Below, one piece after another: positions 1 through 64,000 of a stretch of 64,000 nt of DNA. The position numbers and the translations under genes were made by a program. Location of the stretch: assembly GCA_033439295.1 (NCBI GenBank), contig JAVTLE010000015.1:620001-684000 (forward strand), read 5' to 3'. The notes under the pieces are model-generated. The model was not told the DNA's origin. It made no database searches and was given only the letters and a program-made list of their open reading frames with translations. Source of the stretch: Deuterostichococcus epilithicus. Taxonomy: Eukaryota > Chlorophyta > Trebouxiophyceae > Prasiolales > Stichococcaceae. The number at the start of each line of letters is the position of its first letter. The stretch's first letter is position 1.

Positions 1-196
1 TGCTTCATGTGTTTCCATGATGAGGAATTTAGTTACCTTACTCCTGTGCTAGGGAGCATGTGACGTCCAGCCCTGCAGTTGGAGCCTGCCCTTGGCATGA
101 GCGTCACCGGCATAGCACGTCATGCACCTGCCAGGTAGTGCTTCGTGCAGCAGCCCGAGCGCGGGCGCAATCCTGATGTCGACAGCACGGCTGCAG

Positions 197-2052
197 GTGT
201 TCTCTGGCCTGTGGCGGTTGGGTGCCCCCTCGGCGGCGCAGCTGCTGGGTGTGCAGCCCGACATTGCCTGCTACGCCAAGCTGCTGACAGGTCTGGCCCG
301 GCCATCTCGCTTGCTGGGTTCAGAGGGTCCATCTGGATCCGGGGCAGGTTGAGGGCGACTGCGCTGCCGGTGCTACCACAGATTGGGCTGCCATTCTGGG
401 CGGCCTGGCGGTTTGGTGCCTGCAATGCCTCTGCTGTTGCCACTTGCAGCAGCAAGCAGGCGTCCTGAGGACACACCTGCACACATGAACAGCCCTGCTT
501 CTGTGCAGGCGGCCTGCTGCCGCTGGCAGCCACTTGGGCCGCCCAGGCTGTCTTCGGTGTTTGCGATGGGCCCGCCTGATTGACCAGATAGGAGACTTAC
601 AACCACGCGAGCGCAGGCGGGCTGCTGCCGCTGGCGGTGACGCTCGCCTCGGCGGACGTGTTCGCCGTCTTCGAGGGCGCCGCTAAGACGGACGCACTGC
701 TGCACGGGCACTCCTACACGGCACACCCCATGGGCTGCGCCGCGGCGGTCGCTGCGCTGGACATGTACAGCGACCCGGCGCGCAACCCGCGGCAGTGCCG
801 CCCCCCCGGCTGGGGCGCCGAGGTGAGCCTTTCTGCCAAGTGCTGCATCGATTGCAACATAGGGCTTGCCTGGCGCTGAGGTTTCCCGCTGGCGAGGTGA
901 GGCAGCTGCTGGAGCGGTGGCGCCGTCCAGCACAATCGCTCTTTTCTTCGAGACCTCCGACAATAGCACATCCCGCTTGCCGCTAGAACAGCCGGCTCAG
1001 CTGTTTCTGTTGCTGCTGCCTGTCGCGGCGCGCTAGTTTTCAGTGGTGCCTTGCCCATGCACCGAGGATAAAGCCACCTGCCAAGCAGGGCGACGGAGGC
1101 CGGCAGCCTGCAGCCGGCGCCGCAGCGGGCGAGCCAAACAGCTGCTGCGACCCGGAGGCGCCGTGCGCGCAGCCGTGCGGGCGGCTGGCAGAGTTCTGGG
1201 ACCCGGCGCTGCTCCTGGAGCTGTCGCACCATCCCGCGGTGGAGCGCTGCCATGCTCTGGGTGAGGATCGTTCTTGCTCCCGACCCCATCCTTGCAGAAG
1301 CACATCCGAAGGCACCCAATCAAGGTGGCAGCTATGTGTGGTGGTGCAGCAGCTGCGCAACAATGGTGCGAGGATGCCACACTGAACCAACCACCGTGCT
1401 GAGAGCCTCTGCGCGCAGCTGCAGAAGGGCGGTTCGCTCTGCCAGGGCAGCGTCATGTCCTGCGCACCTGCCCGGCATCGTGGGGCCGTGTCCGATGCCC
1501 CTGTGTGCCCTCCGATGCTTGTGCACACCAATTTCCTGGGTAGGCGCGACCGGCCTGACCGGCAGACGGGTGCCGACCGACGGGGACTGATGGCGGCGCA
1601 GGCACGGTGCTGGCGGCAGAGATCCGGGCGGATGACGCTGGCCTGGGGTACAGCTCTGGCGCTGCCCGCGCCGTCGTCAAGCGTATGGCGCCGCACGGTG
1701 GGCTCTCTCAAGGACGCTGCAATAATTTCATTCCTTTTCTTCAGCCTCCGCTGTGCTGCCGCACCGCTCACGCGTCGCAGGCTGCTTGCCACGGCTCAGG
1801 CTCATGGAATCGGCGGCTGTTCCCACTAACATCCTGGCCGGCACAGCAGGATTGGGATCTTTGAGGCGGTAGGGTCCCAGTCTCGGTGTGAAGACTCAGA
1901 GAATCATTGTTGGGTGTTTGCAAGTGCCGACGCTCTTTCCTGCAGGAGTCTACGCGCGGCCGCTGGGCAATGTGGTCTACCTGATGGCGACGCCCACGAC
2001 AGCCAAGTCGCGCTGCGACGGTCTGCTGCGGCGGCTGCTGGCATCGCTCTGA
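197..2052 (+). CDS. BIO1: Adenosylmethionine-8-amino-7-oxononanoate (DAPA) aminotransferase, 3' part (BIO1/BioA; possibly a BIO3-BIO1 fusion)
   Basis: Class III PLP-dependent aminotransferase of biotin synthesis, converting KAPA to DAPA; in plants this is the C-terminal half of the mitochondrial BIO3-BIO1 protein. Only the C-terminal part lies here; earlier exons are beyond the left edge. Exons read 197-290, 617-822, 1089-1260, 1602-1697 and 1946-2052, and the codon phase closes at every junction. The first exon carries VFSGLWRLGAPSAAQLL and then PDIACYAKLLTG, the PLP-lysine region. It continues into LLHGHSYTAHPMGCAAA, and the last exon has VYARPLGNVVYLMATPT, close to the plant enzyme's end. 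The exon at 1089 begins with a poorly conserved Gly/Ala/Pro/Cys insert of about 35 residues before the LSHHPAVERCHAL segment. The stop is TGA at 2050-2052. Whether a dethiobiotin synthetase half precedes it cannot be seen. Confidence 0.9.
504..576 (+). repeat. Intronic echo of the exon starting at 617
   Basis: About 72 bases match 612-684 without gaps at a constant offset of 108. The first 23 bases, spanning the AG acceptor and the GGLLPLA codons, differ at one position; the rest is weaker. The copy lies in the intron 291-616 and keeps an AG in the acceptor position. A still weaker third copy may lie at about 428-458. Confidence 0.75.
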
Positions 2053-2379
2053 GAGGCCGCGCGTGTGAAATTGGCGACGATACCGCAAAGAGGCATTGTT
2101 GGGAGAATCAAAGGCCGGTCATCGCGCCGCAATCGACTTCGTCCTCAGCATTCACATCTGATCATTTCAGTGAGGTTCGTGCTGTTCAAAACCTGATACG
2201 TATTATAAGTCTTCTGATAGGACTTGCCATCCCTTTTAAAGCTTAGCCCTGGACGAGCCAGAACCCATGCACAGCAATCTCAGTCCACGCTCTGACACAT
2301 TTTATTGGAAGGTCAATATCTGCATGCCTATGGCTGCTTATTGTCACCCCAGCAACGCCGCCGCCGGGCAGTACTGCCG
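2053..2379. other. Tail-to-tail intergenic region
   Basis: It lies between the convergent aminotransferase and Nudix genes and must hold both 3' UTRs. It is AT-richer near 2160-2240. No gene, repeat or clear TGTAA signal was seen. Confidence 0.6.
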
Positions 2380-4171
2380 TCACTCCACCCAGGAGCCGTC
2401 TCTGAGCCGCTCCGAGATGAGGGGCGCGAACTCCTGCACAACCGCCTCATACACCTCCCTCTTGAAGGGCACCACCTGCACCACAGCCAGTCACCGTCAG
2501 CCGGGTTGCGACCAACAGCGTTCAGCTGAGCAGCTTGTGCCTGGTGGGCCACAGGCAGCAGACGCATGCCGGGCGATGTCTTGCTGCGGGTGCCGAGGGG
2601 CCGCGTGCGCCACGGGGGGCTGCATGTCCGAGTCCGAGCATGATCGCCGGTGAGGGTGGGCGATGCGGGGGTTGCACAGAACTGCGCACGTGGCGCGGCA
2701 TCTCCTGGATGTGGACCCACTTGTACTCCGAGAACTCCGGCTCCGGCTGCTGCAAGTCGATCTCGCTGTCCTCGCCCTCAAACAGCATCAGGAACCTGCG
2801 CGAGACACTTTGGGAGTTTTGGTTCCCGTCATGACTTTGGATCGTGTGCGCCCACCACTTGACACTGGCCCCCCTCCTCCGCCCCCCCCAAACCCACGCA
2901 CCTGGTTCCCCGCCCTCGTGCGCCCCTCCATGGCTGCGTGTAACAGAGGGCGTGCAACAGAGGGCGTGCACGAGGGGCACTGAGTAGCTTGCATGCGCAT
3001 GTGGCTCGGAGCCGGCAGATCAACACGCTGCCGCTGAGCAGCAATATTCCCTCTCAGACTGCTGCTTTCATGACAGCCGCGCCCAGGAGCATCATGACAG
3101 GGTCCCCACCAGGCACGATTGCAACACGCCCCAGCATTTTCAACTTCTGCCATCACTTCTGCCATCATGTGCACGGGCAGCAACACTAGACGGGCACGCA
3201 CGCTTTCTGCCGCTGCCCGTGCGCCGCCGCCGCCGTGCCGCACGACTGCCAGAGTATCATATGCAGAAGGCGCATCTTCGGCGCGCACCACTTTTGCCGC
3301 TGCCCGCGATGGTGCCGCCGCCCGTCCCGCCGGACGATGGCCAGCACCTCCGGCGGGAAGTCGTACTGCAGCCAACTCGGCACCTGCGCCACGATGCGGG
3401 CGCTGCTGACTCCCGTCTCCTCCGCCAGCTCCCTGACGACTGCCGCGGCGGGGTCCTCGCCCTCGTCGATGCCGCCCTGCGCCGCCGGCGGAATGCGTCA
3501 CTATCCAACCATGAGTGACGCTGCTTGTGCAAGCCAGGCTCCTGACAACATGTCCGCATCGTGGAAGTCGCTGCCCTTCTAGCCCGTGCGTTCAGCCTGG
3601 TCTGCTCACCTGTGGCATCTGCCAGGTCTGACTGGTGTCATCGAGTCGCCTGCAGCGCATCGGACCCAAGATGACACCTCAGCGTCTGTGACACACATGC
3701 TAGACTGTATGGTCGCTCGTACGTAATTACGCAGCTGCCCAATTAAAACCTCGCAGCGAAGATGAGCCCTTGTCCGTTGACAAGACAGACGCCGACGTTC
3801 TGCCTGTAGCCCAAGGGCTGACTGACTGCGGCGCTCGCCACAGCGGCATCTGCTGCTGCCGCTGTGTGGCACCGCCTCGGGCAAGGAACTGGCTGCAGAG
3901 CACTCTGCAAGGCTGAGAAGGGTGCAGCTTGGAGGGGACTGCTGGTGATGGCCGGCTGAGAGGCATGGGTGGGCCAGATCACAGAACGGTTCGAAATCGC
4001 ACAGCAAGTGCGGGGCCAGCGAGCGATCAGGGAACAGCGAGCCGGGTGCAGACACAAGCGAAATGCTACCATCACACGTGCCCAAGGGTGATGCGGGCTG
4101 GCAAAGGCTGAAATGGCATCACGAGTGCATGCAGCGTCAGCACTCGCCACTCGGCGCGGCATCTCGGGCAT
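2380..4171 (-). CDS. Nudix hydrolase (RppH / NUDX26-27-like)
   Basis: Nudix pyrophosphohydrolase of the RppH/diadenosine-polyphosphate type. Five exons close perfectly in frame: 4171-3750, 3649-3610, 3476-3289, 2795-2690 and 2475-2380, giving about 283 residues. The core begins GYRQNVGVCLVNGQGLIFAA, continues RRLDDTSQTWQMPQ, then the complete Nudix box GGIDEGEDP...RELAEETGV fitting GX5EX7REUXEEXGU. GQRQKWFLMLFEGED and the acidic segment EIDLQQPEPEFSEYKW follow, and the protein ends near ERLRDGSWVE. About 110 residues before the core are Arg/Ala/Ser-rich and hydroxylated, which suggests an organelle-targeting extension, but an extra intron there cannot be excluded. The first ATG at 4171 is followed by a second three codons on. 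The usual KWGGxYRGQ segment is altered to RRDGRRHHRGQ. The gene is head-to-head with the membrane protein at 4354. Confidence 0.9.
2945..2974. repeat. Short tandem duplication in a Nudix intron
   Basis: Two adjacent copies of a unit close to CAGAGGGCGTGCAA lie in the intron 2796-3288. A second short tandem pair, CTTCTGCCATCA twice, lies at about 3147-3171 in the same intron. Confidence 0.7.
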
Positions 4172-4353
4172 TTACGGCGCCTGTACGTGTCCGCCATTGG
4201 CAAATTGTCTGAGTTTGGTTTACTGTACTCTGAACGTCATCTCGTGAGTGCAATGTATTGATGGTTTACTCAGCGTGGTGCAGTCGAGACTGTTCAAATA
4301 CCGCCCGATCAGCTGGCTGCGCCGCACCCATTTCAGCTCTTCTGACTTGCAGG

Positions 4354-6420
4354 ATGGCGGCTCGGAACAGCGGCAATGAAAGCACGTCGATCAGACATAT
4401 CCTCCCGATGATGGCGCTGAACGTGTGCACCGGCACCTCGATGGCGCTGATGGCGCAATACGTCAATGACATGGTGTGCACTTGAATCCTCTCGACATGC
4501 CATGTTTCATGACGGCAGAAGTATGTAAAAGAAATTCTGTACTGTAGAACCTGGCTAGCCTGTGTCAGGCTATATGGGTTGCGCAGAAGTGGTGCAGTTA
4601 TCATGCAGCGGTGCCATGCACAGGACATTGCGGATGGCAGGGTGCAGGCGCTGGCGTGGGTCAAGTACGCCGCCATGCTCGGCTTCACGACGCTGCAGCG
4701 GTGGCGCAACCGGCATGGGAACGCTGGCGACGCCCACACGCGCTTGGGCGATGGGAAGCAGCCATCTGCTCAGCCACAGCCCAGCAGCAGCGCCCGCCGC
4801 ATGATGGTCATCATCGGGCTGCTCGACCTGGTGTCCTACATTCTTCACTGCGTGGGTAAGACGTAATTTCGCCACAATAACAGAGCACCACTGCTGTCTT
4901 CCAAGTAGCTGCTGATCATCCACTCGCAGTGTTCTCGCAGCATCAGCGATCACAGTCCAATGGCTGACTCGATCATGCAGGGTTCGTGCTGTGCGGGGCG
5001 GCGACGGCGTCGGTAATGTTTGCGGCGGCGAGCCAAACATTCACCGCGCTGCTCAGCCGCTTGGTGCTGCGCCGCAAGCTGCGCGACGGCCAGATAGCAG
5101 CGGTGGGCCCCTTCAAGGAGGCTGAACCTGCCACTGGGCCGCTGTGAATACTGCATTGGAACTCGCAGGACCCCATGACGCGCATGTCATGTGTTGAGGG
5201 TAATGCGCTTTTGATTGCCAGTTGGGGCTCGTGCTGCTGGGCATCCTGCTGCGCGGCGCCTGCGGCGGCGGGCGCAGCAAGTCGATGGCCTACAGCGAGG
5301 CGCCGCCGGGGCAGCACCTCGGCTACCTGGCCATCCTTGGCTCGGCGTTCGGCTACGCCTGCCTGGGTGCGCATAGGAGTGTTTTAATCACCTTAGATAC
5401 CCCTAGTGCTCATATGGCACTAACTATCCCGAGGTCAAACCCGCCACACCATGCGACCCCGTTGCAATGGGCGCCAGGTGATGGTGCATGGTGCATGCAT
5501 ACTGCCACTTGACGCGCCTGTCACCTCTTGCTGTTGGGACAGCAGCACTCGTTTCTTGCTGCTATGTCAGCGCCTCACAGGCGAAGTCATCGCTGCTGCC
5601 GCGGTGCAGGCGTGGTGTACGATTATATGATGCGACAGGAGCGGCTGCCTCCGTCGCACGCCCAAGTCATGGACCTCGCCAGCCGCATTGGTGTGCTGCT
5701 GCCACGACCTGACCTGCAGCTTTGGATCGTGCTCAGTGTGGCAATTTGAGGAGCTGCAAAATTCCTGCTCTCAGACCACTCGATGGTGGTCGTTAGCCAT
5801 ATAAGTAGCACGTTTTGCTTGGTCCGATGTTGCACCGTTGATGCTGTATGCCAGGCCTCGCGGCGAACACGGCTTTCCAAATAGCATACACGCTGCCACG
5901 ATGGCAGTCGCTGGTGGGGAACCACCTACAGAGCGGTGGCACCTCCTCCGCTGCGGCAATTGCGGCGCTAGGAACCTTTGGGGTGGCCATCGTCTCGCAC
6001 ACCGTCGTGCAGGTGCTGGATTTTATGCTGAAGTTGGGTGTGTTTTGCTGAAATTGGGAGTTTGGAAAAACATCCACGAGCAACACCCACGGACAGATGA
6101 GGTCTGCTACATTGCCGGACTTCCTATCGATGACACTTCCTGCTGGACCTGACAGCGCCTTATTTGCCATGCAGGGCGCAGTGCACCGCTCGGAGGGCGC
6201 GCTGGCGGTGGGTTTAGTCAGCGCACTCAGCTCATCGGCGGTGTCAGTCGGCGCCAGCCTGCTGTTCTGCGGCCCTGCGCGGCCCTGGCAGTGCCTAACG
6301 CCCTGCAAGGCACTTTCCGCCGCTGTGGTCACAGCCGGCGGCGTTGTGTGGGTGCTGGCCAGCAAGGTTCCCGTAACGGTGGCGCCCGGCGGCGAGAAGC
6401 AAAGCAAGAAGGCAAACTAA
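4354..6420 (+). CDS. Multi-span membrane protein, drug/metabolite transporter (SLC35F/EamA)-like
   Basis: Integral membrane protein with a DMT-superfamily look; substrate unknown. Clear exons: 4354-4473 (ALNVCTGTSMALMAQYVND), one beginning near 4647 (ALAWVKYAAMLGF, then MVIIGLLDLVSYILHCV), one near 4981 (FVLCGAATASVMFAAASQT and ALLSRLVLRRKLRDGQ), one near 5221 (LGLVLLGILLRGACGGG and LGYLAILGSAFGYACLG), then VVYDYMMRQERLPPSHAQVM. The last exons carry GLAANTAFQIAYTLPRWQSL and ALAVGLVSALSSSAVSVGA, ending at a TAA at 6418. The hydrophobic blocks, the ALLSRLVL segment after a helix and the following LxLLGILLR helix resemble EamA/SLC35F proteins, but no signature fixes the family. A basic C-terminal tail (GGEKQSKKAN) probably faces the cytosol. 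An upstream in-frame ATG at 4258 is possible, because an AG just before 4354 could be a splice acceptor. Confidence 0.75.
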
Positions 6421-7145
6421 AGCTGCAAAACTGTCGCGGAAACCATTGCAGTGCAGCGATGCAGTGCCATTCTTTGTGCACGAATAGCTCGTCAGAGCTG
6501 AGCGCGCCAGGGTCGATGAGGGCCCGCAGCGGCGAAAAACCTGGCGGCAGTCTCATCGACGACAATCTATCTTGTTGCTGGAAGCAATATTTAGGAGGTC
6601 TCCATTCTTGACATCGCGCATGCATCTTGAGCAGCGTCTTGTGGCGCAAAAGTTCCACTTCGAAATTCGTTGATGTGCTTCGTTGTCTGATCGATGCTTG
6701 TGTTGGTACAGACACCTAGACACAGACGGACAGTCAGGCAGACAAATGCCGTCGACATTTGTTGTTGGGCCGTGTATAGGTATATGTGCGATGGGTGTTG
6801 TGTCGAACAGCGACAGTTGACTTGAGAATGTTGTCGGCGCCTCATTTGATGGAACTGAAAACACATTCAGCACTTAAACCCCCTAGACCTCTAGGTACTT
6901 GAGGAACATTGTTCGCACCATTGCACCTGCATGGTGGACCTCTAGGTGTCTGAAGAGGAAGATCGCCACTGCCCGACCAGAAGTGGACCCTAAAGACGCT
7001 GCAGGGAATGCAGCGTTAGTGCCACACCGTCGCCTTCCGCTGGCAGCAAGTCTACTGAAATGAGCCGCCTTGCACCAATCACTGCGTTGTCGCCAAGACA
7101 GTGCATGCGACTGCACACTGACCACATCATCCTAGGGCTGTTCAC
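6421..7145. other. Tail-to-tail intergenic region
   Basis: It lies between the convergent DMT-like and SLC35B genes and must hold both 3' UTRs. It is AT-richer than the flanks (6590-6870). No gene or strong repeat was seen. Confidence 0.55.
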
Positions 7146-9972
7146 CTAGCTGTTGCCGGTGCCGGCGTCGCCACCCTTGCTGACGAGGTCGCTGGTGCCA
7201 TCGTGCACCCCGAGTGCGCCAGCCAGCGAGGCGGTTCTGCACTCTGCGGCCGTGCCGACGGCGCCGTTGACTCTGCCGTCGTCGACTCTGCCGACGTCCG
7301 CGCCGGCATCGACGGGCGTGTCGACGCTCCCATCGACGCCTGCGACGGCCTGGGCCAGCTGCAGCGTGAGGCTCTTGCCGCGGCTCATCAGCCGGCTGGA
7401 CTTTGTACGAGTCAGGCCGCCCCGCTTCTTGGTGAAGCTGCGCAGGTACACGGTCCCAAACACGATGATGGTGCTGACCCTGCATGTAGAGATGACAAGT
7501 ATTCAGCTTTTGCAGGCGCAAGCGTCTTGCCTTTGCAGCAGGTAACGTGCGAGCATCATTCGGTTCAGTGTTTCACAATGCGCATAAGTCAACCTCAGCA
7601 CAAGCTGGGAGCTGGCAAAGCAGGCCGCTACAGGAGGGGGAGGGGCTCACCACTGCCCGGGCGCCAGCGGGTGGCGGAAGAGCAGGCAGGACAGAAGGAC
7701 GGACAGGAACTGCCGCGTCGTCATGACGGAGGCGAACAGCAGCGCGCCGTAGCTGCGGATGGTGTGCGTGATGAACAGCTGCCCTGTGGAGGCAGAGCAC
7801 TCCTTTTCCGATCCTCCGTAGTGGAAGACGTACATGTGCATGCAGGTGAAAGCAAAGGTGCTCCTGTAACAGCTCAATGCACATGCCGCTGTGGAGCAAA
7901 GCAGGTTGAAGCCCAGAGCAACGGCTCAGTAAACTGCTGCAGAAGCAGGTCAGCGCACCCAGCGTGGCGGCCATGGACAGCGCAAACATCGAGCCCAGCG
8001 CCTCTGGGTGCCGCATGACGAAAGATAGCGCGGGGACCAGCTGGCCGCTAGTCACCAGGCCTGCACAGCAGCCAGGCCCGTCACAGGACACCCAAGCGTG
8101 ATGGACAGACGAGCAGCGCATTTGCAATGAGGGACACAGCATGTGTTTCAATGGAATTTGAGTGTCTCAAAGTATCATACTGCACATGCAGTCTCGACAT
8201 CGGACGATCACCTGACAGGCTGAGCAGCGCTGACACCATGGTCACGTAGAAGCTCTGGTTGTAGATGCTCATGCGCGTGCCCCTGAATAGCCGGTCCTGT
8301 GGCACAATCCCCGGCGGCGGGTCAGTGGGCATTTGGCATGAGCACACACGACCGAGGTTGTCTGAGGCCGTGCGCAGCAGCAGGCCTGCTCAGTGGCTGT
8401 GGCCAAACCAGGGACACGACTGCTGGTCATTGCTGATATCTGAATGGGACAGGGCTGATGCGGGTGGATGTCAGACAGTTCGAGATGAATAATCGCCAGC
8501 ATGCTGCTCGACGTTAAATGCCACCGGCACAGCCGACACGTGGGCAACTTACCTGCCAGGTGGACGTGAAGCCGTCAAAGGCGAGGTAGGTGACCATGAG
8601 CAGCAGCCCGAAGCCGCTGGTATGCAGCCTCGTGTTTGCCGCCGCCTTGGCCGCCTTTGCCGACACGCTGCCGCTGAGCGGGAATAGCGCGCACCCCACG
8701 GTGATCATCGCTGCTGCTGCATAGTCCTGTGGCACATTCAGGAGCACCGTTCCGGGTGCCACGCCTGCTGCGCCTGCAGCTTCGCGTGCAGTGGTTGCAG
8801 CTGACAGGCACCCCTCTAGTCCTCTCACAGCGCAGCGCAGTGTCTGCTGCAAGTATGAGAGCACGTGTGCAGGCAGCATTTCGTCATTGGCGGGGCATGG
8901 CCTGGGGTGCAAGAATGACGCAGGCGGTGGGTTCATATTCGTTGGGACCGGGTCATTGCACGTAGGCGACGTTCTGTGGCTGCAAGCCCCCCCGTCAGCG
9001 GCGGCGCGCGTTTCGCAGCGACGAGGCTGCAGCCTGGCGTGCCCACCTGCAGGCTGTAGGTCTTGCGGTTGATGGCGGCGCCCCACAGCATGACGGGGAT
9101 CATCTTGGCGCACTTCGCCAGCGTCTGCAGCGGGAAGGTCAGGTAGCGCAGCGCCTCGTACTGGCAGGTTGTCGCCACCACATTGGACAGGCTGACCTGC
9201 AGGACGTTGATTTGAAAATATTATTTAATGAGACAGAGGACACACAAGGTCCGGGGATTGCGGATCGCGCAAGGGATTTCCATCCGACATCCCGACTGCT
9301 TTTCAGCCTGATTGCAGGTGTGGCGCCTCATGCTGACAGGTGGTGGCTGGCTCGCTCGTCAATTACGGCTGAGCCCAGGAGGCGGAGAGCAGCTCACTGC
9401 GGCGTAGGCGTACAGCGGCGCCTGCGGCCTCGCATCCAGGCCCTTGACCTGCAGCGGCAGCCCCACACACAGGTAGTTTCAGACATGCCCCAGAACGCTT
9501 GGGCAGCTGCATGTGGCTCGTTGGCTTTTTTGACAAGGTACGCAGCTTGTGCGCCTTGTCGAACAGCAGCAACTTCACAGAGCAGAGTATACCAAACTTG
9601 ATGGTCAGCCTCAGGAAAGCGCACTCACCGCGAGGACTACGGCAGACACCATGCAGGTGGTTAGCCGGTTGAACAGCACCAGCAGCAGCGAGTAGGTAAA
9701 CGGCTCGTCGCCGAAGGGCTCCGCCATGATGCGTTCCTGCGTGATGCGCGGCGTTCAGGCTGACACGAGCAATTGACCACTGGCCCCGCGCGCTGCCATA
9801 ATGGTGTCGCAACAAGGCTCTGTGACTGAGCCCCTGCTGTGAGCGACGGATGCTCCAGTCGCCGTACTTATCGCACACTCACCTGTAGAACGCCGTACAG
9901 CAGCAGGCTGCCCAAGATGCCGCTGACACACCATGCCACATGTAGCCGCTGCGGCGTCAGCATGCCCGCCAT
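7146..9972 (-). CDS. SLC35B-type nucleotide-sugar / PAPS transporter (PAPST1 / UTR5-like)
   Basis: Golgi/ER antiporter of the SLC35B group, which imports PAPS or UDP-sugars into the secretory lumen. Nine exons close in frame (9972-9883, 9736-9629, 9448-9398, 9196-9047, 8726-8553, 8296-8212, 8060-7959, 7783-7651, 7479-7146), giving about 408 residues. Diagnostic stretches: ATTCQYEALRYLTFPLQTLA, KCAKMIPVMLWGAAINRKTY, AFDGFTSTWQDRLFRG, RMSIYNQSFYVTMVSALLS and SYGALLFASVMTTRQFLSVL. Roughly ten hydrophobic segments are visible. The C-terminus departs from the family: after LRSFTKKRGGLTR come about 80 residues rich in Gly, Ala, Val and Asp, ending GGDAGTGNS, without a KKXX motif. The start is a good ATG that opens directly into the first helix. 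The sequence alone does not separate PAPS from UDP-galactose/UDP-glucose specificity. Confidence 0.9.
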
Positions 9973-10738
9973 GTCTACGGCACAGCTTGAGGCGGCTGCT
10001 GAGTGTGCCTCAGCCGTTAAGGGTTCTGTGTATCATTGCCATCGTCACAGCAGCTGATGCAACTCTGGAAGTGACATTGGCTGTAGCTAGCAAGCGCATA
10101 GTAAAGGCTTTTGACACGCCGCGGACGGCAGCATCTTTGCTGATAGCTCGAAGCAGTGACCGGCGTGTCCCTCGCAGCCTTCAGTCGAAGACGACACAGG
10201 GAGTGACGTGCTCAAGCGATCAAGCTGCTTCTAGCGCTGCGGTCGGGCAGCGGCTAAACCCCTGATCAACAACGTTTCCTCTGCAGCAGAAAGCTTGCTG
10301 ACTTGGCGCAGGCCGGCGGCGATGGGTGCCCAAGTCTGATAAGAAGGCGCACAAGCTGCAGTTGCTCACGGAATAACCATAGACTTGGCCTGCACTTCAC
10401 CTTTCAACAGCCAGCCGGACGCTCAGATTCTTCTTGGACGTCAGCGGCAGATCTGACTTGCAAGGTCTACAGCGCCTACTGAAATCTTGCACGCATGTTC
10501 AGAAGTCTGGGTCTCTCCATCAGCGGGCATCAGCGTCAGCTTGCGGTGCGGGTGAGTGGCGAAGTGCGATCGATGTCAAGAAGGTGCCCCGTCGCCTGCA
10601 CCAACGATGAGCGAAGAATCGACGCCCAGAGATGTCCAGGTTCCCCTATATATCTCAATTTGTTGCTCTTTCACATTAATGTAGGCATAGCGGGCCGTCG
10701 CGACGGCTGAGGGCAGCTTTGTCAAAAGAGATGGCAGG
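9973..10738. promoter_or_regulatory. Head-to-head region between transporter and coiled-coil genes
   Basis: It divides the leftward transporter start from the rightward coiled-coil gene, so it should hold both promoters and 5' UTRs. No core motif stands out. The 5' exon of the coiled-coil gene may lie inside it (a candidate ATG at 10495). Confidence 0.4.
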
Positions 10739-13700
10739 ATGGCGTCCCACGTTGGACGCGTAGTCTGGCTGCCAGACGATTGTCCGACCTACAAACATAA
10801 CATAATAATTCTCTCAGATTCACTGCGATTGCAGGGCACTCCCCGATCAAAGCGGGCGAGGTCGCCCAGAAAACCCACCTTCTTGTGCAGTCAAAGGTCG
10901 GTGTGGTCCAGTGCTGCTACAGAATCATATTCAAACGTAATCTTCTGGCCCAACAAGGTTTCCTGGAAAGCAAACATTGTCCGCTGCTCCCTTCAGCGTG
11001 CCATCGACCAACTGCAGAAGGACCTGGCAGCCAGGCCGGGCGTCGGAGGCTCACCTGCAGCATGCCGCACAGCAGGTGGGATGGATCTGCACGAGCTTTG
11101 TATAATTACCGTCTGCAGCTGGCAACACAGGTACAGAAGCTGCATCTGTTGGCTTCATCCGATGCTTCTGCAGATTGTAGTGTTATACGGCCTCCTGACC
11201 AATTTGCTATCGTCATTTGTCGTCAGACAGCCGATGATCCAGCCGCTGCAGGCGGGCCAGCAGCACGGCGCGGCGCTGCAGGATCTCCACACGCAGCTGG
11301 CGGCGGCCCGCGGCGAGGCGTCCGCCACCGCCGGCGCCCTTGCGGCGGCGACGNTGGACCGCGGCGCNGCCATCGTGCGAGCNGCTGAACTGGCGGCGCT
11401 TGCGGAGACTCAGGCGGCCGATGCGGGCGTGGACGCCGCGGCCCTCCGCGCNGNNCTGGCCGAGGCAGAGGCCCGCGCCGCTGCGGCCACGAACGCCCTG
11501 GAGATCAGCCAGGTGTAGCATACCTCCGGAGTGACGCGCTGATGGCCGCCTTCTGATGGGCGCATGTCGCATCCAGCCGCTCGATGCCCGCACAGCAGCC
11601 ACAGCCCCGGGCCTTACTGCTTGTAAGCCTCCTGGTACAGGGTGAGGCTGCGATGGCAAGAAAGCAGCTCGTCAATTGCCAGGCACGGCTGACGGCCTGC
11701 CACACCGACGCCCAGTCGGCGGGCAGCCGCCGCCGCGGCCGAGCTGCAGGCCTCCCGCGCCAGGCACCAGGCCGAGCTGCAGGCGGCCGACGTAAAATGC
11801 CGGAGCGGCAGGTTGCAGAAGCCGCCGCCACAGCCGCGCAGTCGGCACTGCAGACCGCACAGGTGGGTGGCGATGTGGACGACTTGCACTTGCATCCGTT
11901 TGCACCTAAACGCTCTGGCAATTGGTATCAGCTCGTTATTACCTCCCACCATCTGGCTGTGCCCGAACGTACACTACAGGTTGCACGCAACAGGCTGCCA
12001 TTATGTGTCTGCTGCACTGCCATACCACAGGCGCGTGTCGAGACTCTCGAGAGGGACATGCCGCTGGCGGCGGGCGGGGCTTCGGCGCTGCAGGAGGTGG
12101 TGACCGCTGCGGAACACGCCGCGGCTGGCTCCGAGGCCGCGGCGGCGGCTGCGGCCGCAGCCACGGCGACGATCGAGGCCAAGCTTTTTGGCCTCCCAGG
12201 TCTTGCTTACCTCGTGCTTGGGTTCTTACTTGGGAAGCCTTGCTGGGCCAGTATTGCTTCTGCCTGCAAACAGGCGTGACATGCCACAAGCAGTGATGCA
12301 AGGGCCGGCCATGGGGATCCGCAAGTCGACCAGCGAGGATTTGCTGAACTCGCATGCTGAAACGTCGGCGGCGAGGCAGGACACCGCAACCGCCTGAGCG
12401 CAGCTGGCGGCCCATACCGCCGACGCGGCCGCAGTGGCGGCGGGCGAACGTGCGCGGCTCAATGCCGGCCACAGCGCAGACAGCATCTCAGCAGGATGCG
12501 GCCGCTGATGCATCAAGCGGCACAGCTACGGGTGGCAGCGCAGGAGAGGGAGGAGGCAGCAGCCGCTCCTGGCAGGAGCCCTGAGGCGTCAGCGGGGATG
12601 GAGCCAGCTCTGCGGGAGACGTGGCAGCAGCTGGCCGAGGAGCGGCGGCGCTGCGGCGAGCAGCTTGGGAGTTGCAGGCGCAACTGCCGGCAGGCCGCGA
12701 CCTGGGTGGGCAGCTCGCTGCCCTTGCTGCCATGCTCCTTGGCCTGACCTCCGTTGAGATACATAGCGGTAGTATTGGCTGAATCAGGCTAGCAACCAGT
12801 GCCATCAGCCCAAGGCTGCAGATTAAGGCACGGCAGTCAGCTCCATTTGTTCAGACACACGTTGCCTAATGGTACACCTCACCTGATTTCCATCAGTGGG
12901 CAACCTTAAAACAAATACGCAGGCGCTAAGGTCGCAAGACGCAGAGGAGACTGCGGCGGCCGTCAGCCGGCGGGCCGAGGATCGTGCGTCTGAGGCAGAT
13001 GCGGTCACCAGCGGGGAGCGGCGGGAGCAGCGTGCCGAGCTGCAGCGCATGCAGGCAGACGCCCGTGCCGCGCTGCAGGCAACTCCTGCCTCTCTGCAGT
13101 GCTGCAGCCACCGCCTGCTGTGTTGCCGCTGGCAAGCTGCGCTGCGGACAGCTGCTGCAGCATGAGCGGGGCAGGCCCTCGGTCGGCAGAAGCCTGTCGG
13201 TCGTACATCAACAGGAGATCATGTTTGTGTTATTGTGCTGCCTGCAAGCACGCAGCAGCAACACAGATTTGTTCCGGACCTCAGAGGAACACAGCGGAAT
13301 GAAGTTGGAATGGAATGGAATGGAGTGGAATGGAGTGGAATGAAATGAAATGGAATGGAATGGTACACTTGTGCAGGAGCAGGATGCGGCGCTTCGCGCG
13401 ATGCAAGACCTGCGGTCGCAGCTGCGCAGCTGCTCCGACCTGCTGCAGCAGCAGCAGCGGGCGGCGGGGCTGGCACGGGTCGGCAGGGAGGCCGCGGCCA
13501 GGGAGCGCGATGCCGCCGCGGCCTCGGCGCAGCGGGCGGAGCGTGCGGCGGCAAAGCGGGTCGCTGAGGCCGAAGCCAAATGCGCCTGCAGGTGTGTCCA
13601 GCCGGGAGTGCAGCCGGAACGGATCTTTCTCTGTGGAAGAATCGCACGGCTACGCACTTCTGACGTGGTGTGCAGCGGCAACTACGTGGCAGCATGGGTG

Positions 13701-16120
13701 AGCGCCGCCGGCAGGTCTCGAAGCCAGAGAGCTCGCGAGTACAGTAAACATGCTCGGGAGGCGTTATCTCCAGCGTCACGTCCAGCGGGGCATGAGGCAT
13801 AAGACAAAGTATGACGAGACGAACATGTAAGTGGCAGAGCTGTTGGCCGCAGGCTGGAGGACGGGTTGGCAGCCTGTGCGGCCGACGCCGCGCCACAGAG
13901 CATGCGGCGGACCGCCACCTGTTGCGCCTCGAGCGGCGGCACGCCGAGCAGCTGGCGGCGGCGGCCGCCGGGGCTGACGAAAAGGTCAAAGCAGCCCAGG
14001 CTGGTGCCGAGATTCAGGTGACAGCTGCCCAAGCTGCAGCAGCGGCAGCGGCGGAGGCTGCGAGGCGGCAGCATGATGAGCAGCTGGAGGAGGGAGCCTG
14101 CAGGCAGCAGGCGGAGGTGGACGTAGCACGCGGAGAGGCGGCGGCAGCAGCGGACCTGCAGTTCTGCGATGCTGCGCGGCAGGCGCCGCAGGAGCTCGCC
14201 ATTCGAGAGAGGCATGTACTCGCACGGTATATCGATCCGTTGATGTAGGGGACCATGGCTCGATGCTGTGAGCAAGGCGTAGCAACCATTGCGTGGAGGG
14301 CAGCATCTGAAGCAGATCCTGTGGATGTCGATGCAGCCAGGTGTAGCCTTCCATGATGCATGGGGAACACTCAAATCTCCTCCTATCGAAGGCCACAGCA
14401 GCGCTGGCGTGCAGGGTCTGGCAGCGGCGGCTGGAGGCAGCGCAACAGGGTGCCAAGGGGCGTGCCAACGAGGCGGCGGCGGAGGCGGCTGCGGCATGCG
14501 AGGCCGTAGGGCGTCTCCAGACCGATCTTGCGGCGCTCCAGAAAGAACGCGCTCAGTTGCGGCAGGTGCGGCGCTGAGATCATGGCAATGAAAGCACAGC
14601 TGTAAGGAAACCCATGGCTTCCGCGCCGCGCGCATCCTCACAGTCGAATGAGGCGGCACATGCCCTTCGTCTCGGGACTGCCACCTTGAGCAGTCTGGCG
14701 TGCACCGACTGGCCTCGCTGCATTATTCTGCTGGTGTGCTCTGCTGGTGAGCACAAACTCAGCGCTGCAACGCTTGCCAAGCCCGCTGGGCGTCCAGCCG
14801 CCATTCAGTCGTTAAATTGTCGCTCGAGGGCACGAGCGGCTGGAGGGCGGCCAGCTTCCAGCCGCACTTGCTTCTCACTTCATCCTGGGGGGCCATGGTG
14901 CTGTGCAGGAACGGCAGGAGGCGGCATGGGCGTCGCGCCTGGACGAGGCGCGTCTCACCTGGCAGCAGGTGCGGCGTGTATGTGAGTGCAGGTGTCACTG
15001 CCGTGCTGGACGTGGTATGCAAACCAGATGGCAGCACCAGCCGACGACCCTGATGACGCGGTGGGGTGGCCTGCCCACTGACAGACTGTTACCGCAATGC
15101 CGGAGGCCTGCTGTCGCAGCATGCAAGCTGAACCCGGGATGCAGAAGCACGGTAGCGGGCAGGTGTGCAGCAGAGGATGCTCGAAGCTTGGTGTGCACCA
15201 AGGAGGTGAGAGCTGCCTCGGGTCAGCAGAAGCGCTGCCCATGAGCAACCGTCTGTTCGTGCTGGACTGGAAGCTGAGGATGCAGGAGGTCCAGGCTGCC
15301 GCCGCTGCCGTTGCTGCCGCCGCTGCCGCTGCTGCCGCCGCTGCTGCGGAGCGCAGAGCCGCGGCAGACAGGGTAGCGGACGAAGACGAGCGCGCCTGCA
15401 GGAGACGAGGTGCATGCTTCATGCTTTCCAACACCGTCGTGCTTGCACATGCATGCATCACAGAATTGGCGGTGGTCATTACCGTCAATTCCAGCGCAAG
15501 GACGGAGTTGCATGACGCAGCAGGATGATCTCCATGTCTCCCGAGTGGCATGTCACTGCACCGGCTGTCAACCTGGCGAGATGCGCCACACCGCACCATA
15601 AGCTAGCCGGAGAAAGTCCACAGATTCACATTGTAAAGACGAATCGAGTTTGGGCTCTTGCTTTCTGTCTGCTGCACACAGAGCGGAAGGCGTGGGAGAA
15701 GGAGGAGTCGATACAGGGCTGGCGTGCCGCAGCCGCTGCAGTGCTCAGCTCAGAGCTCGAGGCCCAAAGCTGTGAGGCCGTCCTGCGATCTCAGATCAGG
15801 TACTGGCGTCCTGGCTGCTGCGCGTTTTGCTGTAGACAGGCTGCAACCCGCCTTGCCTGTAATGAGACGCTGCATGGTTGACACGCAACAGTGGGGCTGC
15901 GTCAACGCGAGTCATCATGCTGCATCGGTGCAGCAGACATGCACCAGTTCTGGAGGTCGTAGCAAATACATTGAAGCTTGCAAGCTTGCAGGCACCTGCA
16001 GCGGCACGCCTGCCGGTGCCTGGCCAGCTGTCGTGGCGGCCCGCGCTGCCCCTGCGACCGTGGACTCGCCATCTGTGTGGTGCCGACGGTGCGCAGGGAG
16101 GCACATGTCGAATTGGATGA
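10739..16120 (+). CDS. Large Ala/Arg/Gln-rich coiled-coil protein, many introns, function unknown
   Basis: A chain of exons on one strand encodes long helical, heptad-like sequence with almost no Pro or aromatic residues. Examples: LHTQLAAARGEASATAGAL (about 11290), ARVETLERDMPLAAGG (12031), RETWQQLAEERRRCGEQL (about 12610), RREQRAELQRMQADARAALQ (about 13020), EQDAALRAMQDLRSQLRSC (13379), [20 protein letters not shown] (about 13940), RLQTDLAALQKERAQLRQ (about 14510), WASRLDEARLTWQQ (about 14925) and WEKEESIQGWRAAAAAVLSS (about 15690). Such rods occur in centrosomal, flagellar and scaffold proteins; no head domain was recognised. Start and end are uncertain: an ATG at 10739 opens a 259-codon frame whose first part may not be coding, and the last exon (15992-16120) is weak. 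Several N bases fall in 11354-11455. Confidence 0.6.
13296..13363. repeat. (TGGAA)n microsatellite in an intron
   Basis: About 13 units of GGAAT/TGGAA with GAGTG and GAAAT variants fill the last part of an intron of the coiled-coil gene. They end about 15 bases before the acceptor of the exon starting near 13379, where a pyrimidine tract would be expected. Confidence 0.9.
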
Positions 16121-17453
16121 GGGTGTGTGGATGGTGGGACCGCAGTTTATGCTAGCGGAGAAAGGGAAGGTACAGCAAGTGGTGGTCGCGGCTGAATAGG
16201 TGCCGCTCGGGTGGTTGCAACGGCTGCGGCATGACCTAGCTGGTGAATAAGAATATCATATAGGTAGCCTGCAAGCAAGATGGTCGCGTTGTCGCACTGG
16301 TGATTGGCATATGATGCAGTTCCTTCCAAAGAACTTGGCACTTGCTGTCTGATAGGAATACCTTTTCAAAGGTACCTAATGTGAAGATGGCCATTCGGCT
16401 GAGTTAAACAGCACCTCGGTGCAGGCACAGACCAGCAGGTACACCAACATCATTCTGCAAGGGACAAGCAATGCAGGAGAAGCCGGACGATGATGGTTGA
16501 TCGTTCGAGGCAGCCACTCAGTCTTGCTCCGCGCCTCCGCTTCATTACCTGCCCTGGAACACAAAGTTAGTGCAGGCGAGAGTGTGATGTGCAGAACGGG
16601 TGTAAGGGCTTGGTTGTGCATGCAGATTGGCCTGGTGAAGCGATGGTAGACTTGTTACAGACACACACATGCATCGAGGTGAGAAACAGTCGTGCCAGCC
16701 GCTGACCTAGAGAGGAATGGGCCATCGAAACTCATGAAAACCCAAAGAGGAAGCAGCTGGGCATACAAACACCAAAATGGCAGACTGGGCTCCACAACCA
16801 CCTGGCTGACACCGAGCAAGCCACAGCAACACGCGCTGCACTGGGCAAGCCCCACCTGTGGCGCTCCTTGCACCCACGCTGGCGCCCGTGGAAACAGAAA
16901 GCTTGATTGGCAATGCCACACCACAACACCAAAAGGAAAGCACACTGGCACCCTGCTAGGCGATACTGGCACGCTGACCGCGCAAACCCAAAGGAACAGC
17001 AGCCGCAGACAGGCATATGCTGGGCGGCAGGCTCCTGCCAGGCGGGGCAGGACACACGGCAAAACTTGTGCCAGGCAGGCGGGCGCCAGCGCACACTCAC
17101 AGCCAACCTCTGGCGGGACGGCTGGCTGGCTGCCGGCCGCCGCTGGCGTGCGGCTGTGCTGCGCCGGGACTGACTTGCCCCGCCCACGGGGACACCACCC
17201 GTTGCCGAGACCACCTGGTGTTCAGTGTGCGCAGCCGCTCACGTCGCAGCCCCAACAACATCCCCCTCTCGGCAGCATCATCGTCACCAGGAGCTTATGT
17301 CATGCCGGCAGGCACCCCTCGTGCAGGTCTTCACTCGGGCAGGGCAGCAAGCGACTCCCGGACACGCCACCCACGAGCAGGTCCCGCAGCAGTCTCCAGC
17401 AGCAGGAAGCAGCCGCAGCCGCCAGACGTCCAAAGCAGCAGGCCCTCTCCAGG

Positions 17454-17495
<42 letters not shown>

Positions 17496-17627
17496 AGGCA
17501 GGTTGCTTGCACGCAGCGCCCGGCGCCATACCGCTGAGCAGCGCTGCCGGGGGCACGCATCTGCCGCACGCATCTGCCGCACGCAGCGGAGAGCGCCCCT
17601 CTGCTGCCATAGCGGCGGGCTAGCCGC
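16121..17627. other. Tail-to-tail intergenic region, probably the long 3' UTR of the KH-WW gene
   Basis: It lies between the coiled-coil gene and the KH-WW gene. A TTACA at 16656-16660 reads as TGTAA (the green-algal polyadenylation signal) on the minus strand, about 970 bases past the KH-WW stop. It also holds a trinucleotide repeat at 17459-17495 and a 281-codon plus-strand open frame (16692-17537) that I do not accept as a gene. Confidence 0.45.
17459..17495 (-). repeat. (CAG)12 / transcript-sense (CUG)12 repeat
   Basis: An uninterrupted run of about 12 CAG triplets on the plus strand. It lies about 130 bases past the KH-WW stop, so the KH-WW transcript would carry it as CUG repeats in its 3' UTR. 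Confidence 0.85.
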
Positions 17628-20600
17628 CTAGGCCATGTCAGCGGGCTTCTCCCACTGACTGACGCCTGTCTGGGTGTTGTAGTAGTATGGCCGGCCCTCT
17701 GGGTCAGGCAGCTCCTGCAAGAAAGTGAATGCGCGTTCAGCTTGGGCAACAACGGTCTAGACCTACGAAACCCTCAAACAGAAATCAAAACATAAGGCTG
17801 CTCGCCAGTTCGGCAGTTCAAAGGGTGCAGGCTGCTGCTGCTGCCAGTCGTGCTGTAGGAAGACGCAGGCGGGAGAACGGCAACTGCTGCACAGGTGTGC
17901 AAGCGCTGCAGACCGCCTTGGCACTGACCTGCCAGACGCCGGCGGCGGCGGGCGCCGCGGCCGCGGCGCCATAGCCCGGCTGCGCGCCATAGCCGCCCTG
18001 CTGCGCGGCGTAGGGGTCGGCGCCGCCGGGGAACCCACCATAGCCTCCGTACGCCGGCGCTGGGGCGCCGTAACCCGCACCATAAGCCGGCGCACCGTAG
18101 GGCGAGCCGTAGCCGGGCTGCGGGGCAGACGAGAGGGTGGCGCATGAGGTGCTGCGCAACAGATGGGCACAGCTGCTGCGCATGCTTTCAGAGGGAGGGA
18201 GTGAGGAGGCTTGGTGCGCACACATCTGGCACTTGGCAAGAAAACCCAGACAAATGCTGCCAAGTCTTCATGCAGCTTTCAGAAGTCGACCAAGGATATG
18301 CAACGGAATGCAGACCTGGGCATAGGGCTGCGGCGGGAAGCCGCCGCCGTAGCCGCCGCCATATGCGGGCGCGCCGTAGCCGCCGCCGCCCTGGCCGCCG
18401 TAGGCGCCTGCGTACGCACCACCATCTGCGGCAAAGTCAATTCAACCGGACATGGCTCAGGCTCATGGCGGCGGCCGCATGGTCTGGCACGGCGGTCTTT
18501 CATGCCAGAGGAGGCTTGTGAAGTGCTGCGAGATCTGCAGTATTTGTACAGCAAGGAGACGCCGCTTGCCAGAGCCGACCAGCTGGCTGGTCTGGGCACA
18601 CACTCGTCCCGGATGGTTGCGGCATCAAACAAGTGGCATTGCACAAGCGACATCGACAAATGCAACAGGGGAACAGGGGCCAACAAGTGGCACTGCCTGG
18701 CGACGCACCGCCCGCAAAGTTGGGCGGCGCGTTGGCGCCGAAGGGGTTGCCGCCCGCGATGATCTCCTGCACTGCCTGGGCGCAGGCATCGACGGTGTGT
18801 GGCTGGCCCGCGATGGTGATAGTCATGGGGTCGGAGCTCTGGTCGATCTGGATGTTGCTGGAGAACTGCTTCTGCAGCGCCTTGATGGTCTCACCGCCCT
18901 TGCCGATGACACGGCCGACCATGCCCTTGGGGCACTCCAGCACGCGGGACACGCCTGCCCCGAACTGCAGGGTGCGCTGCGCGGCGTCAGTCACGCAACC
19001 GTCTCAGCCCGCCAGCAGAATTTGATTTGAGCCTTTGTACGCAAGTCGATTATTGTTGTGTCTTGTATCGACACTTGTTTACAAGCAGGATGTGCAAGGA
19101 TGGCATTGTCGGCTGCAGACAAGATCTGGCAAGCAAGGCTGGGGTGCAGCGTTGTGTGCAACATGCAAATAGTGCCCTGTGCAGCACGCAACACAGGATG
19201 GCACAGAAACTCTGCAGCGACCGACCTTCTGGATGATGGCCTGCGCGCTGCCGGGCTCGCCCTGGATGAGCTCGTGCACCATGCTAACAGCCCGCTGCAC
19301 CGAGTCCGGCTTACCCGTGACGCTGACCTGGCGCGGCACGCCCTCCGGGAAGTCCTGCAGCAGTATGGAAACGCAAAACTTCATGATGGTCGTCCCCACT
19401 TGGCAAGAGGACAACATTCTCTTGGAAAGAGGACAACATTCCTGTGACTCCTCTGAAGCAAAAGAAGCCAATGATTGCACTTCGTTAACTCAAAATGCAG
19501 TCTCCCCAACCGGCCTGCAGCATGCAACAGCGGCGAAAGGTAGAGGCCGAGCGCTGCACCTGGTTAACGACGATGTGCGCGCCGCTGGCCTGCTGCAGGC
19601 CGCGGATGGTCTCGCCACCGCGGCCGATGATGCGGCCGACGATGCCCGGCGGGCACTCCACGGTCTCCGACACGTCTCCGGCGCCCGGGCCGCTGGCCTC
19701 GCTCATGAGGTTGTTGATCTGCGCCACCGCCGAGGACACCTGCTCCGGTGACGTGCCCGTCACCGTGACATGCTTCATGTCGCCCGGCGTCGTGTGGTCG
19801 ATCTGTGTCACCAGCAAACACCAGACCTCAACCGCGTTGTCGCTTGCACAGGAGCATTGGAGATGCTTGGCACATACAGAGTGTGGCAGCAAGCGCATGA
19901 TGCTTCAAGGTGGAACAGCAAAGCCAGTGTGCAATCTCGTCTTGCACAAGCCTGGCGAAGATCTGTCGAGTCGAGCAGCAAGTCTGGTTCTTGACTCGAC
20001 CGCACCTGGATGCGGGTGTTCGTGGAGTACTGGAGCCCCTTGATGGTCTCGCCCTGCTTGCCGATGAGCTTGCCGACCATGGAACCGGGGATCTGCACCA
20101 TCTGCTCCAGCGAACCCACGTTCTGCGTCAGGGCCGACGCCGTGGCGGCCGCCTGCGCCTGGGCCGCCTGCACGGCCGCCTCGTCGGGCACGGCGCCGGC
20201 CTGCTGCGCCGCTGCCTGCTCGGCGGTGGGCTGCACGTCGAAGCCCGAGTGCCTCGGGGCCTCGGCTACCTCAGTGGCCTCGCCGTTGGGGACGGCCGTC
20301 GCCTCCGGCTCGGGGGCAGCGGCTGTCTCCGGGGCCCCAGCCGTCTCGGCTGCGGGCGCGGCCGCTGGCGCTGCCTCCACGGCGTCCGTCGGCGTGGGAT
20401 CAGTGTTCACCGACTGTGCGGCTGCTGTGGCGTCGCCCTGCGGCAGCATCGCGAACTGGCTCGAAAAAGCGTGCTGAGCAGAAGGGCTCGAGGCGAAGGG
20501 CGAATCCGGTAGCTCCGCAGGGCGCTGCATGCGGGCGGTCGGGCGAAGCTGAATCGCACAGAGTTTGTTGATTGCTGGCGACTCTGCAAGGCTTCGGTCG

Positions 20601-20958
20601 CTGAGACGCAACCAGCAAGGGACGCAACGTTGCTGGGTGCTAAGGCAAGCGCAAAGATGTGCATTGTGGGCAGGTGACGAGGCCACGGGCTCCAAGGCCT
20701 TAACTAAGTGTCTAAAGGACCACCCACCTCCGCGGTTGCGGTGGCGCCCGCCTCCGGCTCCAGCACCATCCGCTTCTGCAGTGGCTCCTCCTCACCGGCA
20801 TCCGGCCCATCAGCCGCCTCCTCAAACTTGCGCTTCGTGCCGGCGGCCTCCTCCGGAACTGCCAGCTCCGGCTCAGCGACCACAGCCGCCCCGTCGTCCA
20901 CTGGCAACGCCTCCGCGACTGGCTCCGTCACCACTGGCGGCACATCCGCGTCAGCCAT
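17628..20958 (-). CDS. Triple-KH plus WW RNA-binding protein (CHLAMY1 C1-like)
   Basis: RNA-binding protein of about 591 residues from eight exons that close in frame: 20958-20728, 20524-20006, 19802-19560, 19354-19226, 18976-18709, 18425-18316, 18117-17929 and 17714-17628. An acidic N-terminus (with TKRKFEE, a possible NLS) is followed by an Ala/Glu/Pro-rich region. KH1 has GSMVGKLIGKQGETIKGLQ, KH2 GIVGRIIGRGGETIRGLQQA and KH3 KGMVGRVIGKGGETIKALQK, each with the GxxG loop. Then come about 100 residues of Gly/Tyr/Ala/Pro repeats (GGYGAPAYGGGYGGG) and a C-terminal WW domain, ELPDPEGRPYYYNTQTGVSQ followed by WEKP. This KH-KH-KH-WW order is that of the C1 subunit of Chlamydomonas CHLAMY1, which binds UG-repeat mRNAs under circadian control; FUBP-like proteins are the wider family. 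KH1 and KH2 are split by introns just after their GxxG helices. Confidence 0.93.
18627..18700. repeat. Short direct repeat in a KH-WW intron
   Basis: Two copies of AACAAGTGGCAYTGC lie about 50 bases apart in the intron 18426-18708. They coincide with no exon edge. Confidence 0.6.
19399..19442. repeat. 22-bp tandem duplication in a KH-WW intron
   Basis: CTTGGCAAGAGGACAACATT is followed directly by a second copy with one substitution, in the intron 19355-19559. Confidence 0.8.
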
Positions 20959-21583
20959 GCTGCTTTGCTGCGTGTGATAAGGGGCAGGCACGCACGTAGC
21001 GGTACAGGCAGCCTAGGATGCTCTGCAGCACGACACGGGTCGAAGTCGACCTAGCCTCGGGTGCTGAACCCTAGCCAGCAGACACGAGGGAAAGTCTGTC
21101 CTCTGCCCCTCTTCAACGCTGAAGGCTGAAGCAGCTCCGGAGCATGCATCCCACACGTCTGTAGTTTGCAGTGACATGCAGAGCATGCATAGTTAAGCTC
21201 CAACTTGCTGTCCAAGCCAAGATTAGGATCGTGCTGGCCCAATCCTGAACGAGTTGGCACCTTCAGAGCCGTGGTCTGGGCCTTGATCGCATCGACTTGC
21301 TTCGCTAACAGCTCCAAAGGTCTACTGGCATCGTGTGCGATACGGTCGATCGAGATCTGCCGACTTGATGCACGTCGAGCCATGTCAGCCTTCCCCAACT
21401 CGCGCAAGCCTGTCGAATTTGCCCCACTGGCGGTGAACATGTGAAGTTGTTCACACTTCGTCTACGTGGCGCGCGCGTCGGCACAGGCGGTCTTGCCCTT
21501 GCAGACGCTGCCACGGCCGGCGGCCGAGCGGCGGCCGCTGCGCCACTCTCTCTGCTTGCATAGGTCTGCGGGGCGTCGGTCAA
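20959..21583. promoter_or_regulatory. Head-to-head region between KH-WW and SMPD4 genes
   Basis: The two start codons face away from each other across 625 bases, so both promoters should lie here. No clear TATA or other core motif was seen. It includes a weak 129-codon minus-strand open frame (21051-21440). Confidence 0.5.
21051..21440 (-). CDS. Doubtful small open reading frame
   Basis: A true ATG at 21440 opens 129 codons. The first half (GKADMARRASSRQISIDRIA, then LLAKQVDAIKAQTTALK) looks helical, and the second half looks random. It lies wholly inside the KH-WW/SMPD4 promoter region. It could be the first exon of an unseen small gene, a 5' UTR piece, or chance. No family was recognised. 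Confidence 0.2.
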   Translation of the reverse strand: MFTASGANSTGLRELGKADMARRASSRQISIDRIAHDASRPLELLAKQVDAIKAQTTALKVPTRSGLGQHDPNLGLDSKLELNYACSACHCKLQTCGMHAPELLQPSALKRGRGQTFPRVCWLGFSTRG

Positions 21584-24500
21584 ATGGCAGGCTCGGAGTA
21601 CAGCAGCGTGAGCGGCCTGGCCCGGGTGCTGGACAACCCGCGCTGGCCCATCGCCCGAGCCTGCGCCGCCGTTGCCAACTGCCTGGAGCTCAGCAGGTGA
21701 CCCTTACACGCCAGGCATCGCATGAGGCCTGCACACCATTGGCCAATGCACGTCGGCAGCAGACCTCCTGCCGAGGCAGAAGACCTCCTGCTGAGACGTG
21801 CATCGCTCCCTACGGCCCTACGGGCGTGCGCCACGCTGCCCGCATCACGAGAAGTTTAAAATGAAGGCGGGAAGCAGACCTTAATGCGGCGCACCAATGC
21901 GCAGAGACAACTACCGGCCGTTCTTCGAGCAGACCTTCCCGCTGCTGCTGCGCCGGGTGTTCGGCTACGACGGCGCCTCCTGGCTGACCGCGCTGGCGCA
22001 CAACGGCAAGGAGGCTGACATCAGCGCCCTCCTCGACCTGCTGTCCCCCACAGGCGCGGCTCTTGGCTTCCTCTATGATGTCGCGAACTCTGCAATGGGC
22101 TGAAGTGTGGCAGAATCTCGGAACAAAGCATCGCCCCGCAGAGCACCGCGCGCGTCTGCGAGGCGATTCGACAATTTGACATGCCGGCCGGCGGCGGGCA
22201 AGGGCCAGCAAGCCAGCGGCATCGTCGGAAGCTTGGTTCTGGGTCAGGCGGACGTCTGACGCCGGTGTGGCGGTCTGCAGGCAAGCTGTTCGCGGCGATG
22301 CACGCAGTGGACGCGGACGCGCTGATAAAGTACCACTTTCCCACGGAGCGCCTGCCGACGTACACCCAGGCAAGCTGCCTGCAGCGCAGGTGCTGTGGCA
22401 CTTGCAGGGCTCCCGAGCCTCAACAGCCGCCTCACCCTCGCCAGCTCAATCTCACTGGCTGGGCTCTGCTACTTCATTAAAGCGACACCTTGAGCATGAC
22501 TCTCCATCTCCCCCATAGGTGCTGCTGACCTCGGCGCCGCGCCAGCATGCATGAAGCAACACCATGAAATAACATTGTTGATGCTTCTCGTAGGTCCTGC
22601 TGAGCTCGGCATCGGGGCGCACGATGCTGGGCACCTGGCCGCAATACTCCGGCGGCGCCGTCGGCGTCGACGCCACCAGCCGCCCGCACATCCACCTCAA
22701 CGTCTTCCGCTACTTCCTGGTGCGGCTGCGCTGCGCTTCATGCATGCTCGGCCTTCGGACATGCTGATAGTCTGCATCTCCTGCTTGGCAATGGAGCCTG
22801 CCGTCAATGCGGCTGCAGCAAGTCAACAGCTTGCCAATTGAGGCAGATGCGGCGTTATGCGTGTGCGTCTCCCGCAAGACATATTGGCGGCAGCCTCACT
22901 GATCCCTGGGCTCTCCCAACCTACCGAGGAGATGCAGCTTGTCGGCTGAGGTGTCATCGAGTCAGAGCACTGCATGAATTGATGTCGAGATGAGAGCACG
23001 CGCGGCGCAGGCGTGGTTTGCGTTCTACGTGCTGCGGGGTGGCCTGGCGGACGGCGATGGAGGCCCCGGCCCAGCACGCCCCGGCGGCTACATGGGCTCC
23101 CTCAACCCTGGCCAGCTCACCGGCTCCGTGCTCAAGGCAAGCTATATATGGTCTCCACCAGTGCGCACCTCTTCGTGGTGTGCCCGCGACTGTAGTGGGG
23201 ACGCAAAGTCCGCGAAATTGCATCATTGTTTGGAAATGGCAGTGCGCGTCGAGCGGGAAGGTTACTGATGTCATTCGATGGCGCGTGCATCAGCTTACAA
23301 CCCTCCACTGCCAAGACAGTAGTCATGCTCAGTGAACGTCGAACCGACATGCTGGCCCTGCAGGCGGCGGGCTCGCTGCGGCTGACGCGCGGGCCGGGCG
23401 CCGGCGCCGGCGGCAACCCCTTCTATCGGCTGCTGCGTCTGTACCTGCAGCACTTCCTGCCGCGCGCGCCGCCTGGTGGTCCCAATGGTGCGACTCGTGC
23501 CTGCCGCTTTGCCGACCTTGGGGCCTTGGCCAGCACGTGGACGGATGCGCTGCTATGCATGCGCCAGACAGCACGCGAGACCCAGTTCGGCGTCATGCAG
23601 CACTCTGTGTCAGCAGGCAGCTACAGGGTGCAGCGGCTGTTGGCATGCAGGAAACTCTAAGTCCTGATCAAAGTCACCATCCGCCAACAGGCAACGGAGG
23701 CATTGCCTGAGAACAGCCGCTTACATACTGGTGGCGCAGTGGCCAACACTACAGCATGCGAAGCCACCAAATTTTACATCAGCAGGCTGCAGCCCAGCGG
23801 GCGAGGTGTTTTGCAGCGTGCACATGGATCGGTGGCTGAGAACAAAGTTCTCGACAATACAAGCCATTCAACAACCAAAATTGCCACTGCACCAACAGCC
23901 GGCAGCAACAAAAGCTTGCACAGGCATGGTGGCCAAAGTCACAGCATCCAAGAGACGAGCCCTGCGGTAACAGGCGGCGGCAGCCCGGTAGGCGAGGTGT
24001 TTTACAGCGTGCTCGTGGAGTGGTGGCTCACCGACGGTGAGGAGCCGCTGCCGCTGTCGACACCCGCGGGCGCTGGTGCGGCTGCGACGACGACGGCAGC
24101 CGCCTCCACTCCTGGCACCGCGCAACCCCTGCGGTGCGGAGCATGCCTGTGCCTGGCTGCTGGCTGTGTGACCCTGGGCATCACCGTGGCTGCGTGTCTT
24201 CGGAGCCTGTGCAGCTTGCCCAGCTGTGGCAAGTTATGAAGACCGAATGCCAAAGGGCCCGATGCAGACATGTGCTGGAGAGAGTGCAGTGATGGTTCAA
24301 ATATTAATAATTGCAACAGATGTCGGCCGCATGGCCGGCGCAGACGACACCTTTTTGCTGAGCACTCTCCCGCATCTGTCTGCATCGTTCCACAATGGTG
24401 TTGCACTCGCACCCTGCCATTCCACTGCCACAGTGTGGGACTTGCAAGCTGCGGACGATCACGAGCTGCAGGGGATACGATCGAGTGAGCTCCTCCTGGG

Positions 24501-27500
24501 AGTGACCAGACCACTGCCAGTCACTTCCCAGGAGTCATGCCCCCCTGCGTTGCCGCTTCGCAGGTCGCTGACGTACGAGGCGCCAAGCGCAGAGCTGCTG
24601 GAGGCTCTGACGGTGCTGGTGCGACACGCTACCGTCCTGGAGGACGCGCCTGCGGCTTTGGGGCCGACTCCAGGTGGCGGCGGCGGCCAGCCGCAGCCGG
24701 CGCAGGGCGCCATGGCATGGCTGCCGCTGCCGCCGGTGGCGGCGGCGCCGCCGGTTGCCGCGCGGGCACCCCGGCTGGCGGCCGCCGCCGNGGCTGGGCG
24801 CTGCCGGCGCGCCCGCAGCGCAGGTGCGTTGCTGCGCCGGCATCAGGCAGTCTGCTCGCTGGCTCGGCCTTGCTGGCGATGGTACCGACAGAGCCGCTCT
24901 CTCTTTCTTGCAGAATCGGAGGTTGGTGGCAGCAAGCCTGTTCAGGGTAACATGCACGGGGCATGAAACGAAAGAAAATAACCACTCCGCTGCACTCCCA
25001 CGCGGCGCCTGGACGAGTGTCCCTCTACAGGCACAGCAAGCATTCTCTATGCTGTGCAGGCTCTGGGGAGGCGGTTGTACCGCCTGCTGAAGCGTGCGCT
25101 GAGCTTCTGGCCGGAGCAGCGCTCTGTGGAGCCGGTGTTCACGCTGTGGGTGGCGCTGCTGGCGCCCTGGACAGTGCCCGAGGCACCAGGTGAGCCAGCA
25201 TTGCCTCTATCTCTCGCACGAGTGTCCCCGAGCCTGCGGGTGATGCTGCTGGCGCCTTGGGCGGTGGGCGGTGCCCAAGGCACCGTGTGCGCGATCCTTT
25301 TTGAGTGCCTCCCTCAGCGGGGACGGTAGCTGGTGGGTCCAGCTTTCAGAACTTGTTAAATTTGGCCTCCCAGTGTCATCTCTCACGGCTGATACTGAGC
25401 GAACGTATGACGAGCTCGAGCACCGGCCTGCAGCTCAGTCTTCAGGGACGATGACAGCCATCGCTTTGGCTCGCTTCTGTAACTCAGCAGCAGCAGATGG
25501 CACGTGCACGTGGTTCTGCAAGTGTGCTAAGGAGGGTGCAAAAGTGCTTGACGAATTAATGATTGCAACAGATGTTGGCCGCATGGCCGGCGCAGACGAC
25601 CCACACTTCACTGAGCGCCCACCCCCCCCCGCCCTCTTCACATATGCCTACATGTGCAGTGCGCCAAAATTTCAAGCTTGCACAGATTCCACATGTTGCG
25701 AGTGCAGCTGTGGCACTCGCAGCTGCAGATGACCGTGCTTCAGACTGTCAGCTTCCTTTAGACCCAGTCCACAAGTTTCCTACAATCCAAATGCCGACTG
25801 GAGACCGATAAGCAAGCGCTGTGTGCTGCCGCAGGGTGGTCAGCGCCAAAGCAGGAGCAGGGCGGCGGCAGCATGGCGCGGCAGCTGTCGCGCGCCAGCA
25901 GCCTGCTGCCGCATGGCGCCGCGGGCGGCTTGCGCCGTGGCAGCGTGGACCTTCGCTTTGCCTGCCCCCCGGGTGGTCGCCTGCTCCCAGTCCCCTTTAC
26001 ATGCGTCTCATGGGAATGCGGGGCCAACCATGGAGCAGCTGCAACGTCATGGTGCAGCGGCGCTGTTGTGTCTACATGCAAGCATGCCAGACGTGTCTAT
26101 CGGAGGGAAAATGACGGTCAAAGCTATCACTGTATTCCAGCCACTTGATCCATGTCTGGGCTGCTCGATGCTGCTGCTGCGGCCCACGGCAGGTGGCCAC
26201 GGTCACCTCAAACGGCACATCCCCCTTGCGAGCACGCCAGTGTGTGGTCTGCTGCATGGTACCGCCAGCGGGCGCTGTTCCGAGAGGCCTGACACCTGCT
26301 GCGAACGTGTCGGTGGCAGGCGGCGCCGGCGCAGCAGGCGGCCGATACGACGCCCGGTGCTGGCAGCCGCACGTGCTCGCGCACCTGCCGGTATATGGCG
26401 TTCTGGTGCCGCTGGCTGCGGAGGCGGCGGNGGCGCGGGTGCGGGCGCGCGGCCAGGAGCCGGCGGCCACGCTGCTCAAGGTGCTGCGGCAGGCCGGACA
26501 TGTCTGTGCTCTCGCTGCCGGCTGGCGCCCTGAGAAGCGTGATGAAGGCTCACACGATGTGCTGGATGCGTGACGGTCGCACACCCTGACGCTGTCCGTG
26601 TGGCCGAAGCTGGGCTTCTCCCAGCAGATGCATCCCCACTGCTCCCGCGATGCTCGGGAGTGTGACGCCTCTGCCTGGCATCTATTGTGACCCAACTGTG
26701 TCGCTCCATCACACATCGGTGCACATGCCCTGCGGTCACTCACCCCAACAAAGAACTGCACCCCCGCGAGCGATCGGAGACAACCCGCAGCCATAAATCG
26801 TGAGACTGAAGCGATCATCCAAATCCTGTAACGACTTTGGGAAACCCCCCTTTACGATGCGCTGCAGGTGCTGGAGGTGTTCCAGGCGGCGCCGGAGCTG
26901 GCGGACCTGCTGCAGGCCGTGGAGGAGGAGGCGGCGCGGTTCAGCGGCGGCGGCGCGACGCCGCGGCGGCGCCCGGATGGCCCCTTCGCCGAGCTGCTGC
27001 CCTGGGCGGGCGAGCAGGTCGCAGACTGGGAGGCCGCCGCCTCCGCCGGCGCCTCGCTGCCGGACGTAAGCCGTGTGCCTCCCTGGCACTCCCGCCCAGT
27101 CCGGCAGGCCCCGTCTTCAGCCATGGATCCGTGAGCAGATCAAATGACGGATAATGGCAGCGCAATTTGAATGCAGGTGCAACTTCCATGGATGCGGTCA
27201 GCAGCGCTTGCACAAACAGCAGCAGGAGCTGCCATCTGCAGGCGCAGCTGCTGACCTGACTCTCCCCTCGCCCACCTGCGCAGGACGTGCCGCCGGAGCT
27301 GAGCATGTTTGCGACAGACGCGCGCGGCGCCGCCCCCTGGGTCGCCGCTGTGCTGCGAACCAGCGAGGGCGCTGCGCCGCCGCAGCTGCTGGCAGGCCTG
27401 CGGGCGGTGGCGGAGGCGGTGCTGCCGCTCGACCGGGTAGTGGCCGCAGAGCAGCCGCCGCCGCCGCCCGTGGTGCCGACGCGGGGCCCGCCGGGGCAGG

Positions 27501-28488
27501 TGTGAACTTGCTTCCTGCCGGTTCCAACCCGGTTTCATGCCCGGGCTCAACCTGTAGTCTGGGATGAATCCCTCCACTCGTAGTGGCAGCCTGCTTTGTG
27601 AGGGGCTTGGCACTTGTGACCGCATCAGGTCTGCCGTCAGCATCGCCATCGCACATGTGCAGCACCGGCCGCCGCTCACCCAGTCCGGCAGTGCACAGGC
27701 AGCAGCCGCGCGCCGCTGGCAACTGCAGCCCATCGCGCGTGCGCCCTGGTGTTTCGTGCGCAGGGCTTGCGGCGGGGCCACTGGAGCCAGGTGCGCTACA
27801 GGGGGGACCCGCTGCGGCGGCCGATCGCCTCCTACGAGGTGGCGCCGCTGGCGCGGCTGGCAGTGCGCGCCAGCGAGGCCGCCAACGCGCGGCTGCGGCT
27901 GGACGTGCCTGTGGCGGAGGACGAGACGCCACCGCAGGGGCTGCTGCAGGTGCTCATTTTGCACGATCATCAATCATACCATTGATAAAATTTTGTCAGT
28001 TCCGTCGGAGCCTTTGGCCATAATTCATGGGGGCGAGCTGTGCAGCACTCAGCACACGACAGTCGGACAGGAGGCGCTGCTCCGCATCGAATGCAGGGTC
28101 CGCCCGTGGTCCCGCGGGCATGTGGTTGCTGGGCAAGATGACTGCCTGCATCTCTGGCACTGTGGACTGCACCAGCGAGTCAGGTCTTGCAAAGCTCGGT
28201 CCTGCATCTCTAATGTCCTGTTTCTTGTACATCATGCATGTCGGGGCTTTGGTGCAGGGTGTGATGCTGCGCGCTCGCCGGAGGGGCTGGCGCGTCAACC
28301 TGCGGCCGCTGGCGGAGCGGCGCTCGCTGCTGTTCCTCGCGTGCGTGTGGCTGGCGCTGCGCTGGCTGCTGTGGCCGCTGGCGCGCCTCGCCTGGCTGGT
28401 GGCGACCACGCCGTTCGAGGAGGAGCAGGGCTTTGGGCGCCGCGACGGCGGCCAGCAGTGGGACGCCCACCGCGACAGCGGCTACTGA
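21584..28488 (+). CDS. SMPD4: Sphingomyelin phosphodiesterase 4 (SMPD4, neutral sphingomyelinase 3-like)
   Basis: Large membrane protein of the SMPD4 family; the animal protein sits at the nuclear envelope and ER and is assigned neutral sphingomyelinase activity. About fourteen exons are visible. The first starts at ATG 21584 (SVSGLARVLDNPRWPIARAC). Later ones carry NYRPFFEQTFPLLLRRVFGY, DADALIKYHFPTERLPTYTQ, PHIHLNVFRYFL, AFYVLRGG, NPFYRLLRLYLQHFLPR, GEVFYSVLVEWWLTDGEEPL, APSAELLEALTVLVRHATVL, RRLYRLLKRALSFWPEQRS, CWQPHVLAHLPVYGVLVPLA and VFQAAPELADLLQAVEEEA. The exon 27764-27949 has the family signature YRGDPLRRPIASYEVAPLAR. The last exon (about 28258-28488) has the C-terminal anchor LLFLACVWLALRWLLWPLAR, then an acidic tail with a TGA at 28486. 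Middle exons between 25800 and 26500 are the least certain. Confidence 0.85.
22516..22552 (+). repeat. Intronic echo of the SMPD4 exon starting at 22594
   Basis: TAGGTGCTGCTGACCTCGGC here matches TAGGTCCTGCTGAGCTCGGC at 22591 with two differences, at a constant offset of 75, then fades. The AG acceptor is kept. Confidence 0.8.
23781..23840 (+). repeat. Intronic echo of the SMPD4 exon near 23975
   Basis: About 60 bases match 23972-24031 without gaps at offset 191, including GGCGAGGTGTTTT. In frame it still reads PAGEVFCSVHMDRWLRT against the exon's PVGEVFYSVLVEWWLTD. It is either a decayed duplicate or a possible alternative exon. Confidence 0.85.
24303..24349 (+). repeat. Dispersed intronic repeat, copy 1
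   Basis: 46 bases containing TTGCAACAGATGT and GGCCGCATGGCCGGCGCAGA recur at 25555-25600 with two substitutions. It lies in an SMPD4 intron. Confidence 0.9.
25240..25285 (+). repeat. Downstream echo of an SMPD4 exon end
   Basis: ATGCTGCTGGCGCCTTGGGC and the following GTGCCCAAGGCACC echo the exon end at about 25155-25190 (GCGCTGCTGGCGCCCTGGAC, GTGCCCGAGGCACC), with a small insertion. Confidence 0.65.
25555..25600 (+). repeat. Dispersed intronic repeat, copy 2
   Basis: Second copy of the 46-base element at 24303-24349, in a different SMPD4 intron. The similarity may extend weakly for another 100 bases downstream in both. Confidence 0.9.
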
Positions 28489-28739
28489 GCGATGAATCAC
28501 TAGGCGGCTGTACAAGTCGCTGAGGGTGTAGCGGGTGGTGTGTCGTCCAGTGCACATCGAGGCAAGTTGTGGTTGAGTCAAGACCGCCACACGTGGATCG
28601 TGGTCGAGAGGCAGCAGACGAAGGAAAGTGCATGAGGCTCGTGGTGGATGTTTCTGCAGGCCTCCCGAAATAGCTGCCGCATGCTAATTGCAGTGTGGCG
28701 CGCTATTAGACCCACTCCAGTACGTGTGCCTCTCGTTGG

Positions 28740-28744
28740 TGTAA
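28740..28744 (+). terminator. Candidate polyadenylation signal TGTAA of SMPD4
   Basis: TGTAA is the usual poly(A) signal in green algae. This one lies 252 bases after the stop codon, at a plausible 3' UTR length. Confidence 0.35.
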
Positions 28745-29381
28745 CTAGTGCCGGCTGATCCATCATCCCTATCCACTCCCATATCACTCTTCAGTGCACC
28801 AGCAGCTGCCCACCTTGCCGCTGGTGACGCTCCATGCCTCCATCCATGAGCTGCTGCATGGGCCAGCCTGATGGGTTTGCCACTCATGTGTGACGACCTG
28901 GCCGGCAGCGAGACAGCGCCGCTGCAGCTGGCTGCGGCGTCCGAGTTGGAGGCTGCAAATCTGCGATCCAGGACTACGAGTATGTCCACCACTAGCCCTG
29001 CAGGGTTCTCCTGGTGGCGCAATTTTGAGCGTGCCAGAGTGTATATCCTTGACGGCATTCAGCGTTAGGTTTATCAGCAACTAGCACATCGCAGAGCCGC
29101 TGCAGGTGGCCAGGCAGCAGCGTCGCCGGCGGCGGTTGCACAGTCTGTTTGGAATTCGCAGCAGCGGCTTGCGGTTCTCCCAATGGTAATCAGCTGCCGC
29201 AGCGCAGCCAGCTTGCACAGCGCCATGCTGAACAGCCACTGCAAGCTGGCAGCAACGCTATCGAGCAGCTGCTCCGTCAGCGAGGTGGCCCCAGCAATGC
29301 CGGCGCCGCCAGTGAGGCTGGTGTGACTCAGTTACAGGGCCTGCGGGAGCCTCGGCAAGTGCGGCTTCATCCCAGGCCCTC

Positions 29382-29386
29382 TTACA
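29382..29386 (-). terminator. Candidate polyadenylation signal TGTAA of the J-domain gene
   Basis: TTACA on the plus strand is TGTAA in the transcript sense, about 175 bases past the stop. A second one lies at 29332-29336. Confidence 0.35.
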
Positions 29387-29558
29387 CAAAGTGGCTCACA
29401 AATGAGTCTCGCCAGCAATCAAACTCGAGAACATCGCAATGCTCACTGCTTCACAACTCAACGCCACAGGCCAGCAACCTCCCCAAGTATGCTCTCACAC
29501 TCACGGCAAACACCCCACTCGCGAGTTCCCCCTTGCTGCCAGCAGCTCGGCAGCGGGG

Positions 29559-31521
29559 TCACGTCAGGTGCCGCTTCCGCCTGAGGCCGGCCAATTGCCC
29601 TCGCAGCCGCTCGCTGGCACCAGCATAATGCAACTCCCCTGCAGCTTCCGGGCCCTCCGCGGCGTGACCGACCCCGCTATCCTGACCCCCGCTCTCCGCG
29701 CCGCCGGCGGCATCCCTGTGCCCGCTGATCGGAGCAGCGCCGGTGCTGTCTGTGCTGCCTGCCTGGCTGTTGCTTGTGGCGTTGCTGCGGCCAACACCGC
29801 CGCCGCTGCCACTGCTTCTGTCGCCGCTGCCGCCGTCGCCGCCATCTTCGCCCATGAGGCTAGCCAGCAGCTCCAGGTGTTCCTCCGCCGCGGCCTCCTC
29901 CTCCGCATCCCACCAGTCGCAGTCCTCGGAGCCCCAAGCGCGCCAGTCCTGCTGCTCGCGCATCGCGCTGCCCGCCGCGGCGTCCGTCTCGAAGAGCACG
30001 CGCTGCTCGTCAGGGGCGCCGTCCGCCCTGGGCGCCGCTGCATGAGGACCAGCGGCGGCGGCGGCGACNGTCTGCACCCTGTCGGCGCCGCCGCCACCGC
30101 GGTGCCGGCGGCTAAGCCTGTCCCACCTGGCATTGGCGTCCGCCGCAGCGCTGCGCGCCTGCGCAGTCACGCCGCCGCCCTGCGCCGGCCGCTGGTGCCA
30201 AAAGCTGCCACCGGCACCGGGTGCGCCGACTGCAGGTGCCTGCGCGGCTTCCTCCGCCCGTGCCTGGGCATCCAAGTGGTCAGCGTGCTGGCCTGTCTGG
30301 GCTCCGTGCGCCCCGCCAACGGCGGTGCTGCCGTACTGTTCTGTTGTGGGCGCCGCCGCCAGCAGGTCACGGCCGGCGTACGGAGCTGCAGCAGAGCTGT
30401 CGCGCTGGCGGGTGGCGCCGGGCTGCGGGGCGCTGTTATTGACGGGCTGTGGGCCCTCGCACTCGACGCCGGGCGCCGCTGCTGCCGGCGATGCTGCGCG
30501 CGTCTCCGCCCGGTATGCCGCCTTGCGCCTCAGTGTATCCAGTTGGGTTTGCACCTGCAGCATCCATGAACACCCCAGCCTCACTGGTTCCGCACACAGG
30601 GTGTTGGCGGCATGCACGGCGGCAGGCGTTCATCCTTGGCTCTGCAAGCCATGAATCTAGATATTGACTAGTGCAGCCTTCGCAGCTCTCGAATTGCGGT
30701 GGCCGCCACATTAAGCTGCCCAGCGCCGCAACGGATCCGACATCTTCCTTCAGCAGTACAAACGCGTGGGAAAACCGCTCTGTAATGCCTCTGCAGCACG
30801 ACAACATTTCATCAGGGCCCACCTGCTGGCGGTGCGCCGGCTCCAGGCGCTCGCTGCTGCCGTAGGGGTTGGGCTCCCCCGCCTTGTGCTGCTGCGCCTG
30901 CCAGGCGCGTGACATCCGGAAGCGCCAGTGCCTGTGCATAATCAAGTCTGTGAATTTGCATACTTCTGCGACCGCATACTTCTGCAGCCTGCAAGCAGGC
31001 GAGCTTGCCAGGGACACCCGCACGTCAGCTCATGAAGCAGCATGTCTCCAGGGAAAAGCTCTGATCGGAGGCAGTCTACAGTCAGCCTGGGACGCACCAG
31101 TCATGAAAGTCCCAGGAGTCTTTGCCGGGCGGCTGAGCCTCCTGCGGCTGCCCACGCCGCTTGATCAGGCTCTCGTATGCCTCCTGAATCTGCACATCAT
31201 GTCCTCGGCTGTCAAGAGCAGGTCCGATGAGATTCGAGCCATTGTGCGTGTCTGCTAGAAAGATGCAATCCTCAAATGACATTGTGGCGCCTGCACAGTT
31301 TGCTGCAGCCAGTTGCATATCTGGAATCTATTTCCATCATCATTGTCTGCAAACCCCTGCGTTCGGACCTGGATGAAGCGATCCTGGGAGCCGCCGTCGT
31401 GCGCAATGTCTGGGTGCGTCCGCAGGACCAGTTTGCGGTACGCCCGCTTGATGACCTCCTTCGCCGCGCCCGGCTGCACGCCTAGCAGCGTGTGCGCATC
31501 GCCGCCGCTGTTTGTCTGCAT
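29559..31521 (-). CDS. J-domain (DnaJ/HSP40) protein with a long disordered tail
   Basis: Co-chaperone with an N-terminal J domain that would stimulate an Hsp70. Exon 1 (31521-31369) holds DAHTLLGVQPGAAKEVIKRA and RKLVLRTHPDIAHDGG with the HPD tripeptide. Exon 2 (31189-31098) gives IQEAYESLIKRRGQ and ends DSWDFHDW. The next exon begins HWRFRMSRAWQAQQ, so the junction reads WDFHDWHWRFRMSRAW, a segment typical of plant J proteins of this type. The last exon (from about 30553 to 29559) is about 330 residues of Ala/Gly/Ser/Gln-rich sequence with an acidic patch CDWWDAEEEAAAEEHLELLA and a basic end RLRGQLAGLRRKRHLT. The ATG at 31521 sits directly before the J domain; an upstream exon with a transit peptide is possible because the frame stays open to about 32265. 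No Gly/Phe or zinc-finger region is present. Confidence 0.82.
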
Positions 31522-32401
31522 ACGTGGAACTGCTAGTGGAGGAGGCCAGCTACTCGTTCTCAACTTGCAAAACCAAATGCCGCCAGGTTCAGCAAAGCAT
31601 GATTGCTCATGCAAGCATGCCTTGATGTCAGCCGCAGGGCGCACTGGCTGACAGCTGCAAGGCAGCACGCGCAGGTGCTTGCGGCACATGTCAAAGTACC
31701 TTTGCATGGCACTGAGTTGGCCCAGTACGTTGCCCCGCCCATTCTGCGGCGCCACGCTGGCTGCACTTGCCAGCAGGCCTGGACCGCAAATGCCATGCTG
31801 ACGAGGCCGGAGTGTGCAGCAGAGCACAGCCTCTGTGGCCTTGTAGCCAGTGGGCATGCATGTGCGGACAATTGATGCCCAAAGAGACCGGATTGTCCAG
31901 GGCTGGTTCTGGGCTGAGCCAACAAGGTCGAAGGCCAGGGCGGATGCACTAACTCGCGCCTGTTCTTTGAGGCGCGCTGACAAATCTCGCAACAGATCAA
32001 GTTGGACTTGAGAAACGCACTGAAATGCCCGCGGGGCTCGGCTTCTCACGCGCAGCAGCGCCACATCAGCATGCAGATACCATGACATCGGAACAACTGC
32101 AGGTAACACGCACATTGACCTCCACAGCTGACCTGCTTTCAAGAAATTTTGCCAGAGTTGCGTACTATTCCGCGGCAGTCTTGACGACGGTGGTGCGAAA
32201 ACCCAGCATTGCGATGGCGTTAGCTTGCGGGCCCGGTGTTCTGGCACTGGACTGCAGAGCAGCAAATGCGCCGCTGTCGGGGTGCAACAGAGCTACCAGG
32301 CTCAGGTACGTGGGCAGCCTGCTGTGCGCGTGGCATTGTCCCAACATATCTTTGGACATATCGATGTGCATGACTTTCAGTGCCACTGCAGGCCGCTCGC
32401 G
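31522..32401. promoter_or_regulatory. Head-to-head region between J-domain and plastid-protein genes
   Basis: The two start codons diverge across 880 bases. The minus strand stays open here for over 240 codons upstream of the J-domain ATG, so a 5' exon of that gene may lie inside. No core promoter motif was recognised. Confidence 0.4.
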
Positions 32402-33574
32402 ATGCAGAGCTTGCCAGCTGTACGGCCATTCGTGCCCGCACGGCCCGGGGGCAGCAGGCGCGGCTGCGGTGCGGCCAGCAGGCGGCAGGCGGTCGTTGCC
32501 ATGGCGGGCGGCAAGTCGGAAGCGGACACACACCTGCAGCTGGCCACCGCCCTCCTGCCAAAGTGGGACAACCCCAATTTCTTATGCGGAGTTGATAGCG
32601 CCTTTTGTGATTCTGATCGATGTCGCAGACCAGACATCTGCAACGCCATGCTCAAGTGTGCGCATGCGCTGCAGGGATGTTAACGCAGAGTCCTTCATCG
32701 ATCGTTTGTACCAGTGGGCTGCCACCGTTACCAGCAGCGGCAACAACATGCCCCTGGCCCTGCCGCTGCGCGTTACCCGCACGCAGGAGGGATTTGAGGT
32801 GGGTGGGGCGGCTTAATCAGATTAGTTTGCGGCATGTCACCAACCTTGCTGCCACCGATAGACCCTGCGCGGCCACTTGGGTTGGTCCTCATCTTCTGTG
32901 TGCAGCAACGAGCTTTGTCGCGCTCGTTGCAGATGTCGATGCTGCGCATGAGGGGTACACAGCCGGTCAGCGTCGCTGATATCACTGCCAGCGTTGAAGC
33001 AGTGTCTGGGAAGGTGCGCCGTGTTTTCATCAGTCAGTGCCGCAAGGACATTGCATCGACCCTTGCATGCAAAAGGCTGATGGCGCCAGCATCAGGAAGG
33101 CGAAGCACGAGCCCGAGCTACTGGGGTCTGCTTGCGGTATCGCCCCAGGGCTGTGGATGTGCATGGCATGCTGTGGCTGTCGCATGCAGGGCCAGGTGCT
33201 GTTCCTCCGGCTGTTTGACACAGAGGGATCAGACCTGGTGCTGGCCAGGCGCCAGAGCAGCGCTGAAGCCCGCGTGAAGGCGCTGTCTCAGGTGACGATT
33301 GGCCCTGCTGTGGTTCGCTTGTCATATTTGCCAATGGCTGCAGAGGTTACGGCTGTCGTCGTCGCCCCAGGTCTGATTATAGGACTGCATTGTGATGCTC
33401 TTCCACTGCCTCGACTAGGTCACACATCACTGAGTCATGCGTTTGATTGTGCGACCCCTTAGTGAAACCAGTGATCTTGTGATCGTTGTTGCGCAGTCGC
33501 TGATCGATGTGGCTACGATCATGAACTCGATGCCGCCGGCCATCAAGCTTGCGGTTGTGCAGTCCCGCGACTGA
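32402..33574 (+). CDS. Small plastid-targeted protein of unknown function (DUF7148-like)
   Basis: Five exons close in frame: 32402-32562, 32675-32798, 32933-33013, 33190-33291 and 33497-33574, about 181 residues. The first about 34 residues (MQSLPAVRPFVPARPGGSRR and on) lack acidic residues and look like a chloroplast transit peptide. The body reads THLQLATALLPKDVNAESFI, DRLYQWAATVTSSGNNMPLA, LPLRVTRTQEGFEMSMLRM, then VLFLRLFDTEGSDLVL, and ends SLIDVATIMNSMPPAIKLAV. I recall this pattern (LYQWA, NMP.ALPLRV, MPPAIK) from uncharacterised plastid proteins of plants and algae (DUF7148 type), but that name is from memory. No catalytic motif is apparent. It is head-to-head with the J-domain gene. 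Confidence 0.8.
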
Positions 33575-34946
33575 CGGCCATATGGAAACAGATTCGCAGC
33601 AACCTACGACAAAGTATCGAAAGGGTTGTACCTGAAATCGAAAATAGATTGGAACACACGGGAGTGTATTAACAAGCATTGTGACAACACCACACGTCGG
33701 AGTAGCCTAAACCTGACCCCTGTTCGAAAAGTGAACAAAACACCCTCTGCTCCAAAAATTGCTTCAACATGTCGCCTTGCTCGACGCTGCCCCTAGTTCC
33801 TGATATATTCAAGTAACAATGCCATTCACGTAACGCACGCCCTAACACCCACACACTCCCCTAAAAAGAACACGCTCCTGCTGAAAGTAACTCACAGCCC
33901 ACAATCTGCTGAATAGAGGCCACAATCATTGCTGCTCGTCCTAGAGACACCGTCCTAATGTGGTGCCGGATGTCAGGCCCCCTCGCTTGGGCATGCAAAA
34001 CCCTCGCTGCCGTCCGCATGCGCGGTGCACAGCTGGTGCCAGCCGCTACCAAAATGCCCCCCTGCGCAATGCTGACGCGGGACAGATGTTGCATAATGCA
34101 AACTCTCTCGGATGCCGAAATGGTCGCTTGGGCCATGGCGCGCACTCTCGCTGGGGCACGCCGCAAGGGAAGCATTCTTGCGGCGAGGCCCACTGCCATG
34201 CCCTGATACTGTCGTGTCTCGCTCTGCTGCCTCGTCCGGCTGAGAGTCTCGCCGCAACCGTATCACACCAAAACTTGGGCCGCTCGGCAGCAAGCGCAGC
34301 CCCGCCCTCGTGGCAAATTTCAGTCTCGCATGGTGTGCGTGTGCGGCAACCCCCCTGGTCTTGGCTTGTCTCTGCACGGCCCGCCATCCTGAAAGCTTGG
34401 GGGATGATGGCGCGCTCGCGCATGTGCTGCTCGCTCCTGGCTCGGAAAACTGTGCGCTCATCTGATGCGCCGCTCTCGCAAAAGCTGCGCGGGGGCCGCC
34501 GCCCGGAGGCCGCGGGCCCCGCCGCTGGGTGCGCCGCTGGCTCCGGGCCGGCTGACGCGTGGCAGCAGGCCCGCCGCTGCTGGAAAACCGTGTCGCCAGC
34601 GACAGCACTCCTGCTGGCCCTCATGCCTCGCCGGCCTTCCGTGGCTGGGCCGTCTGTGGGTCCGCGCCGCCGTTGCAACTCGCCTTGATGTGGCTGCATG
34701 CCGCTGCCGCCGCCGCCGTTGCGCCGGGCGGTTTGGCTCGCGGGCTGCCCCGTTGCGGCGCCCATGTTCTTGGGCGAACAATACTCATTTCCAACTCATT
34801 GCTGACCGCCAAAGCGGCTCCATGCTTGCTGCGTCGCCGGCCTTCCTGACCGCCTCCCTGGCCCGCCGCGCGCCGCATTGGCAGCNCCGCCGNAGCTGCC
34901 AGCGGCAGGGGCACGTCAGCGGCGGCCGGCCAGCCTCGCGCCTCAC
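33575..34946. other. Tail-to-tail intergenic region
   Basis: It lies between the plastid-protein gene and the RRM gene. The first 350 bases are AT-rich; 33950-34940 is GC-rich with long but compositionally random open frames on both strands, probably the 3' UTR of the RRM gene. Single Ns fall at 34886 and 34893. No gene was accepted. Confidence 0.5.
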
Positions 34947-37900
34947 TCAGTAGGCGCCCGGAACAAAGTCGGGGCCGGGGCGGTAGGGTTGGTAGCGCCC
35001 CATCGCGGCAACGCCCGCATGCGCGTGCCGCAGTGGCCCGGCGTCGCCGCGTGACGCCTGCAGCGCACCAGTGAGTGCCATCAGCGCAAAGTCTCAACGA
35101 CGAGCCCGACTTGCTGTGGGCAGAGTCGCAGCCAGGTGGCACATCGAGCGGGCGGTCAACACTGCCAGGTCAGGCGGTTTCGTTGCATGTGCTGAGGAGT
35201 CTGGTAGCTGAGAAGTATTTTGGGAATGTGCAAGGGCAGGTGTGAGGTGCGGCAGACTCCCGCTCACACAGAGGGACTGCATGCGAGGTGGCAGCCTTTC
35301 CTCAACTGAAGCAAAATGCAGCCGTCTCGGGGCCAGGTCGATGATGTTCACAGCGCACTTCAGATGGAAAGAACACCCAATCACACAGCCACCAGCACGC
35401 AGGACGCACCAGGTCGATGATGTTCATGGCGGCGGCAAGGCCAGGGTAGCCGGCATCGCCCAGCGGCGCCAGGGGACCCGTCTCCTCCCGCCGCGGCACC
35501 GCGCTGTCGATCGCCACCGCCGCGCCCTGTGCATGCGCAGCGCACGACTGGTTTTGGAGGTGCGAGCCGGCGAGTCGCAGACTGTGGATGTCATTGCTGG
35601 GGCCTCTGCTGTGGAAGAGGTCGCCGCCGCAGACACGGGGCCGCTGAAGCAGCCCTTGGCAACTTGCAAACCCAGTGCCGCGACAAGCGTCGGCAGACTG
35701 GCCGACAGCATGAATCTGCGACAAACCCAACGATTCTAGAGAGAGGGGTGGCGTGGTGACGTGTGGAAGAGTATAGCCTGGAAAAGGGCGCGCGCACCCA
35801 GGTCTGGTGCAGCCCATGCGCGGCGCATGGCCAGGAGCTCAGGGGCAGTAACAGGCCACAGCAACAGGCCACAGCAACAGCTTGAATGTTGAAACAAAGA
35901 CTCTGACTGACACCAGCTTGTGAAAAGGAAGGGCCACGTACCCGGATCTGGTGCAGGCCATGAGCGGCGACGCGGTGCACAGCGGCCTCCGTCTCAAAGG
36001 TCACAAAGCCAAAGCCGCGGTGCTCGTGCCGGTTGTGCTTGTCGCGCGGCATGTACACGTCCATGACGTAGCCGAACCTGCGTGTCGTTTTGTGCAGATG
36101 AGGGTGCAGGCCCGGGCCACGCACTTTCCGACACATGATGCAGGTTGGGCAGCAGCCGCATTCCGCCCGGCTTGCAGGAGGATTCTTCTGCGTCTGCTCA
36201 CCGGGTGAAGTACTCGCGGACGTCAGCCTCCGTGGTCGCGCGATTCAGTTTGCCTACGAAGATGCGCGGCCCCGCGTTTGCGTCCAGCCCGCTGGTGACG
36301 CTGCCGCCGCCGCCGTGGCTCAGCGAGGCGCTGCCGCCGCCCGACATGGTCGGCGAGCCCGCACGGCCGCCCGGCTCCATGGAGCTGCGCCGCCCATGGC
36401 GCTGCTGCCCGTCCATGTCACCTGCCACACAGTCCGGGTCGGCAGGGGTCGGGGCGGGGGAGGCGCCCGAGTGCGAGTCGCTGGCCGCTGTGAAGAGCCT
36501 ACTCCATCTGCAGTCGCCTGCCCATTTCAAAGGTGCTTTCAAGCAACCAGACATACTGCTGTGCTCAAGCGAGTACCAGCGAGGAATGAGCGTCAGCAGA
36601 AGTATGGCGATTGGAGCTTGGCCAGGATACTGCCTCGGAGCTGCATCCATTGCACGCGCACTCGGGAGCAAGGCTGGGACCCACCTGCAAGGCCGCTGTG
36701 GGTGGGGGAGCCGCTGCTTGCGATGTCCATGCTGCTGCGTCCCAGGCGCGGCTGTTGCGGCGGCGGCTGCGGGTAGCCACTGTGCTGCACCTGCTGCATG
36801 CCGCCGGCAAAGCCGCCCATGCCGTCCCCGCCCAGCAGTGCGGGCAGGCCCTGCATCGCCTGAGTGCGCAACACCACCTGCCATCGATCATCCGGCGCAA
36901 ACTGCACCAGTTGAGCCCAGCAACGTCTTAAAGTCGGGAAGCGGGGCCACAGGCATGAGCATCCCAGAGCAGCCCTAGTAGCAAAACAGTGTTCTGAAAG
37001 GGCTTAGGATCGTGCCCACCTGCATGTTGTTGGAGCTGCCAACTGCGCCAAGGCCATTAGCAGCGAGCAGGGCTTCCATGTCGAGGTTGCCGCCCGCCAG
37101 CATGGCCGCCAGCTGCAGTGCAAGGAGTTCAGAGTTCAAGGAAACACTTCTAGGCGGGGATGGCAGCTGCAATCGAGATCGCAACGACCGAGCAAGCTGC
37201 CTGCTGACAGCTCAGCATTGCGCCCCTGGCCCGCCGCCGCTGCCAGGCACTGCTGCTGTTACCGCCCTGCTGCTTCGCTGCGGCAAATGCAGACTGTGAT
37301 CAGGGTGTCAGGGTGTTCATACGCACCTGGCCACTGGCGTCCTGGCCGCTAGGCCCGGGGCGCTGCAGCGCGGCGGCGCCCGCGGCGGCGGACAGCGCCG
37401 CCGGGTTTATGCCCAGGCTGGCCGCCATAGCGTAGGGGCTGGCGGCGGCGCCGTACGGCATGGCCTGCGACAGCGAGCCGCCCAGCGCACTGCCTGCGCC
37501 ACACGAGGCGCCCGTGAGGCCTGCACCTTCGAGGAGTGTCAGAGGGCGCTTCCAGGTGGTAATGGGCGAGCGGTTGCTCAAGACTCGTGCACCCCGGGGG
37601 GGGGGGAGGGGGGACTTTCTAGCGCAGTCTGACATCAGCAGATAGTCTTCGGTCGTCCCGCTGCACTGGATCTCGCATGGAGTGCCATCAGCGACAGGCG
37701 CACCGCTGCTGCGGCCGCCNGCGCCGGCGGCTGCGCCGGGCGGCGGGGAGCGGTCCTTGGGCGTCGCCCGATCGATGGCCAGCTCCTGGCCTGCCAGCAC
37801 GTGCGCCACCGCCATCACCTGGGTCGCATGATGCAGCAGCGTCTTCATTTTGCTGTTCTTTTGCTGGCCTTATCATTTCTTGGGTTGTTCCATCTGGTTT

Positions 37901-39840
37901 TGTTCCCATTAGGCCAACACAAGGCCGCATGTGGCATCTGGTGCGGCAGTCAAACGAATGGGTGAAGTACAGGACATCATTACCACAGCAGACACGACTG
38001 CCTCGGTGTAAAGGCCACGAGCTTCCCCTAGGGCTGGGCGCTTGAGTGCCGGGAGAACCAGAGTCTTCGAGAAAGCCTCACCTTCTCGACCGAGTCGGGG
38101 GAGGCGAAGGTGACGAAACCAATGCCGCGGTGGCCGAGCTTGGAGGCATCCTTGGGCATGTAAGCATCCTGTGGCGCAAGCGCATTCTGAGGAGGTTGAG
38201 GGAGAAAGGCTGCACTCTTGCAGATCGGGGCTGCGTCCCCCATTACGCACCATGACAGCAACGTGGCTGGGTGAGGATGCCAGCCAGCTCAACGTCTGCC
38301 ACAGCCTGAACAGCACTGGGCGGGCTGCAGTGTGGCAGCTAAATCCGACCTCAACGAGGGGCTCAGATCACAGAGGCCAGCAAGCTTGTCGCTTGCCTGC
38401 ACGCTGCCGTACTGCTCAAAGTGGGAGCGGAAGGCGTCGTCCGTGACAGTCGGCAGGATGCGCGCCACGAAGATGCGGGTAGTGCGATTGGGGTTCGCGC
38501 CGCCCCTTGGCAGCGCCAGCTTCGCCTCGCACCGCCGGCCTGCACGAGCGATTGGCAATGATGTTGCTGCAGCAGGTCTAGCAAGGCCAGGGCCAGGGCC
38601 ACAGCCACAGCCACAGCCACGATGCATCCTGCAACCTCAAGATTGCACTACAGGCGGGCAGCATTGCACAGCGAAGAATTCCAAAATCAACAGTCAAGCG
38701 TGATGAGAAATGTGGAATTAACAAAGTAGAACTTGCAGCATGGACCCCTTGCCCTGGTGCTCACAACGATGTGGGGATCAGCGGCCACTGTTCTGGAATG
38801 ATAAATGAGCAATCATACGCAGGAGTGCTTGAACGCTACGCACCGTCGACATGGTGCTCGGCAGCCACAACGCGGGAGGCGTCGTCGGCATAGGAGAAGG
38901 TAACAAAGCCAAAGCCGCGCGACTTGCCGGTGTACCGGTCCTTCATGATGACAGCCTCCTGGATGGGGCCGAACTGCGAAAAGTACGTCTGCAGCACACA
39001 GCAGGCAGCGCAGTCAGACTGTGTGCCCAGGTGGATGCGCGTTGTCGTGGAGGAGTCCTCAAGGGTTCACTGGTCCAAGCCCGTGAAGGTGCAAGGGTAT
39101 TCTCCACTGCATGCTGCGCACGCCACACAAGGTCAGCCCAGCATGGGACAGCCCTCCCATCATGACTTGCACCATTGGCGGTTTGCAGATTTGTCCGCAC
39201 AACGGAGAGAAGCAGCCAGGGGAGCCACCTGCAGCGTCTCCTCCGTGGTGTCCCATGGCAGCCCCAGAATGACCAGCTTGCAGTGCTCCACCGGCCCCAG
39301 GGCGCCGTTGCCGCCGCCGCCGTTGACATGGTGGGAGTCGCCATTGGTGAGCGGCGGCTGCTGCGGCTGGCCTGCGAGCTCGCGCGGCGGCGAGCCGCGC
39401 AGCCGCGAGGCGCCGCCAGGCACAGGGCTGCCGACGGCGGAGCGCGCCGCAGGACTGCCAATGGCGCGTTTCAGGTCGCCATTGCGCGGCGAGCCGAGGT
39501 AGCCAATGTCCGAGCCCGGGGCGAGGTCATAGCTGCCAAGGTCGGCGCTTGCGCGCTGTTGCTCGAAGGAGGAGCCCATCCGCTGCGGCGGGTCCGTGAA
39601 GCCGGCACTCAGGCCGCTGGCCAGCTGCTGCGCATCCGCGAAGCTGCCGGCGAGGCCGTCCTGCTGCTGCGGCTCCGAGAAGCTGCCGCTAATGCGCGCC
39701 GGCGGCTCGGGAAAGGCACTGCTCAGTTGCGGCTGCTCAAAGGATGACCGGTGCCGCAGAGCCTCCAGCTGGTCCGCCGAATAGAACTGCTCAGCCGGCG
39801 TGTCCAGGGCGCGCGACGCCGCCGCATATGCCGCCTCCAT
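34947..39840 (-). CDS. Three-RRM RNA-binding protein, 2+1 layout (CHLAMY1 C3 / Musashi-like)
   Basis: RNA-binding protein of roughly 690 residues in about 14 exons, with verified junctions at 39229/38988, 38844/38539, 38397/38168, 38082/37818, 37704/37520 and 37327. An N-terminal 170 residues rich in Ser, Gln and Pro precede RRM1 (HCKLVILGLPWDTTEETLQ, then SRGFGFVTFSYADDASRVVA). RRM2 follows after a short linker (RIFVARILPTVTDDAFRSHF, then HRGIGFVTFASPDSVEKV). A long Ala/Gly/Gln/Ser linker leads to RRM3 (RIFVGKLNRATTEADVREYF, then HRGFGFVTFETEAAVHRV). The end is RYQPYRPGPDFVPGAY. Two adjacent RRMs, a long linker and a distal third is the CELF-like layout of CHLAMY1 subunit C3, though the RNP motifs also look Musashi/hnRNP-like. 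The ATG at 39840 is used; the frame stays open to an AG near 39925, so an earlier exon is possible. The intron after RRM2's first half uses a GC donor. Confidence 0.88.
35333..35350 (-). repeat. Downstream echo of the RRM-gene exon end at 35412
   Basis: 18 bases (CCAGGTCGATGATGTTCA on the plus strand) are identical to 35409-35426, which covers the donor and the NIIDL codons of the penultimate exon. Confidence 0.75.
35781..35824 (-). repeat. Downstream echo of the RRM3 exon end and donor
   Basis: GAAAAGG, then ACCCAGGTCTGGTGCAG and CCATGCGCGGC echo 35922-35966 (GAAAAGG, ACCCGGATCTGGTGCAG, CCATGAGCGGC). That stretch spans the donor and the HGLHQIR codons. The copy still has a GT at the donor position. 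Confidence 0.8.
38585..38620. repeat. Hexanucleotide repeat GGCCAG/CCACAG
   Basis: Three GGCCAG-like units run into four CCACAG units, in the intron between the RRM1 and RRM2 exons. Confidence 0.85.
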
Positions 39841-41285
39841 GCTGCCGCGGGGTGCCACCAAGCTTGGGACTGTCGTGCTGCTGCCCGAGCTGTTCTCCTC
39901 CGGCGTGCTGTGCAAGCGACGTGTTCTGCACACAAGAAGGGTCGCAGGTCAGGCAAGATGTGAAGTACTGGCACTTGACTGCTGACGGAGCAACGGCCAG
40001 CAGCAGGAATGACCACAAGCAACCGCCTTGCAGCGCGATTTATAAAGCCTGAACAAGCTCGTGTCCCCTGCTGTTGGTTTGGCAACAGAAACCGCCAAGT
40101 ACCAGGGCAGCCGGCCTGAAACGTGTCCAGGCGGGAGGCGGCGGTCGGAGCGCCCAAGGGGCTGACTACACAAGCCAGCGCTGGCTAGAGTGTGAAAGTC
40201 AATCTCAGTCTGATGCCGCCGGTGGCGCTGACCGTCCTGGCAGCTGAGCACGTGACGAGAATTTGCAGTCGAACGACACTTGGGCCGAGGCGCGCAAGCT
40301 ACGCCTGACACGCGGACGCATCACAAGAGAATCGAATTGTCCTCCTGAGACCCAGGACCCAAGCCCTGCCCTCGCTCTGGGACAGCAATATACCGATGCT
40401 CCGGGAAGCAGTAGTTGCTGCTTGGCTTGCTTCAGAGGTAGGGTCTTTCCAGCGGTGTTTGCCGCTTACGCGGATGCATGCTCTTCATTGAAGTGATTGA
40501 TACATACAGGGTCATTCGTCCTGCCGACTGCGACCTTTTGAGGTTGGTGATGTCTTGAGTTTGGAAAAGGGAGCTGACGCGACCGGCCCACCTCGGTGCA
40601 GATGAAACACCGCTGACACTCCAGTTGCTCTCCACGATACCAGACACCGACCCTGCCGACAGGCCTCCCGCGCGAACCGCCTCTGTGGCACTCGTAGGAA
40701 AATCCTGCAGTATCAACCGAAACTCTCATTTAATTTATTTAGATTCTCAGGAATACAAGGACGCCGAGACCAGGGGGATTACAACACGGTTTGCAGGCCC
40801 CCTGTCCTTTTGTGGAGCTTCCCTCAGCCAGCAGAATCTGCTTTCGCTTTCGGACCAGCTAAGCGTAGTCGTCCCTGTCACTGTGACACCCCAGCGTAGT
40901 ATCACGCATCGTCAGGCGTGTTTTGCATCACTGCACTTCGTCATTTTTCATCTCCGGAACCTAGATGCTTTGCGAGACCACGCATCGATCGCTGCTTGCT
41001 TGTAATCGAGTCTGCAAATTGGCGCAAGTCTACCTGCTCCGCGATCGTCCCGTATCGACTCGCAGCAGGGCAAGTGCCATACCCTCATGCTGCCAGGCAC
41101 GGTCGTGCGCGCATCAACATGCAATGTTGCTCAATCACGCAAGTTACAGCTTTTCTGATCCAAGTGCAGATCAATTTTATTGCAAACGACACATCTCGGC
41201 GGACGCTGCTGGGCGGGACTGCGGTGTTTGCAGCAGCTTTACAAGGCGAACAGGTGCAGCATCGCTCTGCTTAGGACAAACCAAT
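39841..41285. promoter_or_regulatory. Head-to-head region between RRM and NAD(P)HX dehydratase genes
   Basis: About 1.4 kb between divergent starts. The 39841-39930 part may be coding or 5' UTR of the RRM gene. An AT-rich patch (TTTAATTTATTTAG near 40729) is the only TATA-like stretch. No other gene was seen. Confidence 0.4.
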
Positions 41286-44200
41286 ATGATACTCACCGCG
41301 GAGTTCAGCAATGAATTTGCCGCTGACACAACACGCTTTCGACCTGTGGTGCAGGAGGAGGCATCCATCCCCATCCCGCCGGTTGCCAGAGGCATGCCAT
41401 CAGAGCAGAACCTGCTGGACGGCGCCCGCGCTGTGGTGCCACCCCTTTCGCGTGCGTTACAATGCCACGCGCTTGCTGGCGCCTGGCCTGGGCATTGCAC
41501 TCATCTGCATGGCATGGATAGCAGCGGGACGGATTGTGGCATGTCTGCATTGTTGCCCGCTTGCAGGGCTTGAGGCACGAGGCTCGCTGCTGCTCCGAAC
41601 CCTGGCTCCTACAGATCTCAGGGCACGTCACGTATTCAAAGCAGTATGCCTTGCAGCGGACCGATACAAGGGCCAGGCGGGGAAGATTGGCACCATCGGT
41701 GGGTGCCGGGAGTACACTGGCGCCCCTTACTTTGCCTCCATCTCCGCACTGAAGGTCCCCTTTTGCACCCATGGCTCAATGCACAGACAAAGTCCGCCTC
41801 GGTTACTGATGACCTGCCCGGCAGCAGCTTGGTGGATGCAACTACTCCCGCCTCCGGGCTGCCACGATCGTCCGCGGTTTGACTGATGAACAGCCTACTG
41901 ACGCACATTTGACATTGCTGTGTCTCGCCACAGGTGGGGGCGGATCTGTCGCACGTATTCTGCACGGAGGGCGCCGCCACAGTCATCAAATCCTACAGCC
42001 CGGAGCTCATCGTGCACCCCTACCTGCCCGACTCCTACGGCGTTGACGATGAGCAGGTAGGGGAAACTTCTGTCGGCCCTGCAGTGCTCGCAAGCTGGAC
42101 TGCTGCTGCTTGGGTGTGGGCTTTGCACAGCCAGCAACCATGTGCCCTGCTGATGACATCTCATGCCAGAGGAACCACCTCCGAATGGTCGCCGGTGGGA
42201 CAGGGGCAATATCTGCCTCTGTGGTTGCTGCACCAGAGCTCGTCTCCTGCTGTTCTGCACGCCAGTACGATCCTGGATTGTGACGCCACTGCAAAGGCGG
42301 CGGACTGCGCTGTGAGTGTGACGTGAGATGGAATCTGATTCAGATCATCGATGTTGAGCCATTCGATTTCGTACTACGATGCAGAGGCAGCAGCAGGAAG
42401 TGGAACGCGCGGTCGGCGCCGTCGAGCACTGGCTGCCGCGCTTTGACGTCATGGTCATTGGCCCGGGCCTCGGCCGTGACGCCTGGGTGCACGCCACCGT
42501 CGTGAAGGTGCACATCGTCTGTTCTCATTGTCTGTTCTCTCGCCCCATTCTACTGTTGCACCACATGCGAGGTTGAGAGCTGCATGTGTGCACCTCCTTC
42601 CGGCAGCTGTGCCACCTGCCCGAGTACACTGTCAGCAACCTCCATCAGGTGGCCAGACAGACTCCAGAATTCATCATGTCGGCACATTTTTTCCTGTTGG
42701 TGGCTGCAGTTGTTTCTTGCTGTGTCATCCTGGACTTGCACGCTAGCAGCTTGCTGCGCAGCAAGCTGCTGGGACTGGCACAGCTGCCAGGCACGCCGCC
42801 ATGCTTGAGAATTGCGCTTCTCCGTCTTGGAGGCACCCCACGAAGCATCTCGCCCCTCCTGCCGCAGCAGGTCCTGCTGTTGCTGGGGACGGACAGCAGG
42901 CTCCGTGGTGCCGAACTGCCGAGCAACATGCCTGCCGAGCAACATGCCTGCCGAGCACCTCGCAGGTTTCAGGGTTTGCCTGCAGGTGCTGCAGCCACAG
43001 CGGGCTCGCAACAAGCGCAGCGACTCGTGTCAGCACCAACCCTCCTCCCTGCGCCGCAGGTGCTGCAGTCGCTGCGGAAAGACAACAAGCCGGTGGTCAT
43101 TGACGCGGACGGGCTGCACATCATGAAGGACAACCTGGAGCTGCTACAGGGGTGGACCGCCGCCACGCTGACGCCCAACCGCAACGAGTTCGCGCGCCTC
43201 GCTGACGCCGTGGGCATCCAGGCCGACGAGGAGGACCCCACCGCCCAGCTGGAGGAGGTGAGCGCTGGAGTGTGTGTTTGAAGATGTCCGACTGCAGGGA
43301 GGCGATCCGAAAGGCGCACTGGGTGGTTGGAGCAGGGAAGAGGACGACACTGCTCACCTGTCAGGTCCCGAGCTGACCTGCGACTTGGTTTCTCATCCTC
43401 ATGCTCTGGCTGGAGACGCTCAGCGCCCCTCCCAAAGAGGCCCTGTCGCTGCAGCCCTGACGAGCGGATCGTTCACTGCCGGGGCAGGTGGTGCGGAAGC
43501 TGGGCGGGCCGGTAGTGGTGCAGAAGGGTTCTGCCGACACCATCTCGGACGGGAAGCACACCATCGCGTGCACCCGGGAGGGCTCGCCGCGCCGAGCCGG
43601 CGGCCAGGTGCATCTGTTCGAATGCACCCCAGTTTCGGTGCTGGACTGGCTCGGGGCAGTGGACGCTTCGATGCGTGTCTTGCCTTCCTCCTCTGGCCGT
43701 TTTCTGCCTGTGTTGCTGGAGGAGCACCATCCAGTCGTTGCCCTGCTGTTGACGAGCTCCAGCGCCCCGCCAGCTGGCCATGCACGGGCAAGTTGCGGGC
43801 AGGGTGTGTCCCCAATTTCCAGTTTGAGCATTCCACTCCCCAGGCGCTGCCCGTCGGAATTCTCACTGCCCTGGGACCCTCGTTCCTCGTGTGCAGGGCG
43901 ATGTGCTGTCCGGCACGCTGGCGGCCTTCAGGTCGTGGGCGGTCAACAACCCGGGGCCGACGGAGGCGGCGGCCAGCAGGCTGGGCATACCGCCAACGCT
44001 GTTGGCAGCTTGGGGCGCCTGCGCCACCGTCCGGCAGGCATGTGTACTGACCCGCTGACTTGCTTGCTTCACCCGCTTGTTGGACGACCCGAGCTGAGGA
44101 TCTCGGGCCTGCGGCTGGCGGTGTCATGATGTCTGAGGGTGAGCGCAGATGCGGACCCGCTGCCTCCCAGGATGCATGAGAAGCTCCTGTAAATTCTGTG

Positions 44201-44398
44201 CATTGCATTCAAACGAGCTCTGCTGCTGGCGCGGCTTCCTCCTGCGCCAAGACCATGATGGCGCCTCCTGGATCCTGTCGCTGCATTTTGCCCACGCAGG
44301 CGGCAAAGGCGGCCTTCAAGGAAAAGCGGCGGTCGGAGCTGGCGGCTGACGTTATTGCCCACCTAGGCGGTGCAATTGATGAGCTATACGAATCGTGA
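41286..44398 (+). CDS. ATP-dependent (S)-NAD(P)H-hydrate dehydratase (CARKD / YjeF C-domain)
   Basis: Metabolite-repair kinase-like enzyme that dehydrates the damaged cofactors NADHX and NADPHX using ATP. Eight exons close in frame: 41286-41451, 41657-41754, 41934-42056, 42397-42507, 43060-43257, 43488-43607, 43897-44037 and 44300-44398, giving about 351 residues. Signatures: [81 protein letters not shown], and [11 protein letters not shown], with the catalytic GDxLSG aspartate. The C-terminus matches the family ([16 protein letters not shown]). An N-terminal extension of about 45 residues, including [18 protein letters not shown], is weakly organelle-like. The intron 44038-44299 begins with GC. 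Usually it works with an NAD(P)HX epimerase, which is not in the window. Confidence 0.95.
42868..43020 (+). repeat. Two intronic echoes of the dehydratase exon starting at 43060
   Basis: CAGGTCCTGCTGTTGCTG (42868) and CAGGTGCTGCAGCCACAGCG (42983) both echo CAGGTGCTGCAGTCGCTGCG at 43057, including the AG acceptor. The first copy stays similar for about 40 bases (ACGGACAGCAGGC against AAAGACAACAAGC), and the second keeps AACAAGC. Confidence 0.75.
42916..42962. repeat. 16-bp tandem repeat, nearly three units
   Basis: CTGCCGAGCAACATGC occurs twice, followed by a third partial unit CTGCCGAGCA, inside the intron 42508-43059, between the two exon echoes. Confidence 0.9.
43337..43377 (+). repeat. 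Downstream echo of the dehydratase exon end at 43257
   Basis: GAAGAGGACGACACTGCTCA reads EEDDTAH against the exon's EEDPTAQ (43229-43248). A GGT follows in place of the donor after a 3-base gap. Confidence 0.65.
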
Positions 44399-45291
44399 CA
44401 GCTCGGTTGCAATCAGAAAGTGAGTCATTTGCACAAATGCAGTGGTGGCTTGATCGCTTCTGCCGTGCTGCTCGTGCCACCAACTGATGTCCACATTTCG
44501 ATTTCCACAGCGTGCGGAACAGCGAGTGGTTGGTTTGTTGGCATCTGTTGTAGGTTTATATTTACCGGTACGTTCTATATCGTGGTTTGCCCAGCTACGG
44601 ATTATACATGTGATACCGTATGGAAGTGACGAAGCAGAAACACGTACATTTGGAAGACGACAGACACACAAAACGGGTTCCTGCTTCATGAGCCATCAGC
44701 TAACACCCAATTGTGTGTTGTTCTGCCATCGCGAAACCACGAGACACACATCATGACTCCAGCCCTCAAGACAACTTGCTCCTTAGGCCTGTACCGTCGT
44801 TGCTCTCGGACCATTCCTTTCCTCCCGCTTGGCCCCGAATGGAAGAGGTGACGCCGCCCGCTCTGCCTCGTCCCAACGAACTGGGTGCAGCGGCCCACTG
44901 CGTGACAGACGGCATCGGCAGCGGCATGTGCATTTGCAATGGACCCCGACCCTCCCGAAACATCGGTACGTAAATCACGCTACTGCCCCATGTGGATGCC
45001 CTACCGCGGGGACTCTGCTGGACTGCACGTGTCATAGGTGAGGCCCTGCCCTGATCGGCCGGGGGACTATGAGGGGGTGCGCACTCATGGCGATGACTAC
45101 ATGGGGCACTATTTTGAGCAGCCGGCGAGTTCGAGGAGGCGGCGCAGCGGGTCTTCAAAATAGCAGCGCTCTGCCGCCCACATGCCCTGGGCCAAACGGC
45201 TGCAGCATAAGTCCCTGGTCGCGCTGCCCCGCGCGCCGACTTCCCCGCGTCGCGCCGCTGCGGCCGCCCGCGGATGCCGCCGCCGCATTTG
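44399..45291. other. Tail-to-tail intergenic region
   Basis: It lies between the dehydratase and the low-complexity gene. It is moderately AT-rich at 44410-44720. No gene or TGTAA signal was found. Confidence 0.5.
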
Positions 45292-47231
45292 TCAGTGCCT
45301 CGTGGCGGGCGTGCTGAAGCAGCCGAACAGGGAGCCGAGGGAGAATCGGACCGGCTTGGCCGCCGGCGCGGCCCGGCGAGTTGCCGAGGTGCTGTGCCGG
45401 CCGGCCGCGATCGGCGAAGGCGCCGCCGACGGCGGCTTGGCAGCGGCAGCGGCGGGTTTTCGCTGCGGCTCCGCCTCTGCAGCCTCCGCCAGCTCAGAGT
45501 CGTCCAGCCACCGCAGCACCCGTTCTGTCGAAAGCAGCACAGTGAGACAGCACGGTGACGACTGCATCCTGATGCAGCGGGCTCCACCAAGCGCACGCAC
45601 GGTGTGCAGGAGCAAGCACTCTCAGATGGCCGCCGGCCTGTTGCCATCTCCATTTGCAGGGGTTGTTGACAGGCCCGCGCATGCTGCAAACATGTGAGGA
45701 ATCGCTGTGCTGCAGGTGCAGAGTGTGGGTGGGTGGGCGCCCACCTCTGGGCTCCTGTCGGCGGCGCGGCTCTAGAGTCACAAGGTGTTCTGCCGTCAGC
45801 GCCGCCATCCGCAACCGGTGGCTGTGGCTGCGTGACGCGCGAGTGAGCTCATCACTGGCTGCCGCCTGCGCTGCTGCTGACACTGCGCAGATGAACAAGC
45901 AATGGCACTCACAACACGAATAGGGGGGCAGATCACTATGCGCCATGCCAACCTTTGATGCCATCCAGCGTCCAAATGCAGTCACTGTGACAACTTCATG
46001 TAGACACATGTTTAGCAGGGCCGACAGCAAGTGGAAGGCGCGCATACAAGTGATTGCACGACAAGCTGACAGACATGGAGTTCCCACGAGGTGTTGCTCA
46101 TCAGTCACCTGGCGCGGTGCTGATCTCGTGCGACAGACGGTGCGCGCCGGCCGCGGCCGCCGCCGAGGCGTCCGCCGTCTGCGCCCCTGACGGCAGCGCC
46201 GCCGCCGGCGCCGCGGCGTGTGGCGGCGGCTCCGGCGTCGAGTCGTCCCACATCATGACTTTGGCGTGCGCCGAGCGGCCGCCGCCGCCGCTGGGCGGGC
46301 GCCGCAGCTCACGGCCTGCGGCGGCGCCGCTGCCCAGCCGCTCCGGGCCGCCGGCGGGCATAAAGCTGCCTGACGCGTGGCCGCCGGACACGTGGCCGCT
46401 GAGGCCCACAGCGCGCTCCATCTGCGCGAGCGCCTTCATGTCCAGCCCCAGGGTCGTGCCGACGGGCTCCGGGTGCTGCCCGCCGCCGCTGCCGCCATGG
46501 CGCAGCCTGTCTGCCATGTGCTCCGTCGCCCGCCGCGGCGCGGCGCTGCCGCTCGAGGGAAACGCGTGGAGCAGGCGGTCCTCGCCTGGCACGCCGCCGC
46601 CAGCGGAGCATCCGAGTGGCGGCGGCGGCCCCTGCTGCTGGCCGCTGTGGTGGCCGCCGCTGCTGCGCGGCTGCGGCCCGCTGTGGCTGCTGTGGCCGGG
46701 CGGCCGCGCCTGCAGGCCGCCGCGGGGCTGCGCCGTGCCGGCGTACCCCGCCGCCTCCCTGTACCCGTGGCTGTGACCGGAGTTGCTGTCGCGGCCATGG
46801 GGCCCGCCCGGCTGCGGGCCGCTGTGGCCGCTGCCGCTGCCGCGCGACTGCGGGCCGCTGTGGCTTTCTCGGTGCGCGCCCCGAGAGGGGCGTGCGTCAT
46901 CGCCAGCGCCGCTACTCAGCCGAGCCGCCGCCTGCCGGCCGGCGGCACGCGGCGCAGCGCGCGCCTGGCTAGGCCCCGCGCTCGCCTCGAGTCGCACGCG
47001 CTCCAGGGTGTCCAGCAGTGCCGCTGGCGCTGCAGCGGGGGCTGTGCTGTCGGCGGCAACCGATGCGCCCGCGTGGGGGTGCTTGCTGCTGGACGGCCGC
47101 GCACGGCCATTCGTGTTGTTGAGGCTGCTGCGAGAGCCCTGCAGGCCAGCCTTGGCGCCGCGCACGCCCACCGCGGGCTGCAGGATGCCTTTCTCGGCGG
47201 CCTGCCACACAGCGTCCGACTCTGCGACCAT
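45292..47231 (-). CDS. Low-complexity Gly/Ser/His/Ala-rich protein of unknown function
   Basis: Two exons, 47231-46109 and 45524-45292, join in frame (phase 1) to about 451 residues. The N-terminus is ordered-looking: MVAESDAVWQAAEKGILQPA, then VGVRGAKAGLQGSRSS. The middle is disordered with a repeated SHSGPQ/GHSGPQP theme near residues 120-190, then AEHMADRLRHGG-like and LGLDMKALAQMERAVGL segments and AHAKVMMWDDSTPEPP. The second exon has RVLRWLDDSELAEAAEAEPQ, a Lys/Ala/Pro stretch, and ends KPVRFSLGSLFGCFSTPATR plus H. The compact hydrophobic FSLGSLFGCFS end could be a peptide motif or lipidation site, but no family was recognised. Codon use is as GC-rich as in neighbouring genes, and the long open frame with a clean intron supports a real gene. 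Confidence 0.6.
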
Positions 47232-48507
47232 GTTTAGCCGCCAAAGCTACCGCCACATCATGCCGCCCGGTTCCCTGGGCCACGCTCCAGGCGCTGCCAG
47301 GCGCCGGCTGCGAGCCACGGCTGAGCCCGTCCCCAGGTGCGCTGCAGTGGCTCTGTGGGTTCCACACTCCTCTGAGGCTTCCCCTCTGCAGTGCAGTCAC
47401 AGGCGCTGACGAGCCACGCTCCAGTACACCATGATCCTCGCGTCGAAAGGCACCCCTTTTCGGTGCAACAGACCCAGCCAAGAACACCTGCTGCGAAGCA
47501 GACGCCATGGGAAGGAAGCGCTGCGGCCACACCCTTTGCCAGGTGGCCATCCGGGACGGATGTGTCAACACCGAACTGTGCCTTGGTCCCTAGCAACGCT
47601 GCGCGATTGCATGGTGGAAGCACTGAGCAACACAAGGCAGTGCACTGCACCGGCGTGGCCGACCGACGGCGGCTGGCCCGGCCTCACGCACCTACCCCTG
47701 CACCGATGCTGACACCCACAGCCGGCCGTGCAGTGCACACAGGTGCAGGTGTGACACATCAATGACGCGTTGAAAGGTTAAAATCTGTGATGCCGAAGCG
47801 AGTACAAGGGACGAGCGGCCAAAAGCGGCCGCCCGAGGTGAAGGATGCAGCACGAGATTCCGTTGTGTGTGTGTTTCGATCAGCCATCCCAGAAAGGGCT
47901 ACAACGTCTGCTGCCGCTCCTGCAGCGCGTCCCTAACACGTGCTGCTGGCGAATCCTCTGTCAGACTGGGCTGGCAGGCGGGCCTTCCGGCCTGTGGCCG
48001 CAACGTAGGGATGCCTCACCAGCAGGGTTCGCCTTGGGGCCTGAATGGGGATGGATTGCTGCTGCGCCTGCGATCAGCGATCCGCAACAGCGCCCGTCGA
48101 TCTGTCGTGCGGAGGTCCTGGGCGGCACAGGTGCCCCACGACGGGGTGCACTTGTCTTTGCTGGCCCGTACTTGCGACGAAGGGGTCCACAGCTGAAGGC
48201 CGCCGGCAGTATGCGGCCGCAGCACGTTACAGTCCTGCTGAGTAGGCGACCGACGCGTATTTGACCCCGACTGATCAAGAAAACAGTCCCTCCTGCCACT
48301 GTACCAAGGGGTGGGTGAAGTGAAGGCGCTGTCAGTCTGACGACTCCGCCGAATTTTTTGCCCATTCCACACCTCTTGCCCATTCCACACCACTTGAACC
48401 CGCATTCGAGCTCATCATTGCCAACAGACCCAGTCAGCAGTGAGTCTTAGGGTCTGCAAGGGTGCGGTTTGTGCCCCTTCCTGTTAGCGCATGCGCGGCA
48501 AACCACG
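47232..48507. other. Intergenic region between two leftward genes
   Basis: It holds the promoter of the low-complexity gene and the 3' UTR of the FKBP gene. TTACA at 48227-48231 is a plausible FKBP poly(A) signal, about 280 bases past its stop. A tandem pair of TTGCCCATTCCACACC lies at about 48358-48395, and a short TG run at 47862-47873. Confidence 0.5.
48227..48231 (-). terminator. Candidate polyadenylation signal TGTAA of the FKBP gene
   Basis: TTACA on the plus strand reads TGTAA in the transcript sense, about 280 bases past the FKBP stop. Confidence 0.35.
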
Positions 48508-49903
48508 CTAGCCTTTGAAGACTTTAATGAGCTCCACCTCGAACAGCATCGGCTGCGTCGCAGCACAACATGTCATTCAGCACGCGTCTCGAGGACATGC
48601 AGAGCAATCTTGTCGTTTCAAAGTTCGCACCGACGCCCCGTCACGTCTCTGCAGTCGCCAATAGCAATGCATTGCAGGGTTCAGGGTTGCACAGCACGAG
48701 CTCACCGTGTTGTCATCGGCACAACGCCAGAATCGGCGAGCTGCATAGGCGCTGGACGGCGTCGGTTGCAACTCCCGATTGACCCACCTGCTGAACAGCA
48801 AACGGACAGCCTGAGCCACACGCCAGCCAGCTGCTGAGGTGACTCGCCCTGCTGCAGAAACAATGTGGTTCTGCAGGACTTGCCCGAGCCGCGGGGGCAC
48901 CACGATGCGCCGCTTGCCACCCTCCCGCATGCCGCGCATCGCATTCAAGACCGCCACCGGCACTGCGCCCGCCTCTAGCTTGAGCCGCACTGTGTCACCA
49001 ATATCCTTCTTGCTCTCCTGAGGTCAGGATCACAGTACGACACTTCGTCAGGGAAATGCGCAAAGGATGATGCATGCGGCTCTGTCGTAGTGCATGGCAC
49101 AATTTGCAGCAGTCAGACAGCGGCACGTCTCAGCCTCACCATGCCAAAGCCGACGCTGTCGAGGTACAAGCCGCCTGTCGAGCACAAGCTCAAGTCGTGA
49201 CACATCTCGACCACCAGGCAGACCAGCTAAAGAGCGTGATTTTGTTGCGCTGGAGACTCTTGCCTTGTGTGAAGACCTCGTAAGCGACGTCGCATATGTC
49301 GCCGCGCTGCGCCTCCTCTCCAAAACCGACCTCCATTTCCCTAAACCTGTTGATCACCACAAGGCTGGTGGTCGGAGGAAAGCTGCACAGAATGTCAACA
49401 CTGGCATTGCAGGCAGAGCCCAATGCAACTTCATGCATGGTTGAAGGGTTTGTGTTTATCAGTTTGGCAACATTGAAATCTCACTGTACTCCAGATGATG
49501 TTTCCCGGATGGGGCCTCTTGCAAGCTCCAGCGCGTCTCGCCTGCGGTCGCCCTCCTGATGAAGAGCTGGCAATTGTAAGGTTCGGCAAGCAAAGATGCA
49601 ATGTCGGATTTCAACTTGCCGGCTTGTCCAAACCATCACAACGCAAAGCCTCGATGCCATACAAACCTCCTGGGCGCGTCTGACGTTTCATTTGCTGACT
49701 GGCGGCGGGATGACAAATTTTGCATGCGCGCTGCTGCCAAAAGCCAAGGAGGGCGCCACTGATAGCAGCGTGGTCAGCAGTATCTTGACACAGGTCCGTC
49801 GTTGCATCGGCAAGGGTGCCTGGTTCGCGGCAGCGAACCCATGTTCTGCGACCGCGCATGCAATGTGCGCAACTGCTGCTGCTCGGACATTCACAGCGAA
49901 CAT
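48508..49903 (-). CDS. Thylakoid-lumen FKBP-type peptidyl-prolyl isomerase
   Basis: Immunophilin of the thylakoid lumen. Seven exons close in frame: 49903-49700, 49555-49485, 49346-49277, 49205-49140, 49017-48884, 48787-48706 and 48552-48508, giving about 223 residues. The start shows a bipartite targeting sequence: an Ala-rich transit segment, then a twin-arginine signal QRRTCVKILLTTLLSVAPSL and cleavage-like AFGSSAHA. FKBP landmarks follow: SSGVQFREMEVGFGEEAQRG, DICDVAYE, STGGLYLDSVGFG, VLNAMRGMREGGKRRIVVPP, RLGWVNRELQPTPSS and the last strand PMLFEVELIKVFKG. Several residues of the classical FKBP active site are replaced, as in other lumenal FKBPs, so isomerase activity is uncertain. The exon at 49205 is the least secure. 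The intron 48883-48788 uses a GC donor (GCAAGT). Confidence 0.88.
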
Positions 49904-50595
49904 GCAGATGTCGCGGTGCTATGCTCCACACAGCGTCTCTCCACACAGCGTCTCTGCGATCACGTGCTATGCGGCTGGGTGCAGGCTGCTTGCTGAACGA
50001 ATGTTGTTGCGGCGTGTATCGTATTGCAACGTTGGAACTTAGGGCTGGCGATGTTGTATAACTAGTTTCACGCAGAAGCCGAGATCCCACTAAGAAGCGC
50101 ATCAGACTCCTCCTCAATTGGTCCTGAAGTTGCGATGCGTTTGCAAGGCTGAATGCAGCTGCCTCGCAGTGCTCACTGGTCATTCAACATCACGTGCGAC
50201 AGCAAATGTCACACAGCAGAAGTTCAAAAGTCTCTCCGCCTTCCTGGACAACCCAGCCTGCTTCTTATCGCCTTTGTGGTGTCAGTCAGTCACGACAAAG
50301 CTGGCAGGATTCTGCGGCAGCGCTTTCGCCACAGGTGGGAGTTCAGGGTTGGGTTGGATGAGGGTAGGGAGTGCAACGCACCTGGGCGGAAACCTTGCCA
50401 GTTGCACTTGGAAATGCCACTCGAAACGATTTCGGCTGGGGGCTCGGGTGCGCTTTCTTGCCGTTTGCTTCACCATACGCGCTCTGAGACCATTGCTGAT
50501 CTGAGGGCATTCAAGTGTGCACTAGTTGAAGGCCTTTCCCGTGCTTGCCCACGTAACATCACGAGCGACGAACTTGAATTCATATTCATCTTCAG
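49904..50595. promoter_or_regulatory. Head-to-head region between FKBP and an unknown gene
   Basis: It should hold the FKBP promoter and the 5' exons of the plus-strand gene that continues at 50596. A segment near 50220-50275 reads QQKFKSLSAFLDNPACFLSP and may be one such exon. A 15-16 bp tandem duplication (CACACAGCGTCTCTC) lies at about 49926-49957. Confidence 0.4.
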
Positions 50596-51543
50596 GCTGC
50601 TCAGCCCAGATGGTTTGACGAGCACGATTGGACGGCGCACCGCCCCAAGAAACCGGAACAGGTCCGTTTGTCCCTTGCCATGCGGCGCTGTGTGCTCAAG
50701 CTGTCGACAGCAAAGCTTTGTGAGATGTCACAACACCTAACTTGCAAGTGCTCCAACCAGGTGGTGACCTTCATCACGCCTGAGGGGCTGGTCACGCTCA
50801 GCAATTCCCGCAGCCTGACGAGTGGCCCCCTGGTATGTACCCTTCTCTCTGCACTGCAAATGAGTCGAAACAACTCAAATAGCCTTAAGCAAACGGGCTG
50901 CTGGGCTCAAAGCGCAATGGCATGATGCAGGCCGACGACCAGTGGCAGGCGCCAGACCCGCAGCACCCGCGACTTTCGCTGCCGACGCTGGAGGAACAGG
51001 GCATCTGCATCGGCCAGACGTTCCTGGTGGCGGCCAGCAACGGCCGCGACTTGTCGCGCCGCGTGCACGTGCTGGGGTTCTGCCGAAGCATAGACATGCT
51101 GTCGGAGGTGGGTTCGAGTTCACATGTTGCAGTGAGGCACAGCAAAGTGAACCACGGCACCCAGAGGCACAGCGAAGCGAAACACGGCACTCTGGATTTT
51201 GGATGACTGCAGGCTGTCGAGGACACGGTGCTCAGCCATGGCGGTGAGATCTATGAGCGCGACACGCAGCTGGCGGGCGGCTTGACGGAGCAGCTTGTGA
51301 TGACCGTAGCGCTGCCATACTTGTGGGGCCTGCCGCCAGCCTTCGACACCCTCAGGTAGCTGACACACTTTTGCATCCAAATCTCCTTCCCGGAGCTGGC
51401 ACCTGAGCGAATCGTGTATCCCTGAAACTTCGTTGTGAACAATTGACCAAGCCCAATTCTGCTGCCACAGCGCCGCCATCCTCCACGGAGGCGGTATCGT
51501 CCACAAAGTCAGCAAGCAGTGGCGTTTGGGGCGTGGCAAGTGA
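50596..51543 (+). CDS. Conserved-looking protein of unknown function, 5' end not resolved
   Basis: Five exons close in frame: 50596-50661, 50761-50832, 50931-51107, 51213-51355 and 51471-51543. They give AAQPRWFDEHDWTAHRPKKP, VVTFITPEGLVTLSNSRSLT, QWQAPDPQHPRLSLPTLEEQ, GQTFLVAASNGRDLSRRVHV, VEDTVLSHGGEIYERDTQLA, LTEQLVMTVALPYLWGLPPA, and end AILHGGGIVHKVSKQWRLGR plus GK. The consistent phase over four introns and the mix of conserved-looking Trp, Gly and His residues argue for a real globular protein. I could not name the family. The start exon lies upstream, somewhere in 50060-50595. The intron 51108-51212 carries a tandem repeat of about 30 bp. Confidence 0.7.
51131..51190. repeat. Imperfect tandem repeat of about 30 bp in an intron
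   Basis: GAGGCACAGCAAAGTGAACC and ACGGCAC recur directly as GAGGCACAGCGAAGCGAAAC and ACGGCAC. Confidence 0.85.
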
Positions 51544-52550
51544 GAGAATGCCCAGGCCTGTTTGGTCTTCGTTCGGCGTGACGTGCCTGCAGGTTCGTAT
51601 TATGTCTTAGCAATACATTAGCAATACATTGCGGCATGCTTGAGGGGCGTCTCAAGTGTATTTGAGACAATTCAGGGTGCCTGGTATTGGTTGCATGCGT
51701 GGTGCCCGCAGCGAGAGGAGCGTCTGTGATTGATCTGTGTCGTTGACGTCTGTGACTGATGTATGTTATTGACTGCGGATGCGGCAGTGGATATTTGAGT
51801 CATTGTAATGGTTGACATTCAGGGGAACCTGCTACTCGTTGCATGCGCGTGCGTTGCACCGATTCCTCAACTAATAGACCTCTGGCATGGCCCACTTAAA
51901 GCGACCTGACAACATGCATACGCGTACGCGCGCGCACAAACATGCATTGTGTATGGCTGCATCCGAGACCTGGCTTCTGCCACATGTGCGTGCCAGTAGC
52001 ATTGCCAAGAAGCCAAGCCCCTACTTGCACCTAGTGTGTGGATACGTCTGGCCTCATCAGGGTTGTGCGTGCTGATGTAGGGTATGCCAGCTCAGCAGGT
52101 CACTTCCACCATGAATCATGACCAAAGATCAAGCGCCGTTTCACGATGAAGCCACCCCCTGCTTGTGCTCTTCACGTTGCTTCTTCAATCTGTCAGCACT
52201 GCAATTGACTGGCAGCGGTATTGGCAGCTGGGTCGCCAGATAGGGCACCTGACAGAGCCACTGACATTTTCTCGAAGGGCCCGGACCTGTACGTGCGGCC
52301 CTCATTGCGCAGCTTTGACATGCAACGCTGAAGAGGTTGCAGTCTTTGGTGGCTTATTTTGTCAGCACTGCTCATCTCAGCGCCGCAATGTGAGCAGACG
52401 TGCCGGGGTTTGCAGGCTGTTTGTTGCAGCAGCTGCAGGGCACTCGAAAGCAGCAGTGCGGCGGCGTTGGGGCCTTCGTGTGTTCTTGGTGCATGCCGCG
52501 CTGCTGAGGCTGCCGCGGACGGCGCGATCTCGCACGGGGCTGCCAGCAGG
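51544..52550. other. Intergenic region with short tandem repeats, upstream of the response regulator
   Basis: It holds the 3' UTR of the unknown gene and the promoter and 5' UTR of the response regulator. TTAGCAATACA is repeated at 51606-51631. A degenerate pair of about 25 bases (GTCTGTGAYTGATSTRTGT) lies at 51723-51774. The region is AT-rich compared with genes, and no gene was seen. Confidence 0.55.
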
Positions 52551-55500
52551 ATGGAGGTGAAGTCAGAGCCGGAGCAGCAGCAGGCCGGTCCGGCAACCGA
52601 GGACCGGGCTGATGCGGCTGAAGCCGTGGTGCCAGGGCCTCCTTTTCCATCGGGCCTGCGCGTGCTCGTGGTCGACGACGATCCGCTGTGCCTCAAGGTC
52701 GTCGGCCACATGCTGCGGCGGTGTAACTACGAAGGTGAGCCGCGTCGTATCGCTCAGACCCAGCGCGCATTTGTAGGGTATTGGCGTGACCCAGAAGCAA
52801 CTGTGCGTCCGCGGGCCGCCCACCGATAGATGTGCGGCGACCTGCTGGGCTACAGCCAGTGGGGCCTCCGAGCAAACATGCGACGGCAGGCGTAGTACCT
52901 TTCTCGAACGAGTCAGCTCGGAGCGTTGTTTGGACTTGTTCGACGCTGAGATTGGACTTGCTGCTGGATGCCCTACGGTTCTCTGCACCTTTAGTCAAGT
53001 CGTACACTTGTGGAGTGATGCCATCGCCCCGTGGCTGCTGGTGCCCCAAGAGTCCGGAGCCTTGCGCCAACCCACTTGCGCGGATGGGATGGCAGAGACG
53101 ATGGAGTGATTGCCAGACGATGTTTGTCGGCCACTGCAGTGACCACCAGCATCAATGGGAAGTCGGCGCTTGAGGAATTGCGGCAGCACCCCAACCACTA
53201 TGACCTGGTGCTGTCGGACGTCTACATGCCGGGTAGGTTCGGCGCCTGCGTTCTGACTTCTGCTGGCTTGACCATCTTATGCCGGCATGGTCAACATTGA
53301 TGGTCATCAGGCAGGGCAGTCACGCGGCACGCTGATATTCATCCTCACATCGCTGCCGCAGACATGGACGGCTTCAAGCTGCTGGAACACGTCGGCCTGG
53401 AGTTGGATCTGCCCGTCATTAGTGAGCTCCCAGCTGCCTTTGACAAGCTGGGTCAGCCCTCTGGTGATGTTGCAGACGAAGCATGCATGCACTCTCCTGG
53501 CGGCCAGACTGCAAGGTCCCGCGTGGGTGTGACGCCGCTGCCTGCGACGCTGCACAGTGATGTCGTCGAACGGGGAGACGAACGTGGTGCTCCGGGGCGT
53601 AACGCACGGCGCGGTGGACTTCCTGATCAAGCCCGTCCGCATTGAGGAGCTGCGCAACGCCTGGCAGCACGTGGTCCGCCGGCGCCGGGAGTCAGTGAGT
53701 CCTCCTTACGATACTCGGACACCCTGTCTGAAGGCTAGGTCGTGTCCAAGGCGAATGCTTCTAAGGGAGTAATCTGCACGGCCGGCTTGCCTCATGGTAT
53801 GCAAAGCCCCGTCCAATGTCAGGTCCCCGCTTGTATGGCCGGTGAGCATGCCGCAGCGTCTGCACGCTTGATCCTTGGCTAAGACACTCACTTGGCACTG
53901 CAGGCCATCAGCAAAGACTCGGAGGAGGATCCGGATGATGACGCGGCCAGGCGCAACGACAAAAAGCGCAAAAGTGACGAGAGGGTGAGCCCGTCAAGGG
54001 GGTGCTCTGCAGGATCAGCAGGAACTGGCTCTAGTCCGGTTCGGGTTTGTGTCTCAGCAAGCGCCGCTGGGCCGCAGTGCACCACAGCAGCATCAGACAA
54101 CGCACGCCCGCCTCCAAGGCCCTCGCCAGTGGATGCGCTGTGGCCGGTTGACACCTCGGGTCTCAAGGCGAGGCTGATCCTGACGCAGAGGAAGAGTGGC
54201 GAGCACAGCGATGGGGAGGGCGCCAGCGCAAAGAAGGCACGCGTGGTATGGTCCGTGGAGATGCACCAGCAGTTTGTCAACGCCGTCAACACGCTGGGCG
54301 TCGACAGTGAGCAGTTGCCCGCTGCCCAAGTCCTGCATGCCCTTGGCTGTACAGGAGTTCCTTGGCTCATTCTGCCAACTTTCCTGGCATTATCATCATG
54401 CAGCCGAAGGCACCCGCATTTGGAGAGTGCTTCAATGTTCTCAGCACCTACCATCACATCTACTGCTGCGCATTGGTGCAGAGGCGGTGCCCAAGCGAAT
54501 TCTGGACCTTATGAATGTGGAGGGCCTCACCCGGGAGAATGTGGCCAGCCATCTGCAGGTATCATATAGAAGTATCACTTGTGAAACTGCATGTCTCCTT
54601 GCTGTGTGCATCGCGGCGATGTGGATCTACCAGCTTGTGCCCTTCGGAACGCTCGCCCCACTGCCGCCCTTGCCAAATCGGTGCGAGCTTCGTGGCGTGC
54701 AGAAGTACCGGCTGTACCTCAAGCGGGTGTCTGGCGTCGCGTCCGGCAGCGGCAGCGGCAGCGGCCGCGGTGGCAAGGGCGTGCGCCCGCCTGGCGCCGG
54801 CGCCGGCGGCATGTCGCCCACAGGCGCGCCGGGCCACGGCCAGCAGCAGCTGCAGGCGTCGCCCGGCATGGCGGGGCAGCTGCCGGCTGCACCCGGCGCC
54901 TCGCCGCAGGGCCCGATCCCTGCCTTCCCGCCGCCGCCCATGGGGCTGCAGCAGCAGGTGCGCGGCCGCACGGCACCCGGCTCCTGCTTGACCCCTCAGG
55001 GGCGGCCTCGAACCACCAGCTCGTGGGGCATGCCTCTGTGCACTGCCCCGGCTCACCCACCTGCGCCGGACGGAAGTCGTGTCCTCGTCATCTGTTTCGC
55101 TTTCAATCCTGCATAAACACCATGTCGAACGTCCCTGCTGCGGCGGTGCAGGCGCCGATGATGCCGCCCAGCGGAGCCGGCCCGATGCCGGACCACATCA
55201 TGCGTTTGCAGCTGCAGACGCTGCAGATGCAGGCGATGAGCCTGGGCGCGGGAGGCGCGCTGCCAGGCACACTCCCGGGCGCCTCCGGCCCCATGATGGT
55301 GAGCAGTGGAAGGAAGCAACATAAACCACCAGCGGAAAGGGATGATTTTGCTGTGGGCAGGCCGACTGCGTGTCCATCTGCATTCTCAGGGTGAACAAGC
55401 CAGGAGGTTGGGGAGCATGTTCATCTCTATGCAGGCCTGGACGCTAAGGTTTGTGGGCAATTCTGGCGCTAAGGACAAATACTAGTTGAGGAGGCAAGAG

Positions 55501-56580
55501 CTCTTCGCATGCCTGACTCGCAGGTCCCTGGCACGATGCCGCCGGGGATGCATGCCCTCCCGGGCGGCGCCATGATGCCGCCTCCCGGCTTTGGCAGCAT
55601 GCCAGGCAGCATGGGCATGGGCATGCCAGGTGTGGCCCTCTCTACAGCCCGCCTGTGTCGCCCTCTGACCAAGACCCGCAGCGTTGTCCACACGGCTTCA
55701 GCATGCCTTGGTCAAATTCTAGATTGCAAGGAGGGGAGCTGCATGCCATATGCAAATCTCAGGCGTGCTCTCACACATCCGTGTACCAACTGCCTCCAGT
55801 AAACTCTTGACTACTTTGGTGAATTTGACTATGCCTGCAGGCATGGATGGGCTGGAATATGGCATGCCTCCCCCCGGCGCTTTCACGGGGGACATGGGCT
55901 GGGCCAGCATGGCCGGCCAGGTGAACACACTGCAGGACCCTTGCTGTGATGCCGTGCCCGCAGCAGTGGCACACGCTGGACCCGCCCACAGCCCCTAGCC
56001 GTTCGATATTGGCTGCGGCTGGCTGGTGACAGTTGCTCTTGCTGCCCTGCAGGCCACATACAGCACAGACTCGCTGCTGACAGGTGGCGGCGCTGAACCG
56101 GCTGCCATGCCGCCGCAGAGCATGGGCCTGCCGCTCACGGGTGATGGTCAGCATGCGGCGCCGCCGCAGTCGCAGCCCCAGCACCCGCAACCGCAGCAGC
56201 AGCAGCCGCCGCAGCAGCTGCAGCCGCAGCAGCTCCAACCGCAGCAGCAATTTCAGCCGCAGCCCTCGCCGGCTCCGCAGCAGCTGCAGCAGCAGCAGCC
56301 GGCGCAGATGCAGGCCAGTGTGGGACAGTACCCAGGCATCCCATTCGCGCCGATGGGCGGTGGCCAGCTGCTGCCAGGCTATGCGCAGCATGTGCCCGGC
56401 TTTGGGCAGCACTTCCTGCAGCAGCCGCCGCAGGCGCAGCACCAGCATATGCCGCCGCAACACCAGGCCGGTGGCATGGCCGGCGGGCTCGCTGGCGGCA
56501 GTGGCCCCGCCGAGCTCAAAGAAGGCAGCATGGACGACATACTCAACTTCTTCCTGAAGGACGGCAACGCGGCGGAGTGA
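52551..56580 (+). CDS. Type-B response regulator (ARR-like): receiver + GARP Myb + Gln-rich domain
   Basis: Output transcription factor of a His-Asp phosphorelay, nuclear. The receiver begins [20 protein letters not shown] (acidic pair), continues [13 protein letters not shown] with the phospho-acceptor Asp, and ends [20 protein letters not shown] with the conserved Lys. A basic linker [11 protein letters not shown] is followed by the GARP/B motif: [20 protein letters not shown], then [20 protein letters not shown] and [14 protein letters not shown], split by two introns. The C-terminal half is Gly/Ser, Met/Pro and Gln-rich ([15 protein letters not shown]) and ends [17 protein letters not shown], a likely activation motif. 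The ATG is at 52551 and the TGA at 56578. The domain order fits plant ARR1/ARR2. Exons around 54960-55900 (linker) are less certain. Confidence 0.93.
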
Positions 56581-57634
56581 GTTTTGCTGCGGAGCGGTGC
56601 CGCCTGCTTCGTGTGGCGAGCCAGCTGCCGGCGATGTCTGATGCGGCGTCGCGGCTGGCGGCTTGGCGTGGGGCTGGGCCCGTGTGAGAATATGCGCAGC
56701 ACTACGGCGGCTGCAACCGATTTTGACACAGCCGCAGACAGAGGGGATGGCGCACTGGACAGCGCACGGGCATGTCTCTTTTGCCAGGACCGATAATGGC
56801 GCGCTAGCTGCTTTTTTGGTGGGGGGTGGTCTAACGCACACCAGCATTCGTGAGAAAAGCTCAGTTCATCTGTATGGGCGGAGGTGCCGGGTCGCCGCCG
56901 CAGCAAGCTGCGGCGGCGGTCGGACAGTTCGTCGCACCCACGGGCATGGGCCAGTCTTGTACAGCATTTTTCCGCGGTGCCTAGAGAAATGGTGGCTGTG
57001 CCTGGTCCGCCGGCGTTTTGATTTGCACACATTTTCTGAGTCCGAGGTCGGCACAGCCGGTGCAGTAGGTAGGCAGATCGTTCGTGGCAGTGTATGAAAC
57101 TTGATGGCGATGGGCCCGGTCTGAGCTTGCGGCGTCCCCTCAGCGGTTTGCACGTTATGTTTACCCGAGGGGCGCAATGAGGAGGCTGCCGGCAGGGCGC
57201 TTGGCAGGAGAAGTTTTGAAGGAAGCTCGTTCAACTGAATCGTGCTGACTCGTTTTGTACAAACGTCATTGGCACATGTCAGCCGCACACAGCGTCGTAC
57301 GCCACTTTCACAAATATTGACAACAAATGCTGTGATCCCGACCATGGCCATCAGCTCATGCGAGCTGCTTGGTGAACACAGCCCTGCAAATCTGTCACAG
57401 CACAGCTTCGGCCCCAACAGCTCATTGCGGTACTGGCAGGTTGTTGCCGTCTGCCTGAGCCCACGGCTACGCAGCCGCTCACAGCCTACGCCGCTGCAAT
57501 GCTGTTCGAGCTGCATGGTGCACCGGGCCGCCTCCCCAGACGAGGCTGCATGCTGCGCAGCCGCACGGCCGCCGCCGCTGTGCTAACACTATCGGCAGCC
57601 TTCCGCCGCCCACGATGGGCAGGCCCGCAGCCCC
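56581..57634. other. Tail-to-tail intergenic region
   Basis: It lies between the response regulator and glutathione synthetase and must hold both 3' UTRs. No gene, repeat or TGTAA/TTACA signal was recognised. Confidence 0.5.
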
Positions 57635-60600
57635 TCACTGCTGCTGCAACACCAGGTACGGCGAGTCGAGGACCGCAAAGCCGGCGGCGACGCCGCCCTC
57701 GTCCGACGTCGCTGCCTTGGTGCGCAGCAGGTGGCCCGCCTGCCGGTTGAGCAGCACAGCGCCGTCGGCCGTCACCCAGGTGCCAAAGACGCCCAGCTCC
57801 GAGAGTGCGTCCACCTCCGCAACGCGACCCTCCCGCACCATGGCCGTCCTGCGGCGTGTCGGAAGTTCAGGTCGAGAGGGCGATGAGATAATGAGCTACT
57901 GTCTCTTTGGTATTTAGGTAGGCGGCCTCCAGCTCCGCGATGCCCCCCTCCCGCACCGTCACCTACGAAGCCGGGTCAAGGGTGAATTGTGTAAAGCAGT
58001 CGGCCCCTGCCTCCAGCTCTCCTCCAGCCCTTCGCACCATCGCCAAGCCGCTTTGCTTAGAGGGAGAATCACAGGGTGGTCTCGCAGCTTGCGTGTAAGC
58101 CCCACGGCGACGCGGCGTGCAGGCAGCCCATGCAGCCCATGACTGCGCCGCCGGCAAACGCCTGGACCACACATGCACCACACATCATTGCCACCTATGC
58201 AGGGAAGATTTCATTGTCACTGGTGTCGTCTCGACAGCCTGCCCACCTGTGAATGGGCGGCCGGATGCGCTGCATGAGGATGTAGGCGGCGAGCCCCGCG
58301 CGGCCTGCGATCTTGTCCGCTGCCTGCTGCCCGTACAGGTTGTTGCCGCCGCCCTCGCGCTGCGGCTTCAGCACGAAGGCGTCTGGCGCCACCGCCGCCT
58401 GCTGTAGGACCTCCACTGTCTCCGGGTCGTCCAGATCGTCCAGCCCCCACAAGCCTGCCCGCATCGAAGCCAGAGTATAAGGAACAGGCTTGCCGAGACA
58501 CGCCAATGGTCAGGCGACTGTAGACACTTGCACATGTGCCGGCAGTCGTGATCGCACGCCGGCTGGCTGACAGGCAGGCGCCCACTCTGCCGATTCAGGG
58601 ATGGGGGCCTGGGGTAGCAGCAGCCGCGCTGGCAGGGCGAGCTGACGCGCGGCCGGCCGCGGCCGCGGCGCGGGGTGCAGCGCCAGCAGCGCCAGTCAAC
58701 CAGCGACTAATGGAGAAAGCAGCCCTAGGCAGACCGGTTCGAGCATGGGATGCAGCTTCTTCTATACTAGCATATGATTTCTCAGCGCCGAACCCGCGAA
58801 GCAGGCGCGCAACAGCTCGGCATCCGAGGCGTCCACCACGAAGCGTTCCAGCACCCCCGGCCTCGCCAGGTCCTGCTGGATCTGCGGCGCATGGGCAGTA
58901 GCGGGTGAAGAGGCATCGATGCTGAGGCTGCCTTGCGACAGCAGGGGGCCTGAGGTGCAATGGTCAGGATGACAGAAGAACATAGGCATGAAGGCAGCTC
59001 GCAGAGGGACACTGNCCCCCCCCGGTGCTCCGGCAATTGCAGAGGTCCCTGCAGCTGCTTGTTGCTGTGCACCTGAGAAACCGGCCGCTGAAGCGGAACA
59101 GAGTTCTTGGGCTTCATCGGCGGGTTTCGAGACGGCAGCGACCCGAATTGCGTGGCAATACTCTAGATTCACCTGACACTATGAATTCACTTCTGCGGCC
59201 CCACTGATTGCTACGCCATGCTGCGAGACCCGCTGCATGCAACTTGATGCATCGCACACAAGCCCTGCAGCACAGGCAGCCGCCGCAAGGGTCGCTACTC
59301 TGACTGATGCGCCGCCCTACACGGCAGCGGCACAGCCGGCCGCAAGCCGTTCGAATTTTCGCTGCGCAGCGTGCATGGGCCAATCTACAATGCCGAAAAG
59401 CTGAACATTGACCTATAGTCCTCAGCGCATGCAATGCAACTACCGTTTTCGACGCCCGCCAGCTGGAAGGCGATGCTGGAGCACTTGGAGACACCCACAA
59501 AATACGTGCCAGTGACCTCCGCGGTCGAATGTAACCTCGTCTCGATGTGCGACATTCTTCCTCACCTTCTTGGCGCCCGCAAGCTGGAAGGCGACGCCAG
59601 GGCACTTGGCCGCGGCGCTCCGCTCCAGCTTTTCCCGCGCCACCCAGTGCGCCTCGCTCGGATAGTCGTCTGGCGAGTAGCCAGCGCGCAGATAGATGCA
59701 CCCTATCCGCACGCCTGCGGCAGCACGGGCGCAGTGCGCGCCACGGCATGTCGAAGGCAGGCGGTGCTGCCAGAAATCCCAGCGCAGGGCCGCAACAGGA
59801 TGTCGGAAAGGCCCTCTGGTAGTTCAACGGCGGCACTTCGCATGCGGACCCCAGTTGCAGGTGCCGCCCAGGGGGCGGTGCGCTGCACGACATGCAGCAT
59901 TATGCACGCCAGGCGCGGCCCGCAGATGCCTCACGCGCGATGGAGACTGTCACCAGGACGACCATCTCATGTCTCTGTATGATTGTGAGCAGAGCGTCAG
60001 GACCAGTGACTGAATGGCACTGCAGAAGGGGTCGGCCTTTTAGGGTCTGCGCGCACCGTCGACGGTGAGGCTGCCGTCCTCCGCCAGGGCAGCGCAGCCA
60101 TCGTCGGCTATTTGCTCCAGGGTGCGCCGCAGGGTGCGCACCCGGTGCCGCTCCCACAGCGCCGTCTGCACCCACTGCGCAGGGACGACGGGCAGAAGGA
60201 CTTCAGGGGGTGAGCAGTAGTGTTGCTTCGAGAGGTGAACCGCCCCGATGACAGGCCATTGACTAGCGCATGCCAAGGAGCCTGCGGTGCATCGTGCGCT
60301 GCCGCTGGCGGCAGCGGGAGGAAGACCGAGGTCCCCACTTGTGTGGTTCCAGCACCGCCCAGTGCCAGGGGGAAAGCGCCACGACTTGAAACGGAATGGA
60401 GCCCGCCTGCTGGTCGTAGCTGTTGCGCTCGCCGGGCTGCACGACCATGAGCACTGAGGCGTCGTCGCCGCCCGCTTCCCGCGCGCCCAGCGCGATGGCT
60501 TCCGCGACGCCCTCCGTCGCCTCGTTCTCCGGCAGCTGCGCCGCCTCCTGTGGGATCCCGCATGAGGGCTTGGAGACCCAACGCTGCAACTGGAAGTGCC

Positions 60601-62416
60601 GATGTGCGGTGGCCCTCGTCGCCCCGTTCGTTGGCGGCTGCGCCTCCTCCCCTCGGGGCATGGCCACAACGACATGGGGCTCTTGCAGCTCGCTTTCGAC
60701 GCCACGCAGGATTGCCTGTAATCGGCTGCACACTGCAGTTCCATGGTAAAGTCCATGCCACAAGCACCCTGGATGTCGGCCTGGGCCGCTGCCGCAGCCG
60801 AGGCGGCACGGGTTGCCAGCTGCATGCTGAGGAGGGGCCACGCAGGAGAGAGCCTGCCCAGGGGCACTCACGATGTCGGCGCGCCCGGAGCGGCTGAGCG
60901 TGTAGCGGTGCAGGCGGCTGACGATCGCCGACAGCGGCCCGAAGGACGATGCGATGGTGTTCAGCTCCACCTGCGGGGTGCAGTTGGGCTTGGGGTTTGG
61001 TCCCTGCCTCTGTCACCTGTGCGCTTTGCCTGAGGAGGAACGAGCCCCTGCAGAGGCACACGTCGCGTGGGCTGCAGAACGCAACCGATCCCAGCACCGG
61101 AGGTGGACCGCGCCCTGCCAGCGCGACGCAAGGGGGTGGAATACACACTGCGCCCCCCGACACACACGCATGTGCGCATGCACACGTCGGCTTCCAGGGT
61201 GCACGCTGCAGCACCTGCAGCAAGGGGCATTGGCCAGACCCGGGGGGTTGCCGGATTGGCCCGTCCAGCATGTGCATGAACACCAGGAATTCCGACACTC
61301 GACAGTGAAAAGCTTTGGCGCCTGCAGCAGACTGTCAGACTCGTCCAGCATGCGCAGAAGCACCAGGAGTTTCGACGCTGCATAGTGCGAAGCAGCAGCA
61401 CCCTGAACCCTAAACCCTACCTGCAGCAGGGTGTCAGACGGCTCGTCCAGCATGTAGTCCGAGCGGTTGACGGCGACCACAGTGCGCTCTATGCGCCCTG
61501 CGGCCCGCAGCTCCTGCGTCTTCCGATGCACCTCCAGCAGCCGCGCCTGCAGGGTTCAGGGCTTCAGGCAGGTCTGCATGGCAGCGGGTGCTGATGAAGG
61601 GTTTCGGGACAATCTGTGCGCGGAGGAGCTGAACCTGACACCACCGGACAGGACCACATGCAAGGGACAAGGGAGAGTGAGGCACATCGTTCAAGCACAC
61701 AACTTGACAGGCAGAACCGGTGTGATTCGTGATACCGCATACCAGGCCGCAGGCATGCGATCGTGGAGATCTCATGGGTTGTGAGAATTTCTGGTACAAG
61801 GCATCGCTGCGGATGACGAGTCCCCACCGTGAAGTCGTCATACTCCGCCGCTGGCGCCAGCGTGCGCTGCAGGTACTCGCCGTCGGCGGCGACGGCGGCA
61901 ATCAGGGCGTTGAAGGCCGGCGCCGCGGCGCACGCCTTTCGGAAGCTGGCCTCCGGGAACGGCGACGGCAGCACGCTCAGCGGCGCGTGCAGCACAGCGG
62001 CCTCTGGCGCGTCCGGCCCCGCGCCCACAAGCTGCCGCGGGTGCGGAGCAGCGTGTCAGATGAGGCTGAGGGCGCAAACAATGCCTTCCAGCATGCTCAC
62101 CAGGCGTAGCATGAGCCGTGCGCTCATGGCGACACTGCCATCGTTGAACACTGCGCCGGCCCGGCGGGTCGGCGGGCCGGAGGTGATGCCGTGAAGCCAG
62201 CATGTGCCGGCGGCATGCAGGGCAGCAGCCATTCAGGTTGTCTCAGCCTGTCAGAGGGTGCGGCTAACCTCACATGGAAACGCGTACTGACAGCGCAGGG
62301 ACACCCTGGAGTAGCAGATGTGTCAGGCGCACCAGGCCATGCTGCGATGCCCATACCACTGCGTCCTGAGCCAGCTCCTCGAGCGACGGGTGCACGGCAT
62401 CACCGGCGGCCGCCAT
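57635..62416 (-). CDS. GSH2: Glutathione synthetase (eukaryotic type)
   Basis: ATP-grasp ligase joining gamma-glutamylcysteine and glycine, the last step of glutathione synthesis. Ten exons close in frame: 62416-62333, 62031-61828, 61546-61421, 60970-60872, 60547-60407, 60174-60057, 59714-59566, 58881-58794, 58454-58247 and 57848-57635. The product is about 476 residues, matching the usual 470-480. Landmarks in order: LEELAQDAVVWASQHGL, VNRSDYMLDEPSDTLLQ, VELNTIASSFGPLSAIVSRL, VLMVVQPGERNSYDQQ, IYLRAGYSPDDYP, AKCPGVAFQLAGAKK, the glycine-rich loop FVLKPQREGGGNNLYG, YILMQRIRPPIH, and the substrate loop LLRTKAATSDEGGVAAGFAV. The start ATG is in good context for a cytosolic form with no clear transit peptide. 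The intron 60406-60175 starts with GC. Three introns contain echoes of adjacent exon edges. Confidence 0.96.
57921..57961 (-). repeat. Intronic echo of the last glutathione synthetase exon
   Basis: On the minus strand ACGGTGCGGGAGG and GCGGAGCTGGAGGC echo the exon start at 57848-57804 (ATGGTGCGGGAGG, GCGGAGGTGGACGC). An AG precedes the copy, but entering there would meet a stop in the coding phase. Confidence 0.75.
59451..59488 (-). repeat. Downstream echo of the glutathione synthetase exon 59714-59566
   Basis: The plus-strand stretch GCCAGCTGGAAGGCGATGCT, with GAGCACTTGG after it, matches 59571-59609 at offset 120 with about five differences in 37. Translated it reads CSSIAFQLAGVEN against the exon's CPGVAFQLAGAKK. 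Confidence 0.85.
61262..61392 (-). repeat. Two downstream echoes of the glutathione synthetase exon 61546-61421
   Basis: The copy at 61322-61392 keeps CTGCAGCAG, TGTCAGA and CTCGTCCAGCATG from the exon end (61421-61452) and would read RMLDESDSLLQ against YMLDEPSDTLLQ. A second copy at 61262-61313 shares CGTCCAGCATG, CACCAGGA and CGACASTCGACAGTG-like sequence with the first, so one was copied from the other. Confidence 0.8.
61401..61420 (-). repeat. Telomere-like (TTTAGGG) repeat forming a splice donor
   Basis: On the coding strand the intron after 61421 opens GTAGGGTTTAGGGTTCAGGG, about two and a half units of the plant/green-algal telomere repeat. The GT donor lies within the first unit. 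Confidence 0.7.
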
Positions 62417-62683
62417 GGTCCACTGGCGACGCCGCGCCGATCTGCCTGGTCGGACGGATCTGTGACTAAGGGGCAAGTGTGGACGCCTGCTATGAGGTGC
62501 ACGCCCTGCGGCGGCAGCCGCTGCACCCGAGACTGTGCGCCGAGAGGTAGATGCGGCGATCGGCGGCCTCCACGCACACAGTGGATCGTTTGTGGATGTA
62601 TATCCGAGATTGAGAGTTCCCGTCGCACGAGGCAGGCACCGGCTGCGACCTGGGCACGACCTGAAGGCTGGTGATGCACCCGG
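62417..62683. promoter_or_regulatory. Compact bidirectional promoter: glutathione synthetase / F-box gene
   Basis: Only 267 bases separate the two divergent start codons, so regulatory sequence is probably shared. No TATA-like motif was seen. Confidence 0.55.
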
Positions 62684-64000
62684 ATGATCGCGGACGTGTT
62701 GCTCCGGCAGACGTCTGGTTCCTTGAAAGACCATCACACTAGCGACGCTGCCAACGTGCAAGCTCGTAATGCACTCCCCTCGCTGCAGTTCAGCTCATCA
62801 ATATGTGAGCACCGCTTCCTGCTGTCGTACCGTTCGCGCCAAATCGCTCCTCCCAAGAAGAAGCTGGTGGAGCGCGACCTCGTAGAGCTTGCGCCACTTG
62901 CAGTGTTTGTGTCGTTCAGCAAGGTTGGAAACGTACCTTTCATGCAGTGGCTCGATACGGCGCGCAGTACATTGCGAAAGTGTTTTGTCAAGCTAGCTAC
63001 AACTAGCGACAGTGGTGCAGCATCTCAGCCCGACACCGTAAGCATGCTGGCTGTGCCTGTGAGAGGTCCTGCAGCAGACGATCTAAGCCTTGCCAACTCT
63101 GTTCTCGGCGACGATGAGCTCATGCGGATATTCGACCTGTTGTCGCCGAAAGAGCTGCTCACTGGGCCAGCCCTCGTCTGCCGCAGATGGTGAGCACCTG
63201 AGTCAGCAGCTGATGCATTTTCACGTTGAAGCACAGCCGTGTTCATGCCGGCAGGCCGGCAGCATTGCCTGCTTCTGCCTTGCCAGGTCGGCGCTGAGGT
63301 CGGCCGCATGCTGGACTCAGAATGAAACAACGCACCTGCAGGGCCAGCATCGCACAGAGCGACGAGGCCTGGCAGCCAAGGGTACCAGCAGCGGATTGCG
63401 CTGCGCTGCGGGACGCCGGCGAGCTGCTGCGTGTGCTGCCGCTGCGGCGCCTCTTTCCGTTGTTCATCCCATCAAACCTGCTGCGCAACTCGCTGCTGCA
63501 GTCATCGGCGCAGACTCCGCCCAGCAGATCGGCGTTCGTCACGGGCCCTTGGCAGCACACGATGCACCGGGGCCAGGGGTGGGAGTGGCATCCGCAGGGC
63601 GGCGTCGGCATCGAAGCCTTCCTCAACACCCTGCTGCCGCTGCCTCTGCCCGCTTTGGGAGAGCAGCCTCCGCCACAAGGTAGTCCTGGCATACCGACTC
63701 CACGTGACTGGCCAAAAACGGTCGGTGCTGTAGAATGCCATGACGCACACTGTGACGCAACCCAATCTCGGAAATAGCATCATTCTGTGAATACTGTGTG
63801 CCAAGACCCAGACACGAGCGAGGTACAACGGTCGCATGTTGTCAAGGCACTAGGCCAACTGATGCCCGCATTGCATCCAACAGGCGAGATGCCCGGCACA
63901 GTGGCTGCATCGTACGACTGGTGCGAGCTGATGCAGCCCGTCGATCTGGTGGCGGCGCTCCAGGAGCGCGGATTCGATGCGGCGGAGGCGCACCAGCTCC
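62684..64000 (+). CDS. F-box protein with F-box-associated (FBA) domain, 3' end off the window
   Basis: Substrate receptor of an SCF ubiquitin ligase. The first exon starts at ATG 62684 and reaches a donor at about 63192. Its end is the F-box: NSVLGDDELMRIFDLLSPKE, then LLTGPALVCRRW. The exon near 63370-63680 begins the FBA domain: ELLRVLPLRRLFPLFIPSNL, then LRNSLLQSS, HRGQGWEWHPQGGVGIEAF. A further exon from about 63882 has GTVAASYDWCELMQPVDLVA and ALQERGFDAAEAHQL, matching the FBA stretch SYxWCxKxQxVDLxxEG. In animals, FBXO2/FBXO6 proteins with this domain recognise N-glycans; plant and algal ligands are unknown. The N-terminal 120 residues (SRQIAPPKKKLVERDLVELA and on) are unassigned. A small exon between 63193 and 63340 may be missing. 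Confidence 0.82.

What the first reader, a model, noticed from the sequence alone, without database searches (positions are those of the whole stretch)
504..61470. Recurrent 'exon-edge echoes': decayed tandem copies of splice-site-spanning exon ends inside adjacent introns
At least ten introns in five genes (aminotransferase, SMPD4, RRM, NAD(P)HX dehydratase, glutathione synthetase) hold a 20-70 bp copy of the neighbouring exon edge, acceptor or donor, 75-190 bp away. The copies were seen directly; several keep the AG or GT. Such local duplications could create decoy splice sites, seed new or alternative exons, or regulate splicing. They may also reflect how introns grow in this genome by slippage or microhomology repair. 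The recurrence is beyond what I would expect by chance and I know of no description of it as a general feature.
Basis: partly seen in the sequence, partly recalled or inferred. Interest (0 to 1): 0.85.

Follow-up and report, generated by a model that had tools for sequence, protein, structure and literature searches.

The report
Exon-edge copies inside algal introns
In this green alga many introns carry one or more worn copies of the neighbouring exon's edge, split off by unrelated filler DNA, which looks like the scar of DNA-repair insertions landing at the exon-intron boundary and suggests that introns here lengthen from their ends.

Summary
In the window, 12 exon edges in 6 genes have 14 decayed copies in the adjoining intron; each alignment beats 300 shuffles. 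In 344 kb of the same genome, 66 of 1064 exon edges match their own intron, against 2 of 1064 with a random intron. A stricter score gives 50 of 961, against 0 of 4468 random introns and 0 of 1341 introns 2-3 away in the same gene.

The anatomy differs from simple slippage. In 22 of the 28 best-kept pairs (six dropped for doubtful gene models) the copied block reaches 21-70 bp into the exon and mostly ends near the splice site. Beyond it, identity is 0.24 (chance 0.25). The copies flank filler. Uniform placement predicts over three times as many intron-only as edge duplications; I see 3 against 31. Telomeric repeats, a separate marker of inserted DNA, also cluster near splice sites.

Best reading: staggered-break repair (fill-in duplication plus filler) at exon-intron junctions, tolerated because the insert is spliced out. 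Why junctions are preferred is unknown. I found no support for decoy or regulatory function. No RNA data and no relative's genome were available.

The parts
505..575 (+). echo of the acceptor edge of the aminotransferase exon starting at about 617 (source 613-683)
   Evidence: 49 of 71 identical, score 27, shuffle max 18; exon model; PF00202
613..683 (+). source: real acceptor edge, aminotransferase
3193..3246 (-). echo of the Nudix donor edge (source 3280-3335), offset 87; my gene finder kept most of it as exon (GQRQK twice in the predicted protein), probably wrongly
   Evidence: 42 of 56 columns, score 24, max 16; PF00293
3280..3335 (-). source: probable real donor edge, Nudix gene
   Evidence: the edge is inferred
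22516..22535 (+). echo of an SMPD4 acceptor edge (source 22591-22610)
   Evidence: 18 of 20 identical, score 16, max 12
22591..22610 (+). source: acceptor edge of the SMPD4 exon 22594-22719
23739..23837 (+). echo of an SMPD4 acceptor edge (source 23929-24028), here with visible intron similarity too
   Evidence: 71 of 101 columns, score 37, max 16
23929..24028 (+). source: intron end and start of the SMPD4 exon at about 23975
25144..25202 (+). source: SMPD4 donor edge at 25189
25234..25299 (+). echo of the SMPD4 donor edge
   Evidence: 46 of 66 columns, score 24, max 16
35333..35355 (-). echo of an RRM-gene donor edge (source 35409-35431)
   Evidence: 21 of 23 identical, score 19, max 13
35409..35431 (-). 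source: donor edge of the RRM exon 35410-35526
35784..35825 (-). echo of an RRM-gene donor edge (source 35929-35969)
   Evidence: 35 of 42 columns, score 26, max 13
35929..35969 (-). source: donor edge of the RRM exon 35942-36077
42855..42909 (+). far echo of the NAD(P)HX dehydratase acceptor edge (source 43044-43097)
   Evidence: 41 of 55 columns, score 25, max 13
42982..43016 (+). near echo of the same acceptor edge
   Evidence: 27 of 35 identical, score 19, max 14
43044..43097 (+). source: acceptor edge of the exon 43060-43257
   Evidence: PF01256
57807..57839 (-). source: glutathione synthetase, start of the exon 57635-57848
57925..57957 (-). echo of that acceptor edge
   Evidence: 27 of 33 identical, score 21, max 16
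59446..59488 (-). echo of the glutathione synthetase donor edge (source 59567-59609)
   Evidence: 35 of 43 identical, score 27, max 13
59567..59609 (-). source: donor edge (..CPGVAFQLAGAKK), homologs run on across the junction
60509..60548 (-). source: glutathione synthetase acceptor edge at 60547
60612..60650 (-). echo of that acceptor edge
   Evidence: 33 of 40 columns, score 24, max 16
61262..61313 (-). far copy in a three-copy array (aligned to 61342-61393, echo plus filler, not to the exon itself)
   Evidence: 40 of 52 identical, score 28, max 14
61321..61352 (-). near echo of the glutathione synthetase donor edge at 61420
   Evidence: 30 of 35 columns, score 23, max 13
61400..61420 (-). 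telomere-like repeat in the filler, directly at the real donor site
   Evidence: contains a 13-mer without mismatch, 0 bp from the edge
61420..61454 (-). source: donor edge of the exon 61421-61546 (..DTLLQ)

Best explanation
The echoes are scars of local DNA-repair insertions at exon-intron junctions. A break with staggered ends, one end a few bases inside the intron and the other 20-70 bases inside the exon, is filled in on both sides, so that the exon edge with its splice signal is duplicated, and the two copies are joined through unrelated filler, occasionally telomeric repeats. The copy next to the exon serves as the splice site; filler and outer copy join the intron and decay. Shown here: two copies of an edge, mostly non-homologous filler between them, block ends near the splice site, the excess over intron-only duplications. 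Inferred: staggered break, fill-in, order of events, neutrality. Why breaks or insertions favour junctions is not explained; processing of exon-long RNA-DNA hybrids that end at the junction is one possibility, untested here.
For: Own-edge match 66 of 1064 against 2 of 1064 with random introns; 50 of 961 against 0 of 4468. Block ends abruptly: identity just beyond it is 0.24 on the intron side and 0.236 on the exon side, shuffled pairs 0.252, n=22. Of the 22 blocks, 14 end 0-14 nt past the predicted edge, 1 ends 21 nt past it and 7 end 1-27 nt short of it. Fillers share no family: of 63, pairs with E <= 0.05 are copies within one array (or fillers that overlap because two echoes share an edge) plus three chance-length matches of 12-13 bp. 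Exon-involving against intron-only pairs 31:3 at identity >=0.84, where uniform placement predicts 0.13:0.436. Exon share of the block is >=0.59 in 22 of 22; under uniform placement 38.6% of edge-straddling intervals reach that, so for the 14 blocks that do cross the edge P is about 2e-6. Telomere-like 13-mers: 13 of 13 in introns, shuffled-unit control 0.94 in introns and 0.41 intergenic; 9 of 13 lie 0-16 bp from a splice site, combined P 1.3e-4. Of 20 exact ones drawn elsewhere on C1, 11 lie within 20 bp of a predicted edge where random placement in the non-exon part of the same pieces gives 3.0. Five cases hold both telomeric letters and a duplicated edge: C1:78381, C1:35874, C1:131254, window 61420 and L044. 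Weak: nearest echo more alike than farthest in 7 of 9 multi-echo edges.
Against: Six of the 28 best-kept pairs were dropped because the block lies 36-144 nt inside the predicted exon; by eye most look like model errors, but this was not proved. Gapped scores beyond the block are somewhat above chance (mean 6.64 against 5.28); without C1:130578, C13:18631 and C1:129423 the mean is 5.53. Some pairs do include intron sequence (C13:18631, window 23739-24028, C1:23387), as plain tandem duplication would. Few fillers hold telomeric 7-mers (6 of 63, expected 1.3) and 18 of 20 telomeric loci from C1 show no flanking duplication above shuffles, so the two signals may be separate. No exon-intron pair exceeds identity 0.952 in the ungapped list, which a steady recent process should give. 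Gene models are self-trained and contain errors.
Confidence: 0.52

Rival explanations
1. Ordinary local tandem duplications (exon edge plus adjoining intron) arise anywhere; only those in introns or across an edge survive. The exon copy is conserved, so its half stays visible, and gene conversion from exon to echo may keep that half alike while intron halves and intron-intron pairs fade.
For: C13:18631 is a true array of exon edge plus intron start; window 23739-24028 aligns over 101 columns including intron; gapped scores past the block are slightly above chance. Exon-bounded similarity also appears between tandem paralogs beside the window.
Against: The best-kept pairs (0.91-0.95) mostly show no trace of the intron half, although a neutral copy should be about as alike as the exon half. 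The 31:3 ratio exceeds the factor of about two that constraint alone gives (the factor is my inference). It does not explain telomeric repeats at intron ends.
Confidence: 0.25
2. The echoes are functional decoys, alternative splice sites or seeds of new exons, kept by selection.
For: About half of the echoes keep AG or GT (34 of 69); some were called as exons by my gene finder, such as C13:116111, C1:98649 and the Nudix echo.
Against: Retention is no higher than decay gives; mismatches spread over codon positions; real sites outscore echoes in 54 of 63; no clear bias of the offset to multiples of three.
Confidence: 0.06
3. Remnants of tandem exon duplication, or true alternative exons that were mis-modelled.
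For: Nine edges have two or three copies; tandem exon duplication is a known process (recalled).
Against: Blocks of the 69 pairs are 21-86 bp at one edge, whereas internal exons have median 123 bp; exon middles do not match adjoining introns (1 of 250); glutathione synthetase homologs run across the junctions without an insert.
Confidence: 0.06
4. A mobile intron-like element (introner) that inserts at exon edges and makes long target-site duplications.
For: Recurrent insertions at one kind of site; telomere-like ends face outwards from exons by genome-wide pattern counts: CAGGT then GGGTTTAGGG 108, then CCCTAAACCC 43; CCCTAAACCC then GCAGG 155, GGGTTTAGGG then GCAGG 56.
Against: Fillers have no common sequence; donor and acceptor junctions of the same intron are no more alike than shuffled pairs except for a slight tail; block lengths vary from 21 to 86 bp.
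Confidence: 0.06

Closest known systems
Small tandem duplications from fill-in at staggered breaks (CST and Pol alpha-primase, PMC8355091, passages read; Vaughn and Bennetzen 2014, patch-mediated breaks in rice, seen only as a reference there)
   Same: direct duplication of tens of bases created at one break; the passages mention 3' overhangs of 47, 50 and 54 bp
   Different: no preference for exon-intron junctions appears in the passages I read; here filler (mean 84 bp) is the rule
Telomerase-linked insertion of interstitial telomeric repeats at breaks (PMC2246262, passages read)
   Same: short telomeric repeats at internal sites, sometimes with target duplication (6 of 130 rodent and 4 of 25 primate loci in its Table 1)
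   Different: here the repeats cluster at intron ends; empty sites were not available
Intron gain by tandem genomic duplication of an AGGT site (PMC2891723, passages read; PMC4974935, abstract start seen)
   Same: local duplication involving splice signals
   Different: there the new intron equals the duplication; here the offset is shorter than the intron in 69 of 69 pairs and junction-to-junction similarity is near chance
Donor duplication in stwintron formation, Lipomyces (PMC7138796, passages read)
   Same: authors propose duplication of the donor through repair of a staggered break
   Different: 4-7 nt duplications in one gene, nested functional introns; here tens of bp, both edges, in a genome sample
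Introners (PMC9860276, passages read)
   Same: insertions that change introns in bulk
   Different: family sequence and, in some families, 3-9 bp target duplications; neither found here

Membership tests
Fill-in duplication at staggered breaks | direct duplication of tens of bases with abrupt ends | tested here: met
   22 best pairs reach 21-70 bp into the exon, identity at chance beyond them; a few exceptions continue
Fill-in duplication at staggered breaks | pre-insertion site known to hold one copy | not testable with these tools
   no relative's genome held
Telomerase-type ITS insertion | short telomeric repeats at non-terminal sites beyond chance | tested here: met
   AAACCCTAAACCC 785 hits, 1 for the pattern read backwards; many are terminal, 25 interstitial places are listed on C1; 13 near-exact in the sample against 1.35 for shuffled units
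Telomerase-type ITS insertion | made by telomerase | not testable with these tools
   orientation bias in pattern counts fits extension from exon-side ends, but also splicing preference, and is not seen at donors in my sample
Intron gain by tandem genomic duplication | intron length equals duplication; both splice sites from one repeat | tested here: not met
   offset shorter than intron in 69 of 69; junction similarity z-scores scatter around 0
Introner | repeated family sequence | tested here: not met
   63 fillers, no shared family besides fillers of one edge
Introner | 3-9 bp target duplication at the two intron ends | tested here: not met
   578 introns, no consistent excess at junction positions; slight tail of high scores
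Plain tandem duplication of edge plus intron | intron half copied as well | tested here: not met
   22 best pairs, identity 0.24 against 0.252 chance; clear exception C13:18631
Tandem exon duplication | whole exon copied with both splice sites | tested here: not met
   one edge only in the listed pairs; exon middles 1 of 250

The most novel reading that the evidence does not exclude
Exon-intron junctions are themselves preferred sites of DNA breakage and insertion in this lineage, perhaps because RNA-DNA hybrids made by spliced RNA end exactly there and are cut at their ends; telomerase and fill-in synthesis then act on the broken ends. Introns would be renewed and lengthened from their ends, faster than their exons change, which would also explain tandem paralogs with 82% identical four-fold sites but unalignable introns.
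Probability: 0.27. Interest if true: 0.87.

Novelty: new variant of a known kind. Interest (0 to 1): 0.62.

Why it matters
How introns grow is mostly inferred from comparisons. Here single-genome scars with readable parts (source edge, filler, decayed copy) would let insertion rate, direction and age be counted. If the junction preference is real, it ties splicing or exon-bounded RNA to DNA damage, which can be tested directly. Practically, echoes mislead gene finders: mine called several as exons.

Tried and rejected
Whole-intron gain with flanking repeats: 578 introns compared at both junctions, no signal beyond a slight tail (score >=11: 9 against 2.55 expected). A shared filler element: none. 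Reading intron-intron pairs as independent events: several of the 14 at offset 60-260 look by eye like echo-echo pairs, and two come from one array of a 41-bp unit. Rfam on the window: no match at gathering scores. Far controls of the genome-wide telomere patterns are high (46 and 75), so near-splice enrichment by pattern alone is only about twofold; the sharper evidence is from gene models. C-rich and G-rich 8-mers are about equally common in the first 30 bp after donors in my sample (19 and 20), against the pattern counts, so orientation is not settled. The 78-bp repeat in two SMPD4 introns is not a dispersed family: two places in the genome.

Dropped rows: 6 of 69 edge pairs whose block lies more than 30 nt inside the predicted exon were left out; all six are among the 28 best-kept. 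Low-complexity DNA (14392 bases) was masked. Of 25 interstitial telomeric places listed on C1 I fetched 20. Mended while checking: the dinucleotide count counted empty strings as matches, so one search replaces it; the filler comparison printed only 30 lines, and one search lists all with E <= 0.05.
Full report
Setting. The window is C13:620001-684000 of an unnamed 46.8-Mb genome in 21 contigs. Among the 120 best of 4591 matches listed, the glutathione synthetase protein is closest to metagenome proteins (73% over nearly full length, 77% over three quarters) and, among named sources, to Coccomyxa, Myrmecia and Elliptochloris (about 59%), so the host is probably a trebouxiophyte alga that is not itself named there. 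I held 344 kb: the window plus 280 kb from C13, C1, C3, C6, C9 and C16, and twenty 401-base pieces from C1.

Gene models. I wrote a hidden Markov gene finder and trained it on the sample itself. It gave 71 genes and 608 introns and learned a donor like GTGCG and an acceptor TGCAG. Pfam recognises the six window genes used here. Alignment with seven homologs supports most glutathione synthetase junctions, but also shows two false mini-exons (61062-61214) and one over-long exon. Edges are therefore good but not certain.

Is it there? Fourteen copies at twelve edges in six genes each exceed 300 shuffles. In the sample, direct repeats at short offsets are far above three controls. Of 118 pairs at offset 60-260, 69 join an exon or exon edge with intron: 38 acceptors and 31 donors. 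Fourteen are intron-intron, three intergenic, fifteen exon-exon and 17 mixed. Anchored tests give 24 of 479 donor and 26 of 482 acceptor edges matching their own intron; controls are 0 of 4468 random introns, 0 of 961 reversed edges, 0 of 1341 introns two or three away in the same gene, and 1 of 250 exon middles. A more sensitive scan gives 66 of 1064 edges (77 copies) against 2 of 1064, and 51 of the 77 copied segments reach within two bases of the edge. Scaling to the genome suggests on the order of ten thousand copies; this is extrapolation.

Anatomy. In 63 pairs, spacers between the real edge and the echo have medians of 70 (donor) and 80 bp (acceptor); blocks reach a median of about 44 bp into the exon and 1-5 bp into the intron. 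Of 28 best-kept pairs (identity 0.84 or more) six were dropped because their block lies 36-144 nt inside the predicted exon. In the other 22, 14 blocks end 0-14 nt past the edge, one 21 nt past it, and seven 1-27 nt short of it. Identity just past the block is 0.24 on the intron side and 0.236 on the exon side, against 0.252 for shuffled pairs; gapped scores are slightly raised (6.64 against 5.28), mainly by three pairs. Copying of edge plus intron would leave about 0.8. So the usual form is edge, filler, edge copy. Exceptions exist: C13:18631 repeats the intron start as well, and window 23739-24028 extends into the intron. Filler GC is 0.56, introns 0.60, exons 0.70.

Why only edges? Duplications inside exons would break the protein, but duplications inside introns should be harmless. 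Intervals of the observed length placed uniformly fall wholly in introns 43.6% of the time, in intergenic DNA 20.1%, and across an exon-intron edge 13.0%. Observed at identity 0.84 or more: 3 intron-only, 3 intergenic and 31 exon-involving pairs; the intron-only ratio is about 35 times off. Without the identity cut the counts are 14 and 84. Several intron-only pairs are not independent either. All 22 best blocks are at least 59% exonic. Slower decay of the exon copy explains a factor near two (my inference). The process, or its survivors, must respect the junction to within about fifteen bases in most cases.

Telomeric letters. Thirteen near-exact telomere-like 13-mers lie in the sample, all in introns; 17 shuffled units average 1.35. 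Nine lie 0-16 bp from a splice site. Eight-mers are dense in the first 30 bp after donors and the last 60 before acceptors; elsewhere in introns they are rare apart from single clusters 80-150 bp inside. Of 20 exact repeats taken elsewhere on C1, 11 are within 20 bp of a predicted edge (one, L048, in low-complexity DNA), four are called intergenic, and one, L044, has a clear flanking duplication; random placement in the same pieces would give 3.0. Genome-wide counts near splice-like words are about twice the far control and favour G-rich after donors and C-rich before acceptors. That orientation fits extension of exon-side ends by telomerase, but also ordinary splicing preferences, and my own sample shows both orientations at donors.

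Function. Echoes accumulate changes at all codon positions, hold the splice dinucleotide in 34 of 69 pairs, where decay alone would leave about two thirds, and score below the real sites in 54 of 63. I see no sign of selection for decoys.

A parallel. Beside the window two tandem methionine-synthase-like paralogs (name recalled from the protein) have ten matched exon pairs 72-99% identical and four-fold sites 182 of 223 identical, where saturation would give 0.37, yet none of 12 introns compared (10 of them between properly matched exons) aligns above 30 shuffles. Around the 99% exon the likeness runs 11 bases past the donor and then stops; averaged over ten introns the next bases are only slightly above chance (0.31 against 0.25). 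Either introns turn over faster than synonymous sites, or exons are converted while introns are not. Both point to the splice junction as a boundary for DNA-level events.

Literature. Ten searches found intron gain by tandem duplication, introners, stwintron donor duplication, fill-in duplications at breaks, telomeric insertions at breaks, and a proposal that introns protect exons from R-loops (PMC1863416, passages read). None of the listings or passages I saw describes exon-edge copies or telomeric repeats at intron ends as a general feature. Only open-licence papers are held, so this is weak evidence of novelty.

Verdict. The mechanism most consistent with it is repair insertion with fill-in duplication at exon-intron junctions. 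The junction preference is the surprising part and is unexplained.

Noticed in passing
C13:700.6-710.4 kb, right of the window (loci L005-L006; window coordinates about 80580-90363): Tandem methionine-synthase-like paralogs: ten matched exons 72-99% identical, four-fold sites 182 of 223 identical, but the introns are not alignable; likeness of the 99% exon stops 11 bases inside the intron.
   Followed up: partly
24271-24348 and 25523-25600: 78-bp repeat, 63 of 78 identical, in two different introns of the SMPD4 gene, 1252 bp apart; a search with part of it found no other place in the genome.
   Followed up: yes
3193-3335 and 61062-61214: Echoes and intron pieces are easily called as exons; the predicted Nudix protein holds an apparent 29-residue duplication (87 bp) that is probably an annotation error.
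   Followed up: partly
C13 block position 18661 in script coordinates (window about -1338, same aminotransferase gene): Tandem array of exon edge plus intron start, with three copies inside one 487-bp intron.
   Followed up: partly
13306-13360: Short TGGAA-type satellite stretch inside a predicted intron.
   Followed up: no
59015, 24791, 26431: Single N letters scattered in the assembly, some inside predicted exons.
   Followed up: no
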